Positions 1-64,000 of a stretch of 64,000 nt of DNA are shown here, one piece after another; within the stretch, counting starts at the first letter, position 1; each line of letters opens with the position of its first letter. The notes under the pieces are model-generated. The model made no database searches, was not told where the DNA came from, and saw only the letters and a program-made list of their open reading frames with translations. A program made the translations under genes and the position numbers. Origin of the DNA: Lactiplantibacillus songbeiensis. Its GTDB lineage: Bacteria; Bacillota; Bacilli; Lactobacillales; Lactobacillaceae. The stretch spans positions 1 to 64,000 of the forward strand of contig NZ_BJDL01000022.1 in the NCBI RefSeq assembly GCF_005405125.1, written 5' to 3'.

Positions 1-78
1 TTTGAGGATGTGTCCTTTTAGTTTACACAAAAATTGGTGTTGATGGGAAATCCATCAACACCAAATATTGTAGAACCC
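1..78. mobile_element. possible end of an insertion sequence (ISL3-like), cut by the window edge
   Basis: The first 78 bases hold no gene. A perfect hairpin lies at 34-64 and, read on the minus strand, is followed by a short T run, as at the 3' end of a transposase transcript. The stretch ends at 71-78 with the complement of GGGTTCTA, which resembles terminal inverted repeats of ISL3-type elements of lactobacilli from memory. No transposase residues are visible because the rest would lie left of the window. It could equally be an ordinary terminator of an unseen gene. Confidence 0.3.
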
Positions 79-90
79 AAATAATCACGT

Positions 91-132
91 AAAACGGTCC
101 GCCGGCATGTTATGCTAGCGAACCGTTTTTTT
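91..132 (-). terminator. terminator of the CAP-domain gene
   Basis: Read on the minus strand, an ACGGTTCGC/GCGGACCGT stem (one G-T pair) lies directly after the stop codon of the secreted CAP gene. A-rich and T-rich flanks make it possibly bidirectional. Confidence 0.75.
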
Positions 133-133
133 A

Positions 134-952
134 TTAATTCGTTTGATCAATCACATTATAGACCGTTTGTGTCTGTGCCTTGACATACCAGCCAATCCCA
201 ATCTGGGTGGCAGCCGGATCAATCAGATTCTTACGATGACCCCAATCCGAATCAGCATCGTCATAGAGATAGCTATCCGCAGCATCTTTGCCAAAATTAA
301 AGCTAAGGTCATTGTAACTCGACATATACAAGCATTCTGACCACATCGTCTCACCTGTAACACCAAATTGCGCAGCTTCTTTATCGAACATAGCATTGCC
401 TTGAGCATCCGTATGCGACAACGTGTCAATCGCGCCATTATCTTTAGCCCGTTGATTAGCCAAGTTAGTTAAATTGGCATTCATCGTTAAAGGTGCCGCT
501 CCGAACTTCGCCCGTTCTTGATTGACAATGGCTAAAAAGTTCTGTGACATCTTGATAGCCGCAAAAGTTGCCGGCGTGTTTTTAGTCACGGCCACCGTCT
601 TTTTGGGGGCTTTCCCCGCTGTCAAATAACCATGCCAGATCCAGCCCTTCGCCTTACCTTTGCCAATATAATAATAGACGGCCTTTTTATGGTTCGCCTT
701 GCGTACCGTGGCATGCTTAGTAATATAAAAAGTCGTGTGCGGATAATTTTTAGCGTGATGGGTCACTCTAATCAACTTGGCACTGCTATAAATCGTCCCT
801 TTAGTCGCATGATAAGCGGTTGACTTAACCTTGGTCGTTTTAAGGACCGTCGCCGCTTTAGGCTTAGCTGCCACCGTCGTCACTGAACCTGCTAAGCCCC
901 CGACTGCTAACGCCAACACTAATAATCCCTTTAATCCCCGTTTTAATTGCAT
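134..952 (-). CDS. secreted CAP (SCP/PR-1) domain protein with N-terminal wall-type module
   Basis: Predicted exported protein of 272 residues. The start chosen is the ATG at 952, nine bases after AGGAGG; an upstream start in the same frame has no usable site. After a basic N-terminus and hydrophobic signal segment (about residues 8-30) comes a module of about 75 residues rich in Tyr/Lys/His (YSSAKL, KKAVYYYI, GWIWHG). The C-terminal half is a CAP domain: NQERAKFGAAPL, a later SHTDAQGN and GHRKNLIDP, ending in an IGIGWYV strand. CAP proteins are secreted, and in bacteria their ligands are mostly unknown. The N-terminal module recurs in the secreted protein at 6487-7209, so it probably directs wall association. 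That role is inferred; the CAP assignment is secure. Confidence 0.88.
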   Translation of the reverse strand: MQLKRGLKGLLVLALAVGGLAGSVTTVAAKPKAATVLKTTKVKSTAYHATKGTIYSSAKLIRVTHHAKNYPHTTFYITKHATVRKANHKKAVYYYIGKGKAKGWIWHGYLTAGKAPKKTVAVTKNTPATFAAIKMSQNFLAIVNQERAKFGAAPLTMNANLTNLANQRAKDNGAIDTLSHTDAQGNAMFDKEAAQFGVTGETMWSECLYMSSYNDLSFNFGKDAADSYLYDDADSDWGHRKNLIDPAATQIGIGWYVKAQTQTVYNVIDQTN

Positions 953-1051
953 GACCAACATCCTCCTTTTGACTAAGTTAATTATAAACCGATAATTTCC
1001 AACCAACAATCTAAAAAAACAGGCCAGCCGCTAAGCCAACCTGCTATTATG

Positions 1052-1924
1052 CTAATCTTCACCACGTAACTGTTGTTGATTTTGCCGCCGCACCTTATTT
1101 GGCACATCTTCTTCTAATAAGTATTCCCGAATCAAGCCAACAATTTGCTTATTCTGCGGTAAATCCGAATGAGTCGTATTCGCCCCGGTCACCGTCACTT
1201 CCGTAAAATGTTTGATCTGATTCTGGAATATATACTTACCAGCATTTACACTGTTATATGGTACCGTTCCATCACTCGTATAGTTTTCCGTCCCGGCAAT
1301 CGAATACATAGTCAACGAATTCGGCAAGCCAGCGCGATACTTATACAGTTCTTGATACATACTCGTCTTCGGCGTCGTACTGGTCGATTCCATATTATAC
1401 GGTGTGGCAATCGTCATGAAACGATCAATCGTAATCTTTGGCGATTGTTTAAGATAACGTTCCAAGAACAGCGTCCAGATCAACCCACCATTAGAATGTC
1501 CCAAGGCTCGGAAATGATTAAAGCGATACGTTTTCACCAATTCCTTAAACGCGATATTCAACCAGACCGCCTGCTTGTCAATATTGGCTTTACCATCCTT
1601 ATTATTCGCAAAACCAATCACGATAAACGGTTCATTATCATTTTGTTTGAGATGACCACTATAGGTGATACTGCCATCAGTCGCGACCGTCAGCTTCAGC
1701 ACACTGTGTTTTTGAGGCGTTTCTTTTCCTAATTCCGTAATCAGACTGTCGAACCGGTTCTGACTAGCACTGGAACCCGGCACCATAATCACGGGGGCCA
1801 TGCGCGTCCGACCGGCATCTTTTAACGTTTTAATGTTTGCGCGCGTCCAATTATAAGCCGGCCAGCAAACACCGACTAAAATCACGACACCTAGTAGCCA
1901 CTGCCACCAATTACGCTTCAGCAT
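1052..1924 (-). CDS. DUF915 family alpha/beta hydrolase, membrane-anchored
   Basis: 290-residue alpha/beta hydrolase of the DUF915 group common in lactobacilli. The start at 1924 is preceded by GGAGGTGATC, an unusually complete anti-16S match, with good spacing. Residues about 5-27 form one hydrophobic segment, either an uncleaved anchor or a signal peptide, so the domain faces outward. The nucleophile elbow GHSNGG is in the middle of the protein and PVIMVPGSSASQ forms the oxyanion-side strand. Substrate unknown; lipid or ester hydrolysis is the family expectation. The gene overlaps the end of the upstream EIIC gene by 14 bp, so the two are translationally coupled. An alternative GTG start nine bases earlier would fall inside the ribosome site. 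Confidence 0.88.
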   Translation of the reverse strand: MLKRNWWQWLLGVVILVGVCWPAYNWTRANIKTLKDAGRTRMAPVIMVPGSSASQNRFDSLITELGKETPQKHSVLKLTVATDGSITYSGHLKQNDNEPFIVIGFANNKDGKANIDKQAVWLNIAFKELVKTYRFNHFRALGHSNGGLIWTLFLERYLKQSPKITIDRFMTIATPYNMESTSTTPKTSMYQELYKYRAGLPNSLTMYSIAGTENYTSDGTVPYNSVNAGKYIFQNQIKHFTEVTVTGANTTHSDLPQNKQIVGLIREYLLEEDVPNKVRRQNQQQLRGED

Positions 1925-3230
1925 CGTGATCACCTCCGAGTTCAGCCTGGTTATTAATCAAAATAAAGGGCAGATAAATCGCTGTCGCCACAGTTAAATT
2001 AATCACGCTGACTAATAACGCGTGCCAATCGCCACCGGTCCCCAGCCAGCCCATCAAAAAGCCGGGCATCGTCCGATAAATCGGATACGCTACGGGCGGC
2101 ATAAACTGTAATTTCAACGCAACCCAAGTAATGCCCATACTAGCCATCGGTGCCAGCAAGAATGGAACCGCTAAGATGGGACTATACATAATTGGCAACC
2201 CCACTAGGAGCGGTTGATTGAAGTTAAACAAGCTTGGTAATAAGCTCGTTTTAGCCACTAACCGGAAATCATGATTGCGAGAACGCCATAAGATGGCAAT
2301 AATCAACGCTAACGTCATCCCAGGACCGCCAACGTTTGCGAAAGCATCAAAAATCGTATGCATCGTGATTGGATTCGGGGCACCCCAGGCGGAACCATGT
2401 TGGAGCGCATATTCCAAATTCTGAACGGTGCGGACCGAATTATTGCCGCTAAAACTGATAGGTCCGATAATCCCAATCAACCAGAAAAAGTTACTTAGCA
2501 AGGTCGCACTAAAAATCAATAGCATCACTTGACCCACATGTCCAAATGGATAACGAAATAATTGATAGAACAGGCCATTGACCCCGCCGTTACTCAGATA
2601 ACTAACACCATAGCCGAGTGCCCCAAAAATCACCAAGGTCACACTAATTGGTAACAAGTTGGCTTGCGCGCGGGCCAACAGATGCGTCCGCGTCTCGATC
2701 AATTGATGGACATGCGGTCGCCGTGCCAATTTACTGAATAACCACCCCGTCAATAACCCGACTAACAAGGCTAAAAAGATCCCTTGCATTCCCAGATTAC
2801 CTTCCAAAAATTGTGATGTCGCCGTCCGCCCATCTTTAGAGAATAATGCAAAGTTAAAGTTCAACATGACAAAGCTCAGACTAGCCGTTAACCCGGCCAT
2901 TAAATCATCATGATTGGTCGGCCGGACGACTAAGTTAGCGACCGCAAACGCCGCAATGACGGCCAACACCCCATTGACACTCACACTAAGCATCCCGGTA
3001 TAACTCGCTAAATCTTCAAAACCTGGCACCCAGTGACTCAAATAATAGATATGATTAAAAAAGCCGTTTTTTTGAAAAATAGCCTGGTTCAAGACGTTAA
3101 TATAAGCCCCAATCAACACAAACGGAAACAGCAAAGTCAACGTGTCCCGAATCGCCCGGAAATACCGCTGTCGCGCCATTGTTTGGTCAAAACACTGAAG
3201 CCCCAAAAGTAAACTTTTAATCGTTCTCAT
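1911..3230 (-). CDS. PTS sugar transporter subunit IIC (cellobiose/lactose-type)
   Basis: 439-residue polytopic membrane protein of the PTS EIIC lactose/cellobiose family. It starts RYFRAIRDTLTLLFPFVLIG, typical of the first helix, and has about ten hydrophobic segments. The region NPITMHTIFDAFANVGGPG followed by FNFNQPLLVGLPIMYSP matches the substrate-channel loop of the family (compare NEPIVFG). No EIIA, EIIB, phospho-glycosidase or PTS regulator is nearby, so it is an orphan EIIC depending on phosphocarriers encoded elsewhere, or a non-PTS permease. Sugar unknown. The annotated ATG sits only one base after GGGAG, so the true start is uncertain; an in-frame ATG 17 codons on is an alternative. 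Coupled to the DUF915 hydrolase gene downstream. Confidence 0.85.
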   Translation of the reverse strand: MRTIKSLLLGLQCFDQTMARQRYFRAIRDTLTLLFPFVLIGAYINVLNQAIFQKNGFFNHIYYLSHWVPGFEDLASYTGMLSVSVNGVLAVIAAFAVANLVVRPTNHDDLMAGLTASLSFVMLNFNFALFSKDGRTATSQFLEGNLGMQGIFLALLVGLLTGWLFSKLARRPHVHQLIETRTHLLARAQANLLPISVTLVIFGALGYGVSYLSNGGVNGLFYQLFRYPFGHVGQVMLLIFSATLLSNFFWLIGIIGPISFSGNNSVRTVQNLEYALQHGSAWGAPNPITMHTIFDAFANVGGPGMTLALIIAILWRSRNHDFRLVAKTSLLPSLFNFNQPLLVGLPIMYSPILAVPFLLAPMASMGITWVALKLQFMPPVAYPIYRTMPGFLMGWLGTGGDWHALLVSVINLTVATAIYLPFILINNQAELGGDHDAEA

Positions 3231-3368
3231 CTCCCGTTACCTTACTCTGCTAAAATCATACCGCAGCCACTCACAAAAAAATACGAAAGCCACTTAAAAG
3301 GTGCATTTAGCTTCCTAAACGTCAGTGCATCGGTTATGATTAAGGCAAAATAACGGAGGTGGTCAACC

Positions 3369-3809
3369 ATGCCAAGTCCTTACACGCACATTCTAGCGCC
3401 CGTCGACAGCTCCGCTCAAGCCCAAGCAGCCTTCATTGAAGCGGTTAATATCGCCCAGCGGCATCACGCCCAACTCACTGCTTTATATGTCGTCGATGAT
3501 AGCGCCTATCACGCGCCAGCCATGGATCCCGTCTTAACTGAACTGTTAGAAGCCGAAGCTAGCCATGCCCAAGCTGACATGCGCGACCGCCAACGCTTCG
3601 TGACCACAACGACCGTGCCCCAATTTCGGGCCGAAGTTGCATATGGCAACCCGAAACGATTGATTGAAGCCTATGCCAAACAGCATACTGACATTGACTT
3701 GATTGTCTTAGGCGCCACTGGTAAAGATTCGCCGCATCGCGTGGCCGTTGGATCGACCACGAGTTATGTGGTTGACCAGGCACCGTGTAATGTGATGGTC
3801 ATTCGGTAA
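3369..3809 (+). CDS. universal stress protein UspA family
   Basis: 146-residue single-domain universal stress protein. It opens with the strand YTHILAPVDSSAQA, carries the VDDSAY strand end, and ends with the ATP-binding signature GATGKDSPHRVAVGSTTSYV followed by APCNVMVIR. The pattern G-x2-G then about nine residues and GS is that of ATP-binding Usp proteins. Cytoplasmic; stress-linked role by family. Monocistronic, with GGAGGT seven bases before ATG and a strong terminator after the stop. It is transcribed away from the EIIC operon, so the 138-bp gap holds both promoters. Confidence 0.93.
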   Translation: MPSPYTHILAPVDSSAQAQAAFIEAVNIAQRHHAQLTALYVVDDSAYHAPAMDPVLTELLEAEASHAQADMRDRQRFVTTTTVPQFRAEVAYGNPKRLIEAYAKQHTDIDLIVLGATGKDSPHRVAVGSTTSYVVDQAPCNVMVIR

Positions 3810-3836
3810 AATCAAGTTTACACAACTAGCCAATAA

Positions 3837-3881
3837 AAGGCATCGTAGAATGGACAGAATACCCATTTCTACGATGCCTTA
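3837..3881. terminator. bidirectional terminator between uspA and the PIN pseudogene
   Basis: A 14-16 bp stem (AAGGCATCGTAGAA with its complement) around a short loop, with A-rich and T-rich sides. It fits both uspA on the plus strand and the PIN pseudogene reading toward it on the minus strand. Confidence 0.8.
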
Positions 3882-3883
3882 TT

Positions 3884-4520
3884 CTAATTATGTCTATCAG
3901 TCAAAATAGCAGCTAGCCGTTGGTCAAATTCAGTTAACTTCTGTTGTCGCTCATACTTATTGTCAAAAAGCGATTTATAAAAGTGACATACCTTAGACTT
4001 AGCAATCCCAGCTTCAACGACACAATAATAGCAAAAATCAGCTAATGAATCTTGAACAATTAATTGTTCCAATCCAGTTATTGCATCAACATAGGTATAC
4101 TGTTTCTTGCTCAACTACCGTACCAATATCAGCATCATTACTGCAAATTAACTGTGCGTCCTCTAAAAGACACACTGCTAAAATTGCAATTTCACCAGTA
4201 TCAGTTATGTATTTGACGCGCTTACCTTGTTCAGCACGATGCTGATTCATTCGGCGAAGGCTGCTTTTATTTGATTGACCTGAGCCTGATAAATAACTCG
4301 TTCATCAGTAGTCAGCGTTACCGGATCAAATACATGCCACGCCCGCCTTTGAATTTCACGCTCAACAACTTGCCGTGCAACCAATAATTCATCTAAAACA
4401 TCAACATGAATCCAAACATTATCATATAGTTCATCAATCCACTCAAAAACATTTGTTTTTAAATGCTGCAAAAATCAACATATTTGTATCAACAAAGACT
4501 CGGACTGCTCGTCGATTCAT
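3884..4520 (-). pseudogene. frameshifted PIN-domain protein (probable toxin-type RNase)
   Basis: Four reading frames on the minus strand join into one PIN-domain protein. The first starts at 4520 (ATGA overlap with the ImmA stop, GGAGG upstream) and gives VRVFVDTNMLIFAAFK, the classic first PIN strand with catalytic Asp. It shifts at a run of five A to a segment at 4247-4471, then to one starting near 4250 (TDTGEIAILAV and ICSNDADIG, the second and third PIN acid motifs), then at an AAA run near 4110 to the C-terminal segment ending at 3884. One-base changes at each point restore a coherent chain of about 210 residues. PIN proteins are metal-dependent RNases. As it stands the gene is broken unless the sequence has errors. 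Confidence 0.7.
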
Positions 4521-5332
4521 TCAACGGTTCCTCCCGATTGCTGTGCCATCAGCTGTTGTCGCCGTTTTAAATAACGATTAGCTCGTTTAGGATCCGTATG
4601 GACTAGTAAATTAGCTGCTTCGATTAAAGTTAATTGCTTCTTTTGAACTAAGCCTTCAACAAAATCCGCCAACACGTTAAAGCTTTCAAATGGGGCTGGC
4701 TGATTTAAAGGGCTTGGTGGAAAATTCGCTTGTACCAAATATGCCAACCAATCTTTTTCATGCCACTTAACCAACTTGACATCTGACGATAATAGCCCCA
4801 ACTCTTGCAACCGACGTGTAACTGCGACATAGGGCATTGCCGACAAGTTTGCCAGTCTCACAATTGCAGCACACATCGCGTCAATTTCAGGACTTTTCTG
4901 ATTTTGCATCGCTTTCTGCCAAGTTGTACTTACCATAGTTCTAGGTAACATGACCGCAGCCGCAAAATGATCGGCTGCTCGCTCAGCATCAAAAAGATTA
5001 AGCGCCGTTTGTGCTTCAATCATTGCACTAGCAGTACCAAACCACTTTGTCCCTAAAGCAAGCTGCCATAATTCATGCGCAGCACTATAATAACGTGCTC
5101 GCAAATCTTGGTGCGTATTTAACACGACAAATGTCTGCTGACGATAATGAATTGATGCGCCAGCATAAGTCGGATCATCACTATTTTGATAAATAACAGC
5201 CGTTCGCTCAGCCAAAACAGTTTCAATATCAGCGCCAATAAACAGTTCCAAGCCAAAGTTAGTTCTCAAAAAAGCATCCGCCGCTAACTCAGCCAGATTC
5301 TCAGAAAAAGCCTTCTTATCAGCACTAATCAT
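4517..5332 (-). CDS. ImmA/IrrE-family metallopeptidase with altered HEXXH
   Basis: 271-residue protein of the ImmA/IrrE (COG2856) family, which pairs with XRE repressors and, in phage and ICE examples, cleaves or inactivates them. The family helix is present as AAHELWQLAL: the first His and Glu of HEXXH are kept but the second His is Gln. The downstream acidic helix AERAADHFAAAVMLP is well conserved. The loss of a zinc ligand predicts weak or absent protease activity, leaving a possible binding role. The gene overlaps the XRE gene by 8 bp and the PIN gene by ATGA, so all three form one operon. The C-terminal half, about 120 residues, is not recognised. Confidence 0.85.
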   Translation of the reverse strand: MISADKKAFSENLAELAADAFLRTNFGLELFIGADIETVLAERTAVIYQNSDDPTYAGASIHYRQQTFVVLNTHQDLRARYYSAAHELWQLALGTKWFGTASAMIEAQTALNLFDAERAADHFAAAVMLPRTMVSTTWQKAMQNQKSPEIDAMCAAIVRLANLSAMPYVAVTRRLQELGLLSSDVKLVKWHEKDWLAYLVQANFPPSPLNQPAPFESFNVLADFVEGLVQKKQLTLIEAANLLVHTDPKRANRYLKRRQQLMAQQSGGTVE

Positions 5333-5663
5333 GGATGCTCTCCTTTAAATCAACATATCGTTCGACATCCCAAAGTAGCTGTTCAAAATCATGCTGGGCT
5401 TTAGGCTTAGAAAAGTGCCCCCGCAACTCGTACTGTGGTTGATGCTCAGCTTTAACTTGTGGACTAGCTGTTAGCTCAGCCAGTGGTACACCAATGATTT
5501 TGGAGATCTTAATCAATTGTTGTGTTTGTAATTTTCGTTTACCATTTAAAATTTGACTAATTAATGCTGGCGTAATCACTAACTTTTCTGCCAACCATTT
5601 TTGTGAGCGCTCATGTGCTAATAACCAAGCTTGAATATTAGCAATTGTCGTTTGATTATTCAT
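5325..5663 (-). CDS. XRE-family HTH transcriptional regulator
   Basis: 112-residue regulator with an N-terminal HTH_XRE domain: WLLAHERSQKWLAEKLVITP, then ALISQILNGKRKLQTQQLIK as the recognition helix region, then IGVPLAELT. The C-terminal 45 residues are charged and link to the next gene's product in comparable XRE-ImmA pairs. First gene of the XRE-ImmA/IrrE-PIN operon. A 16-bp perfect palindrome overlaps the proposed -35 of its promoter, which suggests autorepression. Known analogues control lysogeny, conjugative transfer or toxin-antitoxin genes; here a toxin-antitoxin-like unit is the best guess because of the PIN gene. Confidence 0.88.
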   Translation of the reverse strand: MNNQTTIANIQAWLLAHERSQKWLAEKLVITPALISQILNGKRKLQTQQLIKISKIIGVPLAELTASPQVKAEHQPQYELRGHFSKPKAQHDFEQLLWDVERYVDLKESIHD

Positions 5664-5713
5664 CTTGCCATCCTCTCTCGCTAATGTCTGAACTACTGGC
5701 TATGATATCGGTT

Positions 5714-5744
5714 ATTATATCACGCTTGTTAATATTAACAAACG
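5714..5744 (-). promoter_or_regulatory. promoter and palindromic operator of the XRE operon
   Basis: On the minus strand TTGTTA and TATAAT are separated by 16 bases. The 16-bp perfect palindrome TTGTTAATATTAACAA at 5726-5741 covers the -35. A similar TTAACAATTAA motif lies just upstream. This is the expected layout for a self-repressing XRE regulator. Confidence 0.7.
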
Positions 5745-5782
5745 CATTGGCTTAATTGTTAATCAAGAGACAAAAGCTGTCT

Positions 5783-6313
5783 TCAAAATAAGTCTTTCAA
5801 TTTCATCGTCGTATTATAGTTCCGAGCACTCGTCTGCTTATAAAACGGCGTACCGATTAACTTGGAATAGAATGACTTGCTAAAATTCACTTTTAAAGTT
5901 GACGTCCAGAAAATAACATTGGGCGTGATCAAGACCTGATCATAGTCAGTTAGCTTGGGCAATAGCCACTGTTCCAGTTCAGAATCATATTTGGTCAACT
6001 TAAACAACGCGTTGTGACGCAGCTGTGGATCTTGCCCCCACCATGCCGGCGCTAAAGCCAAATCAGCCATAAATTCTGGCTGGGTCAATACGCGAAAATC
6101 AATTGGAAAGTCAAAATTTGTCTTTAACAGTTTGGACGTTAATTCAGTAACTGCCGCTGTGGCTAAGGAACTGGTAAAAAATAAATTGCCACTATTGATG
6201 TAGGAATGCACGTCGATACATCCAGCGGTGGTAAACACCGCCCGTAAATCGGCCATTGGCACGCGATGGTTGTCGCCAACATTGACACCGCGTAATAATA
6301 ATAGATATTTCAT
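5783..6313 (-). CDS. DUF1697 family protein
   Basis: 176-residue cytoplasmic protein of the DUF1697 family. Its start YLLLLRGVNVGDNHRVPMAD and the following SYINSGNLFF are the family hallmarks. No function is established for the family and the neighbourhood does not point to one. It stands alone: the XRE promoter lies downstream and a divergent secreted-protein gene upstream. Length is normal for the family. Confidence 0.88.
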   Translation of the reverse strand: MKYLLLLRGVNVGDNHRVPMADLRAVFTTAGCIDVHSYINSGNLFFTSSLATAAVTELTSKLLKTNFDFPIDFRVLTQPEFMADLALAPAWWGQDPQLRHNALFKLTKYDSELEQWLLPKLTDYDQVLITPNVIFWTSTLKVNFSKSFYSKLIGTPFYKQTSARNYNTTMKLKDLF

Positions 6314-6443
6314 TGGTTCATCCTCGTTTTTAATTAGTTATGGTTATCGATCATCATTGAACTAAGTTTAGTATACGTGATGTCCTAACTTTTATCCTAT
6401 TTCGATTATTAATATTCTATCTATCCATTAAATATTAAAATGA

Positions 6444-6449
6444 TATAAT
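6444..6449 (+). promoter_or_regulatory. -10 box of the secreted-protein gene
   Basis: A consensus TATAAT 38 bases before the TTG start. Transcription would begin near 6456, just past the ATG at 6454, so that ATG cannot be used; this decides the start of the next gene. No clear -35 is seen. Confidence 0.55.
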
Positions 6450-6486
6450 TATCATGTCAAAAATATTATTTTGGAGGCGCAATAAA

Positions 6487-7209
6487 TTGCGTAAATTTGT
6501 CAAATTAGCAGCAGTCGGGGTCTTATCATTGAGTATGGGTGTCGCTGCTATGCCTAGCAACACGTTGAATGTCTTAGCCAAAACAAAGGCCGCAAAAGTG
6601 ATTAGTTCCAAAAACATTAAGAAAACGGCTTATCATATTAATGCGGGCTACCTCTATTCAAGTGCCAAGTTAACTAAGAAACGTCATAATGGGAAGAATT
6701 ATCTTAAGACAACTTTCTATGCCACAAAATCAGCCCATGTTAAAAAGGCTAACGGGAAAAAAGCGGTTTACTATTACATTAAGAATAGCAAAGGCTCCGT
6801 TAAAGGCTGGGCTTGGCATGGTAATTTGACTAAGTTCAACGTGAAAGCCGCAAAACAACATAAGTCAGACATTAAAAAACTAGTCGCAATTGTACGAACC
6901 ATGTCCCCAGACGATCAAGACTCAGTATTATCCAACTTTACTGGTATTAATACGAACATGCCATACTACAATCTAGCTAATGCCATCGATGACATGGGCT
7001 TGGGGGATACAATTGAAGATGCTAAAGCAATGTCGGCTGCCTACCATCTCTTTGCTGGTCGCTTCGATTCAGCAACTAATGCCCAATTATCTGCCCAGAA
7101 TAGTCGATTAGAAGAAGCTACTAATAGTGCAAATTCTGATTCAGACTATTCGACAGCTACTTATAACTTGGGCAGCTCATTATTTGAAGCCGTTACAACC
7201 CTAAAATAG
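6487..7209 (+). CDS. secreted protein with shared Tyr/Lys-rich wall module, unknown C-terminal half
   Basis: 240-residue predicted exported protein. The TTG start at 6487 is chosen because GGAGG sits ten bases upstream and a TATAAT box makes the earlier ATG unusable. A signal peptide (KFVKLAAVGVLSLSMG, cut after about residue 30) is followed by a 75-residue module: TAYHINAGYLYSSAKL, KTTFYATK, KKAVYYYI, KGWAWHGNLT. It is clearly homologous to the N-terminal module of the CAP protein at 134-952. The remaining 120 residues are mostly helical by composition and end in LGSSLFEAVTTLK; I recognise no family. A wall-binding module carrying an unknown payload is the likely reading. Lysine codon AAA use and AT content are higher than in its neighbours. 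Confidence 0.85.
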   Translation: MRKFVKLAAVGVLSLSMGVAAMPSNTLNVLAKTKAAKVISSKNIKKTAYHINAGYLYSSAKLTKKRHNGKNYLKTTFYATKSAHVKKANGKKAVYYYIKNSKGSVKGWAWHGNLTKFNVKAAKQHKSDIKKLVAIVRTMSPDDQDSVLSNFTGINTNMPYYNLANAIDDMGLGDTIEDAKAMSAAYHLFAGRFDSATNAQLSAQNSRLEEATNSANSDSDYSTATYNLGSSLFEAVTTLK

Positions 7210-7286
7210 TCTAAGAATCAATTATAGATAAACGTAAAAGTCGTTATTATATTCATCCATATAATATCAATTTCAATCTAAAGTAG

Positions 7287-7332
7287 AGCAGCACTACAAT
7301 TCCGTTATTAAAGGGATTGTAGTGCTGCTTTA
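7287..7332 (+). terminator. terminator of the secreted-protein gene
   Basis: A 14-bp stem (AGCAGCACTACAAT with complement) and TTTAA tail about 80 bases after the stop. Confidence 0.75.
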
Positions 7333-7386
7333 ACTATAACTGGCCACCAAAAATAGTGCCTATTATGTTGGAAAACGGAAAATTAG

Positions 7387-7519
7387 AAACCGCTCCAATC
7401 CCTTGCGGTGCTTAACGCTATGAGTGCTCTGGTACACAACTTGGTGCACACAATTTCTGAAAATACCAAATATCACCAAAATATCGATTTATATCGTTTC
7501 GCAGCATTTCGCGAAAAAT
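7387..7519 (+). pseudogene. possible C-terminal remnant of a phage integrase beside tRNA-Arg
   Basis: A short open frame after a stop at 7384 reads SALVHNLVHTISENTK and ends FAAFREK before TAA at 7517. Tails with paired GT-V-H or V-P repeats are common at the C-terminus of tyrosine integrases of Firmicute prophages, and the position about 60 bp from the 3' end of a tRNA gene is where such genes end. No catalytic part is left and no duplicated tRNA end is visible. Low-complexity coincidence is a real alternative. Confidence 0.3.
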
Positions 7520-7564
7520 AAAAACCGCTTTATAGCAACGTTTAGCGTCGATATGAAGCGGTTT
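7515..7564 (-). terminator. terminator of tRNA-Arg
   Basis: On the minus strand a stem AACCGCTT/AAGCGGTT with an internal smaller stem is followed by TTTTTATTTTT, 15-20 bases after the tRNA 3' end. Confidence 0.75.
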
Positions 7565-7578
7565 GATAGAGATAATAA

Positions 7579-7651
7579 TGGCCTTACCCGGACTCGAACC
7601 GGGATCAACCGCTTAGGAGGCGGGTGCCCTATCCAGTTGTGCTATAAGGCC
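7579..7651 (-). tRNA. tRNA-Arg (anticodon CCT)
   Basis: A 73-base cloverleaf on the minus strand: acceptor stem GGCCTTA/TAAGGCC, anticodon loop CTCCTAA giving anticodon CCT (reads AGG), T-arm CCGGTTCGAGTCCGG, discriminator A. CCA is not encoded. One mismatch (C-T) tops the anticodon stem. tRNA-Arg genes are common prophage integration sites, in line with the possible integrase tail next to it. Confidence 0.95.
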
Positions 7652-7652
7652 A

Positions 7653-7690
7653 AAAATCAATCCGTCAAATATCATCTCACGGATTGACTA
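7653..7690 (-). terminator. terminator of the oxidoreductase-helicase operon
   Basis: On the minus strand TCAATCCGT pairs with ACGGATTGA, followed by TTTTT, between the helicase stop and the tRNA 5' end. Confidence 0.75.
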
Positions 7691-7699
7691 AATTTTCAA

Positions 7700-9055
7700 T
7701 TACTTCTCGCTAAAGCGCTCGCGATTCTTTTTACGCATGCCCTTTTTCTTAGAATGCTTATTATGCCCACGATGCTTCTTCGGAGTTTCAGCTGACTTCT
7801 TGGCTGCCTTAGCTGACCGTTCAACGCCAACAATGGGTTCTTCACGGACAGAGTCTGGATGACCCGCGCCAGCGACCCGATGTAACGCTCCGGCTGGTTC
7901 CGTGGCACTAGCTGGATGATCAAAAGCTAACGTTGGTTTGACCTTCGCCGGCTTGGTATCCACAACTTGATATCCGGCCAGATAAGCCGGTTTGATCTCA
8001 TAATCCGTTGACTTCATCATCTTCTTAAAGTCACGAATATCATGATCATCGCCCAGTGTGATGACTAAGCCTTCTGCGCCCATGCGACCAGTCCGTCCAC
8101 TACGATGAATATAAGTCGTCACATCTTTTGGCAACTGGAAGTTGATAACCGCTGGCAATTCAGGCACGTCTAAGCCCCGAGCGGCTAAATCAGTTGTTAA
8201 TAACAAATCAACCTTACCTTGTCGGAATAAACGTAGCGCTTTTTCCCGGTCAACTTGCCGTTGCGTACTCGTCAATGCAGCAAAGCTGACATGTTGATGG
8301 CGTAGGTCCACTAAAACGTGCTGCAATTCTTGCATCTTATTGAAGAATACTAACGCCCGTAAATGGTCGACACGGCTAATCCGTTTTAACAAATCAGCGC
8401 GATGACGGTTACCGACTTCCATGGTTCGATGACGAACGACCCCTTGGGTTTGGTCAATGGCTCGGACATCGATTTTCTGAACTTTTTGCCCAAACCACCG
8501 ATCAAGTTCATCTAAAATCTTAGTCTCGGTCGCTGAGAAGAAGCCTAGTTGCAATGATTCGGCAAAGGTTGCATCCAAAATTTCACGGATTTGGTCCAAA
8601 GTTTCGTCAGTCAATAATTCGTCAGCTTCATCCACGATCATTGTCTTCAAATGACCAAGCTTCAGCTTACCATCACCAATTAAATTGGTAATTCGACCCG
8701 GCGTCCCGACAATAATCTCAGGATGTTTTTTGAGTTTTTCCAATTGGCGCTTAACATTAGCACCACCAGTAATCGCCAAGACTTTAGCATCAATCAATTG
8801 CGCCCAGTCGCGCACCACATTAGTTGTCTGCATCGCTAATTCTTGCGATGGCGCTAAAATCAAGGCTTGCGTACCTTCACCAACGTGAATTTGTTCCAAG
8901 ATTGGCCAAGTAAAGGCCAACGTCTTCCCAGAACCCGTGGGCGCTAAGCCTAACACGGATTCACCAGCCAACATTGGCGTTTCGACCGCCGTTTGAATCG
9001 GTGACGGTTCGGTAAACCCTTGGGCCGTAAATTTTTCTTTAAATACGTCTAACAT
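7700..9055 (-). CDS. DEAD-box RNA helicase (CshB/YfmL type)
   Basis: 451-residue ATP-dependent RNA helicase, probably acting in ribosome assembly or cold-stress RNA remodelling. Motifs in order: Q motif PSPIQTAVETPMLAG, Walker A APTGSGKT, GG and TPGR, DEAD box as VDEADELL, motif III FSATE, then in the second RecA domain LTTDLAARGLDVPE and HRSGRTGRMG. A basic tail of about 50 residues rich in Lys/Arg/His gives extra RNA affinity. Length and tail resemble CshB/YfmL rather than the longer CshA. It follows the Gfo/Idh/MocA gene by 12 bp, so the two are co-transcribed, though a functional link is not obvious. Confidence 0.93.
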   Translation of the reverse strand: MLDVFKEKFTAQGFTEPSPIQTAVETPMLAGESVLGLAPTGSGKTLAFTWPILEQIHVGEGTQALILAPSQELAMQTTNVVRDWAQLIDAKVLAITGGANVKRQLEKLKKHPEIIVGTPGRITNLIGDGKLKLGHLKTMIVDEADELLTDETLDQIREILDATFAESLQLGFFSATETKILDELDRWFGQKVQKIDVRAIDQTQGVVRHRTMEVGNRHRADLLKRISRVDHLRALVFFNKMQELQHVLVDLRHQHVSFAALTSTQRQVDREKALRLFRQGKVDLLLTTDLAARGLDVPELPAVINFQLPKDVTTYIHRSGRTGRMGAEGLVITLGDDHDIRDFKKMMKSTDYEIKPAYLAGYQVVDTKPAKVKPTLAFDHPASATEPAGALHRVAGAGHPDSVREEPIVGVERSAKAAKKSAETPKKHRGHNKHSKKKGMRKKNRERFSEK

Positions 9056-9067
9056 AGTTCCTCATTT

Positions 9068-10078
9068 CTATTCAGCGGGCGTGTCGCGTTCATCATCTGA
9101 AAAGTACAGATGTGCGGATTGCCGTAAATTAAATAGTAGTTTATTGACATTGCGACTCAATTGCCGCCATGCTTGATAGTCAGCCACGTGACCAGCCGGA
9201 TCATTAATCACAGCCGCAAAGTCACGAGCTTCTGCTAACATTGGATTCTTATCTGGGGCCACCCCAATATTTTGGGCGTGCCCGTCGATATCATAATAAG
9301 TCACTTTAGCCAATTCGGCGGCATTATCCATGACAATCGTATCTTTCAAGCCATAAATTTCTGATGGCAAATAAGAGTTACTGGACTTCCCCATATTCAG
9401 CGTCACGTTAAAGCTTGGATATTGTAAAATGGCAATCCCTTTATTATCCACTTTTGTCGGCGCCAAACTAGGATAGTACGCCACATCATCAGGCATGCCG
9501 AACCAAGCGACCGCATCATAAGCGACATACACCCCAAGATCTTGCAAAGCCCCACCAGCAAACTTCAATGAAAAGATGTTCGGTTCTTGACCAGCCAGGA
9601 CAGCGTCATACCGTGATGAATACTTCATATAGGTCAGTGTCGCACCTTGCATCCGGTCCATCTGTTGCAATTTGGCTTGGATCCGTTTGAAGTTTACTTC
9701 ATGAACTTGACGGGCAGCTTCAAAGCACAAAATATCTGGATGGGCCGCCAACAACTCATCTAATTGTTCAAACTGCGCCTGATTAGCCACGGCTGGCTTT
9801 TCAACAATCACATGCTTGCCATGCTCAATGGCGAGCTTAGCTTGACTAAAGTGTAAACTATTTGGCGAGGCAATATAAACCGCATCGAATCTCCCCTGAC
9901 TGAAAAATTGTTCCAAATCATCAAAGGTCTCCGTAGCGCCATTATGTTCGGCAAATTCATCAGCACGATCCAACCGTCGTGAATAAACGGTGGTTAGTTG
10001 CCACTCACCCGACTCGTTGGCCGCATCAATAAATTGTTGCGTAATCCAGTTTGTCCCGATAATTCCTAATTTTAACAT
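9068..10078 (-). CDS. Gfo/Idh/MocA family NAD(P)-dependent oxidoreductase
   Basis: 336-residue dehydrogenase with an N-terminal Rossmann fold (MLKLGIIGTNWITQQF), the YIASPNSLHFSQAK strand and the catalytic-type VEKPAVAN (EKP motif). The C-terminal domain contains GGALQDLGVYVAYDAV, the usual GGG-DhG equivalent. The ATG at 10078 is preferred because GAAGGG lies nine bases ahead, while the upstream in-frame ATG abuts it. Substrate unknown; family members act on sugars, inositols or dihydrodiols. It shares family with, but is clearly distinct from, the gene at 41705-42676. First gene of a two-gene unit with the helicase. Confidence 0.9.
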   Translation of the reverse strand: MLKLGIIGTNWITQQFIDAANESGEWQLTTVYSRRLDRADEFAEHNGATETFDDLEQFFSQGRFDAVYIASPNSLHFSQAKLAIEHGKHVIVEKPAVANQAQFEQLDELLAAHPDILCFEAARQVHEVNFKRIQAKLQQMDRMQGATLTYMKYSSRYDAVLAGQEPNIFSLKFAGGALQDLGVYVAYDAVAWFGMPDDVAYYPSLAPTKVDNKGIAILQYPSFNVTLNMGKSSNSYLPSEIYGLKDTIVMDNAAELAKVTYYDIDGHAQNIGVAPDKNPMLAEARDFAAVINDPAGHVADYQAWRQLSRNVNKLLFNLRQSAHLYFSDDERDTPAE

Positions 10079-10296
10079 ACTAAGCATCCCTTCAATTCCG
10101 TGTAACCGGTTTAATTTTAATAAAACTGATTAATCTCAATAGTTACAGTTTACCAGTTTTATGGCGAAAAGATGTCTTTCATTACCCAAAAATGTCAGTA
10201 ACGTAAAAGCTTTGCTAAGAAAACCATATTTCGTGACGGACGCGGCTGAATAGTGGTATATTTTAGTTGTAAACTTAAGGAAAGAAGGTTGATCCG

Positions 10297-10683
10297 GTGA
10301 AGCGACGTGGCGCCATTTTATTTGGCCTATCATTACTGGCAGGACTCTCAAGCACATTTTTACGTAAGCAACACCCAACTGATAACGCTAGCGACGATTT
10401 ACCCGTTTTTTATGCGGGAACGTGGACGTATCGTGACGAAGAGCATCACCGCGATCACAAGTTAGAGATTGATCTAAATATGCTCATTAAAATTGATGGC
10501 CGCGCGATGCCGGCCACCGTTGAATCAATCTCTTCCAGTGAGCTGGTTTTGCTTGATCAATATGGCTTCCATTTGGAAGTTAAGGCCAACGAACAGCGGC
10601 CAGTTGCCCTATTCGATGAAGCCGATAATCGTAATTATGTCATTTTATCGCCCAATATCGGCAAACAAGATGCCGCCTATTAA
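10297..10683 (+). CDS. DUF4828 domain protein
   Basis: 128-residue protein starting with GTG after AAGAAGG. A short hydrophobic N-terminus (about residues 5-18) could be an anchor or signal. The body, from YAGTWTYRDEEHHRDHKLEI through VLLDQYGFHLEV to RPVALFDEADNRNYVI, matches the DUF4828 family of lactobacilli, a small beta-rich domain of unknown function. Single gene with its own terminator. Confidence 0.8.
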   Translation: MKRRGAILFGLSLLAGLSSTFLRKQHPTDNASDDLPVFYAGTWTYRDEEHHRDHKLEIDLNMLIKIDGRAMPATVESISSSELVLLDQYGFHLEVKANEQRPVALFDEADNRNYVILSPNIGKQDAAY

Positions 10684-10687
10684 CACT

Positions 10688-10727
10688 AAAAAGCACTTGG
10701 ACTCTTTTGAAGTTCAAGTGCTTTTAT
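10688..10727 (+). terminator. terminator of the DUF4828 gene
   Basis: Stem AAAGCACTTG with CAAGTGCTTTT, six bases after the stop codon. Confidence 0.8.
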
Positions 10728-10744
10728 AGTTAAAATTATCGCTC

Positions 10745-10928
10745 CGATTGAGCCGAGAAGTTGGTTCCTAAAATGCTCAGCCGTGTCGTTGACCTTAGTG
10801 CGAGTGGTCTGCTCGGACTTAGACCAAGGTCAGTTTTGAAGACCTCATCTTTGGCTTCAAAATGGCCCATGGCGTGCCAGTATTTTATGATCCAACCGGC
10901 AGGCGGCAATTCAACTAACACCAAACAT
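10745..10928 (+). repeat. structured repeat, type A, inverted copy (putative RNA-sense strand +)
   Basis: Full type A module. Its outer stem begins GTTGGTTCC and its other arm ends in a CCAACCGG-type sequence. The inner stem TTTTGAAGACC with GGCTTCAAAA and the third stem CTTAGTGCGAGTGG with its complement are recognisable. It ends with AACTAACACCAAAC, matching the outer inverted end of composite units. Fills the gap between DUF4828 and the GH25-like gene. Open frames across it are by-products of the repeat. Confidence 0.75.
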
Positions 10929-10937
10929 AAATATGAC

Positions 10938-11711
10938 CTAATTCAACCCAGCCGCAATCACCTTCTGAAACGCATCATCATTGCCATTAAAGATCAGCCC
11001 GTTAAATTCCTGACTAGTCCCATTTTGCCGATAAACTGCGCGATTGGTATAGTGCATAAACAGCACGCGCTTACTTTGTTGACGCGTCTGAGTTGTATCT
11101 AGCCATAACGGCGTCTTTTTAATAACTGGCTTGACAATTTTCTTAGCAATCGTTGGCGTTGTCCAGATGACACAGTTGCGGTTATAATGATCGGTTAGAT
11201 TTAAGACCAACGTACGTAACTGCTTTTGCGCCCGTTTGACATTGACGGTGTCACTAGTGTAGTCGCCGTAATACTGGACTTGAATGCCAATCGGCAAGTT
11301 ACCGATATTGTTATTGACCGTTTTTTCAAAATAAGCGGTCTGGGCTTGTCCGGAACTCGAAAAGCTGAAAACATGGTAAACGCCGACACCTAGACTAGTC
11401 CCCAAGATCCGCGAATAACTGCTACTAAAGTTATCATCACTATAACTGGCACCCTGAGTCGCTTTTAAGTAGACAAATTTCAAGCCGTCTTTTTGTAGCG
11501 CTGCAAAGTCTAAGTAACCGTCATTTTGACTGACCGCTACCCCGCGAACATTAAAGCCTTGCACCACGGCATCACGGCGAAATTGTAGCCACTGCAGGCC
11601 ACCCCAGATTAACAACGCTACCAGCCCTAAGATCAAGACTAGTCCGAGGCGGTGTCGCCATTTAGCACCACGCGTGCGTGCATAGATTGGTCGTGTATGT
11701 TGTGTTGGCAT
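10938..11711 (-). CDS. GH25-like membrane-anchored protein, catalytic residues lost
   Basis: 257-residue protein with a basic N-terminus, one membrane helix (about 22-42) and an extracellular domain that follows the GH25 muramidase fold: GVAVSQNDGYLDF, LKFVYLKATQGASY, GVGVYHVFSFSSSG with the AYF helix, LPIGIQVQYYG, and a late VLFMHYTNRAVY. The residues that catalyse in GH25 are changed: the Asp of DVS is Ala59, the Glu of ATEG is Gln86 and the DxE pair is Gln144-Val-Gln146. The domain is therefore probably a non-hydrolytic peptidoglycan-binding or structural protein, or a very divergent enzyme. Single gene; upstream lies rpiR, transcribed the same way 27 bp before it, so a shared transcript is possible. 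Confidence 0.82.
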   Translation of the reverse strand: MPTQHTRPIYARTRGAKWRHRLGLVLILGLVALLIWGGLQWLQFRRDAVVQGFNVRGVAVSQNDGYLDFAALQKDGLKFVYLKATQGASYSDDNFSSSYSRILGTSLGVGVYHVFSFSSSGQAQTAYFEKTVNNNIGNLPIGIQVQYYGDYTSDTVNVKRAQKQLRTLVLNLTDHYNRNCVIWTTPTIAKKIVKPVIKKTPLWLDTTQTRQQSKRVLFMHYTNRAVYRQNGTSQEFNGLIFNGNDDAFQKVIAAGLN

Positions 11712-11738
11712 CTTTATTAATCACCATCCAAAAATCGC

Positions 11739-12617
11739 CTATAATTCCGTTCGCGTCTGACTAATCGCATCGCGTACTCGCCCTAAGCTGGCCGCCATTT
11801 GCCGGTTACCATGCACGGCCGTCATCAAGAACAAACTATCAATAATACTCATCTGCGCAATTAGAGACGTCAATCCTTCTGAGCGATAATTAATTTCTTC
11901 CGCAACGGAAATGAATGCCACGGTACTCCCTTTGGCTAACGGCGAATTGCCAAAACTCGTCAAGGCAATCACAGGCACCTGATGTTCAATTAACGTACTT
12001 AATATTTGTAAGGTTTGTTGATTCCGGCCAGTATGCGAAATCACGACCGCAACGTCTTTAGCGGTCATTTGGGCCGCCTGCATCAACTGCATATCATAGT
12101 CCGTATTATGCGCACATAAAATCCCCGTGCGAACGAACTTATGATAGCCATCCAAAGATGCCACCGCGGAACCACCGAGCCCGTAGAATCCAATGATGCG
12201 GGCGCCCAATAATAATTCAGTGGCGGCTTTTAAGTCGGCCTCTGTCATCACTTGACTAGTCTGATCTAAGGAACTGCGAATACTATTGAAAGTTGAATCG
12301 GCAATGCCTTTAAAGGTCGTTTGCTTCTCAACATCTTGAAACGCTTCCGCATTCGATTGTTCTAACGGTTCAGCCGCCGTTAATTCTCTTGAAAAATCAC
12401 GAAAACTATTAAAACTAATACGCTTTACAAAACGTGACACGGTCGCCGTTGAAACCCCCACGGCTGCCGCCAAATCAGAAATGGATTGCGCCGCTGTTTT
12501 AACTGGGTCTTTTATAATGTAATCAGCAATTTTGCGATCGGTGTGACTAAGGTTAGGATAGTACGACCGAATCAAGGTCAAAACGCGATTACGATGTGCA
12601 GATTTTTGTGTGGACAA
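11739..12617 (-). CDS. RpiR/MurR-family transcriptional regulator
   Basis: 292-residue regulator. The TTG at 12617 is preferred: GGAGGT lies seven bases ahead, whereas in-frame starts further up would have the site inside the gene. N-terminal HTH_6 domain: YPNLSHTDRKIADYI, SISDLAAAVGVSTATVSRFV. The C-terminal SIS sugar-phosphate domain contains RIIGFYGLGGSAVAS, then VAVVISHTGRNQQTLQIL. RpiR proteins sense phosphosugars. It is divergent from the gluconokinase gene, so control of that gene by 6-phosphogluconate or a related ligand is likely by analogy. Confidence 0.9.
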   Translation of the reverse strand: MSTQKSAHRNRVLTLIRSYYPNLSHTDRKIADYIIKDPVKTAAQSISDLAAAVGVSTATVSRFVKRISFNSFRDFSRELTAAEPLEQSNAEAFQDVEKQTTFKGIADSTFNSIRSSLDQTSQVMTEADLKAATELLLGARIIGFYGLGGSAVASLDGYHKFVRTGILCAHNTDYDMQLMQAAQMTAKDVAVVISHTGRNQQTLQILSTLIEHQVPVIALTSFGNSPLAKGSTVAFISVAEEINYRSEGLTSLIAQMSIIDSLFLMTAVHGNRQMAASLGRVRDAISQTRTEL

Positions 12618-12732
12618 AGCGGCCACCTCCATGACCAAATTCTACCACAATATTGAATTTTGCCCTAGACTGGTTCTATTGCGTGACCCCGCCTTTACTT
12701 GTAAACTGAAACATAGCTTTTACACTTGGTGC

Positions 12733-12990
12733 TAGTTGAGATTGCTGCCTGCCAGTTAGGTCCTAAATAACTGAACTGAAAATAATCAATTGTTAGTTTC
12801 TGTTAGTTAACGCCGGGCGGGCCAGCATTGGCTCAGTGGTGTCGTTTGACTTAGCCGGGAATTTTCCGGGTCAGCCAAAGCCCGGCTTATGAGACCGCCT
12901 TTCGACTCATAAACGCGGTCACCACGTTCCAGCCGATGCTGGCCCAACCAGAGTGGCAATTTAACGCCAACTAAAACATTAGCAATCAAC
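12733..12990 (+). repeat. structured repeat: relic of type A followed by complete type B
   Basis: The first part (12733-12795) keeps only the ends of type A: a TTGGTGCTAG end with GCTGCCTGCCAG, then the GAAAATAATCAATTG end, with the middle deleted. From 12806 a full type B follows: outer stem GGGCCAGCATTGGCT with AGCCGATGCTGGCCC (one T-G pair on the plus strand), stem GTGGTG with CACCAC, stem around CTTAGCCGGG, and the TTATGAGACC stem. Lies between the divergent rpiR and gntK genes, so it separates their promoters. Confidence 0.8.
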
Positions 12991-13028
12991 TTCAAATACA
13001 TAACACATCATAAAAAGGAGCGTTCATC

Positions 13029-14522
13029 ATGCAACCAATGTTAGGTGTCGATATCGGCACCACCAGTACTAAAGTCGTCTTATACAATGCTAACGGCCAA
13101 GTTGCCGCCAGCGCTAACCACGGCTACCCGCTTCATCAAGACCTACCGGGAATGGCCGAAGAAGATCCCGCTGCTATTTTCACAGCCGTTTTAACCGGCA
13201 TTCAAGCCGTCATCCCACAAGCTAAACAACCGATTGGCGGCATTAGTTTTTCGGCCGCCATGCATAGCTTGATTTTATTAGATGACGCCCATCAGCCGTT
13301 GACACGCATGTATACTTGGGCTGACAATCGCGCCAAGGCTGCCGCTGACCAGCTGCGAGCACTGCCTCAAGCACATCAACTCTATTTAAATACTGGCACC
13401 CCTATCCGTCCCATGACGCCGCTGGCTAAATTAGCTTGGCTCGCCCAGACCAATCCCGATCTCCTGGCGAAAACACGTTGGGTAGTCGATATTAAAAGTT
13501 ATGTGATCTACCAACTCACCGGTCAGTTAGTCATGGACTACTCGATTGCGAATGCTACTGGTCTTTTTAACTTGCACGCTTTCGACTGGGACCCATTAGC
13601 TTTAAAGCTAGCGCATATTCAAGCCGAACAGTTACCCAAACTAGTGGATACCACTGCTCAAGTCATTGGGTTAAACCCAGCTTTTGCAACCAAATGGCAG
13701 CTCAATCCCCAGACACCGCTGATTGTTGGTGCCAGTGATGGTTGTCTATCCAATCTGGGCGTCAACGCCATTGAACCAGGGGTGGCGGCACTAACCATTG
13801 GGACATCGGGCGCCATTCGAGTTGTGACCGACCAACCGCAACTTGATCCTAAAGGCCGCTTATTTTGTTACTACTTAGCGCCAAATCGCTGGGTCGTTGG
13901 TGGTCCAGTCAATAATGGCGGTAACGTTTTAAAATGGGTCCGCGATGCTTTCTTTGACGGTGCTGACTACGCGACCATCACCCAACTAGCGAGCCAAGTT
14001 CCCGCTGGCAGTCATGGGCTGTTAATGCATCCTTACCTAAACGGTGAACGGGCGCCACTATGGAATGCCAATGCTCGCGGTGCTTACTTTGGGTTGACTG
14101 CCCAACACACACGTGCTGATTTAAGTCGAGCCGCTTTAGAAGGCATCGGCTTTAATCTCGTCCAAGTTGCTGAGTTAGTTCAACAATTGACCGGTCCTTT
14201 TAAAAGTCTACAAGCCACGGGCGGCTTCGCTAATTCTGCGACTTGGCGCCAACTGTTAGCCGACATCTTCGCGACACCGTTAATTATCCCCGACAGCTTT
14301 GAAAGTTCCTGTTTAGGAGCGGCGGTTTTAGGCTGGGTCAGCTTAGACCAATTAACTGATTTAACAGCCGTGGCAAAGCTAGTCGGTCATAAACAAGTCG
14401 TCACGCCGAATGCTAAAGCGGTCGCGACTTACCAGCGACTGTATCCAATCTATCAAGACCTAACAACCGCCTATCAGCCCCTTTTTGAGCAACTAGCGGC
14501 TTTCACGACTAAAAAAGATTAG
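13029..14522 (+). CDS. gntK: gluconokinase (FGGY carbohydrate kinase)
   Basis: 497-residue FGGY kinase, probably gluconate to 6-phosphogluconate. The N-terminal phosphate loop VDIGTTSTKVVLYN, then AAMHSLILLD, TWADNRA, and TGTPIRPMTPLAKLAWL, which is the part typical of gluconokinases rather than xylulokinases. Second domain: IGTSGAIRVV, GGPVNNGGNVLKW, HPYLNGERAPLWN, TGGFANSATWRQLLADI. GGAG eight bases before the ATG. No permease or 6-phosphogluconate dehydrogenase adjoins it. The divergent RpiR gene is the probable regulator. Xylulose or another ketose as substrate cannot be fully excluded. Confidence 0.85.
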   Translation: MQPMLGVDIGTTSTKVVLYNANGQVAASANHGYPLHQDLPGMAEEDPAAIFTAVLTGIQAVIPQAKQPIGGISFSAAMHSLILLDDAHQPLTRMYTWADNRAKAAADQLRALPQAHQLYLNTGTPIRPMTPLAKLAWLAQTNPDLLAKTRWVVDIKSYVIYQLTGQLVMDYSIANATGLFNLHAFDWDPLALKLAHIQAEQLPKLVDTTAQVIGLNPAFATKWQLNPQTPLIVGASDGCLSNLGVNAIEPGVAALTIGTSGAIRVVTDQPQLDPKGRLFCYYLAPNRWVVGGPVNNGGNVLKWVRDAFFDGADYATITQLASQVPAGSHGLLMHPYLNGERAPLWNANARGAYFGLTAQHTRADLSRAALEGIGFNLVQVAELVQQLTGPFKSLQATGGFANSATWRQLLADIFATPLIIPDSFESSCLGAAVLGWVSLDQLTDLTAVAKLVGHKQVVTPNAKAVATYQRLYPIYQDLTTAYQPLFEQLAAFTTKKD

Positions 14523-14543
14523 CTTAACGGCTAATCTTTTTTA
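14511..14543. terminator. bidirectional terminator between gntK and the ApeA-like gene
   Basis: AAAAGATTAGC and GCTAATCTTTT with a six-base loop and T run; it overlaps the gntK stop codon and serves converging genes. Confidence 0.85.
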
Positions 14544-14547
14544 ATTT

Positions 14548-15870
14548 CTACCAAGTCTGAGTCATCGCCACTTCGAACGGCTGAGCCAACCGGACTTCTG
14601 CCGCTAAAATTGCCGGCGACACGCCTAGCTGATGTAATAGCCACAAGCGTAGCAAGGTCTTCATCACTAACTGAAAGCGATATTTCTGACCAATTGTGGT
14701 TAACCCTTTAACGGTAGTCACAGCCAATGAACTGTGAGCGGAAACGTTGCGCGCATCGCGAATCAAATCTAACAACTGATTAGTTGTCCGCACGACGGAT
14801 AACGCGCCCATCGCTTGCTGCACGTCCTGCCGTTCACAATTCTCCAACACGATTTTAACTTTGCGACGATAATAAACTTCTTTTTTACGACCCTTATTTT
14901 TATAAAAAGCATCAAAGATCACATTCAAACAATTACAAATACGTTGAATTTCGCCATTAATATCCTGAACCGGGCGAGTTGGCGTTAGCGTGTTCACCAC
15001 CGGCACCAGCTTGTCATAGGTCATCAGCCAATTGCGTAATGACAACGCCATCGCTTGATACCACCCATTATCCCGTGGAATAGCTAGCCGAGTGAATCGA
15101 AAATCACAGCTAGCCGCGTGATCCGGGGTCGTCTCAAAAATCATTAACTTGTTAGCGCCAGCTTGACCTAACAGTCGCGTGACCACGGTGGGCCGGCCAC
15201 TGACAACCGCTAACCAATCCGCAACCTGCTTCGCAATCAGAGACACTTCTCGTAAACTGCCGCCAGTACCAAGGTCCACGCCAATACTTTGATGGACCTG
15301 AAACCCGGAAACTTGTTGTTCGCCTAACAAAGCCCCCACTAATGGCCTGGTCGTCGTCAGTAATTGATACGTTTGCTGGCCAATCATAAACTGAAACCAA
15401 TCTTGGGGCTTACCAGTTGGCGTTGACGACCGCTTCACCGTCCCTACTGCCGGCTGGAGCCACGCGGTTAAGTTCAACAAATCAAGTTGTAATGCCGCCA
15501 GCCGGGTCGCACCCGTCACAAACCCACCGAGAACCATGCCGAGTACCCCATAATCCAGCACAGCTTGTTGACCATCACCTTGAAACGTCTGTTGTTGGTG
15601 TATCGGATAGATCCCGCTTAAGCTGACTTTAACCGGCAAATAAATGGGCGCACCGTTTGCCACCGGCAGGACCACCGTGCCGTGTCCATATAAAAAGGCT
15701 TGTTGATGCTGCGAAATTGTTAAGTCAGTCCCCGTCAACAATAAATGCATCGCCTGTGGTTGATAATGCAGGGTCCCGTTGTATGTCAACTCAGTCGGCG
15801 TAAAGCCCCACTGTCCGACAATCTCAAACGGTTGCTGACTATCAAGATCTTGGTAAGTCTGCCACGTCAT
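14548..15870 (-). CDS. ApeA-like HEPN-domain protein, candidate anti-phage RNase
   Basis: 440-residue cytoplasmic protein. The ATG at 15870 follows GGGGGCGAG by a good distance. The N-terminal half is beta-rich and begins FEIVGQWGFTPTELTYNGTL with HLLLTGTD, which resembles the N-terminal domain of ApeA. The C-terminal 150 residues are helical and hold LIRDARNVSAHSS, an RX4H motif (Arg374, His379) typical of HEPN ribonucleases. ApeA proteins are single-gene anti-phage systems thought to cleave RNA on infection. It stands alone between converging and co-directional unrelated genes, which fits a solitary defence gene. The family call rests on my reading of motifs; a HEPN protein with another sensor is the alternative. 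Confidence 0.68.
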   Translation of the reverse strand: MTWQTYQDLDSQQPFEIVGQWGFTPTELTYNGTLHYQPQAMHLLLTGTDLTISQHQQAFLYGHGTVVLPVANGAPIYLPVKVSLSGIYPIHQQQTFQGDGQQAVLDYGVLGMVLGGFVTGATRLAALQLDLLNLTAWLQPAVGTVKRSSTPTGKPQDWFQFMIGQQTYQLLTTTRPLVGALLGEQQVSGFQVHQSIGVDLGTGGSLREVSLIAKQVADWLAVVSGRPTVVTRLLGQAGANKLMIFETTPDHAASCDFRFTRLAIPRDNGWYQAMALSLRNWLMTYDKLVPVVNTLTPTRPVQDINGEIQRICNCLNVIFDAFYKNKGRKKEVYYRRKVKIVLENCERQDVQQAMGALSVVRTTNQLLDLIRDARNVSAHSSLAVTTVKGLTTIGQKYRFQLVMKTLLRLWLLHQLGVSPAILAAEVRLAQPFEVAMTQTW

Positions 15871-15889
15871 TTGACTCGCCCCCAAAGCA

Positions 15890-15922
15890 AAAAATAAACG
15901 AGCACCTCCTAAAAGGTTGCTC
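15890..15922 (-). terminator. terminator of the matrixin protease gene
   Basis: CGAGCAACC and GGAGGTGCTCG form an imperfect stem followed by TTTATTTTTT on the minus strand. Confidence 0.7.
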
Positions 15923-15933
15923 GCTAGTGACCG

Positions 15934-16620
15934 TTAAAATGGTGTTAAGGTAAATTGTGACGCTTCTTCGCAATCATGATCGTGACCAAAGACCGTTTGA
16001 ATCTCTAAGTAAGGATTGGCCTTAAGTGATGAGTTTGCTACGTAAACGGTATCATTTGTGACCGTCTTATATGGGGTTTGGTAACGCCGCTGCATGCCTT
16101 TGACGTCGACCCCTTTAATCGCATATGATCGGTTAGCCGGATTCATCACGGACACACTGCCCCGTTGATTATGAGCTAAACCGAGGGCATGGCCCAGTTC
16201 ATGTTCCGCAACTTTAACGCGTTCAGTTTTGTTGTATTTAAACTTCTGGAACGATGCTCGGTTGAGCATGACCTTATTCTTAATAATTCGCCCACTAGCC
16301 GTATAAGTCGTCTGCTTCATCCCAATATAGACGACACCTTTGGCCGAACTATCGGCATACGATGTCAATGTTGTTTTACTGCTGTTCTTAGTTGATTGCC
16401 ATTTAAAGCCTTGTTTTTGCCAATTTTTCGTTGCTTGCCGCCAAACGTCCTTGTAATATGGCGAAGTTGATTTATCACGGTACGTGGTCGTCTTTTTGTC
16501 ATAACGCCATGGCGCAATTGGTGTACTGGACGATGTGGCCGCTGCGATTGGTTGGGCCGTCATCATTAGTGCGCCCACAGTCATTAGACTGGCGATGGCT
16601 AGTTGATGCTTGGACTTCAT
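15934..16620 (-). CDS. secreted matrixin-type zinc metalloprotease
   Basis: 228-residue exported protease. Signal peptide of about 27 residues (HQLAIASLMTVGALMM, then AAA). The zinc site is HELGHALGLAH, an HEXXHXXGXXH motif with His140, His144 and His150, and the Met-turn is SVMNPANRSY. These define matrixin/metzincin folds. The C-terminal tail after the catalytic domain, about 40 residues, ends with an acidic/His stretch (GHDHDCEEA) whose role is unclear. Extracellular; natural substrate unknown. The ATG follows GAGGGGG by about eight bases. Monocistronic with its own terminator. Confidence 0.88.
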   Translation of the reverse strand: MKSKHQLAIASLMTVGALMMTAQPIAAATSSSTPIAPWRYDKKTTTYRDKSTSPYYKDVWRQATKNWQKQGFKWQSTKNSSKTTLTSYADSSAKGVVYIGMKQTTYTASGRIIKNKVMLNRASFQKFKYNKTERVKVAEHELGHALGLAHNQRGSVSVMNPANRSYAIKGVDVKGMQRRYQTPYKTVTNDTVYVANSSLKANPYLEIQTVFGHDHDCEEASQFTLTPF

Positions 16621-16834
16621 TAATATAACCCCCTCAGATTATCGACGGAAGATCCCGTCACATGGTTAATTTTGGTTTAAAGTAATTAACGGGTTTGTTA
16701 GTTCGTACTATAAACCCTAATTGACTAAGTGACCCTTGATTTAATTCCCTAAGACCATCATAACGGGTTTCACTCAACTTGACCAACAATATGCAATTAC
16801 TTATTTTTCCAGTAGTCGGTACCGTAAGCATGCC

Positions 16835-16915
16835 GATTAACGGCCAGCATTGGGCTTAGCTACGACTACTATCGCGGTAGCAACTCATTTATTGGTCAAA
16901 CCAGTTAGGATCACT
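16835..16915 (+). repeat. possible decayed fragment of the structured repeat
   Basis: TTAACGGCCAGCATTGGGCTTAG resembles the first arm of type B with a deletion, but the rest has diverged and no stems can be drawn. The wider gap 16621-17241 otherwise holds the matrixin promoter, a terminator hairpin and one more repeat remnant. Confidence 0.3.
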
Positions 16916-16996
16916 TAATCTTCTAAACTGCTCTATGTAGATTATATGATACCTGCTTTTAGAAACGCCACTATTTGCGTTCGTAAAATTTGCAAT

Positions 16997-17041
16997 CACA
17001 AAAACGGTGCGCACCCGGTTAGGGGTGGCACCGTTTTTGTG
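16997..17041. terminator. strong bidirectional terminator hairpin
   Basis: CACAAAAACGGTGC pairs with GCACCGTTTTTGTG around a 16-base loop. It probably ends the PadR-DUF4097 transcript before the matrixin gene. Confidence 0.75.
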
Positions 17042-17144
17042 AGTTCTGAAAGATACTTTGCACATCGTTAGTGGTTAATCAATCGATTGACAGTCTCTGC
17101 TAACCGATTTATTTGTGACGAAGAAAAACCGAGGCACGTCATAA

Positions 17145-17240
17145 TTAACACTGGGCGGATCATAATTGGCTCACAACCGTGGCCGCCACATTCCAACCGA
17201 TTATGGCCCAGCCAGAGTATCCAACTAGTACCAGATACGT
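17145..17240 (+). repeat. truncated type B repeat
   Basis: Keeps the first outer arm (GGCGGATCATAATTGGCTCA) and jumps straight to CCGTGGCCGCCACATTCCAA and the closing arm CCGATTATGGCCCAGCC, so stems 3 and 4 are deleted. It ends in CAACTAGTACC, the end seen in composite units. The outer stem ATAATTGG/CCGATTAT is still paired with one T-G on the plus strand. Confidence 0.65.
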
Positions 17241-17241
17241 C

Positions 17242-18564
17242 CTAATACAATTTAATCGACCCACTATGTGCCCGACCATTAATCAAATATTGCGCAGTTG
17301 GTCCGACGTAACCCGCTTGATACCCATCCGCAACGTGTTCCTTAACGGCTTGGGCTGGTGAGGTGACCCGGCCACTATGCGATTCTAATTGATAACGGTA
17401 ACTGGCATCAACTGGCATTGCTAACTTAATCGACCCACTATGCGCATTCAAGTTAACGTCACCGGTCAATTGCTTAAGGGCCAGTTTAATAGATCCAGAA
17501 CGAGCAGTCCAGCTCCCACTGCCAGTCACATCAACACCTTGAATACTGCCGCTGGTGGCATTAACTGTAAATTGCCCAGCTTGAACGGTGGCTAACTTGA
17601 TTCGGCCACTTTTAACCAACATGCCGAACTGATCGGTAACGGTCACTTGGTTAAGCTTTAAGCTCCCAGAAATAATATCTGCACTCATGGCGGTCGCCGC
17701 AACATTGTCCACTCGACAGCTACCACTTGTAATCCGTAAGTTGACGACCTGCAGTTGTTTAAGTCCTGCTAACAGTACCGATCCCGACTTGCTAGCAAGC
17801 TTCAAATCACCTGTATAGCTGGCTGGGACATGAATCTGAACGTGTACCCGCAACGGGATTAAGAACGGCACTTTTCCTTGTTCAATGCTTAAAGCACTAC
17901 CCTGTTGGCTCGTGTGCGCATAATAGGCCGTATTATTCGGTTTCATATATTCGCGCACAATAATCTCATCTTCACCACCAACCGTTGGCAACACTTTGAC
18001 CGTCGCAGAACGATAGGCAATTGATAAGTCATTAATCTCTGCGGCGGCAAACCGTTGTTCATTGACTAATCGCAAATTATCTTGATATTCACCAGCCAAA
18101 TTCAACGGCTGGACAGGGTCACCAAAGTCTGGCTGCATGACTGGTTCACCGTCGTAGTTAATCCCGGATTCATCCATCACCAATTTGCCAATTTTCAACC
18201 CATGTTCATCTGCTTTGATAGCCCCATGATTGATCGAGACCCCGTCATGATTAATCTTCAACGTGTTTCCATCATCAATGGAAACACCCGCATCGTCGAC
18301 CACGATATGATGTCCATGTAAGTCCTGTGCCGTCCCGTTTTCAGCGTTCACTTGCTGGATTAATTCATTAATATCACCAAAGTCGCTAAAGGCTTCAGCA
18401 ACGGCAGCTTCTGGTTCTTGACCCGCTTTGACTTTATCGTTCGCAGCTTCGTTTAAATCGGTGGCCAGTTCCGTTTTTAATTCGGTTAACGCTGGCGTCA
18501 TCGGCTGTGTCTTAAAATAAGTGTTTAGCCGCATCGACACTAACTGTTCAATTTTTTCACTCAT
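17242..18564 (-). CDS. HAAS-like/DUF4097 beta-repeat protein
   Basis: 440-residue protein. N-terminal 75 residues form a helical HAAS-like domain (MSEKIEQLVSMRLNTYFK to DINELIQQV), typical of partners of PadR regulators. The C-terminal half is a DUF4097 right-handed beta repeat with recurring SGSIKL/SGSVLL units and the family ending AHSGSIKLY. No membrane helix is seen. The ATG at 18564 overlaps the padR stop by 8 bp (ATGAGTGA); an earlier in-frame TTG lacks spacing to AGGAAGG. Such PadR-DUF4097 pairs respond to envelope stress in other Firmicutes, though the molecular role of the repeat is unknown. Confidence 0.85.
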   Translation of the reverse strand: MSEKIEQLVSMRLNTYFKTQPMTPALTELKTELATDLNEAANDKVKAGQEPEAAVAEAFSDFGDINELIQQVNAENGTAQDLHGHHIVVDDAGVSIDDGNTLKINHDGVSINHGAIKADEHGLKIGKLVMDESGINYDGEPVMQPDFGDPVQPLNLAGEYQDNLRLVNEQRFAAAEINDLSIAYRSATVKVLPTVGGEDEIIVREYMKPNNTAYYAHTSQQGSALSIEQGKVPFLIPLRVHVQIHVPASYTGDLKLASKSGSVLLAGLKQLQVVNLRITSGSCRVDNVAATAMSADIISGSLKLNQVTVTDQFGMLVKSGRIKLATVQAGQFTVNATSGSIQGVDVTGSGSWTARSGSIKLALKQLTGDVNLNAHSGSIKLAMPVDASYRYQLESHSGRVTSPAQAVKEHVADGYQAGYVGPTAQYLINGRAHSGSIKLY

Positions 18565-18910
18565 GTTCGTCAATCCTTCCTAAGATCAAATCGTCAATGA
18601 CTTGTTTGGCAAACTGCCATTCGTCAATGTTGTGTTGTAAGGTGGCCTGACCTTGCGCGGAAATCTGATAGTATTTGCGCCGGCCCCCCTGAGTCTCATT
18701 ACCCCAATAACTTGTAATATCGCCATTCTTTTCTAACCGCCGAAAGACCGTATAGAGCGTGGCTTCGTTAATATCATAGGCCGCATGGCTCAACGTTTTA
18801 ATCGTCTTTGCAATCGCATAGCCGTAGCTATCGCCTTGATTTAAAATATTCAAGACAATCGTCGTCGTATGGCCCCGAATCGTTTCTTTAGAAATTTCCG
18901 GTTTCATCAT
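18557..18910 (-). CDS. PadR-family transcriptional regulator
   Basis: 117-residue winged-helix regulator of PadR type: TTTIVLNILNQGDSYGYAIA, then INEATLYTVFRRLEKNGDI and QGGRRKYYQISAQGQATL. The C-terminal helix for dimerisation is short (subfamily 2). It heads an operon with the DUF4097 gene. Its promoter carries two inverted copies of an ACTGTGTG motif, so self-repression is likely. Confidence 0.92.
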   Translation of the reverse strand: MMKPEISKETIRGHTTTIVLNILNQGDSYGYAIAKTIKTLSHAAYDINEATLYTVFRRLEKNGDITSYWGNETQGGRRKYYQISAQGQATLQHNIDEWQFAKQVIDDLILGRIDEHE

Positions 18911-18930
18911 GGACTTCCTTTCAAAATAGT

Positions 18931-18999
18931 ATTATGTGTCACACAGTAATTATCGATGACAATAATGTACCACCAATTACTGTGTGTGTCAAAGTAATT
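18931..18999 (-). promoter_or_regulatory. padR promoter with inverted operator sites
   Basis: Minus strand: TTGACA (18987-18992), 17 bases, TACATT (18964-18969). TGACACACACAGTAATT covers the -35 and an inverted copy, AATTACTGTGTGACACA, lies just after the -10. This is a plausible pair of PadR half-sites. Confidence 0.7.
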
Positions 19000-19005
19000 G
19001 GTGAC

Positions 19006-19046
19006 GAAAAAAGACTAACTTCGTTTTTGGAAGTTAGTCTTTTTTT
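19006..19046. terminator. bidirectional terminator upstream of padR
   Basis: AAAAGACTAACTTC and GAAGTTAGTCTTTT with a seven-base loop and T run. It shields padR from the tetR transcript. Confidence 0.8.
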
Positions 19047-19130
19047 GATTAGTTGCTTTTAAGCGCGATGTTTCAAGGCAAATTTACTGTGACCTGAAGT
19101 TTTGAGTCGTGTTTTTGTTTTGCTGAAACG

Positions 19131-19239
19131 TGTTCGGTCCAACTGCCACTTCCGCTTGCTACGCCAGTCAATCATCCCGGAAAGTTCACCGGCAGCATTG
19201 CCTAGCTAGGCAATGCTCAGTGGCAACCCGTTGGCCCTC
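19131..19239 (-). repeat. type C structured repeat directly after the tetR stop
   Basis: On the minus strand it begins GAGGGCCAACGGGTTGCCACT next to the tetR stop and ends GGACCGAACACGTTTCAGC. TGCCACT pairs with AGTGGCA where the copy at 28289-28410 has TGCGCC with GGGCGCA. The apical part differs: here GCATTGCCTAG is followed by a perfect complement. A shared 3' untranslated structure. Confidence 0.65.
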
Positions 19240-19803
19240 TCACTCTTTAGGCATATGCGTCTGATCAATCGCCAACTGCATCGTCTGTGTAAACCGCTTG
19301 TCCAAGGCTTCTTGTGACATCGTAAAGAAGCCCCCGATTTCTTGAATAATGAACCCAAATAAAGCTGACCGGTACAAGGTATTTTCAACCCGAGCACTGT
19401 CATCTAATTGTAATGGTCGAAACATGTCTTGGTACATCTTGACCAAGGCTTTCCGGGTCCGTGGAATTTTTAATGAATCGTTCATGTCTAACATGACTGG
19501 CGTTAAGCCCTTATGCCGTTCACAAGCGACCCGGAATTCTTGGGCGAATACCATTAAGGCGGCATCGCCTTCGACCCCGTCCATCTTTTCATTTAATTGG
19601 TCGGTCACGCCTTGAATAAATTGAATACCGACTTGGTCGAGTAAATCACTCAAACTATCAACATAGTTATAAATCGACTGTGGTCGTACATCTAAGACGA
19701 GCGCCAAGTCACGGATTGTTAAACCATTAATACCCTTGGTTTCAATTAGTTGGTTAGCGGTTGCTAACACTTTCGCCTGGGTTAACGTTCTTCTTTTAAC
19801 CAT
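19240..19803 (-). CDS. TetR-family transcriptional regulator
   Basis: 187-residue regulator with an N-terminal TetR HTH (TLTQAKVLATANQLIETKG, then LTIRDLALVLDVRPQSIYNYV) and a helical ligand domain. The C-terminal domain belongs to the WHG-like type (FGFIIQEIGGFFTMSQEALD). Divergent from an MFS drug carrier, whose repressor it probably is. The 165-bp gap has AT-rich promoter sequences for both. Confidence 0.9.
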   Translation of the reverse strand: MVKRRTLTQAKVLATANQLIETKGINGLTIRDLALVLDVRPQSIYNYVDSLSDLLDQVGIQFIQGVTDQLNEKMDGVEGDAALMVFAQEFRVACERHKGLTPVMLDMNDSLKIPRTRKALVKMYQDMFRPLQLDDSARVENTLYRSALFGFIIQEIGGFFTMSQEALDKRFTQTMQLAIDQTHMPKE

Positions 19804-19968
19804 TGTTTTTCCCCCACCCTCAAAGTTGATTCGTTAGTTATTATACCGCATTTTTATAATTTTTATTGTGTTCATGCAGTCAAACTATTTAAATTTTTAG
19901 TTAAAAGGCTTATAATAACGCTAAACTGATTTAATAAGTTTATTATGAAAGATAAATGAGGCGAAAAA

Positions 19969-21414
19969 ATGGTTGATACAACTGGTCATCGTTACAGTCA
20001 ATTGTGGCTGACGCTGACCTTGATTTTAGGGACTTTCTGTACCGCACTGACCACGAATATGCTGGTTACCGCGTACCCGACACTAATGACAAAATTTTCA
20101 ATTTCCAGTGCTACCGTCCAGTGGTTGACGACTGGCTCCTTGTTAGTGATGGGAATTATGATTCCCGTCAGCGCTTGGCTGCTCAATAATTTTAGTTTAC
20201 GTGTCATTTACGTGGCCGCCCTCAGCTGTTTTCTCGGCGGTCTGATTATTAGTTATACCGCGACTAACTTTCAGCTGATTCTACTAGGTCGATTAGTCCA
20301 AGCCTTGGGAATTGGGATTACTTTTCCAACGATTCAGACCGTGCTACTCGTCATTTATCCCCCGGAAAAGCGGGGCACGATGATGGGACTTGGCGGGATC
20401 GTGATTGGCTTAGCCCCCGCCCTTGGTCCGACCGTTTCTGGCTGGATCTTGGATAATGCCAGTTGGCGGGACCTCTTCGGGATGATGATTCCACCAGTAA
20501 TCGTTGTCTTGTTACTAGCCATCTTCACCGTTAAACCAGTGATTCCACTGAAGAAATCACCACTAGATGCGGGCGCAATTGCCTTATCAACGCTGGGCTT
20601 TGGCAGTCTGCTCTATGGCTTTTCATCAGTCGGTAATTCTGGTTGGGGCGCCCCGATTGTTTGGGGCAGCATTATTGTCGGCATCCTGTTAATTACCGGG
20701 TTCGTTTGGCGTGAATGGCCGCAAGCCCAACCGTTGCTCAACATTCGACTATTAAAAGTGCCATCATTTACGATTGCGTCCCTCATTACAGCGCTAGCTA
20801 ATACAGCTATGATTGGGATTCAAGTCGTCCTGCCGATGTACTTGCAAAACGTACGCGGATTAACGCCTTTACAATCAGGTTTAATGATTCTCCCCGGAGC
20901 CCTCTTATATGGGGTCATCAGTCTGGTTAGTGGGCGCGCTTATGATCATATTGGCGGTCGCCGGTTAGCCTTAATGGGCATGTTCTTATTAACATTGGGC
21001 ACATTACCCTTTGCCTTTTTAACGCAACAGACGCCTTATCCCTACATTTTATTCGAATACATCGTCTTAATGAGCGGGGTGGCGTTAGTCGCCATGCCAT
21101 TAACGGCAGCAAGTTCCGTTGATTTAACTGGGATTCAGCTCAGTCATGGCACCGCCATTAATAGTACCATGCGTCAAGTCATGACCTCGATGGGGACCGC
21201 AATCTTAGGCAGTGTCTTGACCAATGTCACGAATCAAGCGAAACCTGCCGCAGCCTTACTTACCCACGCCCCACTAGCCTACCGGGACCAACTATATACC
21301 GCCGCTATGCAAGGCTTTCACGCCGCTTTTTTAGTCGCAACGGTTATGGGAATTCTGGGTTTAATCCTAGCCGGGCTTGTTAAAAAGCCGCAGAAAGCTC
21401 AGGTGATCAAATGA
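19969..21414 (+). CDS. MFS drug exporter, DHA2 (EmrB/QacA, 14-TM) family
   Basis: 481-residue carrier with 14 predicted membrane helices. Motif A is diverged (the LLNNFSLRVIYVAALSCFLG region replaces the usual GxLaDrxGrkx); the motif C stretch GLAPALGPTVSGWILD is clear. Proton-driven export of lipophilic compounds at the cytoplasmic membrane by family. The partner DUF4811 gene overlaps by four bases (ATGA), and the divergent TetR gene is the likely regulator. Substrate not predictable. Confidence 0.92.
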   Translation: MVDTTGHRYSQLWLTLTLILGTFCTALTTNMLVTAYPTLMTKFSISSATVQWLTTGSLLVMGIMIPVSAWLLNNFSLRVIYVAALSCFLGGLIISYTATNFQLILLGRLVQALGIGITFPTIQTVLLVIYPPEKRGTMMGLGGIVIGLAPALGPTVSGWILDNASWRDLFGMMIPPVIVVLLLAIFTVKPVIPLKKSPLDAGAIALSTLGFGSLLYGFSSVGNSGWGAPIVWGSIIVGILLITGFVWREWPQAQPLLNIRLLKVPSFTIASLITALANTAMIGIQVVLPMYLQNVRGLTPLQSGLMILPGALLYGVISLVSGRAYDHIGGRRLALMGMFLLTLGTLPFAFLTQQTPYPYILFEYIVLMSGVALVAMPLTAASSVDLTGIQLSHGTAINSTMRQVMTSMGTAILGSVLTNVTNQAKPAAALLTHAPLAYRDQLYTAAMQGFHAAFLVATVMGILGLILAGLVKKPQKAQVIK

Positions 21415-22127
21415 TTTTAATATTGCTTATGCTGGGTTTGCTCGGCTTTATCGTGGGCTTTCTAGCATTAAAACACCGGGCACAACGGTGGATTGTTGGG
21501 GGCGCTAGTCTCCTAATCTTAGTCATGGCGGCCAGCTTAATGATTGGCAACGATACGCAACATTGGGGCATGCAACCGGTCACTAAAACGACCACGACAC
21601 CTTTGCAGTCTGCGGTCAAAAATGATTATGTCTCACTACTACTGTACCAACCGATTAAACACGCGACCACTGAAAAAGTCTACGTTTATCGGCCAGTGAA
21701 TCAGACGAAACGTCAACATACGGCAGCTGACTTGACGACGCACGTCACTGTTCAAACGTCGAAAGCCAACACCGCGGTCTTAACAACCAAGACCACGCGT
21801 TGGGCGTATCGTAACGCGGCTTGGCGGTGGTTATTCAGTGCCACTGGCAACCATACAACGTTGATCAAGCGTCGCCAAATCTTTAGTCTGCCAAACCACT
21901 GGGCCACCTTAAGTGTCAGTCAGGCGCAATGGCTGGCAAAACAGGCCAAAGCCCTGAAAGCAACCGAACAGACGACGATGGCAACTAAAGTCAAGCAATT
22001 ACGGAGCGCTGATCCGAGTCTAAGTGCGACGCAGGCTAAGGCTCAGGTTGAACGACAACTCAACCAACAAACCCCCAGTGTGCTTGCTAAACTCATTAAA
22101 CAAGCCCAACAACAGTCTAAATATTAA
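21411..22127 (+). CDS. DUF4811 domain protein
   Basis: 238-residue membrane protein with two N-terminal helices (about 2-20 and 27-46) and a Thr/Lys/Gln-rich external part. It corresponds to the DUF4811 family found directly after DHA2 exporters in lactobacilli. The region VYVYRPVNQTKRQHTAADLT is its conserved core. Start overlaps the exporter's stop by ATGA, so it is translated with it and may support the exporter. No enzymatic motif. Confidence 0.8.
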   Translation: MILILLMLGLLGFIVGFLALKHRAQRWIVGGASLLILVMAASLMIGNDTQHWGMQPVTKTTTTPLQSAVKNDYVSLLLYQPIKHATTEKVYVYRPVNQTKRQHTAADLTTHVTVQTSKANTAVLTTKTTRWAYRNAAWRWLFSATGNHTTLIKRRQIFSLPNHWATLSVSQAQWLAKQAKALKATEQTTMATKVKQLRSADPSLSATQAKAQVERQLNQQTPSVLAKLIKQAQQQSKY

Positions 22128-22137
22128 TCCGAACCAA

Positions 22138-22182
22138 AGACCATTAGCTGGTCAACTTAACCACCAGCTAATGGTCTTTTTA
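22138..22182 (+). terminator. terminator of the MFS-DUF4811 operon
   Basis: AGACCATTAGCTGG with CCAGCTAATGGTCT and TTTTTAT tail. Confidence 0.85.
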
Positions 22183-22341
22183 TAACTCATCTGGTCGATA
22201 AAAATAACTATACCAATTTTAAATCAATTTCACCACAACCCTAATAAAGACACCGGATTGCCGATAACGCGATTAATAATTACAACGCTTTCACTTGACT
22301 TTGACCCCCTTGAACGGGTATTTTAGAAGACAAACCCGGTT

Positions 22342-22355
22342 AGAAAACGATTTCA
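22342..22355 (+). promoter_or_regulatory. candidate CcpA (cre) site before the aldehyde dehydrogenase gene
   Basis: AGAAAACGATTTCA differs by its first base from the symmetrical cre form TGAAAACGATTTCA. It lies 32 bases before the ATG, a position that would give catabolite repression. Not tested. Confidence 0.4.
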
Positions 22356-22386
22356 TAAAGACAAATCAGACAAAGGAGCAATTAAC

Positions 22387-23760
22387 ATGGCATACCAAAC
22401 AATCAATCCATATACCAATGAGCTTTTAAAAACGTATTCAAACACCACTGACGCCGAACTCGAACAGGCTTTAGCCAGTGGTCACCAACTATACCAACAG
22501 TGGCGTACGGCCACGCCAAGCACCCGTGCGGCCACCTTACACCAACTGGCTACTTTGATGCGGACTGAGAAGCATCAACTGGCCACAGTTCTAACAACCG
22601 AAATGGGTAAGTTGATTGGTGAAGCAGAAGCAGAAGTCGACCTTTGTGCCGATATTGCCGACTACTTCGCAGCGCATGGCGCGGACCTGTTAGCCCCCAC
22701 CCCACTAACAACTGATGCCGGTAAGGCTTATTTTGCCAAGCAAGCTGTCGGCATTTTAGTGATGGTCGAACCGTGGAACTTCCCTTACTATCAGATTATG
22801 CGAGTCTTTGCACCCAACTATATGGTCGGTAATCCGATGATTTTGAAGCATGCCTCCAACACCCCTGGTTCGGCGGCCGCCTTTACCGATGTCGTCACCC
22901 GGGCTGGTGCCCCTGCTGGTAGTCTGACCAATCTCTTTATCAGCTATGACCAAGTCAGTGCCGCGATTGCTGACAAGCGGGTGGCAGGCGTGGCCTTAAC
23001 TGGTTCGGAACGTGGCGGCGCCGCCGTTGCCCAAGAAGCCGGCGCTAACTTGAAGAAGTCAACGATGGAACTCGGTGGCAACGATGCTTTTATTATTCTA
23101 GATGATGCCGATTGGGACTTAGTTAAAGAAATTGCGCCGCAAGCCCGCCTATTCAATAATGGCCAAGTTTGTTCAGCCTCGAAACGTTTCATCGTGATGG
23201 CTGATAAATATGATGACTTTTTGGCTTATCTAAAGGCTGAATTTGCCAAAGTCAAACCTGGCGATCCGCTTGATCCGGCAACCACTTTGGCACCGATGAA
23301 CTCAGCACGCGCCAAACAAAAGTTGCAAAAACAAGTCGATGCGGCGATTGCTGCAGGCGCACACGTTTACGCTGGCAATCAGCCAATCGACTTTCCCGGC
23401 CAATTCTTTGAACCGACCATTTTAACCGATATTACAAAAGACAATCCGGCTTTCGATGAAGAAATGTTTGGCCCCGTTGCTGCAGTCTACAAGGTTAATT
23501 CCGAAGCCGAAGCCATTGCTTTAGCCAATGATTCTAGCTATGGTCTCGGCAGTACGGTCTTCTCACAAGATGCGAAGCGCGCTGACCGGGTTGCCCAGCA
23601 ACTAGAAGCTGGGATGACGACAATTAACCGCGCTTGGATTACGGCACCGGAATTACCATTCGGTGGCGTTAAACATTCTGGCTACGGTCGCGAATTATGC
23701 GAATTAGGGCTGAATGCCTTTGTCAATGAACATTTGATTTTGAATGCTAGTGAAAAGTAA
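22387..23760 (+). CDS. NAD(P)-dependent succinate-semialdehyde dehydrogenase-like
   Basis: 457-residue aldehyde dehydrogenase of the short GabD/SSADH type of lactic acid bacteria. NAD-binding VEPWNFPYYQIMR; the VALTGSERGG loop; catalytic Glu in TMELGGNDAFIIL; catalytic Cys in NNGQVCSASKR; C-terminal PFGGVKHSGYGREL. Oxidises succinate semialdehyde or another short aldehyde; the exact substrate is not fixed by sequence. AAAGGAG seven bases before the ATG. Single gene with its own terminator and a possible cre site. Confidence 0.87.
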   Translation: MAYQTINPYTNELLKTYSNTTDAELEQALASGHQLYQQWRTATPSTRAATLHQLATLMRTEKHQLATVLTTEMGKLIGEAEAEVDLCADIADYFAAHGADLLAPTPLTTDAGKAYFAKQAVGILVMVEPWNFPYYQIMRVFAPNYMVGNPMILKHASNTPGSAAAFTDVVTRAGAPAGSLTNLFISYDQVSAAIADKRVAGVALTGSERGGAAVAQEAGANLKKSTMELGGNDAFIILDDADWDLVKEIAPQARLFNNGQVCSASKRFIVMADKYDDFLAYLKAEFAKVKPGDPLDPATTLAPMNSARAKQKLQKQVDAAIAAGAHVYAGNQPIDFPGQFFEPTILTDITKDNPAFDEEMFGPVAAVYKVNSEAEAIALANDSSYGLGSTVFSQDAKRADRVAQQLEAGMTTINRAWITAPELPFGGVKHSGYGRELCELGLNAFVNEHLILNASEK

Positions 23761-23768
23761 AGGCACCA

Positions 23769-23812
23769 AAAAAATGGTCGTGCGACTGAAAATCCGTCGC
23801 ACGACCATTTTT
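23769..23812. terminator. bidirectional terminator
   Basis: AAAATGGTCGTGCGAC with GTCGCACGACCATTTT between converging genes. Confidence 0.9.
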
Positions 23813-23816
23813 AATA

Positions 23817-24959
23817 TCATCCTAACTGATTTGCTGAGCGACTAGCCCTTAACGCCACACCAATATAACCCAATGCGACCAGCGCCAATACCCAAAACAT
23901 GCCTTGATAAGTCACCCCTTCGACTAGCCAGCCTAAGCTCACGGCACCTAATCCCATACCCAAATCATAGGCATTTAAAAACATGCCCGTCGCAGTATCC
24001 CGATTATCAAGCGTGGTGACTTTAAACAACCATGCTTGCAACGTTGGATAAATCGCCCCATCAGCCACGCCGTAAAAGATCCCCGCAACAATCAAGAGCC
24101 AATTACTAGTCACCATCGCAATCAGTATAACCCCAATCAACAGTAAGCCTGTGCTGATCATTAGAATTAGCCGAGGTCCCCGCTGATCAAAGGTCCGGCC
24201 AACAATCGGTCGAATGACGACGCCAGCAATCGCAGCAACGAAAAAGAAGCCCGAGATAGCTGTTAAATGCCGTAATTGAGCATAAATGGGCGTAAATGTC
24301 ATCACCCCGCTCATTAGAATCCCTAAAATAAAAACGAGACCACATTGGGGTAAAAACTGCCGATCAAAAATCGGCGCTTTAACAGTAGCCTGTACACGCC
24401 GAGGCTTAGTCGTCGTCCCTAAAATAGCGACCAAGGCTGCGGCTAAAATCCCAATACAAGTTAAAAAAAAGGCTTGAAAGGAATAATGTTGAACGACGGC
24501 TAATGCTAGTAATGGCGCTAACGACGCGGTCACCATCGTGCCAATTCCAAAGTAACCCATCCCCTCACCAATCTTTTGGTGCGGTAATTCATCCGCAGCC
24601 GAAGTGGCAAAATAAGTGGTGGTCAGGCCATGACCTAACCCGTTGAATAATCGCAATAAGACCAACAATCCAAAACTACCAAGTAACGGATAACCGACCG
24701 CAGCTAATAAATACAAGAGGATACCCACCATCAATAAAACTTTTTTAGAAAATTGATTCGAAAACCACGGTACAAATAATCGCGTGACTAGTGCTGCGAA
24801 CATAATCGCACCGACAAAAATACCAATCTGGCCAGGTGTTAATCCCAACTTTTTCCCATACAACGGCAAAACTGGGACCTGCATGTTGTAAACCATAAAT
24901 AAGAGTGCATTCCCAATTAAGATTAAAATAAAATTCCGATTCCAATACGATGTTTCCAT
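23817..24959 (-). CDS. MFS transporter, 12-TM
   Basis: 380-residue carrier with 12 predicted helices. The ATG at 24959 is preferred, nine bases after GGGGAGG; an upstream TTG start would include that site. Helix 1 NFILILIGNALLFMVYNMQV; the loop 2-3 motif reads FSNQFSKKVLLMVG; helix 4 LRLFNGLGHGLTTTYFATS; a second-half motif GRTFDQRGPRLIL. The overall look is that of small sugar or drug carriers; substrate unknown. It is preceded by a leader ending in an intrinsic terminator-like hairpin, so expression is probably controlled by attenuation. Confidence 0.88.
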   Translation of the reverse strand: METSYWNRNFILILIGNALLFMVYNMQVPVLPLYGKKLGLTPGQIGIFVGAIMFAALVTRLFVPWFSNQFSKKVLLMVGILLYLLAAVGYPLLGSFGLLVLLRLFNGLGHGLTTTYFATSAADELPHQKIGEGMGYFGIGTMVTASLAPLLALAVVQHYSFQAFFLTCIGILAAALVAILGTTTKPRRVQATVKAPIFDRQFLPQCGLVFILGILMSGVMTFTPIYAQLRHLTAISGFFFVAAIAGVVIRPIVGRTFDQRGPRLILMISTGLLLIGVILIAMVTSNWLLIVAGIFYGVADGAIYPTLQAWLFKVTTLDNRDTATGMFLNAYDLGMGLGAVSLGWLVEGVTYQGMFWVLALVALGYIGVALRASRSANQLG

Positions 24960-24981
24960 AGCTATTTCCTCCCCAAAAGAC

Positions 24982-25090
24982 AAAAAAGGCGACCAGAAAA
25001 GATAGTTTAAACCATCTTATCTGGCCGCAGCCCTCCGATACTCAGACGAGTACCTTATCTAACTTATAAGTCTTCCGAATTAATTATTTT
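24982..25090 (-). promoter_or_regulatory. attenuator-like 5' leader of the MFS gene
   Basis: On the minus strand a leader of about 100 bases contains a GGTACTC/GAGTATC stem (25037-25054), then the hairpin GGCCAGATAAGAT with ATCTTTTCTGGTC, then TTTTTT, ending 11 bases before GGGGAGG. A terminator placed between promoter and ribosome site indicates conditional termination. I could not match it to a known riboswitch class. Confidence 0.6.
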
Positions 25091-25177
25091 GAATTTAAGA
25101 TAAAGTCTACCGTATTACTCATTGAAAAATCAAGGACAATTTTCATGAACGAAGGGATAAAAACAGATATAGTCCTA

Positions 25178-25578
25178 AACGTTTGGTACTAGTAAAAATT
25201 GCCGCCTGCCGGTTGGTTCCTAAAACGCTGGAACGCCATGGGCCATTTTGAAGCCAAAGCCCGGTCTTCAAAACTGACCTTGGCCTAAGTCCGAGCAAAC
25301 CACTCGCACTAAGGCCAACGACACGGCTGAGCGTTTTAGGAACCAACCTCTCGGCTAAATGACCGAATTGAAAATAATCAATCGCTAATTTTTTAATAGC
25401 CATTAATTAACGCCGGGCGGGCCAGAATTGGCTCAGTGGTGTCGTTGATCTTAGTTGTCTGATTTTGGGCAACTTAGATCAAGCCCGGCTTGCGAGACCG
25501 CACTTTGGCTCGCAAACGTGGCCACCACGTTCCAGCCGATTCTGGACCAACCAGAGTGGCACTTTTTATACTCATGAA
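25178..25578. repeat. composite structured repeat, type A then type B
   Basis: Type A (25195-25362): outer stem GGTTCCTAAAACGCT/AGCGTTTTAGGAACC. A spacer holds GAAAATAATCAATCG. Type B (25408-25560): outer stem GGCCAGAATTGGCT with AGCCGATTCTGGACC. The unit begins TTTGGTACTAG and AAATTGCCGCC and ends GAGTGGCA. A and B have the same stem order but on opposite strands, so the whole is a large imperfect inverted repeat of about 400 bp. No coding frame. It occupies the gap between the MFS and rlmD genes. Confidence 0.85.
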
Positions 25579-25580
25579 CG

Positions 25581-25616
25581 AAAAAAGCAAGCCAACTAAC
25601 TGTCGGCTTGCTTTAA
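25581..25616. terminator. terminator of rlmD
   Basis: AAAGCAAGCC and GGCTTGCTTT around an 11-base loop; A run upstream and weak T tail. Confidence 0.75.
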
Positions 25617-25622
25617 TCAGAT

Positions 25623-26993
25623 TTAGTCGCGTTCTAAGACGGTTACACTTTCAATATGTGGTGTTTGTGGGAATTGGTCCACTGGCTGAACCGGCGCACA
25701 AATGTGGTAGCCGTGTTCACCAAAACGTTGGACATCGCGTACTAAGGTCGATGGGTTACAGCTAATGTAAACCACGCGCTTTGGCCCCATTTCAGCGGCA
25801 CTTTCGATAAAGGCCGCATCCAGACCTTTACGTGGCGGATCAACGACAACAACATCTGGTTTGATGTCATCTTCCGCCCACTTAGCCATTGCTTTTTCAG
25901 CACTATCCAAGACAAACTTCACATTGTGGATATCATTCTTGTCAGCGTTTTGACGAGCATTGTCAATCGCTGCTGGTACAATATCAACCCCATAAACTTG
26001 CTTGGCATGTTGCGCCATCGTCAGTGAGATGGTCCCAATCCCAGAATAAGCATCGATAACCGTTTCATTGCCAGTCAAACCAGCCTTGTCGATCGCCAAT
26101 TGATACAACTTTTCAGTTTGTTGGGGATTAACTTGGTAGAATGATTGTGCTGAAATAGCGAACGTTAACCCTAATAATTGATCATCAATGGTTGATTTAC
26201 CCGCTAACACGTTGTTAACTGGCCCTAAGATGACGTTAGTCTGCTTTTGGTTGACGTTCTGGATAATGCTGACTACTTCAGGTAAAGCGGCTTGAATCTC
26301 CGATACGACCACGTCAGCCATTGGCAAATGTTTCGTCCGCGTCACAATCACAACCATCATTTCATGGCTGTAGTAACCACGCCGAACCATGATCGTCCGA
26401 ATCGTCCCACTATGATGAAATTCATCATAAGGGGCTTCATGGTATTTCCGTAAGATATCCCGAATAACCACAATAGCTTGGTCAATTGCTGGATCTTGAA
26501 TATAGTAATCTTCAATCGGCATTAATTGATGACTATTCTTCTTGTAAAAACCAGTCGTCAATTCGCCTTGGACTTTCCGAACTGGCACTTGCGCCTTATT
26601 CCGGTATTGGGTTGGATTTTCCATTCCAATGGTTGGTAAGACTTCCACATCATCCATATGCACTTTGGCAAATAATTCAGCGATTTGATGTTGCTTGAAC
26701 TTCAATTGTTCGCTGTATTCCAAATGTTGCAAGGGTGCGATCCCAGTTTGACGGTAGACCCGGCCTTTAGGGTTGACCCGATGGGGGCTGACTTGCTTGA
26801 TTTGTTCGACATCACCAAACGCAAAGTTTTTGGTCGTCTTGGTCACTTTAACTGAGATTTTTTCTTCTGGTAATGCATTATCGATAAAGATTGGGTAATT
26901 ATCGACTTTCGCCACACCCATCCCTTGATAAGTTAAGTCCATGATATCAACATCTAAGACTTCACCTTTATAAACTGGTAAATTTACTTTCAT
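25623..26993 (-). CDS. rlmD: 23S rRNA (uracil-C5)-methyltransferase RlmD/RlmCD
   Basis: 456-residue SAM-dependent methyltransferase of the RumA/TrmA group. N-terminal TRAM domain (GEVLDVDIMDLTYQGMGVAK). The SAM fold begins ETVIDAYSGIGTISLTMA, and the catalytic part contains VDPPRKGLD and SCNPSTLVRDV with the nucleophilic Cys. The iron-sulfur cysteines of E. coli RumA are not evident. In Gram-positives one such enzyme modifies two uracils of 23S rRNA, so rlmCD is equally possible. Placed downstream of dgkB and gatB, an order I recall from L. plantarum. Confidence 0.9.
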   Translation of the reverse strand: MKVNLPVYKGEVLDVDIMDLTYQGMGVAKVDNYPIFIDNALPEEKISVKVTKTTKNFAFGDVEQIKQVSPHRVNPKGRVYRQTGIAPLQHLEYSEQLKFKQHQIAELFAKVHMDDVEVLPTIGMENPTQYRNKAQVPVRKVQGELTTGFYKKNSHQLMPIEDYYIQDPAIDQAIVVIRDILRKYHEAPYDEFHHSGTIRTIMVRRGYYSHEMMVVIVTRTKHLPMADVVVSEIQAALPEVVSIIQNVNQKQTNVILGPVNNVLAGKSTIDDQLLGLTFAISAQSFYQVNPQQTEKLYQLAIDKAGLTGNETVIDAYSGIGTISLTMAQHAKQVYGVDIVPAAIDNARQNADKNDIHNVKFVLDSAEKAMAKWAEDDIKPDVVVVDPPRKGLDAAFIESAAEMGPKRVVYISCNPSTLVRDVQRFGEHGYHICAPVQPVDQFPQTPHIESVTVLERD

Positions 26994-27131
26994 GAAATTC
27001 CTCGTTTTTCTTTCTTGACTAGTTTAATTATTTTATATAAACAGGTTTGTTCACCTGACGGATTTAGTTGAAACGCCCTTAGATTAGGCAACCAGGACCA
27101 CTCACTAGTTATCCCATCGATTCAGGTCGTT

Positions 27132-27173
27132 AAAAAAATTACCGTTCACCATTGTATCGGTAAACGATAATTT
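27132..27173 (-). terminator. terminator of dgkB
   Basis: Minus strand AAATTATCGTTTACC with GGTGAACGGTAATTT, then TTTT. Confidence 0.75.
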
Positions 27174-27180
27174 AAGCAAG

Positions 27181-28197
27181 CTATTCAGTTTCCGTTTCTG
27201 GTCGATCAGCTGGTAATTGATCGACAGCCGAGACGAAATTCCGTTCAGCGTTTTGCAATTCAGAATCTGAATCCGTAATGGCGTCTTCTGGAATCCGATC
27301 CGTATCGGCAAAGAATTCAATATGCTGTTTGAAGTCTTTAAACGTCATCGGCGCATCGCCACCGTATTCGCCATCTAAGTTGATCATTAATCGACCCTCG
27401 ACCGGCTTAGCGACCACTTTATTGGTCTTCACATAAATGATACTTGGATCATTAATATGCTTCCCACCGTTCAAGACTAAGGTCATCAAATGCAGGATTT
27501 TCGCTAAATTACTGGTCTTCACAATAATCATCGTGAACTTACCATCATCTAACGAGGCATCCGGTACAATCTTTTCAAAGCCACCGACTGAATTCGTCAG
27601 CGCTAAGAAAAACATCGAGGCCTTACCTTTAAAATGGCCGCCATCATACTTCAGGTCCATCTCAATTGGTTTAACCCGTGGCAGTAATTCAGCCCCTTTG
27701 GCCAAATAAGCCGCGTAACCAAAGATTGACTTTAATTGTGATGGCACATCGTAAGTCAGCTCAGTCAGCATCCCACCAGCCGCAATGTTGATGAAATACT
27801 GTTCCCCGGCTTGACCGATATCCATCTTAACCGTTTGTTGCTTTAAAACGACTTTCGCCGCCGCGACGGGATTATCACGGGGGATGTGTAACGCCCGAGC
27901 ATAGTCATTCGTCGTTCCAGCAGGGATAATTGCCATCTTAGGCCGCCGCTTTAAGCCGGCTAACCCATTGACCACTTGGTTGATGGTGCCATCGCCACCG
28001 GCTGCGACAATTAATTCAAACCCATCTTTGGCACACCGGCGCGCTTCGTCAGCCGCCGAATTTGGGGTTGGCGTGGTCGCATAAGCACTGGTCTCGTACC
28101 CGGCCTGTTCAAAGATCCCTAAGATTTCAACTAGATCATGGGCTAAGGCCTCACGTCCAGAAGTCGGGTTATAAATTAGTCGTGCCCGTTTACGCAT
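27181..28197 (-). CDS. dgkB: diacylglycerol kinase (lipid kinase, DgkB type)
   Basis: 338-residue soluble lipid kinase that returns diacylglycerol from lipoteichoic acid synthesis to phosphatidate. N-terminal catalytic domain: RARLIYNPTSG, then VAAGGDGTINQVVNGLAG (the GGDGT loop) and IIPAGTTNDYAR. The C-terminal beta domain contains NLDGEYGG. An acidic tail of about 30 residues is rich in Asp/Glu/Ser. Length is usual for DgkB. It is transcribed with gatB 213 bp upstream only if transcription passes the type C repeat. Confidence 0.92.
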   Translation of the reverse strand: MRKRARLIYNPTSGREALAHDLVEILGIFEQAGYETSAYATTPTPNSAADEARRCAKDGFELIVAAGGDGTINQVVNGLAGLKRRPKMAIIPAGTTNDYARALHIPRDNPVAAAKVVLKQQTVKMDIGQAGEQYFINIAAGGMLTELTYDVPSQLKSIFGYAAYLAKGAELLPRVKPIEMDLKYDGGHFKGKASMFFLALTNSVGGFEKIVPDASLDDGKFTMIIVKTSNLAKILHLMTLVLNGGKHINDPSIIYVKTNKVVAKPVEGRLMINLDGEYGGDAPMTFKDFKQHIEFFADTDRIPEDAITDSDSELQNAERNFVSAVDQLPADRPETETE

Positions 28198-28288
28198 GTT
28201 ACTTTCCTCCGCGTCCTGTCTTTTTTGTTCTGTGTCTTAACTTACCGTTGCTTGGTCAGGCGGTGGTTGGCCGCCTAGTGGCCGATTG

Positions 28289-28410
28289 GCTGAAACGTGT
28301 TCGGTCCAACTGCGCCCTGTGCTTGCTACGCTATCTCAACCACTCGGAAAATCACCGAGTAATTGAGATAGCTAGGCAATGCTCAGGCGCAACCCGTTGG
28401 CCCTCACACT
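28289..28410 (-). repeat. type C structured repeat directly after the gatB stop
   Basis: Minus strand: it starts GTGAGGGCCAACGGGTTGCG next to the gatB stop. TGCGCC pairs with GGGCGCA, and a 17-bp apical stem CTATCTCAATTACTCGG / CCGAGTGGTTGAGATAG (two G-T pairs on this strand) is seen. It ends GGACCGAACACGTTTCAGC. Same start and end as the copy at 19131-19239. Confidence 0.7.
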
Positions 28411-29835
28411 CTATCTAGCTTGCAACGAAGCCATCAACAACTTATTAACAACCTTCGGATTAGCCTTACCATGGGTCTGCTTCATAATTTGACCCACTAA
28501 GAAACCGACTGCCCGGTCTTTACCATTCTTAAAGTCATCAATTGATTGTTGGTTATTTTCCAAGACATTATCAATAATTGGTTGTAATTGTGCTGGATCT
28601 GACAATTGGACTAAGCCCTTGTCATTGACCCACTTAACTGGATCTGAACCAGCCATGATGGCCTTGAAGACTTTCTTGGCAATCTTGCTAGAAATGGTTT
28701 CATCGGAAATCATCTTGATCATGCCAGCTAAGTTTTCTGGCGTTAACTTGGTGTCTTGTAAATCAACTTTGTTTTCGTTCAAGAAGGCATTAACGTCCCC
28801 TTGTAAGTAGTTTGAAGTCAACTTAGGATCAGCACCTTGAGCCACCGTTGCGTCAAAGAAGTCTGACATTTCCTTAGTCTGTGTTAAGACGCCCGCATCG
28901 TAAGGGGTCAGCCCAAAGTCGTTCACATAACGATTGCGACGTGACCCTGGCATTTCAGGAATCGTCGCTTTAACGTCATTGATCCAATCATCGCTGATTT
29001 CAACGACGGGGATATCTGGTTCTGGGAAGTAACGGTAATCATCGCTACCTTCCTTGACCCGCATCAAGATCGTTTTACCGGTAGTTTCATCGAAACGCCG
29101 GGTTTCTTGTTGCACTTGGCCACCTGACATTAAGACCCGTTGTTGCCGTTGTTCTTCATATTCCAAGGACTTCTTAACGTAATTAAAGGAGTTCAAGTTT
29201 TTCATTTCAGTCTTAACGCCATAGGTATCGGAACCGGCCGGCCGAATCGAAATGTTGACATCGACCCGCATTGAGCCTTCTTCCATCTTAACATCAGAAA
29301 CACCGGTAAATTGAATCCGTTGACGTAAGGCTTCACAATAAGCATACGCTTCGGCTGGTGAACTGATATCAGGTTTTGACACGATTTCGATCAAAGGCGT
29401 CCCTTGACGGTTCAAATCGACATATGAATGAGTGCTGGCATGGGTGTTTTTCCCAGCATCTTCTTCAATATGCATTTCTTCAATCCCAATTTTCTTCTTT
29501 TGACCATCCACTTCAATTTCAAGCCAGCCATCATGGGCTATCGGCTTTTCGTGTTGGGTGATTTGGTATGCTTTCGGGTTATCTGGGTAGAAATAGTTCT
29601 TCCGATCAAAATAAGTTTCTTGTTCGATTTCGGCATGTAAGGCCGTTGCCGCTTTAATCCCAGCTTCAACCACGCCTTTATTGGCCGTTGGTAAGACCCC
29701 GGGATAGCCCCAGTCGATCACGTTCGTGTTGGCGTTAGGTTCTGCACCGAATTGCACGGGTGATGGACTAAAAATTTTGGAATTGGTTTTTAATTCAACA
29801 TGGACTTCAAGTCCGATCGTCGTCACAAAATTCAT
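28411..29835 (-). CDS. gatB: Asp-tRNA(Asn)/Glu-tRNA(Gln) amidotransferase subunit B
   Basis: 474-residue GatB. It activates Glu-tRNA(Gln) or Asp-tRNA(Asn) by phosphorylation for amidation by GatA. Conserved N-terminus [20 protein letters not shown], the zinc/tRNA-binding region with [13 protein letters not shown], and [11 protein letters not shown]; the C-terminal GatB/Yqey helices end [20 protein letters not shown]. Starts directly after the gatA stop. The order gatC-gatA-gatB on one strand is standard. Confidence 0.97.
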
Positions 29836-31299
29836 TTAGTTCGTCCCTCCTAAATCTGGGGTCGCCTGATGAAAATCAGTCGCTTGTTCAAAGGCATAAC
29901 CAGCCTTGTAAAGCGTACTTTCATCAAAAGACTTACCAATTAATTGTAACCCAACTGGCATACCATCAGCTAAACCAGCTGGAATTGACATCCCAGGTAA
30001 ACCGGCTAAGTTAACCGGAATCGTCAAGACATCGTTCATATACATCGTGACTGGGTCAGAGATTTCATCACCAATCTTGAACGCAGGAGTTGGTGCAGTC
30101 GGCCCGATGATTAAATCATAGTCATTGAAGACCTTATTAAAGTCATCAATAATCATCGTCCGCACTTGGCCAGCCTTGTGGAAGTAGGCATCGTAATAGC
30201 CAGCTGATAAGGAGAACGTCCCTAACATAATCCGACGTTTAACTTCATCACCAAAGCCTTCAGAACGACTGCGAACATAGACGTCTTCCAAATTCTTCAC
30301 ATCTTGAGCGCGGAACCCATAGCGAATCCCATCGAACCGTTGTAAATTAGATGAAGCTTCAGATGACGCGATGATATAGTAAGCTGAAACCCCATAACGA
30401 CTATGTGGTAACGAGACTTCTTCAACCGTGGCCCCTAAGTCTTCGAATTGTTTGACCGCATTTTTAATGACTTCGCGGACTTTAGGATCAATCCCATCGC
30501 CCATATATTCTTTTGGCAATGCGATCTTCATACCCTTAATATCGCCAGTTAAGCCAGCGGTAAAGTCAGGGACTTCCCGCTTAGAAGACGTACCATCATG
30601 CACATCATTACCCGCAATCAGGTTCAACGCCGCAGCATTATCTTTAACCGTCCGCGTCATTGGTCCAATTTGATCTAATGATGATCCGAAAGCAATTAAG
30701 CCCCAACGAGAAACACGGCCATACGTTGGCTTCATCCCAACGATACCGTTAAATGACGCTGGTTGACGAATCGAGCCACCGGTATCAGACCCATAAGCGA
30801 CCGGTACTTGACCAGAAGCGACTGCAACCGCTGAACCACCGGATGAGCCACCAGGAACGCGGCTAACATCCCAAGGGTTTTTGGTGACTTTAAAGGCTGA
30901 GTTTTCAGTTGACCCACCCATGGCAAATTCATCCATGTTGGTCTTACCGACAATGACCATATCATTCGCTAACATCTTGTCAACGACCGTGGCATTATAA
31001 ACTGGCACAAAGTTTTCCAACATCTTGGAAGCCGCCGTCGTCGTTAAGCCTTTGGTCACAATGTTATCTTTGACCCCAACAGGAATCCCAGCTAACAAGT
31101 TGTCAACATTGATCCCTTTGGCATCGATAGCTTGGGCATTTTTCAAGGCCGCATCAGCATTCAAGTTTAAGAATGCATCAACTTTAGCATCGGTTTTTGC
31201 CATATTGTCAAAGGTTGCTTGGGTCAATTCGGCTGCACTGATTTTTTTAGCAACTAAATCAGCATGCAGACTCGTTAAATCTTGGTTGAAAAAGTCCAT
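29836..31299 (-). CDS. gatA: Asp/Glu-tRNA amidotransferase subunit A
   Basis: 487-residue amidase-family subunit that releases ammonia from glutamine. The Ser-cisSer-Lys triad is seen as the Lys in [10 protein letters not shown] and the Ser pair in [15 protein letters not shown] and [13 protein letters not shown]. Full length. Its ATG overlaps the gatC stop by one base. Confidence 0.97.
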
Positions 31300-31613
31300 T
31301 ATTCGCCGTCCCCGCTTTCGTCAATAATTGTTGGTACTCGGATTAAGCCTTCTGCCGTTTCAGGCGCATTCGCTAATAGCGCTTGCCGTTGGTTACTTTG
31401 AACGGCAACGTCATCACGTAAAGCATTCCGCCGATCGTTAACTTGCGACGTTACGGGTACCCCAGTCGTATCAACTTTGCTTAATTCTTCAAACATGCCA
31501 ATAATTTTTTCCAACTGACCAGTAAACATGTCTAATTGGTCGGGGGTAAATTCGAGCTTCGCGAGTTCCGCGACATGCTTAACTTGTTCGGCATTAATGC
31601 GTTCTTCAGCCAT
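31299..31613 (-). CDS. gatC: Asp/Glu-tRNA amidotransferase subunit C
   Basis: 104-residue GatC, which clamps GatA to GatB. Family start [20 protein letters not shown] and [21 protein letters not shown]. The ATG at 31613 is used; GAAGGAA lies five bases ahead, and the in-frame TTG just before it is less likely. First gene of gatCAB. Confidence 0.95.
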
Positions 31614-31764
31614 CAAATTTCCTTCTTTCTTAATCTTTTGCGTTATACGTGATTAATCATCACTAATACATGATTGTTCGTAGTTTTCAAATAACTGCTC
31701 ATTAGACCTTTGTCTCCGTTGACCAGCGTTGACGTTATCAACCAGTTGCAGTATTAACCATACT

Positions 31765-31945
31765 GATAACAGTCAAACCAGCTAGCGTAGGGCGGGCTGG
31801 ATGATACTCAGTGGTGAGATTTCACTAGGTTGAGTGATTTTCTCGACCTAGTGAAAGCCCAGCTTGGAAGACCGCACTTTGGCTTCCAAATGTGGCCACC
31901 ACGTTCCAGCATCAATCCAGACCAACCGAAGTGGCAAATAACCAT
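31765..31945 (+). repeat. structured repeat, type B alone
   Basis: Divergent type B: outer arms GGGCTGGATGAT and ATCAATCCAG are changed together relative to other copies, so the stem is kept. Stem 3 TTTCACTAGGT with ACCTAGTGAAA and the TTGGAAGACC stem are also changed together. The conserved pieces CTCAGTGGTGAG and GGCCACCACGTTCCAGC remain. Lies between camS and gatC; the rest of the 31614-31977 gap holds the gatC promoter. Confidence 0.8.
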
Positions 31946-31977
31946 TATTCTTAGACGACGAACGTTATGCTCCTAGC

Positions 31978-37488
<5,511 letters not shown>

Positions 37489-37654
37489 CCTTTCTAAAAA
37501 TCAGTCAACAAATATTATACCAAATTTCAGCCTGATATGCTGGCCTTTCAACCGGCTTTTTCGAATGTTTGTTCTATTAATTTGAAGTACTTATGACCAT
37601 CAGTTTGCTTAAAATTATCACACTGATTGGCTAATCGATGACACATTCCACTAG

Positions 37655-38066
37655 CTAACACCTGGTGCTGGCTAAAATTGCCGCCTGCCGGTTGGGTTCT
37701 AAAACGCTGGAACGCCATGGGCCATTTTGAAGCCAAAGTGCGGTCTTCAAAACTGGCCTTGGCCTAAGTCCGAGCAGGCCACTCGCACTAAGGCCAACGA
37801 CACGGCTGAGCATTTTAGAACCCAACCTCTCGGCTAAATCTATGGTCGACAATAAGATAGTCATTAATTCACGTTAATTAACGTTGGGCGGGCCAGCATC
37901 GGCTCAGTGGTGCCGTTTATCTTGGTCGGTGATTTTCCGACTTAGATAAAGCCCGGCTTTCGAGACCGTACTGTGGCTTGAAAACGCGGCCACCATGTTC
38001 CAGCCGATTCTGGCCCAACCAGAGTGGCAATTTAAGCCAACTAGTACCAAGCGTAACCAGTGATTA
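37655..38066. repeat. composite structured repeat, type A then type B
   Basis: Type A (37684-37835) has outer stem GGGTTCTAAAACGCT with AGCATTTTAGAACCC, where GGGTTC/GAACCC replaces GGTTCC/GGAACC of the copy at 25178. Type B (37886-38030) follows after TTCACGTTAATTAACG. Ends: CTGGTGCTGG..AAATTGCC and GGCAATTTAAGCC..CTAGTACCAAG, a clear inverted repeat. About 410 bp, non-coding, filling the gap between the PurK-like gene and pcrA. Confidence 0.88.
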
Positions 38067-38089
38067 ACGGCAAGCCCATTACTTAACGA

Positions 38090-38128
38090 CAAAAAGAGTT
38101 CAGGTCTACACCCAAACTCTTTCGTTTT
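38090..38128 (-). terminator. terminator of the PurK-like gene
   Basis: Minus strand AAAGAGTTTGGGT paired with ACCTGAACTCTTT, then TTT. Confidence 0.6.
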
Positions 38129-38138
38129 AATGCACTAC

Positions 38139-39311
38139 TTAATCACTAGTTTCCGTCGCCGCACCTTCATCAGGTGCTGGTTGTAGTTGCCAGATGTTAG
38201 TATCATCAATTTGCTCCAAGGCTTCTTTAATAGAATCGGCTTCAACCATCACATGGCCCGCAATCGCGGCTTTTTCAGCTTGCAATTTCGTTCGGTGATA
38301 GAAGTTGAAGAACCAGTTCGGTTTAATCTGCCACTGAGTTCGAATCACATTTGCTTGTGCTGGTGTGAAGTAAACCGCTACAACTGGCAACAAGGACTTG
38401 ATTGGCATTAATGGTAACCCGGCAATCGCCCGTAAATGTTGTTCAGCCATGCTAATATTAGTCGCTCGTTCAAAAACATAGCCTGATTGGTGCATCGCGG
38501 GAACAATCCGCTTTACATATAAGTTACCACTATCAGTCAAGAAAAAGGCCACTTCAAAGATCCCGGTATACGTCAAATTATCACTAATTTCTTGTGTAAT
38601 CCGTAAGATTTCATCATTGACCGCTTGATCAATCTGCGCTGGCACCATGGTCATCATTAAGTGGTGATCCCGGTACCGATTTTCAACAATTGGGAAAAAC
38701 TTAGTTTCATCCGGCGTTTTGGCAACAATCACGGACAATTCTTTCTTAAATGGAATTAGGGATTCTAACATATAGGTTCCCCAGTCCAATAGATCAGCGG
38801 CTTTGACAATATCCGTCTGCGTCTTAATGACCAGCTGCCGGTTATGCCCCAACCCCTTTTGAATCGGCTTCAAAATACTTGGGTAGCCGATTGAGCCAAT
38901 CGATTGATACACATCGTCCAAACTGACAATCGTCGCAGAGGGTGCAACGTTTAAGTTTAACTGCGCAAAGAAAGCGCGTTCCAATGACCGATCTTGCATG
39001 ATTTCTAACGCATCGGTCCCTTGAGGCACGCGGGTATGGGCAGCTAAAAAGCCCATCACTGACGCATCGATTGTTTCCGATTCATACGTCACCATATCAC
39101 AGCGTTCGGCGAAATTTTGTAATTGTTGCTGATCATTGAGGGCCCCGACAACACGAAAATCTGCCAGTTCCATGGTCTCAGTATTTTCGTTATCACCGTA
39201 AACACCGACATTGATGCCGGCATTGCGCGCGGCAATCACCAATCCAACACCGTTGGTACTATTACCGATGATGCCTAAAGTACCACCTGGATTTAAAACC
39301 GAGTTGTCCAC
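38139..39311 (-). CDS. PurK-like ATP-grasp protein, probable pseudoenzyme
   Basis: 390-residue homologue of N5-carboxyaminoimidazole ribonucleotide synthetase lying outside any purine operon. The frame is conserved: GTLGIIGNSTNGVGLVIAAR, KKELSVIVAKTP, PIVENRYRDHH, HQSGY, EQHLRAIAGLPL. Key parts are altered: the glycine loop (GGYDGKGQ in PurK) reads KGLGHNRQ; the metal-binding Glu of the AVE motif is Ala255, and the NE pair is Lys267-Arg268. ATP-grasp catalysis is therefore unlikely. It may regulate or bind a nucleotide. Family name purK2 would mislead as to function. Monocistronic between two repeats. Confidence 0.8.
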   Translation of the reverse strand: MDNSVLNPGGTLGIIGNSTNGVGLVIAARNAGINVGVYGDNENTETMELADFRVVGALNDQQQLQNFAERCDMVTYESETIDASVMGFLAAHTRVPQGTDALEIMQDRSLERAFFAQLNLNVAPSATIVSLDDVYQSIGSIGYPSILKPIQKGLGHNRQLVIKTQTDIVKAADLLDWGTYMLESLIPFKKELSVIVAKTPDETKFFPIVENRYRDHHLMMTMVPAQIDQAVNDEILRITQEISDNLTYTGIFEVAFFLTDSGNLYVKRIVPAMHQSGYVFERATNISMAEQHLRAIAGLPLMPIKSLLPVVAVYFTPAQANVIRTQWQIKPNWFFNFYHRTKLQAEKAAIAGHVMVEADSIKEALEQIDDTNIWQLQPAPDEGAATETSD

Positions 39312-39461
39312 ATCCGTCCCTACTTTCTTAAATAAATATTAAATGAATTTTCGATTAGTGATCCGTTAATTATCATACGTTGCCAGTAGCCTGCATGCAA
39401 GTATTGACACGAATCTTTCTGAATATTTAGCGTTTTCGTTTTTTAACCTAAATAAAGTATC

Positions 39462-39645
39462 CTATTGTCCACTTCGGTTGGCCTGGATTGACGCTGGAAC
39501 GTGGTGGCCACGTTTATGAGCCATAGTGCGGTCTCATAAGCCGGGCTTTGACTAACCCGGCAAAAAACCACCGGCTAAGTCAAACGACACCACTGAGCGT
39601 CATCCAGTCCGCCCTTCGCTAATTTCATCAACATTGCTAATTGCT
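39462..39645 (-). repeat. structured repeat, type B, inverted copy
   Basis: The only type B here in the opposite orientation. It reads GACGCTGGAACGTGGTGGCC, the TTATGAGCCATAG..GGTCTCATAA stem, stem 3 TGACTAACCCGG/CCGGCTAAGTCA, then CGACACCACTGAGCGTC. Outer arms TGGATTGACGCT/GAGCGTCATCCA keep pairing with a new sequence. Within the gap 39312-39735, which otherwise shows only AT-rich promoter-like sequence. Confidence 0.8.
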
Positions 39646-39735
39646 TCGCTCAAGAACAAGTTCACCCAATTTATAAGTATCAATAATATCTATGCTAGCA
39701 CGCTACCGATATCGATAAATTAGCAACCCAATAAA

Positions 39736-40275
39736 TTATCGACGAGCATTGCGGCGTTTGACCCGTTTCAGCCAAAAGCCACCTGAAATATATTTGGGTT
39801 CATAGGCAATTACGAACGCATTTGGAGCTTCCGTTTTAATCAAGTCGTATAATCGCCGCTCATTCTTACGCGGTGCCAGAATCTCTAGTGCTAGCCGTTC
39901 ACCTTCTAAACCGTAAGCTGCGTGTTGTGTCACCCCAAACCCATTTGTCCGTAATACTGCGGGCAACGTCGACTTGGGGTCTGGCAAGATGACCGAAATC
40001 ATCGTATACCCTAGCGCCAGTTTGTCTTCAATCAACATACCGACATAGACCCCGACCCCGTAACCAAGGGCATAGACCACTAGATTCAATGGATTATTCA
40101 AACGATTCAAAACTAACGATAGCCCTAACACATACACGGTAATTTCAATCACACTGGTAAAAGCTGCAAAATAGCGGTACCCACGCATCACTAATAAAAA
40201 GCGTAACGTGTTCAAGGTGATGTATACCAAATTAATCACAAAAATTAACGCTAACATGCCCGGATTAACTTGCAT
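39736..40275 (-). CDS. DUF2179/UPF0316 membrane protein
   Basis: 179-residue protein with three N-terminal membrane helices (about 7-25, 36-56, 62-84; DUF5698 part) and a cytoplasmic DUF2179 domain with the FGVTQHAAYGLEGER strand. A basic C-terminus (KRVKRRNARR). UPF0316/YebE-like proteins have no settled function; a transport or sensing role is speculative. Third gene of the GH73-xpt-DUF2179 unit, 25 bp after xpt. Confidence 0.88.
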   Translation of the reverse strand: MQVNPGMLALIFVINLVYITLNTLRFLLVMRGYRYFAAFTSVIEITVYVLGLSLVLNRLNNPLNLVVYALGYGVGVYVGMLIEDKLALGYTMISVILPDPKSTLPAVLRTNGFGVTQHAAYGLEGERLALEILAPRKNERRLYDLIKTEAPNAFVIAYEPKYISGGFWLKRVKRRNARR

Positions 40276-40300
40276 CTCAATCCCAGCTTTCTAAGCTAAA

Positions 40301-40885
40301 TTAATCGGTTGCTTCTGACGCAAAGTGCACACGGTCGCCGTCAAAGGACGTAATCTGCGCTAAAGATTCTAAGCGAACCCCACGATCTGCGACTAATTGA
40401 TGACCGCTTTGGAAGATTTTTTCAATCACGATCCCCACACCGGCAATTTCAGCTTGTGCTTGGTCACAAATTTCAAATAAGCCTTGAACTGCTTGCCCGT
40501 TTGCTAAGAAGTCATCGACTAATAACACCTTATCATCTGCGCTCAAAAATTTCTTGGAAATCGAAATATGATTGGACGTTTTTTTAGTATATGAATAGAC
40601 TTCAGCGGTGTACAAATCGTCGATCAAGGTCACCGATTTGTGTTTACGGGCAAAAACAACGGGGACATGCAACTGCAACCCAGCCATCACTGCGGGCGCA
40701 ATCCCCGATGATTCGACCGTCAAAATCTTGGTAATCCCGGCTTCGCGGAATAGTCGTGCGAATTCGGACCCAATCGTAAACATTAAATCTGGGTCAACTT
40801 GATGATTCAAGAAACCATCGACCTTCAAGACTTCACCAGGTAAGACCCGGCCATCGGTTAAAATACGTTGTTCAAGTTCTCGCAT
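40301..40885 (-). CDS. xpt: xanthine phosphoribosyltransferase
   Basis: 194-residue Xpt, converts xanthine and PRPP to XMP. Family start [26 protein letters not shown] (conserved over its length), [10 protein letters not shown] as the PRPP loop and SSGIAPAV. Full length. GGAGG six bases before ATG. A purine riboswitch, common before xpt in other Firmicutes, is not visible in the 36 bases to the upstream gene. Second in the GH73-xpt-DUF2179 unit. Confidence 0.95.
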
Positions 40886-40921
40886 AGTGCCCTCCTACTA
40901 ATTTCATCTAGTTTAAAAGTT

Positions 40922-41566
40922 CTACTTACTATCATACCGTTCTAAGTCATATTTTTGAATAACATTAATTATTTTTTGCGCATAATCCGGATCAGTCGCA
41001 TAGCCGGTCTTGGCTAAGGCTTGGGCGGCGTCTTGATACGTCTTGGCCTTGATCACCGTTTGATAATGACCGGGGTCCCAAGCCGGGCCATTCGCCAGTC
41101 GTTTCGCATGGGCCACCATCGACGCATGCCAACTGGTGTAAACTCGAAACCGGCGCTTGACTTGATGATAGGCACCATCGTAATACTCTTGCGTCGTCAT
41201 CACCTTGCCGGGTTCTGCCGCGGTCGCTTTAACCCCAAATAAATTATTATTTTCCGTCGCGTTCGTACTTCGCCCCCAATCCGACTCTAAGATAGCTTGT
41301 GCCAGTGTAATACTCGCCCGCACGTGATAAGTCGTCTGCATGGCCTTAGCATCCGGTGCTAGGCGCTTGATAAAGTCAGCATGCGTTTTGACGGTCACTT
41401 CCTGATGAACTGGCAGCCAACCGGTCCAACGGGTACTCACCACCCACCCAAGGCCACCAAACACGATCACTAAGACGATCACGTTCAACCATTGCACGCG
41501 GCCTTTTCTGACTAAGAATCCGGTTGCTTTAGACCGGCGTTTACGTCGACGCTTTTTTGCTGCCAT
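40922..41566 (-). CDS. membrane-anchored glucosaminidase (GH73)
   Basis: 214-residue protein: a very basic N-terminus (KKRRRKRRSKA), one membrane helix (about 26-45) and an extracellular GH73 domain. Conserved parts: SITLAQAILESDWGRS with the catalytic Glu, ENNNLFGVKA, FRVYTSWHASMVAHAKRL and TGYATDPDYAQKIINVI. Cleaves the glycan backbone of peptidoglycan by family. Likely a housekeeping autolysin tethered at the membrane. Confidence 0.92.
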   Translation of the reverse strand: MAAKKRRRKRRSKATGFLVRKGRVQWLNVIVLVIVFGGLGWVVSTRWTGWLPVHQEVTVKTHADFIKRLAPDAKAMQTTYHVRASITLAQAILESDWGRSTNATENNNLFGVKATAAEPGKVMTTQEYYDGAYHQVKRRFRVYTSWHASMVAHAKRLANGPAWDPGHYQTVIKAKTYQDAAQALAKTGYATDPDYAQKIINVIQKYDLERYDSK

Positions 41567-41704
41567 GACGGGTATCCTTTCTATGTAAGTTGGCTCTATT
41601 TTACCTGCTTTTAGCTAAAATTAAAATGGCTTTTAACGCTGTCCAACCCAACTTTTCTGCTAGAATGAATTTGGATCCTATCATAAAATTGGAGGAACGT
41701 GCCT

Positions 41705-42676
41705 ATGCCTAAAAAATATCGGTGGGCAATTGTCGGTCTCGGCAATATCGCTCACAGCTTTGTCAAATACTTTGACCAGCCTGATGGTGAAATCTACGCC
41801 GTTTGTTCACGCTCGCAAGCCAAAGCAGATGCTTTTGCTAACGACCATCAGATTCCAAAAGCTTATGGTGACTTGTCCGCCCTATTAGCTGATCCACAAG
41901 TGGACATCGTTTACGTGGCCACGCCACATAACTACCACCTCGATACCATTCTGCCGGCATTAAAGGCTGGTAAACACGTCTTCAGCGAAAAGGCCATCAC
42001 GATGACCAGTGCCCAGTTGAACCAAGCTAAGGCCCTCGCAGCCGCTAATCAGCTCGTGTTAGCTGAAGCGATGACGTTGTATCACATGCCACTATATCAA
42101 AAGCTGCACGCCTTTGCCGATGATCATCAGTTAGGTGCTTTAAAGATGGTCCAAGCTAGTTTTGGGAGCTTTAAGGAACCTGACCCAACCAACCGCTTCT
42201 TTAATCCAGAGCTGGCAGGCGGGGCACTGTTGGATATTGGGGTCTACGCGTTAGCCTTTGTCCGGGAATTTTTAACGGCTAAGCCCTATATCACCGGAAC
42301 CACGATGCATCGGTTCAGTACCGGCGTGGATGAAGCCGAAACGATTAGTCTCCGTAATGCCAATGACGAACTCGCCAACATTGCGCTGACTTTCCGCGCT
42401 AAAATGCCTAAACAAGGGATTGTAGCGTATGAAAATGGCTACTTCACCATTGACACTTATCCCCGGGCCGACCATGCCCTATTCACGGATAATCAAGGCC
42501 AAACTCAAGTGATTCAAGCTGGTGCATCAACCAATGCAATGAACTACGAAATCGCCGATATGCAGCGAATGGTCGCGGGTAACTTAGCCAATACCAGCTT
42601 GGTTAAAACGACTGATGTGATGGATATTATGACGGCTGCCCGGCAACAGTGGGATTATCGTTATCCATTTGAATAA
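41705..42676 (+). CDS. Gfo/Idh/MocA family oxidoreductase
   Basis: 323-residue NAD(P)-dependent dehydrogenase. Rossmann motif YRWAIVGLGNIAHSF; YVATPHNYHLDTIL; the EKP site appears as FSEKAITM, lacking the Pro; GGALLDIGVYALAF. The ATG at 41705 is nine bases after GGAGG, better than the GTG six bases earlier. Similar to trans-1,2-dihydrobenzene-1,2-diol dehydrogenase-like proteins; physiological substrate unknown. Single gene, divergent from the GH73 operon. Confidence 0.9.
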   Translation: MPKKYRWAIVGLGNIAHSFVKYFDQPDGEIYAVCSRSQAKADAFANDHQIPKAYGDLSALLADPQVDIVYVATPHNYHLDTILPALKAGKHVFSEKAITMTSAQLNQAKALAAANQLVLAEAMTLYHMPLYQKLHAFADDHQLGALKMVQASFGSFKEPDPTNRFFNPELAGGALLDIGVYALAFVREFLTAKPYITGTTMHRFSTGVDEAETISLRNANDELANIALTFRAKMPKQGIVAYENGYFTIDTYPRADHALFTDNQGQTQVIQAGASTNAMNYEIADMQRMVAGNLANTSLVKTTDVMDIMTAARQQWDYRYPFE

Positions 42677-42689
42677 CAAGCTAACATGC

Positions 42690-42729
42690 AAAAAACGACA
42701 GTGAAATGATTGAATTCACTGCCGTTTTT
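42690..42729. terminator. bidirectional terminator
   Basis: AAAACGACAGTGAA with TTCACTGCCGTTTT between the converging oxidoreductase and menA genes. Confidence 0.85.
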
Positions 42730-42746
42730 GCTTATTCTCAGTTCAG

Positions 42747-43658
42747 TTAAACCAACAACCCTAACCCCATAAATACCGCAAACGACAAACAAATAATCGT
42801 CGCATTCTTAATCGCTAAGATAAACGTTTCCCGTTTAACTTGCTTTTGCAAAAACAACCGCGTATTTTTATACACTGGAATCGCACTAATCAGTGTCAAC
42901 AGGCTTAACGGTGGCAACACACCTAACCACACCGCCGCGACTAAGCACAAGTACCCAGCGACATAGCTCCAAGCAAACACCCGTAACATGATTGGTTTCC
43001 CTAAGTAATACAAAATTGTATGCCGGCCTAACGCAATGTCTTCTGCCATATCACAAATATTATTAGCCAACATAATATTCGAAATAGCAAAAATAGCTAA
43101 TCCCGCCGCGACCAACACCTGAAAGCTCGACAACCACGTAATCGTCGTGACATCGTAGGTATTAATAAACACGGCAATCCAAAAAATCATAAAGCCCATC
43201 GTAAACCCTGAGAAGAATTCACCAAAAGGACTGGTTGAAATTGGCTTGGGACCGCCCGCATAAAAATAACCGACCGCGTATGAATACAAGCCCATCCATA
43301 ATAATGGTAAGCCGGTACGCGTCACGAGCCACAAGCCCAAGACTAATGACACCCCCGCCAGGCCAAATGTAATCGTCCGTGCCTGGCCAATTGAAATCTG
43401 ATTGACGCCAACGACATTAGTCTCTTCTAAAAACTCCTGATTATCGGCATCACGAGGTGCATGCAAGAAATCTTGATAATTATCATTCGCATTGGTCGCC
43501 ATATGGAATAATGAAGACGCCACAAAAAATAGGGCTAAATACCCTAAATGAACTTGATGGTAATTATAAATCGCGTACAAACTCCCCAGAACAAATGGCA
43601 AAACACTGGCAATCAGCGATTTGATCTCCACGAACTCTAAAAAAACTTTCGGTTTCAA
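42747..43658 (-). CDS. menA: 1,4-dihydroxy-2-naphthoate prenyltransferase (UbiA family)
   Basis: 303-residue membrane prenyltransferase with about eight helices. TTG start with GGGGGAG nine bases ahead. The first Asp-rich motif lies in NANDNYQDFLHAPRDAD and the second in NNICDMAEDIALGRHTILY. Attaches a polyprenyl chain to the naphthoquinone ring. Divergent from a polyprenyl diphosphate synthase and near cydABDC, together forming the menaquinone side of a bd-type respiratory chain. Earlier men genes are not in the window, so the bacterium probably imports the ring precursor or quinone. Confidence 0.9.
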   Translation of the reverse strand: MKPKVFLEFVEIKSLIASVLPFVLGSLYAIYNYHQVHLGYLALFFVASSLFHMATNANDNYQDFLHAPRDADNQEFLEETNVVGVNQISIGQARTITFGLAGVSLVLGLWLVTRTGLPLLWMGLYSYAVGYFYAGGPKPISTSPFGEFFSGFTMGFMIFWIAVFINTYDVTTITWLSSFQVLVAAGLAIFAISNIMLANNICDMAEDIALGRHTILYYLGKPIMLRVFAWSYVAGYLCLVAAVWLGVLPPLSLLTLISAIPVYKNTRLFLQKQVKRETFILAIKNATIICLSFAVFMGLGLLV

Positions 43659-43779
43659 GGACCGACTCCCCCTTTTTGATTGACAACTTTAATAGTTATT
43701 TGTACCTTTAAGTTAGATTGTATTTTAGAATGCGTAGGGCTGCAAGTTTTGCTGTCCTACGCCAACGGGGTGACGGTGA

Positions 43780-44757
43780 ATGATTCAAACGATTTGGCAA
43801 CCAGATACACAGATTCATGCCCAATTAGCAGCGTTAAAACCATACTTATTGGCACACGTTAACATTGATAATCCTGCCATTAATGCACGGGTGCATGAAC
43901 TCTTGCAAGCTGGTGGCAAATTCTTGCGCCCAGGATTCTTTTACTTATTCAGCCAATTTGGAACGGACCAAGCGGCCGATCGCTTACAAGCCGGGGCGGC
44001 GGCGATGGAACTTCTACATGTCGCAACCTTAATTCACGATGATGTCATCGACGAGAGCCCAGAACGGCGGCACGTCACCACGATTCATCAAGACTACGGT
44101 CAACGCAATGCCATCTATGCCGGTGATCTCTTATTTACGTGCTACTTCGATCTCGTGGTGCTTTCCGCACGGACGACCAACGACATCCAACGTAATGTGG
44201 CGGCCATGCGCGGCATTCTCCAAGGTGAGCTCGACCAGATGGCGCATAACTTTCACCCGCAGACCAGTCTCAATGACTACTTAAAAGTCGCCGCGGGTAA
44301 AACCGCACGGCTATTTAGCTTGAGTTGCCAACAAGGCGCCCAACTGGCTCAAGCACCACAGGCTATCGTTGACTTAGGCCAACAGATTGGCCAACAACTC
44401 GGCCTAGCCTATCAAATGCTAGATGATATCTTAGACTATACAGGCGATGAACAGCTTACCCATAAACCCGTCTTAACTGACCTACGCGACGGTGTTTACT
44501 CCTTGCCATTGATTTACGCCTTACAAGCCGATCCGAGCTTAGCGCGCCAATTACCAATGCCAGGCACCGTTGCGACTAATGACGACCTCTTAGCGATTCG
44601 CAATCAAGTGGTCGCATTAGGTGGCGTTACTAAAGCGCAACAGTTAGCGACACAGTATACACAACAGGCACTAACGTTGATTAACCGCTTACCAGCGGGC
44701 GGAACGCAACAGACTTTACGCCAATTAGTGACCCAGCTATTGATTCGGAATCATTAA
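43780..44757 (+). CDS. polyprenyl diphosphate synthase
   Basis: 325-residue trans-prenyltransferase. FARM region LIHDDVIDESPERR (DDxxD) with GGKFLRPGF upstream; second Asp-rich motif MLDDILDYTGDE; GDLLFTCYFD. Makes the chain for menaquinone: a heptaprenyl or longer product is expected, length not readable. Divergent from menA, consistent with paired use. GGGGTG precedes the ATG. Confidence 0.9.
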   Translation: MIQTIWQPDTQIHAQLAALKPYLLAHVNIDNPAINARVHELLQAGGKFLRPGFFYLFSQFGTDQAADRLQAGAAAMELLHVATLIHDDVIDESPERRHVTTIHQDYGQRNAIYAGDLLFTCYFDLVVLSARTTNDIQRNVAAMRGILQGELDQMAHNFHPQTSLNDYLKVAAGKTARLFSLSCQQGAQLAQAPQAIVDLGQQIGQQLGLAYQMLDDILDYTGDEQLTHKPVLTDLRDGVYSLPLIYALQADPSLARQLPMPGTVATNDDLLAIRNQVVALGGVTKAQQLATQYTQQALTLINRLPAGGTQQTLRQLVTQLLIRNH

Positions 44758-44844
44758 TTGCAGTGAGTGACTTGACTATCATTACACTAAATTTATTCTT
44801 TAGAATAAACAAATAGTTATTGCCAGTATTTATCACTAACACAC

Positions 44845-44884
44845 AAAGTGCCAGCGACTCTCAAATTAAGTCGCTGGCACTTTT
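44845..44884 (+). terminator. terminator of the prenyl synthase gene
   Basis: AAAGTGCCAGCGAC with GTCGCTGGCACTTTT. Confidence 0.85.
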
Positions 44885-44904
44885 GATATCGAAAGACGCT
44901 TGAT

Positions 44905-45097
44905 TAGTTAAAATTGCCGCCTGCCGGTTAATTAACGCCGGGCTGGCTATAATTGGCTCAGTGGTGTCGTTTATCTAAGTAGGTGATTTTCCCCCCAGCT
45001 TTCGAGACCACACTATGGCTGGAAAACGTGGTCACCATGTTCCAGCCGATTCTGGCCCAACCAGAGTGGCAAGTTAATCCAACCAGCACTAAGCATA
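44905..45097 (+). repeat. type A end fused to type B repeat
   Basis: AAAATTGCCGCCTGCCGG, the left end of type A, runs directly into TTAATTAACGCCGGGC of type B, so all of type A between has been lost. Type B has a shortened stem 3 (GATTTTCCCCCC). The outer stem TATAATTGG / CCGATTCTGG is partly mismatched. Shows how the composites decay. Confidence 0.75.
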
Positions 45098-45117
45098 TTA
45101 ACTTTAAACAGTCTGGC

Positions 45118-46860
45118 TCACTCTTGCCCCTGATCCAAGTCATACAACCGTTTAAACCGTGGGGCACTCGCGTATAGTTCTTGCGGGGTACCCGCCATAT
45201 CGAACTGCCCATCTTCCAAGAAACGGACTTGATCAACATAGTTAATCCCAGCTAAATGATGTGTGACCCATAGAATCGTCTTATCTTGTAAGACTTTAAA
45301 CACCGTCGCCAATAAATGCGCTTCTGTGATGGGGTCTAAACTAACAGTAGGCTCATCCAAAATAATTATCGGCGCATCCTGCAATAGAATTCGCGCCAGC
45401 GCTAACCGTTGCCGTTCGCCACCGGAAAAGCGCGCACCGCCTTCTTCAACTACTGTCTCATAACCATCCGGCAACGAGTCAATCAGATGATCTAATTCAA
45501 CCGCCTTTAGCGCCGCCTTCACTTGGTCATCCGTCGCCTTCAAATTCCCCATCCGCACATTATTCATGATGGTCGTATTAAACAAATACGGCTGCTGATC
45601 CAAAACACCAAATAACTGAGCCCGCTCATTTTGCAAACGGGCAATCGGAATATCGTTCAATTGCACGGAACCACCATTCGGTTGTAAGTCACCTAAAATA
45701 AGTTTCAATAACGTACTTTTCCCAGTACCAGAAGGTCCCAGTAAAGCAACCTTTTCACCAGCTTTTAGCGTCAGGCTTAGTTGCTTAAAAATGGGACGCG
45801 TCCCCTCTGGATACGTAAATTCAAGATTAGCCACTTGTAACTGATTAAACGGTTCCGTTAAGACAGTTTGATCCCGCTGATCCGTTGGCGTGGTGTCCAA
45901 CTGGTTCACCCGCACGATTGACCGTTGATAACTTGGCCATTCGCTGACCCCTTGGCTGACCGATTGAAAGGCATCGACTAACGGAAAGACGGATAAGACA
46001 AAGGCCGCAATCCAATTGGCATTAGCATCGTTTTGCGTCCAAGCAAAGCTACTCCAAATAATGAGGGCCAGACAAATCACACCAAAAATAATCTGGATGG
46101 TAAAATCACGCCACCACTGAAATTGGTGATCAGCCCGCCGCAAACTAGAAATTTGATCAATCGGCGCCGTCTGACGGTCATTAAAATCTTGTTGCCGACC
46201 AGAGATCAACCAATCACCTAAGCCCATCACCGCATCCGTCAGTTGCGTATAAAAGGTCTGCTGAATCTGACGACTGCGAGTTTCACGGGCACCGTTCACT
46301 AGTACCGATAATAACGGCATCACGATCACAATGAGACCTAACATCAGTAGCATCAACAACCCGAACCACCAACTAAAGACCCCCAGTGCTAACACGATCA
46401 ACACATACATCATGAGGGCAATCACGGTTGGAAAAACCGTCCGTAAATAGAGATTTTCAATATGGTCAATGTCGTCAGCTAATAGGCTTAACACATCGCC
46501 AGTTTGAAAATTTTGCCGAATCGCGACCGCTTGCTTTTCAACGGCTTGATAGAGCTTTTTACGAAAGTCAGACACAATCCGTAAGACCCAATTATGACTG
46601 GTGATCCGTTCCGCATAACGAAACGCTGGTCGCCCAATCCCAAAGGCCCGTGTCAAGACAATCGGCACGTAGATCATCAGAATATTATACGGATGACGTG
46701 CCGCTTTACTAATCAAATACCCCGAGTTAAACATCAACGCTGACCCGCAGAAAAAGGTCATTAACCCAAGAAATAACGTCAATGCTAACAACTTTTTATA
46801 CTTGCGTAAGTACGGCATCACCCAAGTATCACGTTTAAAGGTTGCAAAAAAGTTTTTCAT
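45118..46860 (-). CDS. cydC: thiol reductant ABC exporter subunit CydC (second half-transporter)
   Basis: 580-residue fused membrane/ATPase half-transporter. Six N-terminal helices, including SALMFNSGYLISKAARHP and RAFGIGRPAFRYAERITSH, typical of CydC. ATPase: Walker A LLGPSGTGKSTLLK, signature FSGGERQRLALARI, Walker B IIILDEPTVSLD. With CydD it exports glutathione/cysteine needed to assemble cytochrome bd. Start overlaps the cydD stop by one base. Naming varies: in the B. subtilis convention this gene is cydD. Confidence 0.92.
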   Translation of the reverse strand: MKNFFATFKRDTWVMPYLRKYKKLLALTLFLGLMTFFCGSALMFNSGYLISKAARHPYNILMIYVPIVLTRAFGIGRPAFRYAERITSHNWVLRIVSDFRKKLYQAVEKQAVAIRQNFQTGDVLSLLADDIDHIENLYLRTVFPTVIALMMYVLIVLALGVFSWWFGLLMLLMLGLIVIVMPLLSVLVNGARETRSRQIQQTFYTQLTDAVMGLGDWLISGRQQDFNDRQTAPIDQISSLRRADHQFQWWRDFTIQIIFGVICLALIIWSSFAWTQNDANANWIAAFVLSVFPLVDAFQSVSQGVSEWPSYQRSIVRVNQLDTTPTDQRDQTVLTEPFNQLQVANLEFTYPEGTRPIFKQLSLTLKAGEKVALLGPSGTGKSTLLKLILGDLQPNGGSVQLNDIPIARLQNERAQLFGVLDQQPYLFNTTIMNNVRMGNLKATDDQVKAALKAVELDHLIDSLPDGYETVVEEGGARFSGGERQRLALARILLQDAPIIILDEPTVSLDPITEAHLLATVFKVLQDKTILWVTHHLAGINYVDQVRFLEDGQFDMAGTPQELYASAPRFKRLYDLDQGQE

Positions 46861-48593
46861 TAGATGGCACCTACCATTTCATCCCGTAACCGGACGTACG
46901 CCCCATCCGCCGCGGCTAGTTGTGCCGGCGTCCCTTGCTCAACAATCCGGCCGTGGTCCATGACGAGGACATAATCCATTTGGTTGATCCAGTGCAAACG
47001 ATGCGTTGCAAAGAAGACTAAGTGATCTTTAAACACCGGTAAAATCGTTTGCTTTAACTCCGCTTCCGTTTCAATATCTAGATGAGCAGTCGGTTCATCA
47101 AACAACAAAATACGCCGCGAACTATCTAAGAATGCCCGCGCTAACGCAATTCGTTGGGCTTGACCACCACTAACGCCCCGTGCACCTTCACCAATTTTGG
47201 TTGCTAACCCATCCGGTAACGTTTTAATCCAGTCGGTTAAACCCGCCTTTTCTGCGGCCGCCCCAATCGCACTGAGGCCCGCATTTGGTTGATAAAAGGC
47301 AATATTTTCTGCCAAACTCGCATGGAACAAATAAGGGTTTTGCGGAATATAAAAGAAACTTTGTTGCCAAGCAATCTGATTCAAGTGCGTTACCGCCTGA
47401 CCATTCACCGTCAAGGACCCTTGATTAGCGGTCGGCGTCAAAAAGCCTCCTAATAAGTTGATTAAGGTCGACTTACCGGAACCAGAAGCCCCGATAATGC
47501 CAATCCGTTGGTAACCTTTTGCTTGCAGCTTAAGCGTACTAAGCGCTGGTTGCTTGCCATCATAGCTGAAGTTAATATTTTGTAAGCTTAACGTACTATC
47601 TGCTTGCCAATTTAACGGCTGCGTGCCTAATTGATCACGTTGTGTGGCCACGGGTAAGGCCAACATTTTTTGAACCGCCGCAAAGGCATTCTTCCCGTTT
47701 AACGTGGCATGGTAATCACTCGCAAACGTCCGTAAAGGCAAAAAATAATCTGGTGATAGGACTAAGATCACTAACGCTGGTAATAAGGTAATCGTCCCAT
47801 CAATTAAGCCAAAACCCAAGAAGACCGCCACAACCGCGATCGAAAGCGTCGTAAAGAAATCCAAGGCAAACGTTGATAGCATGGCAATCTTAATCACCGC
47901 TAACGTCTGCTTCCGATAGCCTTCACTCACTTGATACACATTGTTGGCGTACTGCCGGCTGAGTCCTAATTGTTTCAACGTGGGCAGGCCGCGCAACGTG
48001 TCGACAAAGTGATTCGATAACCGTTGATAACCAACGTATTGTTTGTCAGCTTTAGCTTGGGCCGCGTAACCCAAAATAATCATAAACACAATAATTAACG
48101 GAAAAATAGCTAATAAGAATAACGCTTCACGCCACCGTAGCCAGGCAATATAAATTAAAATCACCCACGGAATCACCATCATATCGATAACTTTAATGAC
48201 GACGAGCATCAAATACGTCTGAACCTTATCGATGCCTTCCAAAGCTGTAGTGACCACATTCCCCGTCCCAGTCTTGGCGACATAACTTGGTCCTAGCCGA
48301 TATAATTTTTGCATCACTTGTCGGCGTAAATCGCCAGTCGTCTTTTCAACCACTGGATACATCAGCCGATTCTTGATGACGACTAATAACTGCCGCCCAG
48401 TCCAAGCCACGGCAAAGATCAGCATCGGCTGCAGAATAGTCCCCAGTTGCTGCAAATGCCACAAGCCAACGATTGCTACGGACATGAACTGTGCTTGAAT
48501 AATAATAAAAATACCTTCAACGACCGCTAGTAAGGCTAAAATCACCGCTAAGCGCCGCATTCCTGGCAATTTGAATAATGCTGGATCAAACAT
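46860..48593 (-). CDS. cydD: thiol reductant ABC exporter subunit CydD (first half-transporter)
   Basis: 577-residue half-transporter. The ATG at 48593 follows GGGGAGGGG; 22 extra upstream codons run through the terminator and are rejected. Membrane part opens RRLAVILALLAVVEGIFIII; ATPase Walker A IGASGSGKSTLINLL, signature VSGGQAQRIALARA, Walker B ILLFDEPTAHLD. Third gene of cydABDC; a terminator between cydB and this gene suggests lower expression than cydAB. Confidence 0.92.
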   Translation of the reverse strand: MFDPALFKLPGMRRLAVILALLAVVEGIFIIIQAQFMSVAIVGLWHLQQLGTILQPMLIFAVAWTGRQLLVVIKNRLMYPVVEKTTGDLRRQVMQKLYRLGPSYVAKTGTGNVVTTALEGIDKVQTYLMLVVIKVIDMMVIPWVILIYIAWLRWREALFLLAIFPLIIVFMIILGYAAQAKADKQYVGYQRLSNHFVDTLRGLPTLKQLGLSRQYANNVYQVSEGYRKQTLAVIKIAMLSTFALDFFTTLSIAVVAVFLGFGLIDGTITLLPALVILVLSPDYFLPLRTFASDYHATLNGKNAFAAVQKMLALPVATQRDQLGTQPLNWQADSTLSLQNINFSYDGKQPALSTLKLQAKGYQRIGIIGASGSGKSTLINLLGGFLTPTANQGSLTVNGQAVTHLNQIAWQQSFFYIPQNPYLFHASLAENIAFYQPNAGLSAIGAAAEKAGLTDWIKTLPDGLATKIGEGARGVSGGQAQRIALARAFLDSSRRILLFDEPTAHLDIETEAELKQTILPVFKDHLVFFATHRLHWINQMDYVLVMDHGRIVEQGTPAQLAAADGAYVRLRDEMVGAI

Positions 48594-48620
48594 AACTGTC
48601 CCCTCCCCACCTGATATCAC

Positions 48621-48657
48621 AAAAAAGCCGTGACCTGGCACCGGCCAAGTCACGACC
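48621..48657 (-). terminator. internal terminator between cydB and cydD
   Basis: Minus strand CGTGACTTGGCC and GCCAGGTCACG, then GCTTTTTT. It lies between the cydB stop and the cydD ribosome site, so it limits cydDC read-through. Confidence 0.85.
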
Positions 48658-48712
48658 ACTTTCGGGCTTATTTAATTAAATTGTACCATTGATTCCGTAT
48701 TTGGTAGCGGTT

Positions 48713-49708
48713 TTATGACGCAACTCGCTTATAAAAGACCCAATAACTCCAAATGAAGTAAATCAGCATAATCGGCAACGTCGTCAAGGCGATAATCGTC
48801 ATCAGATGTAACGTGTATGGCGAGTTCGAAGCGTTTTTGATTAAGATACTGTTGGCAGCATTATTCGCCACCATCACCCGTGGGAACAAGCCATTGAACA
48901 ACAAGATGACCACATCAATTAAGGACAAGCCGCTACTAATAAATGACAGCCATTCGTGGTTACTGTAAACACCCCAAGTGGCAAGCACCGTTAAGAGGAC
49001 CAGCGCAACCACGATAATCAACGTTGAAATTGGCTTTTTATCGAAGAAGTCGGTGCTGAAGAACAACAAAATGGCAAACAAGACTTCACCAGCAAATAGG
49101 AGCCAGTACAGTGGTTTAGCCCATTTCAAAGCACGTTCCCGCAACGCCCCGGTCGTCTTTAACCGGACAAAGTTCAAGCCGTGCAAGTAGCAGAGTAAGG
49201 TCACCGCCACCCCACCAACGAGTGAGAATAAGTTCACATAGTCGGTAAAGTGCGCTGAAATATCTCCATGCGCGTTAATTGGCATCCCTTTGACCATCGC
49301 AGTAAACAACATGCCAAAGAGAAACGCTGCGAAGAAACTTCCTAAGGCCGCGGCCCATTCCCAGAAGTTCCGCCCACGTTCACTTTCCATCCGACTACGG
49401 AATTCAAAAGAAACACCTCGCATAATCAAGGCGACTAAAATCAAGAGTAGGATCAGATAAAAGCCGGAGAATAGGGACGCGTACCACATTGGAAACGAGG
49501 CAAACATTGCCCCGCCAGCCGTAATCAGCCAAACTTCATTAGCATCCCAATGCGGGCCAATGGTATGAATCACTGCATCACGTTCCGACCGCGTTTGCGC
49601 CAAAGTCTTAATCGACATCCCGACCCCAAAGTCAAACCCTTCTAGGAAGAAGAAGCCGCTGAATAAAACACCGATTAAAATAAACCATAAGAATTGTAAG
49701 TTACTCAT
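48713..49708 (-). CDS. cydB: cytochrome bd ubiquinol/menaquinol oxidase subunit II
   Basis: 331-residue membrane subunit. The ATG at 49708 overlaps the cydA stop by 8 bp (ATGAGTAA) and follows AAGGGGGC. FLEGFDFGVGM is the family start, GPHWDANEVWLITAGGAMFA the signature, and nine helices are expected. Partner of CydA in reducing oxygen with quinol. Confidence 0.95.
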   Translation of the reverse strand: MSNLQFLWFILIGVLFSGFFFLEGFDFGVGMSIKTLAQTRSERDAVIHTIGPHWDANEVWLITAGGAMFASFPMWYASLFSGFYLILLLILVALIMRGVSFEFRSRMESERGRNFWEWAAALGSFFAAFLFGMLFTAMVKGMPINAHGDISAHFTDYVNLFSLVGGVAVTLLCYLHGLNFVRLKTTGALRERALKWAKPLYWLLFAGEVLFAILLFFSTDFFDKKPISTLIIVVALVLLTVLATWGVYSNHEWLSFISSGLSLIDVVILLFNGLFPRVMVANNAANSILIKNASNSPYTLHLMTIIALTTLPIMLIYFIWSYWVFYKRVAS

Positions 49709-51128
49709 GATCGAACGCCCCCTTACCATATGGGTCATACGGTGCATCATCTTTCGCTTGTAACAAATCATCTGGACCATAATGCAAGACCCGTTTGGAC
49801 AAGACGATCATCACGATGCCTAAACCACTGAACAAGCAGAAGTAGACAATATTTGAGATTAATAATGATGCGACACTAACATTCGGCGAAACGGCATCGG
49901 CAATCGTCAATAGCCCATAGACGACCCAAGGATACCGCCCCAGTTCGGTAATAAACCAGCCGGCCGTATTCGCCGCAAATGGTAAGAACGTGCAAATTCC
50001 TAAGACCCATAAGAACCAGCGCTGCCGCATGATTAAGTCACTGCCGGCGCGATTAAAGAATAACCCGATAATCGCAATTAAGGCAAACAACCCACCAGAA
50101 ATGGCCATGACCCGGAAACTCCAGAATAACGTCTTGGTTGGGACATAATAGTTCATATTCTTGCCAAACTTCTTATCATATTTCGCATGTAATTCTTTAT
50201 TGATGGCATTTTGACCCTTAACGTTCCCAGATAACTTGTGATAACTTAAGATATCCAAGACATAAGGCATCTCAATTGACCAGTTCGTCTTATGATTCTT
50301 AGTATCTATCCCAGACACAATCGCCCAAGCCGCTGGTGACCCAGAGTCTTTGTATAACCCTTCAGTCGCCGCAAACTTCATCGGTTGTTCTTTAATAATG
50401 TAACGCGTTTGGACATCACCCATACCAACCACGCCGATTGTAGCCAACAAACCAATGATCAGACTGACCTTAAGTGATTTACGGAAGAATTCTGGATTGC
50501 GCTTCTTAAGCAAACCAAACGCGGCCATCCCGGCAACCACAAAGGAACCGGTGACAAATGCCCCAAATAAAACGTGCGGTAACTCATACCATAATTGCGG
50601 ATTCTTAATAACTGCGGCAAAACTGGTCATCTGCGCACGACCGGTTTTGGCATTGATCATGAAACCGACTGGATTTTGCATAAAACTATTGGCTGCCAAA
50701 ATCCACATGGCTGAAATCATCGTCCCAATGGAAGTTAACCAAATAAACGCACAGTGAATACCAGCACTAAACCGGTCCCAGCCAAACATCCATAAGCCGA
50801 TAAACGTGGATTCCATAAAGAACGCAACTAACGCTTCAATCGCTAATGGCGCCCCAAAAATGTCACCCATAAAACGTGAGTACTCCGACCAGTTCATCCC
50901 GAACTGGAATTCCTGAATAATCCCGGTTACAACCCCAACGGCAAAACTAAGTAAGAAAATCCGTCCCCAGAATTGTGCCATATGTTTGTACAATTGATCC
51001 TTTTTAATAACATAGAGCGTTTCCATAATGGCTACGACTAATGCTAAACCAATTGATAATGGCACAAAGAAGAAATGAAACACCGTCGTCATCGCAAATT
51101 GAAAGCGGGCTAAGGATAAAATACTCAT
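49701..51128 (-). CDS. cydA: cytochrome bd oxidase subunit I
   Basis: 475-residue haem-bearing subunit. N-terminal LARFQFAMTTVFHFFFVPLS with the haem b595 His, GVVTGIIQEFQFGMNWSEYS, and a Q-loop region of the short type found in Gram-positives. Reduces oxygen to water when haem and menaquinone are available. First gene of cydABDC. Confidence 0.96.
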   Translation of the reverse strand: MSILSLARFQFAMTTVFHFFFVPLSIGLALVVAIMETLYVIKKDQLYKHMAQFWGRIFLLSFAVGVVTGIIQEFQFGMNWSEYSRFMGDIFGAPLAIEALVAFFMESTFIGLWMFGWDRFSAGIHCAFIWLTSIGTMISAMWILAANSFMQNPVGFMINAKTGRAQMTSFAAVIKNPQLWYELPHVLFGAFVTGSFVVAGMAAFGLLKKRNPEFFRKSLKVSLIIGLLATIGVVGMGDVQTRYIIKEQPMKFAATEGLYKDSGSPAAWAIVSGIDTKNHKTNWSIEMPYVLDILSYHKLSGNVKGQNAINKELHAKYDKKFGKNMNYYVPTKTLFWSFRVMAISGGLFALIAIIGLFFNRAGSDLIMRQRWFLWVLGICTFLPFAANTAGWFITELGRYPWVVYGLLTIADAVSPNVSVASLLISNIVYFCLFSGLGIVMIVLSKRVLHYGPDDLLQAKDDAPYDPYGKGAFDHE

Positions 51129-51166
51129 CGTAATCCCCCCTTTATTTTAACTGTTACGTCCACCTA

Positions 51167-51180
51167 CGTAAGCGTAAACA
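51167..51180 (-). promoter_or_regulatory. candidate cre site upstream of cydA
   Basis: CGTAAGCGTAAACA on the plus strand has two differences from the cre consensus TGWNANCGNTNWCA, 39 bases before the cydA start. CcpA control of cyd operons is known in Bacillus; here it is only a possibility. Confidence 0.3.
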
Positions 51181-51303
51181 TTTAAGTCACCTTTATCATA
51201 TCAAGCGATAAGTGAAAATTCAATCAAACCCAACTTTTATTAGTAAAATAGTCAAGGGTGCTAATTTTCAAGCCTAGTTTTATCCCCGTTTTCAGTTTGT
51301 TAG

Positions 51304-51331
51304 TTGACATTTTGCTAATCCGTGCTATATT
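51304..51331 (+). promoter_or_regulatory. promoter of the DUF2187 gene
   Basis: TTGACA, 16 bases, TATATT; the start of transcription near 51338 excludes upstream starts and supports the ATG at 51363. Confidence 0.75.
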
Positions 51332-51362
51332 AACGACATTATACAGAAATGAGGCCAAACCA

Positions 51363-51539
51363 ATGGAAATCGGAACTAAAGTGACATTTAAGCTTGAGGG
51401 CCAGACCATGACCGGCACAATTGCGAAGGCCTACACGAACTCGTACTTGATTGAGTTTACCAGTACAGATCCAGAAATCGTTGATAAGTATCATGATAAA
51501 GTGATTATTAGTCAGAAGAAAGTTACTGAAGTTAAGTAA
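51363..51539 (+). CDS. DUF2187 (YkvS-like) small protein
   Basis: 58-residue beta-rich protein, MEIGTKVTFKLEGQTMTGT followed by a second half ending KVIISQKKVTEVK. It matches the DUF2187/YkvS family, small SH3-like proteins of unknown function in Firmicutes. The short start fits the promoter and a GAGG eight to ten bases ahead. Own terminator. Confidence 0.82.
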   Translation: MEIGTKVTFKLEGQTMTGTIAKAYTNSYLIEFTSTDPEIVDKYHDKVIISQKKVTEVK

Positions 51540-51550
51540 TTGAGCGAATT

Positions 51551-51598
51551 AATCCGACTCTCCAGCAGTTTACAATCTGCTTGGGAGCCGGATTTTTT
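51551..51598 (+). terminator. terminator of the DUF2187 gene
   Basis: AATCCGACTCTCCAGCAG with CTGCTTGGGAGCCGGATT (mismatched once or twice) then TTTT. Confidence 0.8.
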
Positions 51599-51637
51599 AG
51601 TTAGTGCTTGTTTATCCGTCTCCGTTGAACAAGCTAT

Positions 51638-52048
51638 AGAATACGCTGGGTGCTAGTTAAAATTGCCGCTTGCCGGTTGGTTCCTAAAATGCTGGAACGC
51701 CATGGGCCATTTTGAAGCCAAAGCTCGGTCTTCAAAACTGGCCTTGGCCTAAGTATGAGCAGACCACTCACACTAAGGCCAACGACACGGCTGAGCATTT
51801 TAGGAACCAACCTCTCGGCTAAATTTATGGTCAACAATAGATAGTCATTAATTCACGTTAATTAACATTGGGCGGACCAGAATTGGCTCAGTGGTGTCGT
51901 TTATCTTGGTCGGTGATTTTCCGACTTAGATAAAGCCAGGCTTTCAAGACAACCCTTTGGCTCGAAAACGTGGCCACCTCGTTCCAGCCAACGCTGGGAC
52001 AATCAGAGTGGCAACCCACATCCAACTAACACCAAACGTAGTACCTAC
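51638..52048. repeat. composite structured repeat, type A then type B
   Basis: Type A (51670-51815): outer stem GGTTCCTAAAATGCT / AGCATTTTAGGAACC, fully paired. Type B (51868-52012): outer stem GGACCAGAATTGGCT is opposed by AGCCAACGCTGGGAC, less well matched. Left end GGGTGCTAGTTAAAATTGCC and right end GGCAACCCACATCCAACTAACACC form the inverted ends. About 405 bp, in the gap 51599-52344 together with a second type B. Confidence 0.85.
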
Positions 52049-52164
52049 TTTCACCACGTCAAGTTGTAATCTGAAACTACAGCTTTCTAATGAACAACAC
52101 ATTTGAGCGCTGGATATGGGTTAAAGTTACCTGTTACTGGTCACAATGAATTAACGTTAATTTA

Positions 52165-52338
52165 TAACTACCTGTTAATTAACGTCGGGCGGACCAGAAT
52201 TGGCTCAGTGGTGTCGTTTCACTTAGTCGGTGGTTTTCCGGCTTAGTGAAAGCCCGGCTTTCGAGACCGCACTATGGCTCGAAAACGCGGCCACCACGTT
52301 CCAGCCGATTCTGGTCCAACCAGAGCGGCAATTAACCA
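52165..52338 (+). repeat. structured repeat, additional type B
   Basis: A second type B 120 bp after the composite. Outer stem GGACCAGAATTGGCT / AGCCGATTCTGGTCC, where GGACC/GGTCC replaces GGGCC/GGCCC: a compensatory change. GTGGTG/CACCAC is intact, and stem 3 begins TTTCACTTAGTCGG with CCGGCTTAGTGAAA. The 52049-52164 stretch between shows nothing recognisable. Confidence 0.82.
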
Positions 52339-52344
52339 TCTACT

Positions 52345-52380
52345 AAAAAACGATCACTCCAATTAAGGAATGATCGTTTT
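52345..52380 (-). terminator. terminator of the ECF S-component gene
   Basis: Minus strand AAAACGATCATTCC with GGAGTGATCGTTTT and T run. Confidence 0.85.
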
Positions 52381-52383
52381 ACA

Positions 52384-52974
52384 CTAACGATGGCGCTGTT
52401 TAAATCGTAGTAATGGCGTCCCAATTAGCGGTGTGACGATTCCCGCTAGAATTGCTTCGGGAATCCCGTTCGTGCCGACAATGGTCAATAAATACGGCAT
52501 TAACTTTGATAGGTCGATCTGATAAAATCCGGCCGCGGCATTGCGGTAAAGCAAACCAATCAAACCGAGCACTAAAATCGTATTCACTAATGACCCGGCG
52601 ACAGCCGCAATCGCCATCCCAACTGCTGGATGTTGCCGCTTAGCCCAACCGGCAAAAATAATCCCGGCAACGACTCCGACCAAGATTCGTGGCAACACAG
52701 ACACTAAGGGGTTGGTGAAAACAATCGGTGCTAATGGACTAGTTGGTGCCGTAAATGCACGAATCCAGTCGATTAAGCCCCAAATACCACCGATAATTGC
52801 CCCGTCTTTGGGACCCAGAATCACTGCCGCAATAATGACCGTGATATGAATCGTCGTAATACTGAGTCCTGGTAAGGGAATATAGCCAAATAATGGCACC
52901 ACATTTTGAATAATCACAATGGCCGTTAAGACCGCTAAGACACTAATTTGATAGGCGTTGGATTTTCGTTGCAT
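52384..52974 (-). CDS. ECF transporter S component (pantothenate-type likely)
   Basis: 196-residue membrane protein with six helices and the ECF S-component pattern: ITTIHITVIIAAVILGPKDG, then GGIWGLIDWIRAF and FTNPLVSVLPRI. It binds a vitamin and works with the shared EcfA/A'/T module encoded elsewhere. The pattern is closest to PanT-like (pantothenate) S units from memory, but folate or another substrate is possible. The ATG at 52974 is favoured; GGAAGG lies about ten bases ahead. The leader 52975-53120 holds a GCGGT/ACCGC-type hairpin and might be regulatory. Confidence 0.82.
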   Translation of the reverse strand: MQRKSNAYQISVLAVLTAIVIIQNVVPLFGYIPLPGLSITTIHITVIIAAVILGPKDGAIIGGIWGLIDWIRAFTAPTSPLAPIVFTNPLVSVLPRILVGVVAGIIFAGWAKRQHPAVGMAIAAVAGSLVNTILVLGLIGLLYRNAAAGFYQIDLSKLMPYLLTIVGTNGIPEAILAGIVTPLIGTPLLRFKQRHR

Positions 52975-53124
52975 CCTTAACGTCCTTCCTCTCTCCGGTT
53001 TTGCGGCTGGGGTCACCGCCAGACAGTACTACAATCAGTCAAATCAAGCCAGACTTAACTAACCGCGGTCCTGCCTCCTGATCAAGTTAGCAAGTCGACT
53101 AACTTAACTTGCTCTTATTTTACC

Positions 53125-53163
53125 AAAAAAACGTGCCAGCAACCGCCGACACGCTTAAAAAAA
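53125..53163 (-). terminator. terminator of the amino-acid permease gene
   Basis: Minus strand CGTGTCGGC / GCTGGCACG with one T-G pair, then TTTTTTT. Confidence 0.7.
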
Positions 53164-54597
53164 TTATTTAGTTTCTTGTTCACGCAAACTTTCACGAATC
53201 CGTGAATGCCGATAGCCATAAATAAAGTAAATGATAATCCCGAGCGTAATCCAAATGGCAAACATCTTCCAAGTAAATACTTGTAGATTAATCATCAAGT
53301 AAGCACAGGCTAAAAATGACACAATTGGCAACACTGGGAAGAATGGCACTTTAAACGAACTTTCAATCTGTTGTAAGGTTTCGTGCTTCCGTAAAAAGAT
53401 AACCCCGATTGAGACCATTGCAAAAGCAAACAACGTCCCAATGTTAACTAATTCGGCAATCTTATCCAATGGAATCACCGCCGCAAAAACACTTGAAATA
53501 ATCCCAAAGATCCAAGTACTGCGAACCGGCACTTTCGTATGGGGATTTAATTTGCGGAACGTCTTGGGCAATAAGCCATCCCGACTAATCGCAAATAACA
53601 ACCGGGTCCCACCATATAGCATGACGATTAACACCGTGGTCATCCCGACAACTGCCCCTAAGGAGACAATTCCGGCAGCCCAGTTTTGATGAATCAAGGC
53701 TAACGCATACGCAACTGGGTCAGCAACGTTTAGCTTCGTATAATAAACAACCCCGACTAAGACAACGGACATCGCAATATACAAGATCGACGCCACAATC
53801 AGTGACCCGATAATCCCAATCGGCATATCATGCTTAGGATTCTTCACTTCTTCTGAGGCTGTTGACACGGCATCAAATCCGATGTAAGCATAGAAAGCTA
53901 GCGACGCCCCTTTGACTAGCCCATGCACCCCATGCGGCATGAATGGGTGGAAGTTGGCTGGTTTCACGAAGAAAATGGCTACCCCAATAAACAAGGCAAT
54001 GACCAAGATCTTCACCACGACCATGATGGAGTTGACTCGCGTTGATTCTTGAACCCCACCGACTAACAATAATGAAATGGCTAAAACCACAATAAAGGCA
54101 ATTAAATTAAAGCCGGCATGCGGTGCGCCGGCTGTCCCGGCTGCCGCAGACAAAAAGGCCGGCAATTTGATTCCAAACCCACTCAATAGATTCTGAAAGT
54201 ATGACGACCAACTAACCGCCACGGACGATACTGAAAAGAGATATTCAGAGATCAAGGCCCAACCGAGAATCCACGCTAAGAATTCACCGAACACGGTGTA
54301 AACATACGTGTAGGCACTCCCTGCTAAGGGAATCGTTGATGAAAATTCCGCATAACACAAGGCGGCTAATGAACAAACTACCGCTGCAATCACAAAGGAT
54401 AGCATGGCAGCCGGGCCCGCATACTTCGCAGCAATGATCCCAGGCATAATGAAAATCCCAGAACCTACGATCGCACCGACCCCCATCATTGTTAAACTGA
54501 AGGCATCGAGGGTCTTGGCCAACCCGCTCTTATTAAAATTAGCCGGACTGACTGGTTTTTTTACCAGTAATCGTCGTGATTCTTTCATATTCACCAT
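53164..54597 (-). CDS. APC-family amino acid permease
   Basis: 477-residue carrier with 12 helices of the cationic amino acid transporter (YfnA-like) group. Helix 1 motif FSLTMMGVGAIVGSGIFIMPG binds the substrate backbone; helix 6 ASLAFYAYIGFDAVSTASEE. Exact amino acid not predictable; branched-chain or basic types are common in this group. The start could also be the GTG or the ATG shortly downstream (54588), since AGGAGG is only two bases from the first ATG. Confidence 0.9.
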   Translation of the reverse strand: MVNMKESRRLLVKKPVSPANFNKSGLAKTLDAFSLTMMGVGAIVGSGIFIMPGIIAAKYAGPAAMLSFVIAAVVCSLAALCYAEFSSTIPLAGSAYTYVYTVFGEFLAWILGWALISEYLFSVSSVAVSWSSYFQNLLSGFGIKLPAFLSAAAGTAGAPHAGFNLIAFIVVLAISLLLVGGVQESTRVNSIMVVVKILVIALFIGVAIFFVKPANFHPFMPHGVHGLVKGASLAFYAYIGFDAVSTASEEVKNPKHDMPIGIIGSLIVASILYIAMSVVLVGVVYYTKLNVADPVAYALALIHQNWAAGIVSLGAVVGMTTVLIVMLYGGTRLLFAISRDGLLPKTFRKLNPHTKVPVRSTWIFGIISSVFAAVIPLDKIAELVNIGTLFAFAMVSIGVIFLRKHETLQQIESSFKVPFFPVLPIVSFLACAYLMINLQVFTWKMFAIWITLGIIIYFIYGYRHSRIRESLREQETK

Positions 54598-54773
54598 TGC
54601 CTCCTAATTGAATTCTTATTAATATAACGATATTAATTTTATTGATTTTCACATAAATAGTCAAGGATTTCTTTAATATTTTTAACAACAAGGAGCCTAA
54701 TCACTGTCAAAGCACGACTTTCATAGCTTAGTTATTTTACACAAAGAAAGCGATACTAACCGTTTTCAAAATT

Positions 54774-54813
54774 AAAAAAAGACGCTGATTCTAAGAATCG
54801 GCGTCTTTTTTAA
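54774..54813. terminator. bidirectional terminator after mleP
   Basis: AAAAGACGCTGATTC / GAATCGGCGTCTTTT between mleP and the permease promoter. Confidence 0.85.
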
Positions 54814-54837
54814 TACTATTTTAATTTTAATCGTGTC

Positions 54838-55809
54838 CTAGATAAATTGAATCAACGACATTAAGATTGGCACCACGACGATGAATAAGACCGTACTGGT
54901 CGTCACCACGTTTGTCGCGTATTCAACATCCCCATGCGCTTCGTTAGCCAAGATTGGCAAGACAGCCAACATTGGGGTTGCGGATTGCACAATCAACGTT
55001 TGTGAGGCCATCGTTGGGAAGCTGGCACCAAAGTTGCCGGCAACCATCAAGACCGCAATCATGATCGCAGGTGACAAGATGAACCGACCTACTAATGCCA
55101 CAATCGTATCGCGATCAAAACGGATACTCTTCAAACCAGCATCGGCTAAGACAATCCCAATATAGATTAAGGATAATGGGGTGACCAAGTTACCGACGTA
55201 AGTTAACGTAGAGTTCACAAAAGAAATTTTCAAGATTGGAATATTCAATAGTAGGAAGATCAAAGCGACCAAAAACCCAACTAATGGCATTGGAATCACT
55301 TTCTTCCAGTCAATCTTGTTATGCGTCTGCTCCTTTGACTTAGTCGGATCATCATTTGAAATCAAGAAGACCCCAAATGCCCAAGTCGAAACGGTATTCA
55401 CAATATAATAAACCAAGAAGTACGTCATACTCTTGTCACCGAACAAGGCAATGTTCAAAGGCAACCCAATAAAGATTGTATTGGCGTTGACCATCGCATT
55501 GATAAAGATCCCCTTACGCCCGGGTTTAATATGCATCAACTTAACTAACGCAAAGGCAATCAAATATCCGATGATGACGGCCAGAAAAGCATACGCCAGG
55601 TAACCGGAAAATGAGACCAATTGGCCACGCGTTAAGCGACTTAATACTGAAACGAAGATTGACGCTGGCAAGGCAATGTTCTTAATAAATTTCGAAATCG
55701 TCCCACCAAATTTATCGTCAAACCAGCCCGTCCGTCGTAATACATATCCTAAAATCATGATCAAAACGACCACGAGGACACTTTGAATTGAATTCCATAA
55801 AACAGCCAT
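54838..55809 (-). CDS. mleP: malate permease (AEC family), MleP-like
   Basis: 323-residue carrier of the auxin-efflux-carrier family with ten helices: VVLIMILGYVLRRTGWFDDK, KNIALPASIFVSVLSRLTRG, NANTIFIGLPLNIALFGD and the helix 10 part FIVVVPILMSLIQFI. In oenococci and lactobacilli this family imports L-malate for the malolactic enzyme. Here it follows mleS, with a type A repeat and a hairpin in between, so mleS and mleP may be read together in part. Confidence 0.87.
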   Translation of the reverse strand: MAVLWNSIQSVLVVVLIMILGYVLRRTGWFDDKFGGTISKFIKNIALPASIFVSVLSRLTRGQLVSFSGYLAYAFLAVIIGYLIAFALVKLMHIKPGRKGIFINAMVNANTIFIGLPLNIALFGDKSMTYFLVYYIVNTVSTWAFGVFLISNDDPTKSKEQTHNKIDWKKVIPMPLVGFLVALIFLLLNIPILKISFVNSTLTYVGNLVTPLSLIYIGIVLADAGLKSIRFDRDTIVALVGRFILSPAIMIAVLMVAGNFGASFPTMASQTLIVQSATPMLAVLPILANEAHGDVEYATNVVTTSTVLFIVVVPILMSLIQFI

Positions 55810-55861
55810 AAGTTTTTAGTCCCTACTTCCTACAATTTTTTCTCTCTTTAATGCTTGAAGT

Positions 55862-56040
55862 TAGTTGTTAGTGCCGCCTGCCGGTTGGGGCCTAAAACGC
55901 TGGAACGCCATGGACCATTTTGAAGCCAAAGGGCGGTCTTCAAAACTGGCCTTGACCTAAGACCGGGAAAATCACCCGCTCTAAGGCCAACGACATGGCT
56001 GAGCATTTTAGGCCCCAACCTCTCGGCTAAACTAGTCGCT
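55862..56040 (-). repeat. structured repeat, type A alone
   Basis: Outer stem GGGGCCTAAAACGCT / AGCATTTTAGGCCCC, where GGGGCC/GGCCCC replaces GGTTCC/GGAACC of other copies. GCCATGG / CATGGC is fully paired. Stem 3 is GACCTAAGACCGGG..CCCGCTCTAAGGCC. Putative RNA-sense strand is minus, the same as mleS and mleP, and it lies between them. Confidence 0.82.
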
Positions 56041-56192
56041 GTTAATAAATATTGACTAGTTTATAGCTAATACTTAAACAGTCTAACCTAATCCATCATT
56101 CTCTATAACGTGTTGCACGCTCTCTCTAAAAACGCGACCACTATATTGATTTGTTGCAATTTTATTGCTTACAATTTAGCTAGTAAGCTAAT

Positions 56193-56250
56193 GACCAAAA
56201 TATGCGATGAACCCCCATGTTTAGGGTCATTAACATAAGCATATTTTGGC
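56193..56250 (-). terminator. long hairpin after mleS
   Basis: CCAAAATATGC and GCATATTTTGG enclose a second stem ATGA-CCC / GGG-TCAT. There is no T run, so this may act as an RNA stability or processing structure instead of an intrinsic terminator. The rest of 56041-56281 shows nothing clear. Confidence 0.55.
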
Positions 56251-56281
56251 GATCAACTTAGGCGGTAACTATCTTACCAAC

Positions 56282-57913
56282 TTATTTATACTCAGGAACC
56301 CACTTCATGTCAGCAACAGCTTGCTTAGCACTAGTAATTGGTTCTTTGTTTAACTTTTGGTCGATAACACTTTGGGCCACGACTTCGGCTAACGTTTGTG
56401 AAAATTCAGTAATCTTTGAAACTGGTGGTAAAACGGCCGCACCAGGCTTGCTCGTATCAACGATACCGCCTAAAGCATGGCAAGCAGCAGATAGCGTTTC
56501 TGCATTCAAGACTTTGGCTGTTGCCGCAATCAACCCGAAGCCTAAACCAGGGTACATCAAGGCATTGTTCCCTTGACCGATTTGGTAAGTGACACCCTTG
56601 TATTCAACATCATCCGCAGGAATCCCAGTTGCAACCAAGGCCCGGCCATCCGTCCACTTGATTAAGTCTTCAGCTTTGGCTTCAGCCAATTTCGTTGGAT
56701 TGGATAATGGGAAGATGATTGGCCGATCAGTATGGGCCGCCATTTCCTTAATGATGCTTTCGGTAAAGGTCCCTGGTTGAGTAGATGTCCCAATCATGAC
56801 CGTTGGGTGAACTGCTTTAACAACAGCTTCTAAGTTCGTCAATTCATCAGCATTGCTGAATTCACTGCGTTGACGTGTGAAGGCTTTTTGGGCTGGCGTT
56901 AAGTCTTCAGTGTCATCGAACAACAAGCCTTGCTTATCAACAGCATAGAAGTGTTGCTTGGCTTCAGCTTCCGTCAAACCAGCTTGCATGAGTTCATCCA
57001 TGATTTGGTTCGCAATCCCCATGCCGGCAGTCCCAGCGCCAAAGGATAGGATTTTTTGATCCTTGATACTTTCCTTAGAAATGTTCAAAGCCCCTAAAAT
57101 CCCAGCTAAAACAACCATCCCAGTACCCTGAATATCATCATTGAAGGTCGCAATCTTGTCTTTGTATTGATCTAAGATCACTTGCGCGTTTGAACGGCCG
57201 AAGTCTTCCCAATGTAATAATGATTCTGGGAATAACTTTTGTTCTGCCGCCACAAATTTATCGATAGTTTCATAATAACGGTCGCCATAAATCCGCTTGT
57301 GACGATTGCCTAGATACAACGGATCATCAAGTAATTTTTGATTGTTGGTCCCAGCATCGATGCTAACTGGTAAGACTTGTGACGGGTCAATCCCGGCAGC
57401 GGCCGTGTAGACCATTAGCTTACCAACAGCGATATCAACACCATTGACACCCCAGTCACCCATTCCTAAGATCCCTTCAGCGTCAGTCACAACGACTAAC
57501 CGAATGTCACGGCCAGTAGCTGCGTTCTTCAAAGTCGCTTCAATATCTTCAGGTGCATCAACCGAAACAAAGGCCGCATTTTGTGGATCTAAGAACAATT
57601 CGTTATATTGTTCGATTGAATCAGCGACGACTGGATCGTACACGATTGGCATAAATTCAACCACGTGTTGATCCATCAAGTGGTAGAACAACGTCCGGTT
57701 TTCATTGAACAAGTTCATTAAAAAGATCCGTTTTTCTAAACGTGTCGCCTTACTTTGAAATTGGGCATACGCTTGGGTTGTTTGTTCTTCAATCGTTTGA
57801 ACTTGGCTAGGTAATGTCCCGATTAAACCTAACGCTTGGCGTTCAGCCTTAGTAAAGGCCGTCCCTTTGTTTAAGAACGGGTTATTTAAAATTTGGTCTG
57901 CAGTTTTCGTCAT
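56282..57913 (-). CDS. mleS: malolactic enzyme
   Basis: 543-residue NAD- and Mn-dependent enzyme decarboxylating L-malate to L-lactate. It looks like malic enzyme: [20 protein letters not shown], the signature [40 protein letters not shown] and [16 protein letters not shown] as the NAD site. The length of about 540 fits malolactic rather than malic enzymes. GGAGG precedes ATG. Divergent from mleR and near mleP: a normal mle cluster. Confidence 0.95.
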
Positions 57914-58068
57914 TACTAATTCCTCCGTTTGGGTTAGTTTAACTATTGAATTAACTAATTTGGTAAGCTGCGATTATTAGATTAACGAATCCGTTCATCG
58001 CAATCAACAATCTGCGCTCATCAATTTACATTTAACACCTTAAACCCGCTCAATTATTATAGTCAAGC

Positions 58069-58098
58069 TTGCCACCTACTATAAAAATATTTTATAAT
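58069..58098 (+). promoter_or_regulatory. mleR promoter
   Basis: TTGCCA, 18 bases, TATAAT; transcription from near 58105 supports the ATG at 58132 as start. The mleS-mleR gap also holds a near-palindrome AACGAATCCGTT that could be part of a LysR site. Confidence 0.65.
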
Positions 58099-58131
58099 GT
58101 CAGTATAAACGTTGATCTAACAGGAGAAATT

Positions 58132-59010
58132 ATGAATACAAAGGACTTAGCCTATTTCAAAGAATTAATTAATCAAAAAAACTTTTCAAAAGTAGCCGAT
58201 TTTTTCGGCGTGAGTCAGCCAACTATCACCACGGCTATCAAACGATTGGAAACCGAATTCGGATCACAACTCATTATTCGTGACCGCGTTCATCATGAGT
58301 TAACAATCACTCAAAGCGGCCAGCAGCTGGCGGAACACGCCACTAGTATTTTGCGAGAATTGGATACCGCCCACCACGAAATCCAAAATCTCGTTCAGAA
58401 TCAGATTGCATTAGGCTTGCCACCTATTATTGAAAACTACTATTTTCCAAAAATTGCAGCCCAACTTAAACAACAGCGACTCTTACGCCACATCTTAACG
58501 GTCGAAGGCGGCTCGGTCGACTTGCGCAAAGGGTTGCTAGATGGGCAGATGGACATGGCTTTATTAGGTTCCATCGAACCCCTCTCCTATCAGAACTTAA
58601 TCGCCGATGAATTCGACCGCCATCCGTTCTACATTTACGTCGGTAAAACCCATCCGCTCGCTGATCGTAAACGGATCTTCTTCAGCGAACTACGACATGA
58701 AGACTTTGTCCTGTTCGAAAATAGTTTCGTGCATAACCAAGCCTTCAATAAACTCACCCGGCGGAACCACTTTCGCCCCGATGTCGTTTTTCGGTCCAAC
58801 GACACGCATATTATTATGAAGTTAGTGGCACAAAACGTCGGTATCACTTATTTAACCGATATCGTCGATCAACAAGATGATGTCGTGCGACTGGAGTTGA
58901 TGGATGAGGAACGGCCAGAATTCATCACCAGTATTGTCTATCGCACCACGCACATCCTAACGCCCGCTCAGCAGCAATTATTGGATATCATGCATCGCAT
59001 TTTGGCTTAA
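58132..59010 (+). CDS. mleR: LysR-family malolactic regulator MleR
   Basis: 292-residue LysR regulator. The HTH starts MNTKDLAYFKELINQKNFSK and reads VSQPTITTAIKRLETEF; the effector domain is LPPIIENYYFPKIAAQL and onward. The ATG at 58132 is supported by AGGAGA and the promoter. Divergent from mleS, which it should activate in response to malate. It shares its N-terminal layout with the second LysR gene at 61625. Confidence 0.92.
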   Translation: MNTKDLAYFKELINQKNFSKVADFFGVSQPTITTAIKRLETEFGSQLIIRDRVHHELTITQSGQQLAEHATSILRELDTAHHEIQNLVQNQIALGLPPIIENYYFPKIAAQLKQQRLLRHILTVEGGSVDLRKGLLDGQMDMALLGSIEPLSYQNLIADEFDRHPFYIYVGKTHPLADRKRIFFSELRHEDFVLFENSFVHNQAFNKLTRRNHFRPDVVFRSNDTHIIMKLVAQNVGITYLTDIVDQQDDVVRLELMDEERPEFITSIVYRTTHILTPAQQQLLDIMHRILA

Positions 59011-59024
59011 CACGATCCGTCTCC

Positions 59025-59100
59025 GTTGACCAAACGATTCGCTGTGGGGCAACCCTGAAGCCTAAAAACCAGTCTTCAGGGCGAATCATTTGGTCACTCC
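59025..59100 (+). repeat. reduced structured repeat (type D) after mleR
   Basis: Outer stem TGACCAAACGATTCGC / GCGAATCATTTGGTCA and an inner stem CCCTGAAGCC / GGTCTTCAGGG-like. The inner loop resembles the GAAGCC..GGTCTTC stem of type A. No stem 3. Non-coding. Confidence 0.5.
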
Positions 59101-59160
59101 GACTATGTCTTATGAGACATAATCACTGTTAACTATCGTCAGTTTTCGGAAAATTTCATT

Positions 59161-59215
59161 AATACAAATAAGCACTCAAAATCGAATCAATCGATTTTGA
59201 GTGCTTATTTGTATT
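59161..59215. terminator. terminator after mleR, 25-bp perfect stem
   Basis: Two 25-base arms (59161-59185, 59191-59215) are perfect complements around a five-base loop. The T-rich second arm fits a terminator for mleR. Confidence 0.8.
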
Positions 59216-59267
59216 TCTACTCTCTGATCAAAGTTTTGACTTGTCTTAAAACCCATCTTATAATCAC

Positions 59268-59438
59268 GGATTAATTAACGCCGGGCGGGCCAGCATTGGC
59301 TCAGTGGTGTCGTTTGACTTAGCCGGCGGTCTTCCGGGTTAGTCAAAGCCCGGCTTATGAGCCCGCCCTTCGGCTCATAAACGCGGCCACCACGTTCCAG
59401 CCAATGCTGGCCCAACCAGAGTGGCAAGTTTAGTCCAG
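59268..59438 (+). repeat. structured repeat, type B
   Basis: Best-paired type B: GGGCCAGCATTGGCT with AGCCAATGCTGGCCC without mismatch, GTGGTG/CACCAC, stem 3 GACTTAGCCGG / CCGGGTTAGTC, and stem TTATGAGCCC / GGCTCATAA with an altered loop. Lies after larE. Confidence 0.85.
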
Positions 59439-59460
59439 CTCACTAGCAACAATCAAACCA

Positions 59461-60282
59461 TTAAGCAAATTGTGCGATTTGTTCTGCTGACAATTGACTA
59501 TTCATATGACCGCTGACAAAGCCACCCAGATCAATCGACACAAAATCAAAACCGTAAACTTTCAATTGATTATTGATACTGTCCCGCTTACTAATCAAAG
59601 CGGCAATATCTTCACTAGGCACTTCAATCCGCGCAGTTTGGTCCGTTGACCGTACCCGCACGATTGGAAACCCTTGGGTGCGTAAATACTTCTCAGCCCG
59701 TAAGACGCGGGTCAGCATAGCGGAGGTTAAGACCGTATCGTAAGGGAACCGTGAGGCAATACTACATGAGGACACCTTACTCCAATTTTTTAAACCGTTT
59801 GCTTGGGCTAGATCACGAACATCAGCCTTATAAAAACCAGCAATTTCTAAGGGACTCTTGGCCCCAGCCTCATCACGAGCCCGCATGCCTGGGCGATAGT
59901 CGTTTTCATCGTCCATAATCATGCCATCAAGCACGACATCGTAGCCGTGTTGTTGCTGCAACTCAGCTAAACGATTGTAAAATAATTGTTTAGCGTAATA
60001 CCAGCTATCAGCCGTATTATGCTTAACGTGTGGTTCACTCAAATAATCTAAATCCGTCGTTTCGACTTGGGCGCCCATTTCATTGGCTAATGTAACGGCG
60101 GCAGTAAATTCATCGTCACTGAAGAATTCCGAATTCGCGACCACCGCTAAGACGTTGTCCTGACCTAGCACAGTAATGGCCATGTCTAAGACTAACGTAC
60201 TGTCAATCCCACCTGAAAAACCAACAACCGCCGACTTGAAGCCTTGTAATGTTTTGACCAATTTTTGTTGTTTAGTTGTCAT
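59461..60282 (-). CDS. larE: ATP-dependent sacrificial sulfur transferase LarE
   Basis: 273-residue PP-loop enzyme making the nickel-pincer cofactor of lactate racemase. PP-loop GFSGGIDST (about 21-29); the conserved cysteine Cys173 in SSCSIASRFPYDT corresponds by position to the sacrificial Cys176 of L. plantarum LarE. Only LarE accompanies larA; larB and larC are not in the window, so cofactor precursor would come from another lar locus. Starts 24 bp after the larA stop: same transcript. Confidence 0.9.
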   Translation of the reverse strand: MTTKQQKLVKTLQGFKSAVVGFSGGIDSTLVLDMAITVLGQDNVLAVVANSEFFSDDEFTAAVTLANEMGAQVETTDLDYLSEPHVKHNTADSWYYAKQLFYNRLAELQQQHGYDVVLDGMIMDDENDYRPGMRARDEAGAKSPLEIAGFYKADVRDLAQANGLKNWSKVSSCSIASRFPYDTVLTSAMLTRVLRAEKYLRTQGFPIVRVRSTDQTARIEVPSEDIAALISKRDSINNQLKVYGFDFVSIDLGGFVSGHMNSQLSAEQIAQFA

Positions 60283-60306
60283 TTTGTTTTACTCCTCATC
60301 TTAGAC

Positions 60307-61575
60307 TTAATTTTCGCTCGTAACGTTTACTTCGGGCACCGTCATTGAGCCTGCTGGCAAGACAATCACTGACGCTTGATCGCCTTTTTCGGCCAACGCA
60401 TCGGCAAAAGCGACTTGTAGATCATGATAAGGTTTAAAATGCACATTTCGCATTTCCTCATCCGTTAAATCTGAGACCGCCCACGTCTGTGCCCAAGTAT
60501 CGATCTGTGCCATTTTAGCTGCTTTATGATAACCGAGCTTCCAACTATGATGAATCTTCTTTAAGACATCTTCCGGATCTTTTTCCGAGCGCAATAAGTC
60601 GTAGAACGGTTTCGGCCCAATCCCAGTCCGGCATTTAGCCACGAGAATCAAGATACCGTTTTTATTCAAAGCTAACTTACCGTTATCCAAAGCTTTCTGT
60701 GATTGGTACAAATCCACATCCATCGGGTACGGCGCGGTTGAAATCACAATATCAGCCTTGCGCGGAATGACGACGCCATAGACTTCCTTGGCTTTATCAA
60801 TCCCGGCATAAAATGACTTGCTCAAGTCCCCCGCTGTAACGGCGTAAATATCATGATGACTATCAAGGACCATTTCAATCGCAAAAATATTAATGCCACT
60901 CAAAACATGCATCGCATCCATCATATCTTCATGCACCGGATTGCCGTCTAACTTCAAAGCGCGAGCAGAATCTTGTAACGCTAAATAATGATTTTTTGAA
61001 ATAGTTTCGTACGCGGCCACGCCTGGTAGGAATGACTTACGCCCGCCCGTATAACCGGCAAAGTAATGCGGTTCGATCGAACTAATCGGCACAACTTTAT
61101 GGGCTTCGGCGACAATCTTATTCAGATACATCGGCGTCCCATTTTGTGAGTCACCCAAGTAACTCATCGGATCATTGTGGCAATCATGACAATGGACACG
61201 CTGTTGCCGCTTTAAATCTTCATAGATTTCATGGCCAAAAATAAAGTCATATTCTTCCGGCGTCGGTTCCCGATGAACGCCAGTAGCCACGATAAAATAA
61301 ATGTTCTTATCTTTAATCATCGGATAGATATGTTGCAACACTTTCGCGGTCGGCGTTGGCCGCGTCCCATCATTCACAATGAAAACAACCCGTTCATCCG
61401 TGTCCATAAATTTTTCGAATGATTCATCAAAGAATGGTTGCTTTAAAGCCTGATCAATCGCTTCATTTTCATCGACTGAGGCAACCGGATTCGGATTAAA
61501 CACGCCCACTAATTGTTGATCTGGCACGTCAATGTTAAACTGTTCACTTTTACCATACGGCACTTTTACCTTCAC
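60307..61575 (-). CDS. LarA-family nickel-dependent racemase (malate racemase candidate)
   Basis: 422-residue LarA homologue with GTG start. Cofactor and catalytic residues are in place: H101 (ATGVHRE), H170, Lys180 for the covalent cofactor (HYFAGYTGGRKSFLPG) and H196 (NHYLA); spacing matches LarA. LarA homologues racemise several 2-hydroxyacids, including malate. Its neighbours here are malolactic genes, a LysR regulator and a dicarboxylate-type carrier, so D-malate to L-malate is the likely reaction. That substrate is inferred; lactate is the alternative. Order on the minus strand: DASS, lysR, larA, larE. Confidence 0.85.
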   Translation of the reverse strand: MKVKVPYGKSEQFNIDVPDQQLVGVFNPNPVASVDENEAIDQALKQPFFDESFEKFMDTDERVVFIVNDGTRPTPTAKVLQHIYPMIKDKNIYFIVATGVHREPTPEEYDFIFGHEIYEDLKRQQRVHCHDCHNDPMSYLGDSQNGTPMYLNKIVAEAHKVVPISSIEPHYFAGYTGGRKSFLPGVAAYETISKNHYLALQDSARALKLDGNPVHEDMMDAMHVLSGINIFAIEMVLDSHHDIYAVTAGDLSKSFYAGIDKAKEVYGVVIPRKADIVISTAPYPMDVDLYQSQKALDNGKLALNKNGILILVAKCRTGIGPKPFYDLLRSEKDPEDVLKKIHHSWKLGYHKAAKMAQIDTWAQTWAVSDLTDEEMRNVHFKPYHDLQVAFADALAEKGDQASVIVLPAGSMTVPEVNVTSEN

Positions 61576-61624
61576 ATTAATCGCGGCTTTCCTAATTTAC
61601 TTATCTCAACAAGTGGCTACCCTG

Positions 61625-62518
61625 CTATTGCGCAGTGATATCCATTTTGACTAATTCTTCAATTAACTGTTGTTCCGTTTGCGTCGGCACATAACCAGTC
61701 CGCATCGCCACCGACACATTGAAGCTGGTTGGCAACGGATCATTGATCGCTAAGCGCACTACCCCATCATCGGAATTGACGATGTCGCGCACTAATAAGC
61801 CCACACCTAAGTTGGCATGCACGAGTCCTTTTTCCCAGGAAATATCCGGCGTACTATAGATAATCGGTGGATTAATTCCCGCATAGTCGCAATAAGCTCG
61901 AAAGGCCCCGGGATGCACAAACTTACCGGTTAACCCAATGAATTTCTCATTAGCGAGTTCTTTAAAGTCAATACTCGTGTGATCAGCCAAACGATGCTCC
62001 GGACTCACAATCACACAAAACGGCCGACTACCAAGATGAATCGCCGTAATGCCTGAGACTTCTAACGGCTTATACGAGCCTAATAACGCAATATCGATAT
62101 CACCATGCTCTAATAACGTCAGCAACTCCCCGGAACCGGTCTCGGTAATCGCCAGTTGCGGCAAAAAGCCCTTATTCAAGAGTTCACCAGCAATATTGGT
62201 AAAATACATCGTCCCAATAATTGGCGGCAAACCGAAACGAATCTTAGGTTGTTTCGTACTGTCGATTTCGCGATGCGCCAAATCGATATTCTGCTGAATC
62301 AGCTGCGCATTTTTATATAACAATTGCCCGGCCCGGGTGATTTCAGTCCGTTGATGACTGCGGTCTTGGGCGACCAGCTTGGCTTGAAACTCTTTCTCCA
62401 ACCGATGCACTGCTTGCGTGACAGCGGGTTGAGATACCTCAAACTGCTGGGCCACCAGCGTATAATTTTTATGTTCAACTAAGGCTCGAAAATAAGCCAA
62501 ATCTCGCGTATTCATCAT
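61625..62518 (-). CDS. LysR-family regulator of the larA-DASS locus
   Basis: 298-residue LysR regulator, close in layout to MleR. HTH: MNTRDLAYFRALVEHKNYTL and VSQPAVTQAVHRLEKEF; effector domain RFGLPPIIGTMYFTNIAG. The ATG at 62518 is used (a neighbouring ATG and an earlier GTG are possible). Lies 49 bp before larA and downstream of the DASS gene, so it probably controls this set in response to a hydroxy-dicarboxylate. Confidence 0.9.
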   Translation of the reverse strand: MMNTRDLAYFRALVEHKNYTLVAQQFEVSQPAVTQAVHRLEKEFQAKLVAQDRSHQRTEITRAGQLLYKNAQLIQQNIDLAHREIDSTKQPKIRFGLPPIIGTMYFTNIAGELLNKGFLPQLAITETGSGELLTLLEHGDIDIALLGSYKPLEVSGITAIHLGSRPFCVIVSPEHRLADHTSIDFKELANEKFIGLTGKFVHPGAFRAYCDYAGINPPIIYSTPDISWEKGLVHANLGVGLLVRDIVNSDDGVVRLAINDPLPTSFNVSVAMRTGYVPTQTEQQLIEELVKMDITAQ

Positions 62519-62675
62519 GCCCACTCATTTCTCTAATCGTTGGTCCGTTTAATTTCACCATTTAATCGACTAAAAGCCCCCAACAGATCAACACGCTTGA
62601 CCGTTACGGGACTTTCAATCGGTCAAAATAAAGCTAATGACCAAACACTTTTCATTTAATGATGTTACGCCCAAC

Positions 62676-64000
62676 TTACCACATGCCGAGTAGTTTCATC
62701 CATAGCGAACCGGCACCAATCCAAATGATAAAGTACACAATCCCTAAGATGGCATTCATCCGCCACCATTCATTCTGCGTTACATAGCCCGAACCAAATA
62801 AGATTGGTGCTGGACCGTTACTGTAATGCGTCGTGGAAGCAAACAAGTTACCAAAGAAACCAAGCATCAAAGCTGCGAGTAACCCCGGGACGTGGGCTGA
62901 AATAGCGACACCAAGAAAGGCACTATACATGGCACTAACATGCGCCGTGGAGCTGGCAAACAAGTAGTGACTGTAGAAGTAGGCCAAAATAATGACGACT
63001 AATACGATAATCCAGTTCAAACCACTCATGGCCCCAGCAATCGCTTTACTCAACCACGGAATAAATCCGGATTCGTTCAATTGCGTTGCCATCATGACCA
63101 AGACAGAGAACCAAGTTAAGGTGTTCCACGCACCGGTTTCCTTAGTAACATCTTGCCACGATAAGACCCCAGAAAGCAAGAGCAATGATAAGGCAATAAA
63201 GGCCGTCAAGGTGGCATCGATGCCCGTCATACTGCCAGTGACCCATAACACCAGCGCAATCACAAAGATCCCGCCCATGAACTTTTCTGGTACACTGATT
63301 TTACCCATTTCACTCAACTGTGATTCTGACCATTGCTTGGCATTCGGTGTTTCCTTAACTTCTGGCGGGAACATCTTGTAGATCAAGAATGGCACGACAA
63401 TCAATGAAATAATCCCGGGCACTAATCCGCCTAAGAACCAGTTCATCCACGTAATGTGAATCCCCATCGTCTTCGCTAATGATTGTGCTAAGGGGTTCCC
63501 AGCCATAGCGGTTAAGAACATTGCTGACGTAATAATGTCCCCTTGAAATTCAGAATACATTAAGAATGAGCCGATTTTACGTTGGGTGCCTTTTTTCGGT
63601 GACGAGCCAAATGCTTCCGATAATGAATTAATGATCGGATACATAATCCCACCGGCTCGAGCCGTGTTACTTGGAGTGGCTGGTGCTAAGACCAGATCAA
63701 CCCCAATTAGGGAATAGGCTAGGCCCAACGTGCGTTTCCCGAACAGCCGCACGAATTGCAAGGCCACCCGCCGACCAAGACCAGTTTTGATGAATCCCCG
63801 GGAGATGAAGAAGGCCATAACAATCAGCCAGATACTCCCATTCCCAAAACCAGCAATCGCTGTATCTAATGGGACTTGCTTCGTTAAAACCGCCACGGTG
63901 AAGCCTAAAATGGCCACCCCACCAATGGGTAATGGCTGCGTGATACAGCCAATAATCGTCGCCACAAAGATGGCAAACATATACCAGGCGCCTAACGATA
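62676..64000 (-). CDS. DASS-family anion:Na+/antiport carrier (CitT/malate type), cut at the window edge
   Basis: The frame runs past the right edge without a stop: upstream codons read LGAWY before FAIFVATIIGCITQPLPIGG, the usual early DASS region, so the true start is outside. At least 441 residues and about 11 helices are present. Family signatures include APATPSNTARAGGIMYPI and the late FFGNLFASTTHYSNGPAP (SNT and ST-like loops). Probably exchanges or imports a dicarboxylate or tricarboxylate such as malate, tartrate or citrate. Position beside LysR and larA suggests D-malate or racemic malate. Confidence 0.9.
   Translation of the reverse strand, partial: SLGAWYMFAIFVATIIGCITQPLPIGGVAILGFTVAVLTKQVPLDTAIAGFGNGSIWLIVMAFFISRGFIKTGLGRRVALQFVRLFGKRTLGLAYSLIGVDLVLAPATPSNTARAGGIMYPIINSLSEAFGSSPKKGTQRKIGSFLMYSEFQGDIITSAMFLTAMAGNPLAQSLAKTMGIHITWMNWFLGGLVPGIISLIVVPFLIYKMFPPEVKETPNAKQWSESQLSEMGKISVPEKFMGGIFVIALVLWVTGSMTGIDATLTAFIALSLLLLSGVLSWQDVTKETGAWNTLTWFSVLVMMATQLNESGFIPWLSKAIAGAMSGLNWIIVLVVIILAYFYSHYLFASSTAHVSAMYSAFLGVAISAHVPGLLAALMLGFFGNLFASTTHYSNGPAPILFGSGYVTQNEWWRMNAILGIVYFIIWIGAGSLWMKLLGMW

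What the first reader, a model, noticed from the sequence alone, without database searches (positions are those of the whole stretch)
10745..59438. Family of structured intergenic repeats with compensatory changes and one-strand G-U pairs
About 14 near-complete modules (5 type A, 9 type B) lie only in intergenic gaps. All share outer stem, short GTGGTG/CACCAC-type stem, and two hairpins. Outer stems vary together: GGTTCC/GGAACC, GGGTTC/GAACCC, GGGGCC/GGCCCC in type A; GGGCC/GGCCC and GGACC/GGTCC in type B. Remaining mismatches, such as CGCT against AGCAT in A and AATTGG against CCGATT in B, are C-A on one strand and G-U on the other, and the G-U strand is the same relative to module structure in both types. 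That pattern fits selection on RNA, not DNA hairpins. I do not recall this family from any described lactobacillar RNA, but I cannot search.
Basis: partly seen in the sequence, partly recalled or inferred. Interest (0 to 1): 0.85.

Follow-up and report, generated by a model that had tools for sequence, protein, structure and literature searches.

The report
Jumping DNA with conserved folded cassettes
The repeats are halves of small jumping-DNA elements that probably depend on another element's enzyme to move, and each half carries a strongly conserved cloverleaf-like fold belonging to a widespread family of folded repeats in lactobacilli that is absent from the RNA-family database searched.

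Summary
In detail: 14 near-complete modules and one fragment. The reading as an RNA family is half the story.

Types A and B are one module in opposite orientation; two "B" copies are a third subfamily, C. In this genome A(-) and B(+) form a ~390-bp element ending in CGCTTGGTGCTAGTT. Of 86 elements with both ends, 29 have exact target duplications of 7 nt or more (0.09 expected). L. dongliensis has a clean insertion where the window is empty. A 956-bp IS982-family insertion sequence in L. nangangensis has the same ends. So these are IS982-type MITEs.

The module looks older. A covariance model finds it in 116 of 397 Lactobacillaceae genomes; 14 of the 19 genus genomes that have it lack the exact IS982-type end. 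Close neighbours are mostly head-to-head, and in other genomes it sits inside IS110-derived elements. In one diverse alignment 42 of 44 base pairs change on both sides; G-U exceeds A-C 96 to 23. Rfam has no match.

Selection on one strand's fold is well supported. RNA and single-stranded DNA are not separated: no promoter signal or gene-orientation bias was found, and DNA folding favours the same strand. Copies in this genome drift almost neutrally. Function is inferred.

The parts
10758..10899 (+). type A module (right-hand IS982-type end remnant at 10913-10927, 3 mismatches)
   Evidence: CM R1 115.9 bits; HMM A; end
12723..12737 (+). left IS982-type end, 1 mismatch, with a 12730-12773 remnant of a deleted A half
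12814..12951 (+). type B module
   Evidence: CM R1 130.1 bits
17152..17215 (+). fragment of a B module
   Evidence: CM R1 24.6 bits; HMM B part
25180..25565 (+). composite element: left end 25180-25194 (3 mismatches), A half 25209-25349 (-), B half 25414-25554 (+); no right end recognised
31789..31929 (+). type C module, no IS982-type end recognised
   Evidence: CM R1 126.7 bits; HMM C
37659..38053 (+). complete composite element, 395 bp: left end 37659-37673 (4 mismatches), A half 37688-37828 (-), spacer, B half 37885-38022 (+), right end 38039-38053 (1 mismatch)
39474..39615 (-). type C module
   Evidence: CM R1 140.9 bits; HMM C
44939..45064 (+). B module of an element whose A half is deleted; right end 45081-45095 (3 mismatches)
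   Evidence: CM R1 67.4 bits; sequence
51644..52038 (+). complete composite element, 395 bp: left end 51644-51658 (1 mismatch), A half 51673-51813 (-), B half 51869-52006 (+), right end 52024-52038 (2 mismatches)
52186..52323 (+). type B module without recognisable ends
   Evidence: CM R1 143.9 bits
55852..56021 (-). type A half (55881-56021) with a decayed left end 55852-55866 (4 mismatches); no B half
   Evidence: CM R1 147.4 bits
59282..59419 (+). type B module without a convincing end
   Evidence: CM R1 140.2 bits
7259..7266 (.). empty site: L. dongliensis has a composite element here, flanked by a 9-bp duplication

Best explanation
The repeats are non-autonomous transposons (MITEs), intact or decayed. 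A complete one is about 390 bp: an IS982-type end CGCTTGGTGCTAGTT, module A reading outward to the left, a short spacer, module B reading outward to the right, and the inverted end. Shown: ends, target duplications of mostly 8-10 bp, insertion polymorphism, and an autonomous-looking IS982-family element with the same ends in a sister species. Inferred: that its transposase moves them in trans. Each half carries one copy of a ~165-nt folding module (an outer stem, a short inner stem, two hairpins). It is widespread in Lactobacillaceae, often in head-to-head pairs, and in some other genomes sits inside IS110-derived elements, so it is probably older than these MITEs. Shown: covariation and strand asymmetry that imply long-term selection for the fold on one strand. 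Inferred: the module works as a folded single strand, RNA somewhat more likely than single-stranded DNA. Because both modules of a pair point outward, any transcript or displaced strand leaving the element in either direction carries one correctly folded module at the element's edge. My most likely mechanism is a bidirectional structure at the element's edge, bound by a host or transposition factor, that helps such elements persist between genes.
For: A and B are one family in opposite orientation. Neighbours closer than 600 bp are head-to-head in 82 of 86 pairs in held stretches of this genome and in 15 of 15 pairs in held stretches of other genomes. 86 elements have both ends; 29 have exact flanking direct repeats of 7 nt or more (edges allowed to shift by up to 2 nt) against 0.09 expected (strict 9-nt test 12 of 86 with 7 or more matches, control 0.6%). 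Clean insertion in L. dongliensis with a 9-bp duplication at a site empty in the window. At 11 of 11 repeat-bearing gaps compared, G003 has no full module, and G004 differs at several. IS982 element: 956 bp, 19-bp perfect terminal repeats, transposase 219.1 bits against a cut-off of 130. The exact end occurs in 5 of 21 genus genomes: G000, G002, G004, G010, G012. Fold. Strand asymmetry. Breadth: 19 of 21 genus genomes, 116 of 397 family genomes. IS110 context.
Against: In the window's genome the only relative of the partner IS found is decayed (77% identity, nine stops), so present activity is unproven there. 57 of 86 elements show no duplication of 7 nt or more, and neither complete element in the window does. 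Among sister-species orthologues modules change about as fast as flanks (0.0617 against 0.0674, p 0.20), although stems change less than loops (0.052 against 0.085, p 3e-5). The G-U excess is weak in young copies (orthologues 50:35, p 0.13; own A 70:52, p 0.12; own B 145:85, p 9e-5). No promoter signal and no gene-orientation bias argue against a dedicated RNA gene or mRNA leader. Head-to-head pairing is not universal: 27 of the 57 modules have no partner within 600 bp, 4 of 86 own pairs are same-strand, and the G098 hits listed include same-strand neighbours. In two G365 pairs the modules are alike but the spacers look unrelated, which a simple element-copying model does not predict.
Confidence: 0.75

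Rival explanations
1. Folded single-stranded DNA, not RNA: the module is an end structure recognised as a DNA hairpin, as REP/BIME pairs are thought to be by their dedicated transposases (recalled), and the IS982 and IS110 ends are later additions.
For: Head-to-head pairing; with DNA parameters the module strand is the more stable one in 75 of 75 sequences; no promoter signal and no transcriptional orientation bias; similar modules with unrelated-looking spacers in G365 suggest that modules move or convert on their own.
Against: No clean insertion of a lone module with its own target signature was found; no HUH-type transposase was searched for; the G-U to A-C ratio (37:4 in one set; 96:23 in the union) is stronger than I would expect from G-T wobble in DNA.
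Confidence: 0.25
2. Plain MITE: the fold is a by-product of palindromic ends, and the paired changes come from hairpin template switching or gene conversion, not selection.
For: Near-neutral divergence in orthologues; clustered double changes at the same few hairpin positions in three of the 31 orthologue pairs; module near-identity next to diverged flanks in G008 and G015 fits gene conversion.
Against: Unpaired motifs are conserved across diverged copies while stems are rewritten; 42 of 44 pairs covary in 70 sequences; correction of arms would not give a 96:23 excess of G-U over A-C on one strand.
Confidence: 0.12
3. The module is the guide RNA (bridge RNA or seekRNA) of an IS110-family element, copied in excess.
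For: In G008, G015 and G128, and by eye in G287, it lies after an IS110 transposase C-terminal remnant and before CTTGACTAATCGTAGGAA or a near variant, on the transposase strand.
Against: 24 of the 30 loci fetched around that C-terminus were given to the model (the six left out are from G008 and G015); only L326 of G128 gave a module, and the loci with full-length transposase frames gave none. The same module sits in IS982-type elements. The variable positions are paired inside the module and no long unpaired guide segments are seen. The window's genome has no match to the IS110 C-terminus.
Confidence: 0.07
4. A stand-alone or UTR-borne regulatory RNA family, dispersed by chance by transposons.
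For: Strong covariation and conserved unpaired motifs; no Rfam match; few modules between divergent genes in other genomes, 4 of 55 placed.
Against: No upstream sigma-70 signal: mean best mismatches 4.09 against 4.11 in shuffles, 104 modules. Codirectional and antidirectional placement between tandem genes are alike: B 27/25, A 12/13, C 6/3; in other genomes 12/18.
Confidence: 0.1

Closest known systems
MITECca01 of Cardinium (PMC9769881, passages read)
   Same: High-copy non-autonomous element whose inverted repeats match an IS982-family element, moved in trans by inference
   Different: About 240 bp, described as derived from its parent IS; the terms hairpin and secondary structure do not occur in its main text. 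Here the interior shows no match to the IS and carries two folded modules head-to-head
bcr1-type repeats of the Bacillus cereus group (PMC3446304 and PMC2267715, passages read)
   Same: Interspersed, ~150-bp intergenic, MITE-like repeats with a predicted conserved fold
   Different: Specific to the B. cereus group per a cited title; the present module is in 15 of 40 Lactobacillaceae genera sampled, often paired head-to-head, and found with two unrelated IS families. bcr1 was not aligned to it here
REP/BIME repeats (PMC3733652, start of abstract in a search listing; the rest recalled)
   Same: Palindromic units, often paired, in high copy; single-strand folding
   Different: REP units are 20-40 bp; the module is ~165 nt with a three-way fold. 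A REP-type transposase was not searched for
IS110-family bridge RNA / seekRNA (recalled; no paper read)
   Same: Structured sequence next to IS110 transposase remnants in a few genomes
   Different: Not found at the full IS110 copies examined, present in IS982-type elements, no visible guide loops

Membership tests
MITE mobilised by an IS982-family element | short and without a transposase gene | tested here: met
   49 of 86 elements with both ends fall in the 380-419 bp bins, the rest are shorter; window modules lie between the larger ORFs
MITE mobilised by an IS982-family element | terminal inverted repeats shared with an autonomous IS | tested here: met
   CGCTTGGTGCTAGTT shared with the 956-bp element L189:7265-8220
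MITE mobilised by an IS982-family element | target-site duplication | tested here: met
   29 of 86 elements with exact repeats of 7 nt or more, 22 of them 8-10 nt; 0.09 expected
MITE mobilised by an IS982-family element | empty site in a relative | tested here: met
   window 7259-7266 empty, occupied in L. dongliensis
MITE mobilised by an IS982-family element | transposase of the partner belongs to IS982 | tested here: met
   NF033520 219.1 bits, cut-off 130
MITE mobilised by an IS982-family element | functional transposase in the same genome | tested here: not met
   only a decayed copy with nine stops in the held draft assembly; 50 contigs, so a collapsed copy could be missed
MITE mobilised by an IS982-family element | movement in trans by that transposase | not testable with these tools
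   needs an experiment
Rfam structured RNA family | match to a covariance model in Rfam 15 | tested here: not met
   only a tRNA in the window at gathering scores; nothing up to E 10 in 37600-38100
conserved structured RNA | covariation above phylogeny-blind shuffles and slid controls | tested here: met
   no phylogeny-aware R-scape test was run
conserved structured RNA | transcribed | not testable with these tools
   no RNA-seq; promoter scan negative
IS110 bridge RNA | encoded in the end of full IS110 elements | tested here: not met
   no module in the loci with full-length IS110 frames examined
IS110 bridge RNA | guide loops complementary to donor and target | tested here: inconclusive
   variable positions are internally paired; complementarity to targets was not computed
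REP/BIME | 20-40 nt palindromic unit | tested here: not met
   module is ~165 nt with a three-way fold
REP/BIME | dedicated REP-type transposase | not tested
   no search was made

The most novel reading that the evidence does not exclude
The module is a new, widespread class of structured nucleic-acid cassette in Lactobacillaceae, about 15 to at least 150 per genome in the genus where present. It acts as a folded single strand, often lives in head-to-head pairs, and has been taken up independently by non-autonomous derivatives of at least two unrelated IS families because the fold itself helps those elements move or survive.
Probability: 0.45. Interest if true: 0.88.

Novelty: new variant of a known kind. 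Interest (0 to 1): 0.72.

Why it matters
Small non-autonomous transposons are usually treated as inert sequence between two ends. Here their cargo shows strong fold conservation on one strand, in many genera, associated with two unrelated transposase families. If true, something recognises the fold: either a host factor or a shared step of transposition. It also accounts for many intergenic repeats in lactobacilli of food and health interest, and gives a ready covariance model and clear mutants to test.

Tried and rejected
Plasmid and phage collections gave no match to a 401-bp composite query. Rfam gave nothing. A sigma-70 promoter was sought and not found. Codirection with neighbouring genes was tested and not found in the window's genome. 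An autonomous transposon with modules as its own ends was looked for by listing A-B pairs with wide spacers; the wide pairs listed look like separate elements, but the stretches between them were not examined one by one. IS110 bridge RNA was considered and set aside. The RNAalifold consensus of the 82 B copies was poor on a plain alignment. The hit in Aliiruegeria was taken as chance and not followed. In the orthologue test 40 pairs were found, 2 were dropped for low coverage and 7 because module divergence above 15% suggested a paralogue, leaving 31. In the G-U count, share at least four modules, so the union was recounted: 67 kept of 127 rows.

Ten paper searches were made: eight on repeats, MITEs or RNA motifs in lactobacilli, one on IS982 MITEs and one on bcr1. 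None listed a description of this family. The library holds open-licence papers only, so this is weak evidence that it is undescribed.
Full report
WHAT IS THERE. The window is G000:C22:1-64000 of a 3.03-Mb draft genome. Repeat search shows repeat groups of about 190 nt. HMM searches find the same places with A on one strand and B on the other, and aligning A reversed with B shows one family with shared motifs. In the window there are 5 A, 7 B and 2 C near-complete modules and fragments. In 989,049 bases of this genome, 51 stretches mostly chosen around hits and therefore biased, there are 58 A, 136 B and 20 C near-full modules plus 58, 19 and 6 partial ones.

THE ELEMENT. The commonest arrangement is A(-) B(+) (75 groups), followed by B alone (59), C alone (18), A alone (14) and A split by an internal deletion with B (10). 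Among neighbours closer than 600 bp 82 of 86 are head-to-head and 4 same-strand. Outside the two modules both ends read CGCTTGGTGCTAGTT pointing inward. 86 elements have both ends with at most 4 mismatches each and 5 in all, in this genome and held stretches of G002, G004 and G010; orthologous copies are counted apart, two places are counted twice with alternative left ends, and the shortest may be chance pairs. 49 of them fall in the 380-419 bp bins. Exact direct repeats of 7 nt or more, edges allowed to shift by up to 2 nt, flank 29 of 86, against 0.09 expected from pairing flanks of different elements; 22 of the 29 are 8-10 nt. A strict 9-nt comparison gives 12 of 86 with at least 7 matches, control 0.6%. 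The two complete elements in the window show none.

MOBILITY. Aligning the window with the syntenic region of L. dongliensis shows an insertion in the latter at window 7259-7266. It is a 349-bp element with A partly deleted and B complete, flanked by TATATAATA on both sides; the window has the empty site with one base different. At 11 repeat-bearing gaps G003, 67-88% identical in flanks, has no full module (one weak partial hit), though it has one at another place of the region (L170). G004 lacks or differs at several of the 11.

PARTNER. Exact CGCTTGGTGCTAGTT occurs in 5 of 21 genus genomes: G000, G002, G004, G010, G012. Four G010 sites and the G012 site have no A or B module. Two of the G010 sites bound a 956-bp insertion sequence with a 19-bp perfect terminal repeat and one 289-aa transposase. 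The transposase scores 219.1 bits for IS982 (cut-off 130) and matches Pfam DDE domains. A second G010 copy is 94% identical, a third is 90% with five stops. Four L. dongliensis contig ends stop 75-76 bp inside the same element at 97-100% identity, suggesting collapsed copies. The window's genome shows one decayed copy, 77% identical with nine stops. A blastn of this IS against the held loci gave no match in A-B elements. This resembles the IS982 MITE described in Cardinium (PMC9769881, passages read).

THE MODULE LOOKS OLDER. Relatives carry diverged modules without these ends. In an alignment of 23 modules motifs such as GCTCAG, CTTAG, GACCG..TTTGGC and GTTCCAG stay while stems are rewritten; 26 of 45 predicted pairs keep pairing through changes on both sides. 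A covariance model from 22 of them (142 positions, 44 pairs) finds modules in 19 of 21 genus genomes, 15 to 150 matches each where 150 is the number scored; 14 of these 19 lack the exact IS982-type end, which was not searched beyond the genus. It finds them in 116 of 397 family genomes, 15 of 40 genera, with 8 candidates per genome scored, and in 25 of 395 genomes of the order, 24 of them in the same family and one outside at E 4e-5. G018 and G019, of the same genus, have none. In stretches from other genomes, chosen around hits, 15 of 15 neighbouring pairs are head-to-head with spacers of 60-300 bp; these hold 30 of the 57 modules. Same-strand neighbours do occur: the G098 hits. Rfam has nothing.

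FOLD AND STRAND. Counts on the diverse alignment A4 give 97.4% paired cells, 42 of 44 pairs with double changes and a covariation score of 0.717 against 0.182 (sd 0.007) in shuffles and at most 0.115 in slid controls; A4 was fitted to the model, so it leans towards it. A2, a plain sequence alignment, gives 26 of 44 and 0.557 against 0.168. On the module strand G-U exceeds A-C at pairs that are mostly Watson-Crick: 37 to 4 in 28 sequences and 72 to 24 in 52; in the non-redundant union of both sets 96 to 23 in 67 sequences, with 41 sequences having more G-U, 8 more A-C and 18 ties. A covariance-model search favours G-U slightly, and sequences are not independent. Minimum free energy favours the module strand in 66 of 75 non-redundant sequences with RNA parameters (8 opposite, 1 tie) and in 75 of 75 with DNA parameters; in this genome's copies 31 of 34 A and 52 of 82 B with RNA parameters. 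So one strand is favoured, but the kind of nucleic acid is open.

AFTER INSERTION. For orthologous modules in the window's species and L. dongliensis (31 pairs kept of 40), module divergence is 0.0617 and flank divergence 0.0674 (p 0.20); stems change less than loops, 194/3707 against 116/1362 (p 3e-5). At Watson-Crick consensus pairs G-U and A-C changes are 50 and 35 (p 0.13), and there are 14 double Watson-Crick changes, several clustered in single copies. Selection on individual young copies is therefore weak or absent; the fold seems to be kept in the lineages that amplify.

CONTEXT. In this genome placement relative to genes is random and 5 of 198 modules lie inside a long predicted ORF (simple ORF caller). 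In other genomes, of 57 modules one lies inside an ORF; of 55 placed, 21 are between convergent genes, 4 between divergent genes, 12 codirectional and 18 antidirectional between tandem genes. Around 104 modules there is no sigma-70 enrichment.

A SECOND CARRIER. In G008 and G015 near-identical modules sit between a transposase C-terminal remnant and the sequence CTTGACTAATCGTAGGAA or a near variant, and the flanks are more diverged than the module; not every copy has the remnant. The remnant fits the last residues of the IS110 profile only weakly (E 0.1), but full-length relatives found with it score 197 and 182 bits for IS110 (cut-off 140). Right ends of such relatives carry the same sequence and no module. 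The same arrangement is in G128 and, read by eye, in spacers of G287 pairs. IS110 remnants without a module also occur. So non-autonomous derivatives of two unrelated IS families carry the module.

MECHANISM. Movement of the window's elements by IS982 transposase in trans is inferred from ends, duplications and polymorphism. The role of the fold is inferred: both modules of a pair point outward, so each exit from the element carries one folded module, as an RNA structure on read-through transcripts or as a folded transferred DNA strand. Which one, and which factor binds it, is untested.

LITERATURE. Ten searches listed no description of this family. Passages on IS982 MITEs, stem-loop families and bcr1 repeats were read in three papers. 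Bridge RNA and REP mechanisms are recalled, not read.

Noticed in passing
window 19119-19246 and 28286-28412: A second, unrelated repeat: a hairpin GCTGAAACGTGTTCGG followed by a conserved stretch (77% and 93% identical blocks; 2 exact hits in the window). GAAACGTGTTCGG occurs in 19 of 373 fetched loci.
   Followed up: partly
L208:15180-16017 (G000:C32): Decayed IS982-family copy with end CGCTTAGTGCTAGTT, the only close relative of the partner IS seen in the window's genome.
   Followed up: yes
L319 and L320 (G365): Two head-to-head pairs with near-identical right modules and similar left modules but unrelated-looking spacers; unexplained by simple copying of the whole element.
   Followed up: partly
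L304-L309, L315-L318 (G008, G015): Modules nearly identical among copies while homologous IS110-derived flanks have diverged: gene conversion or selection.
   Followed up: partly
G018 and G019: Two genomes of the same genus with no module at the threshold used; useful as natural negative controls.
   Followed up: no
G098:C4:201757-202218 and C5:138462-138775: Runs of same-strand neighbouring modules, unlike the usual head-to-head pairs (listed).
   Followed up: no
L250 (G003:C7:76001-83000): Two neighbouring diverged IS982-family transposase genes in the contig syntenic with the window, one with a stop.
   Followed up: no
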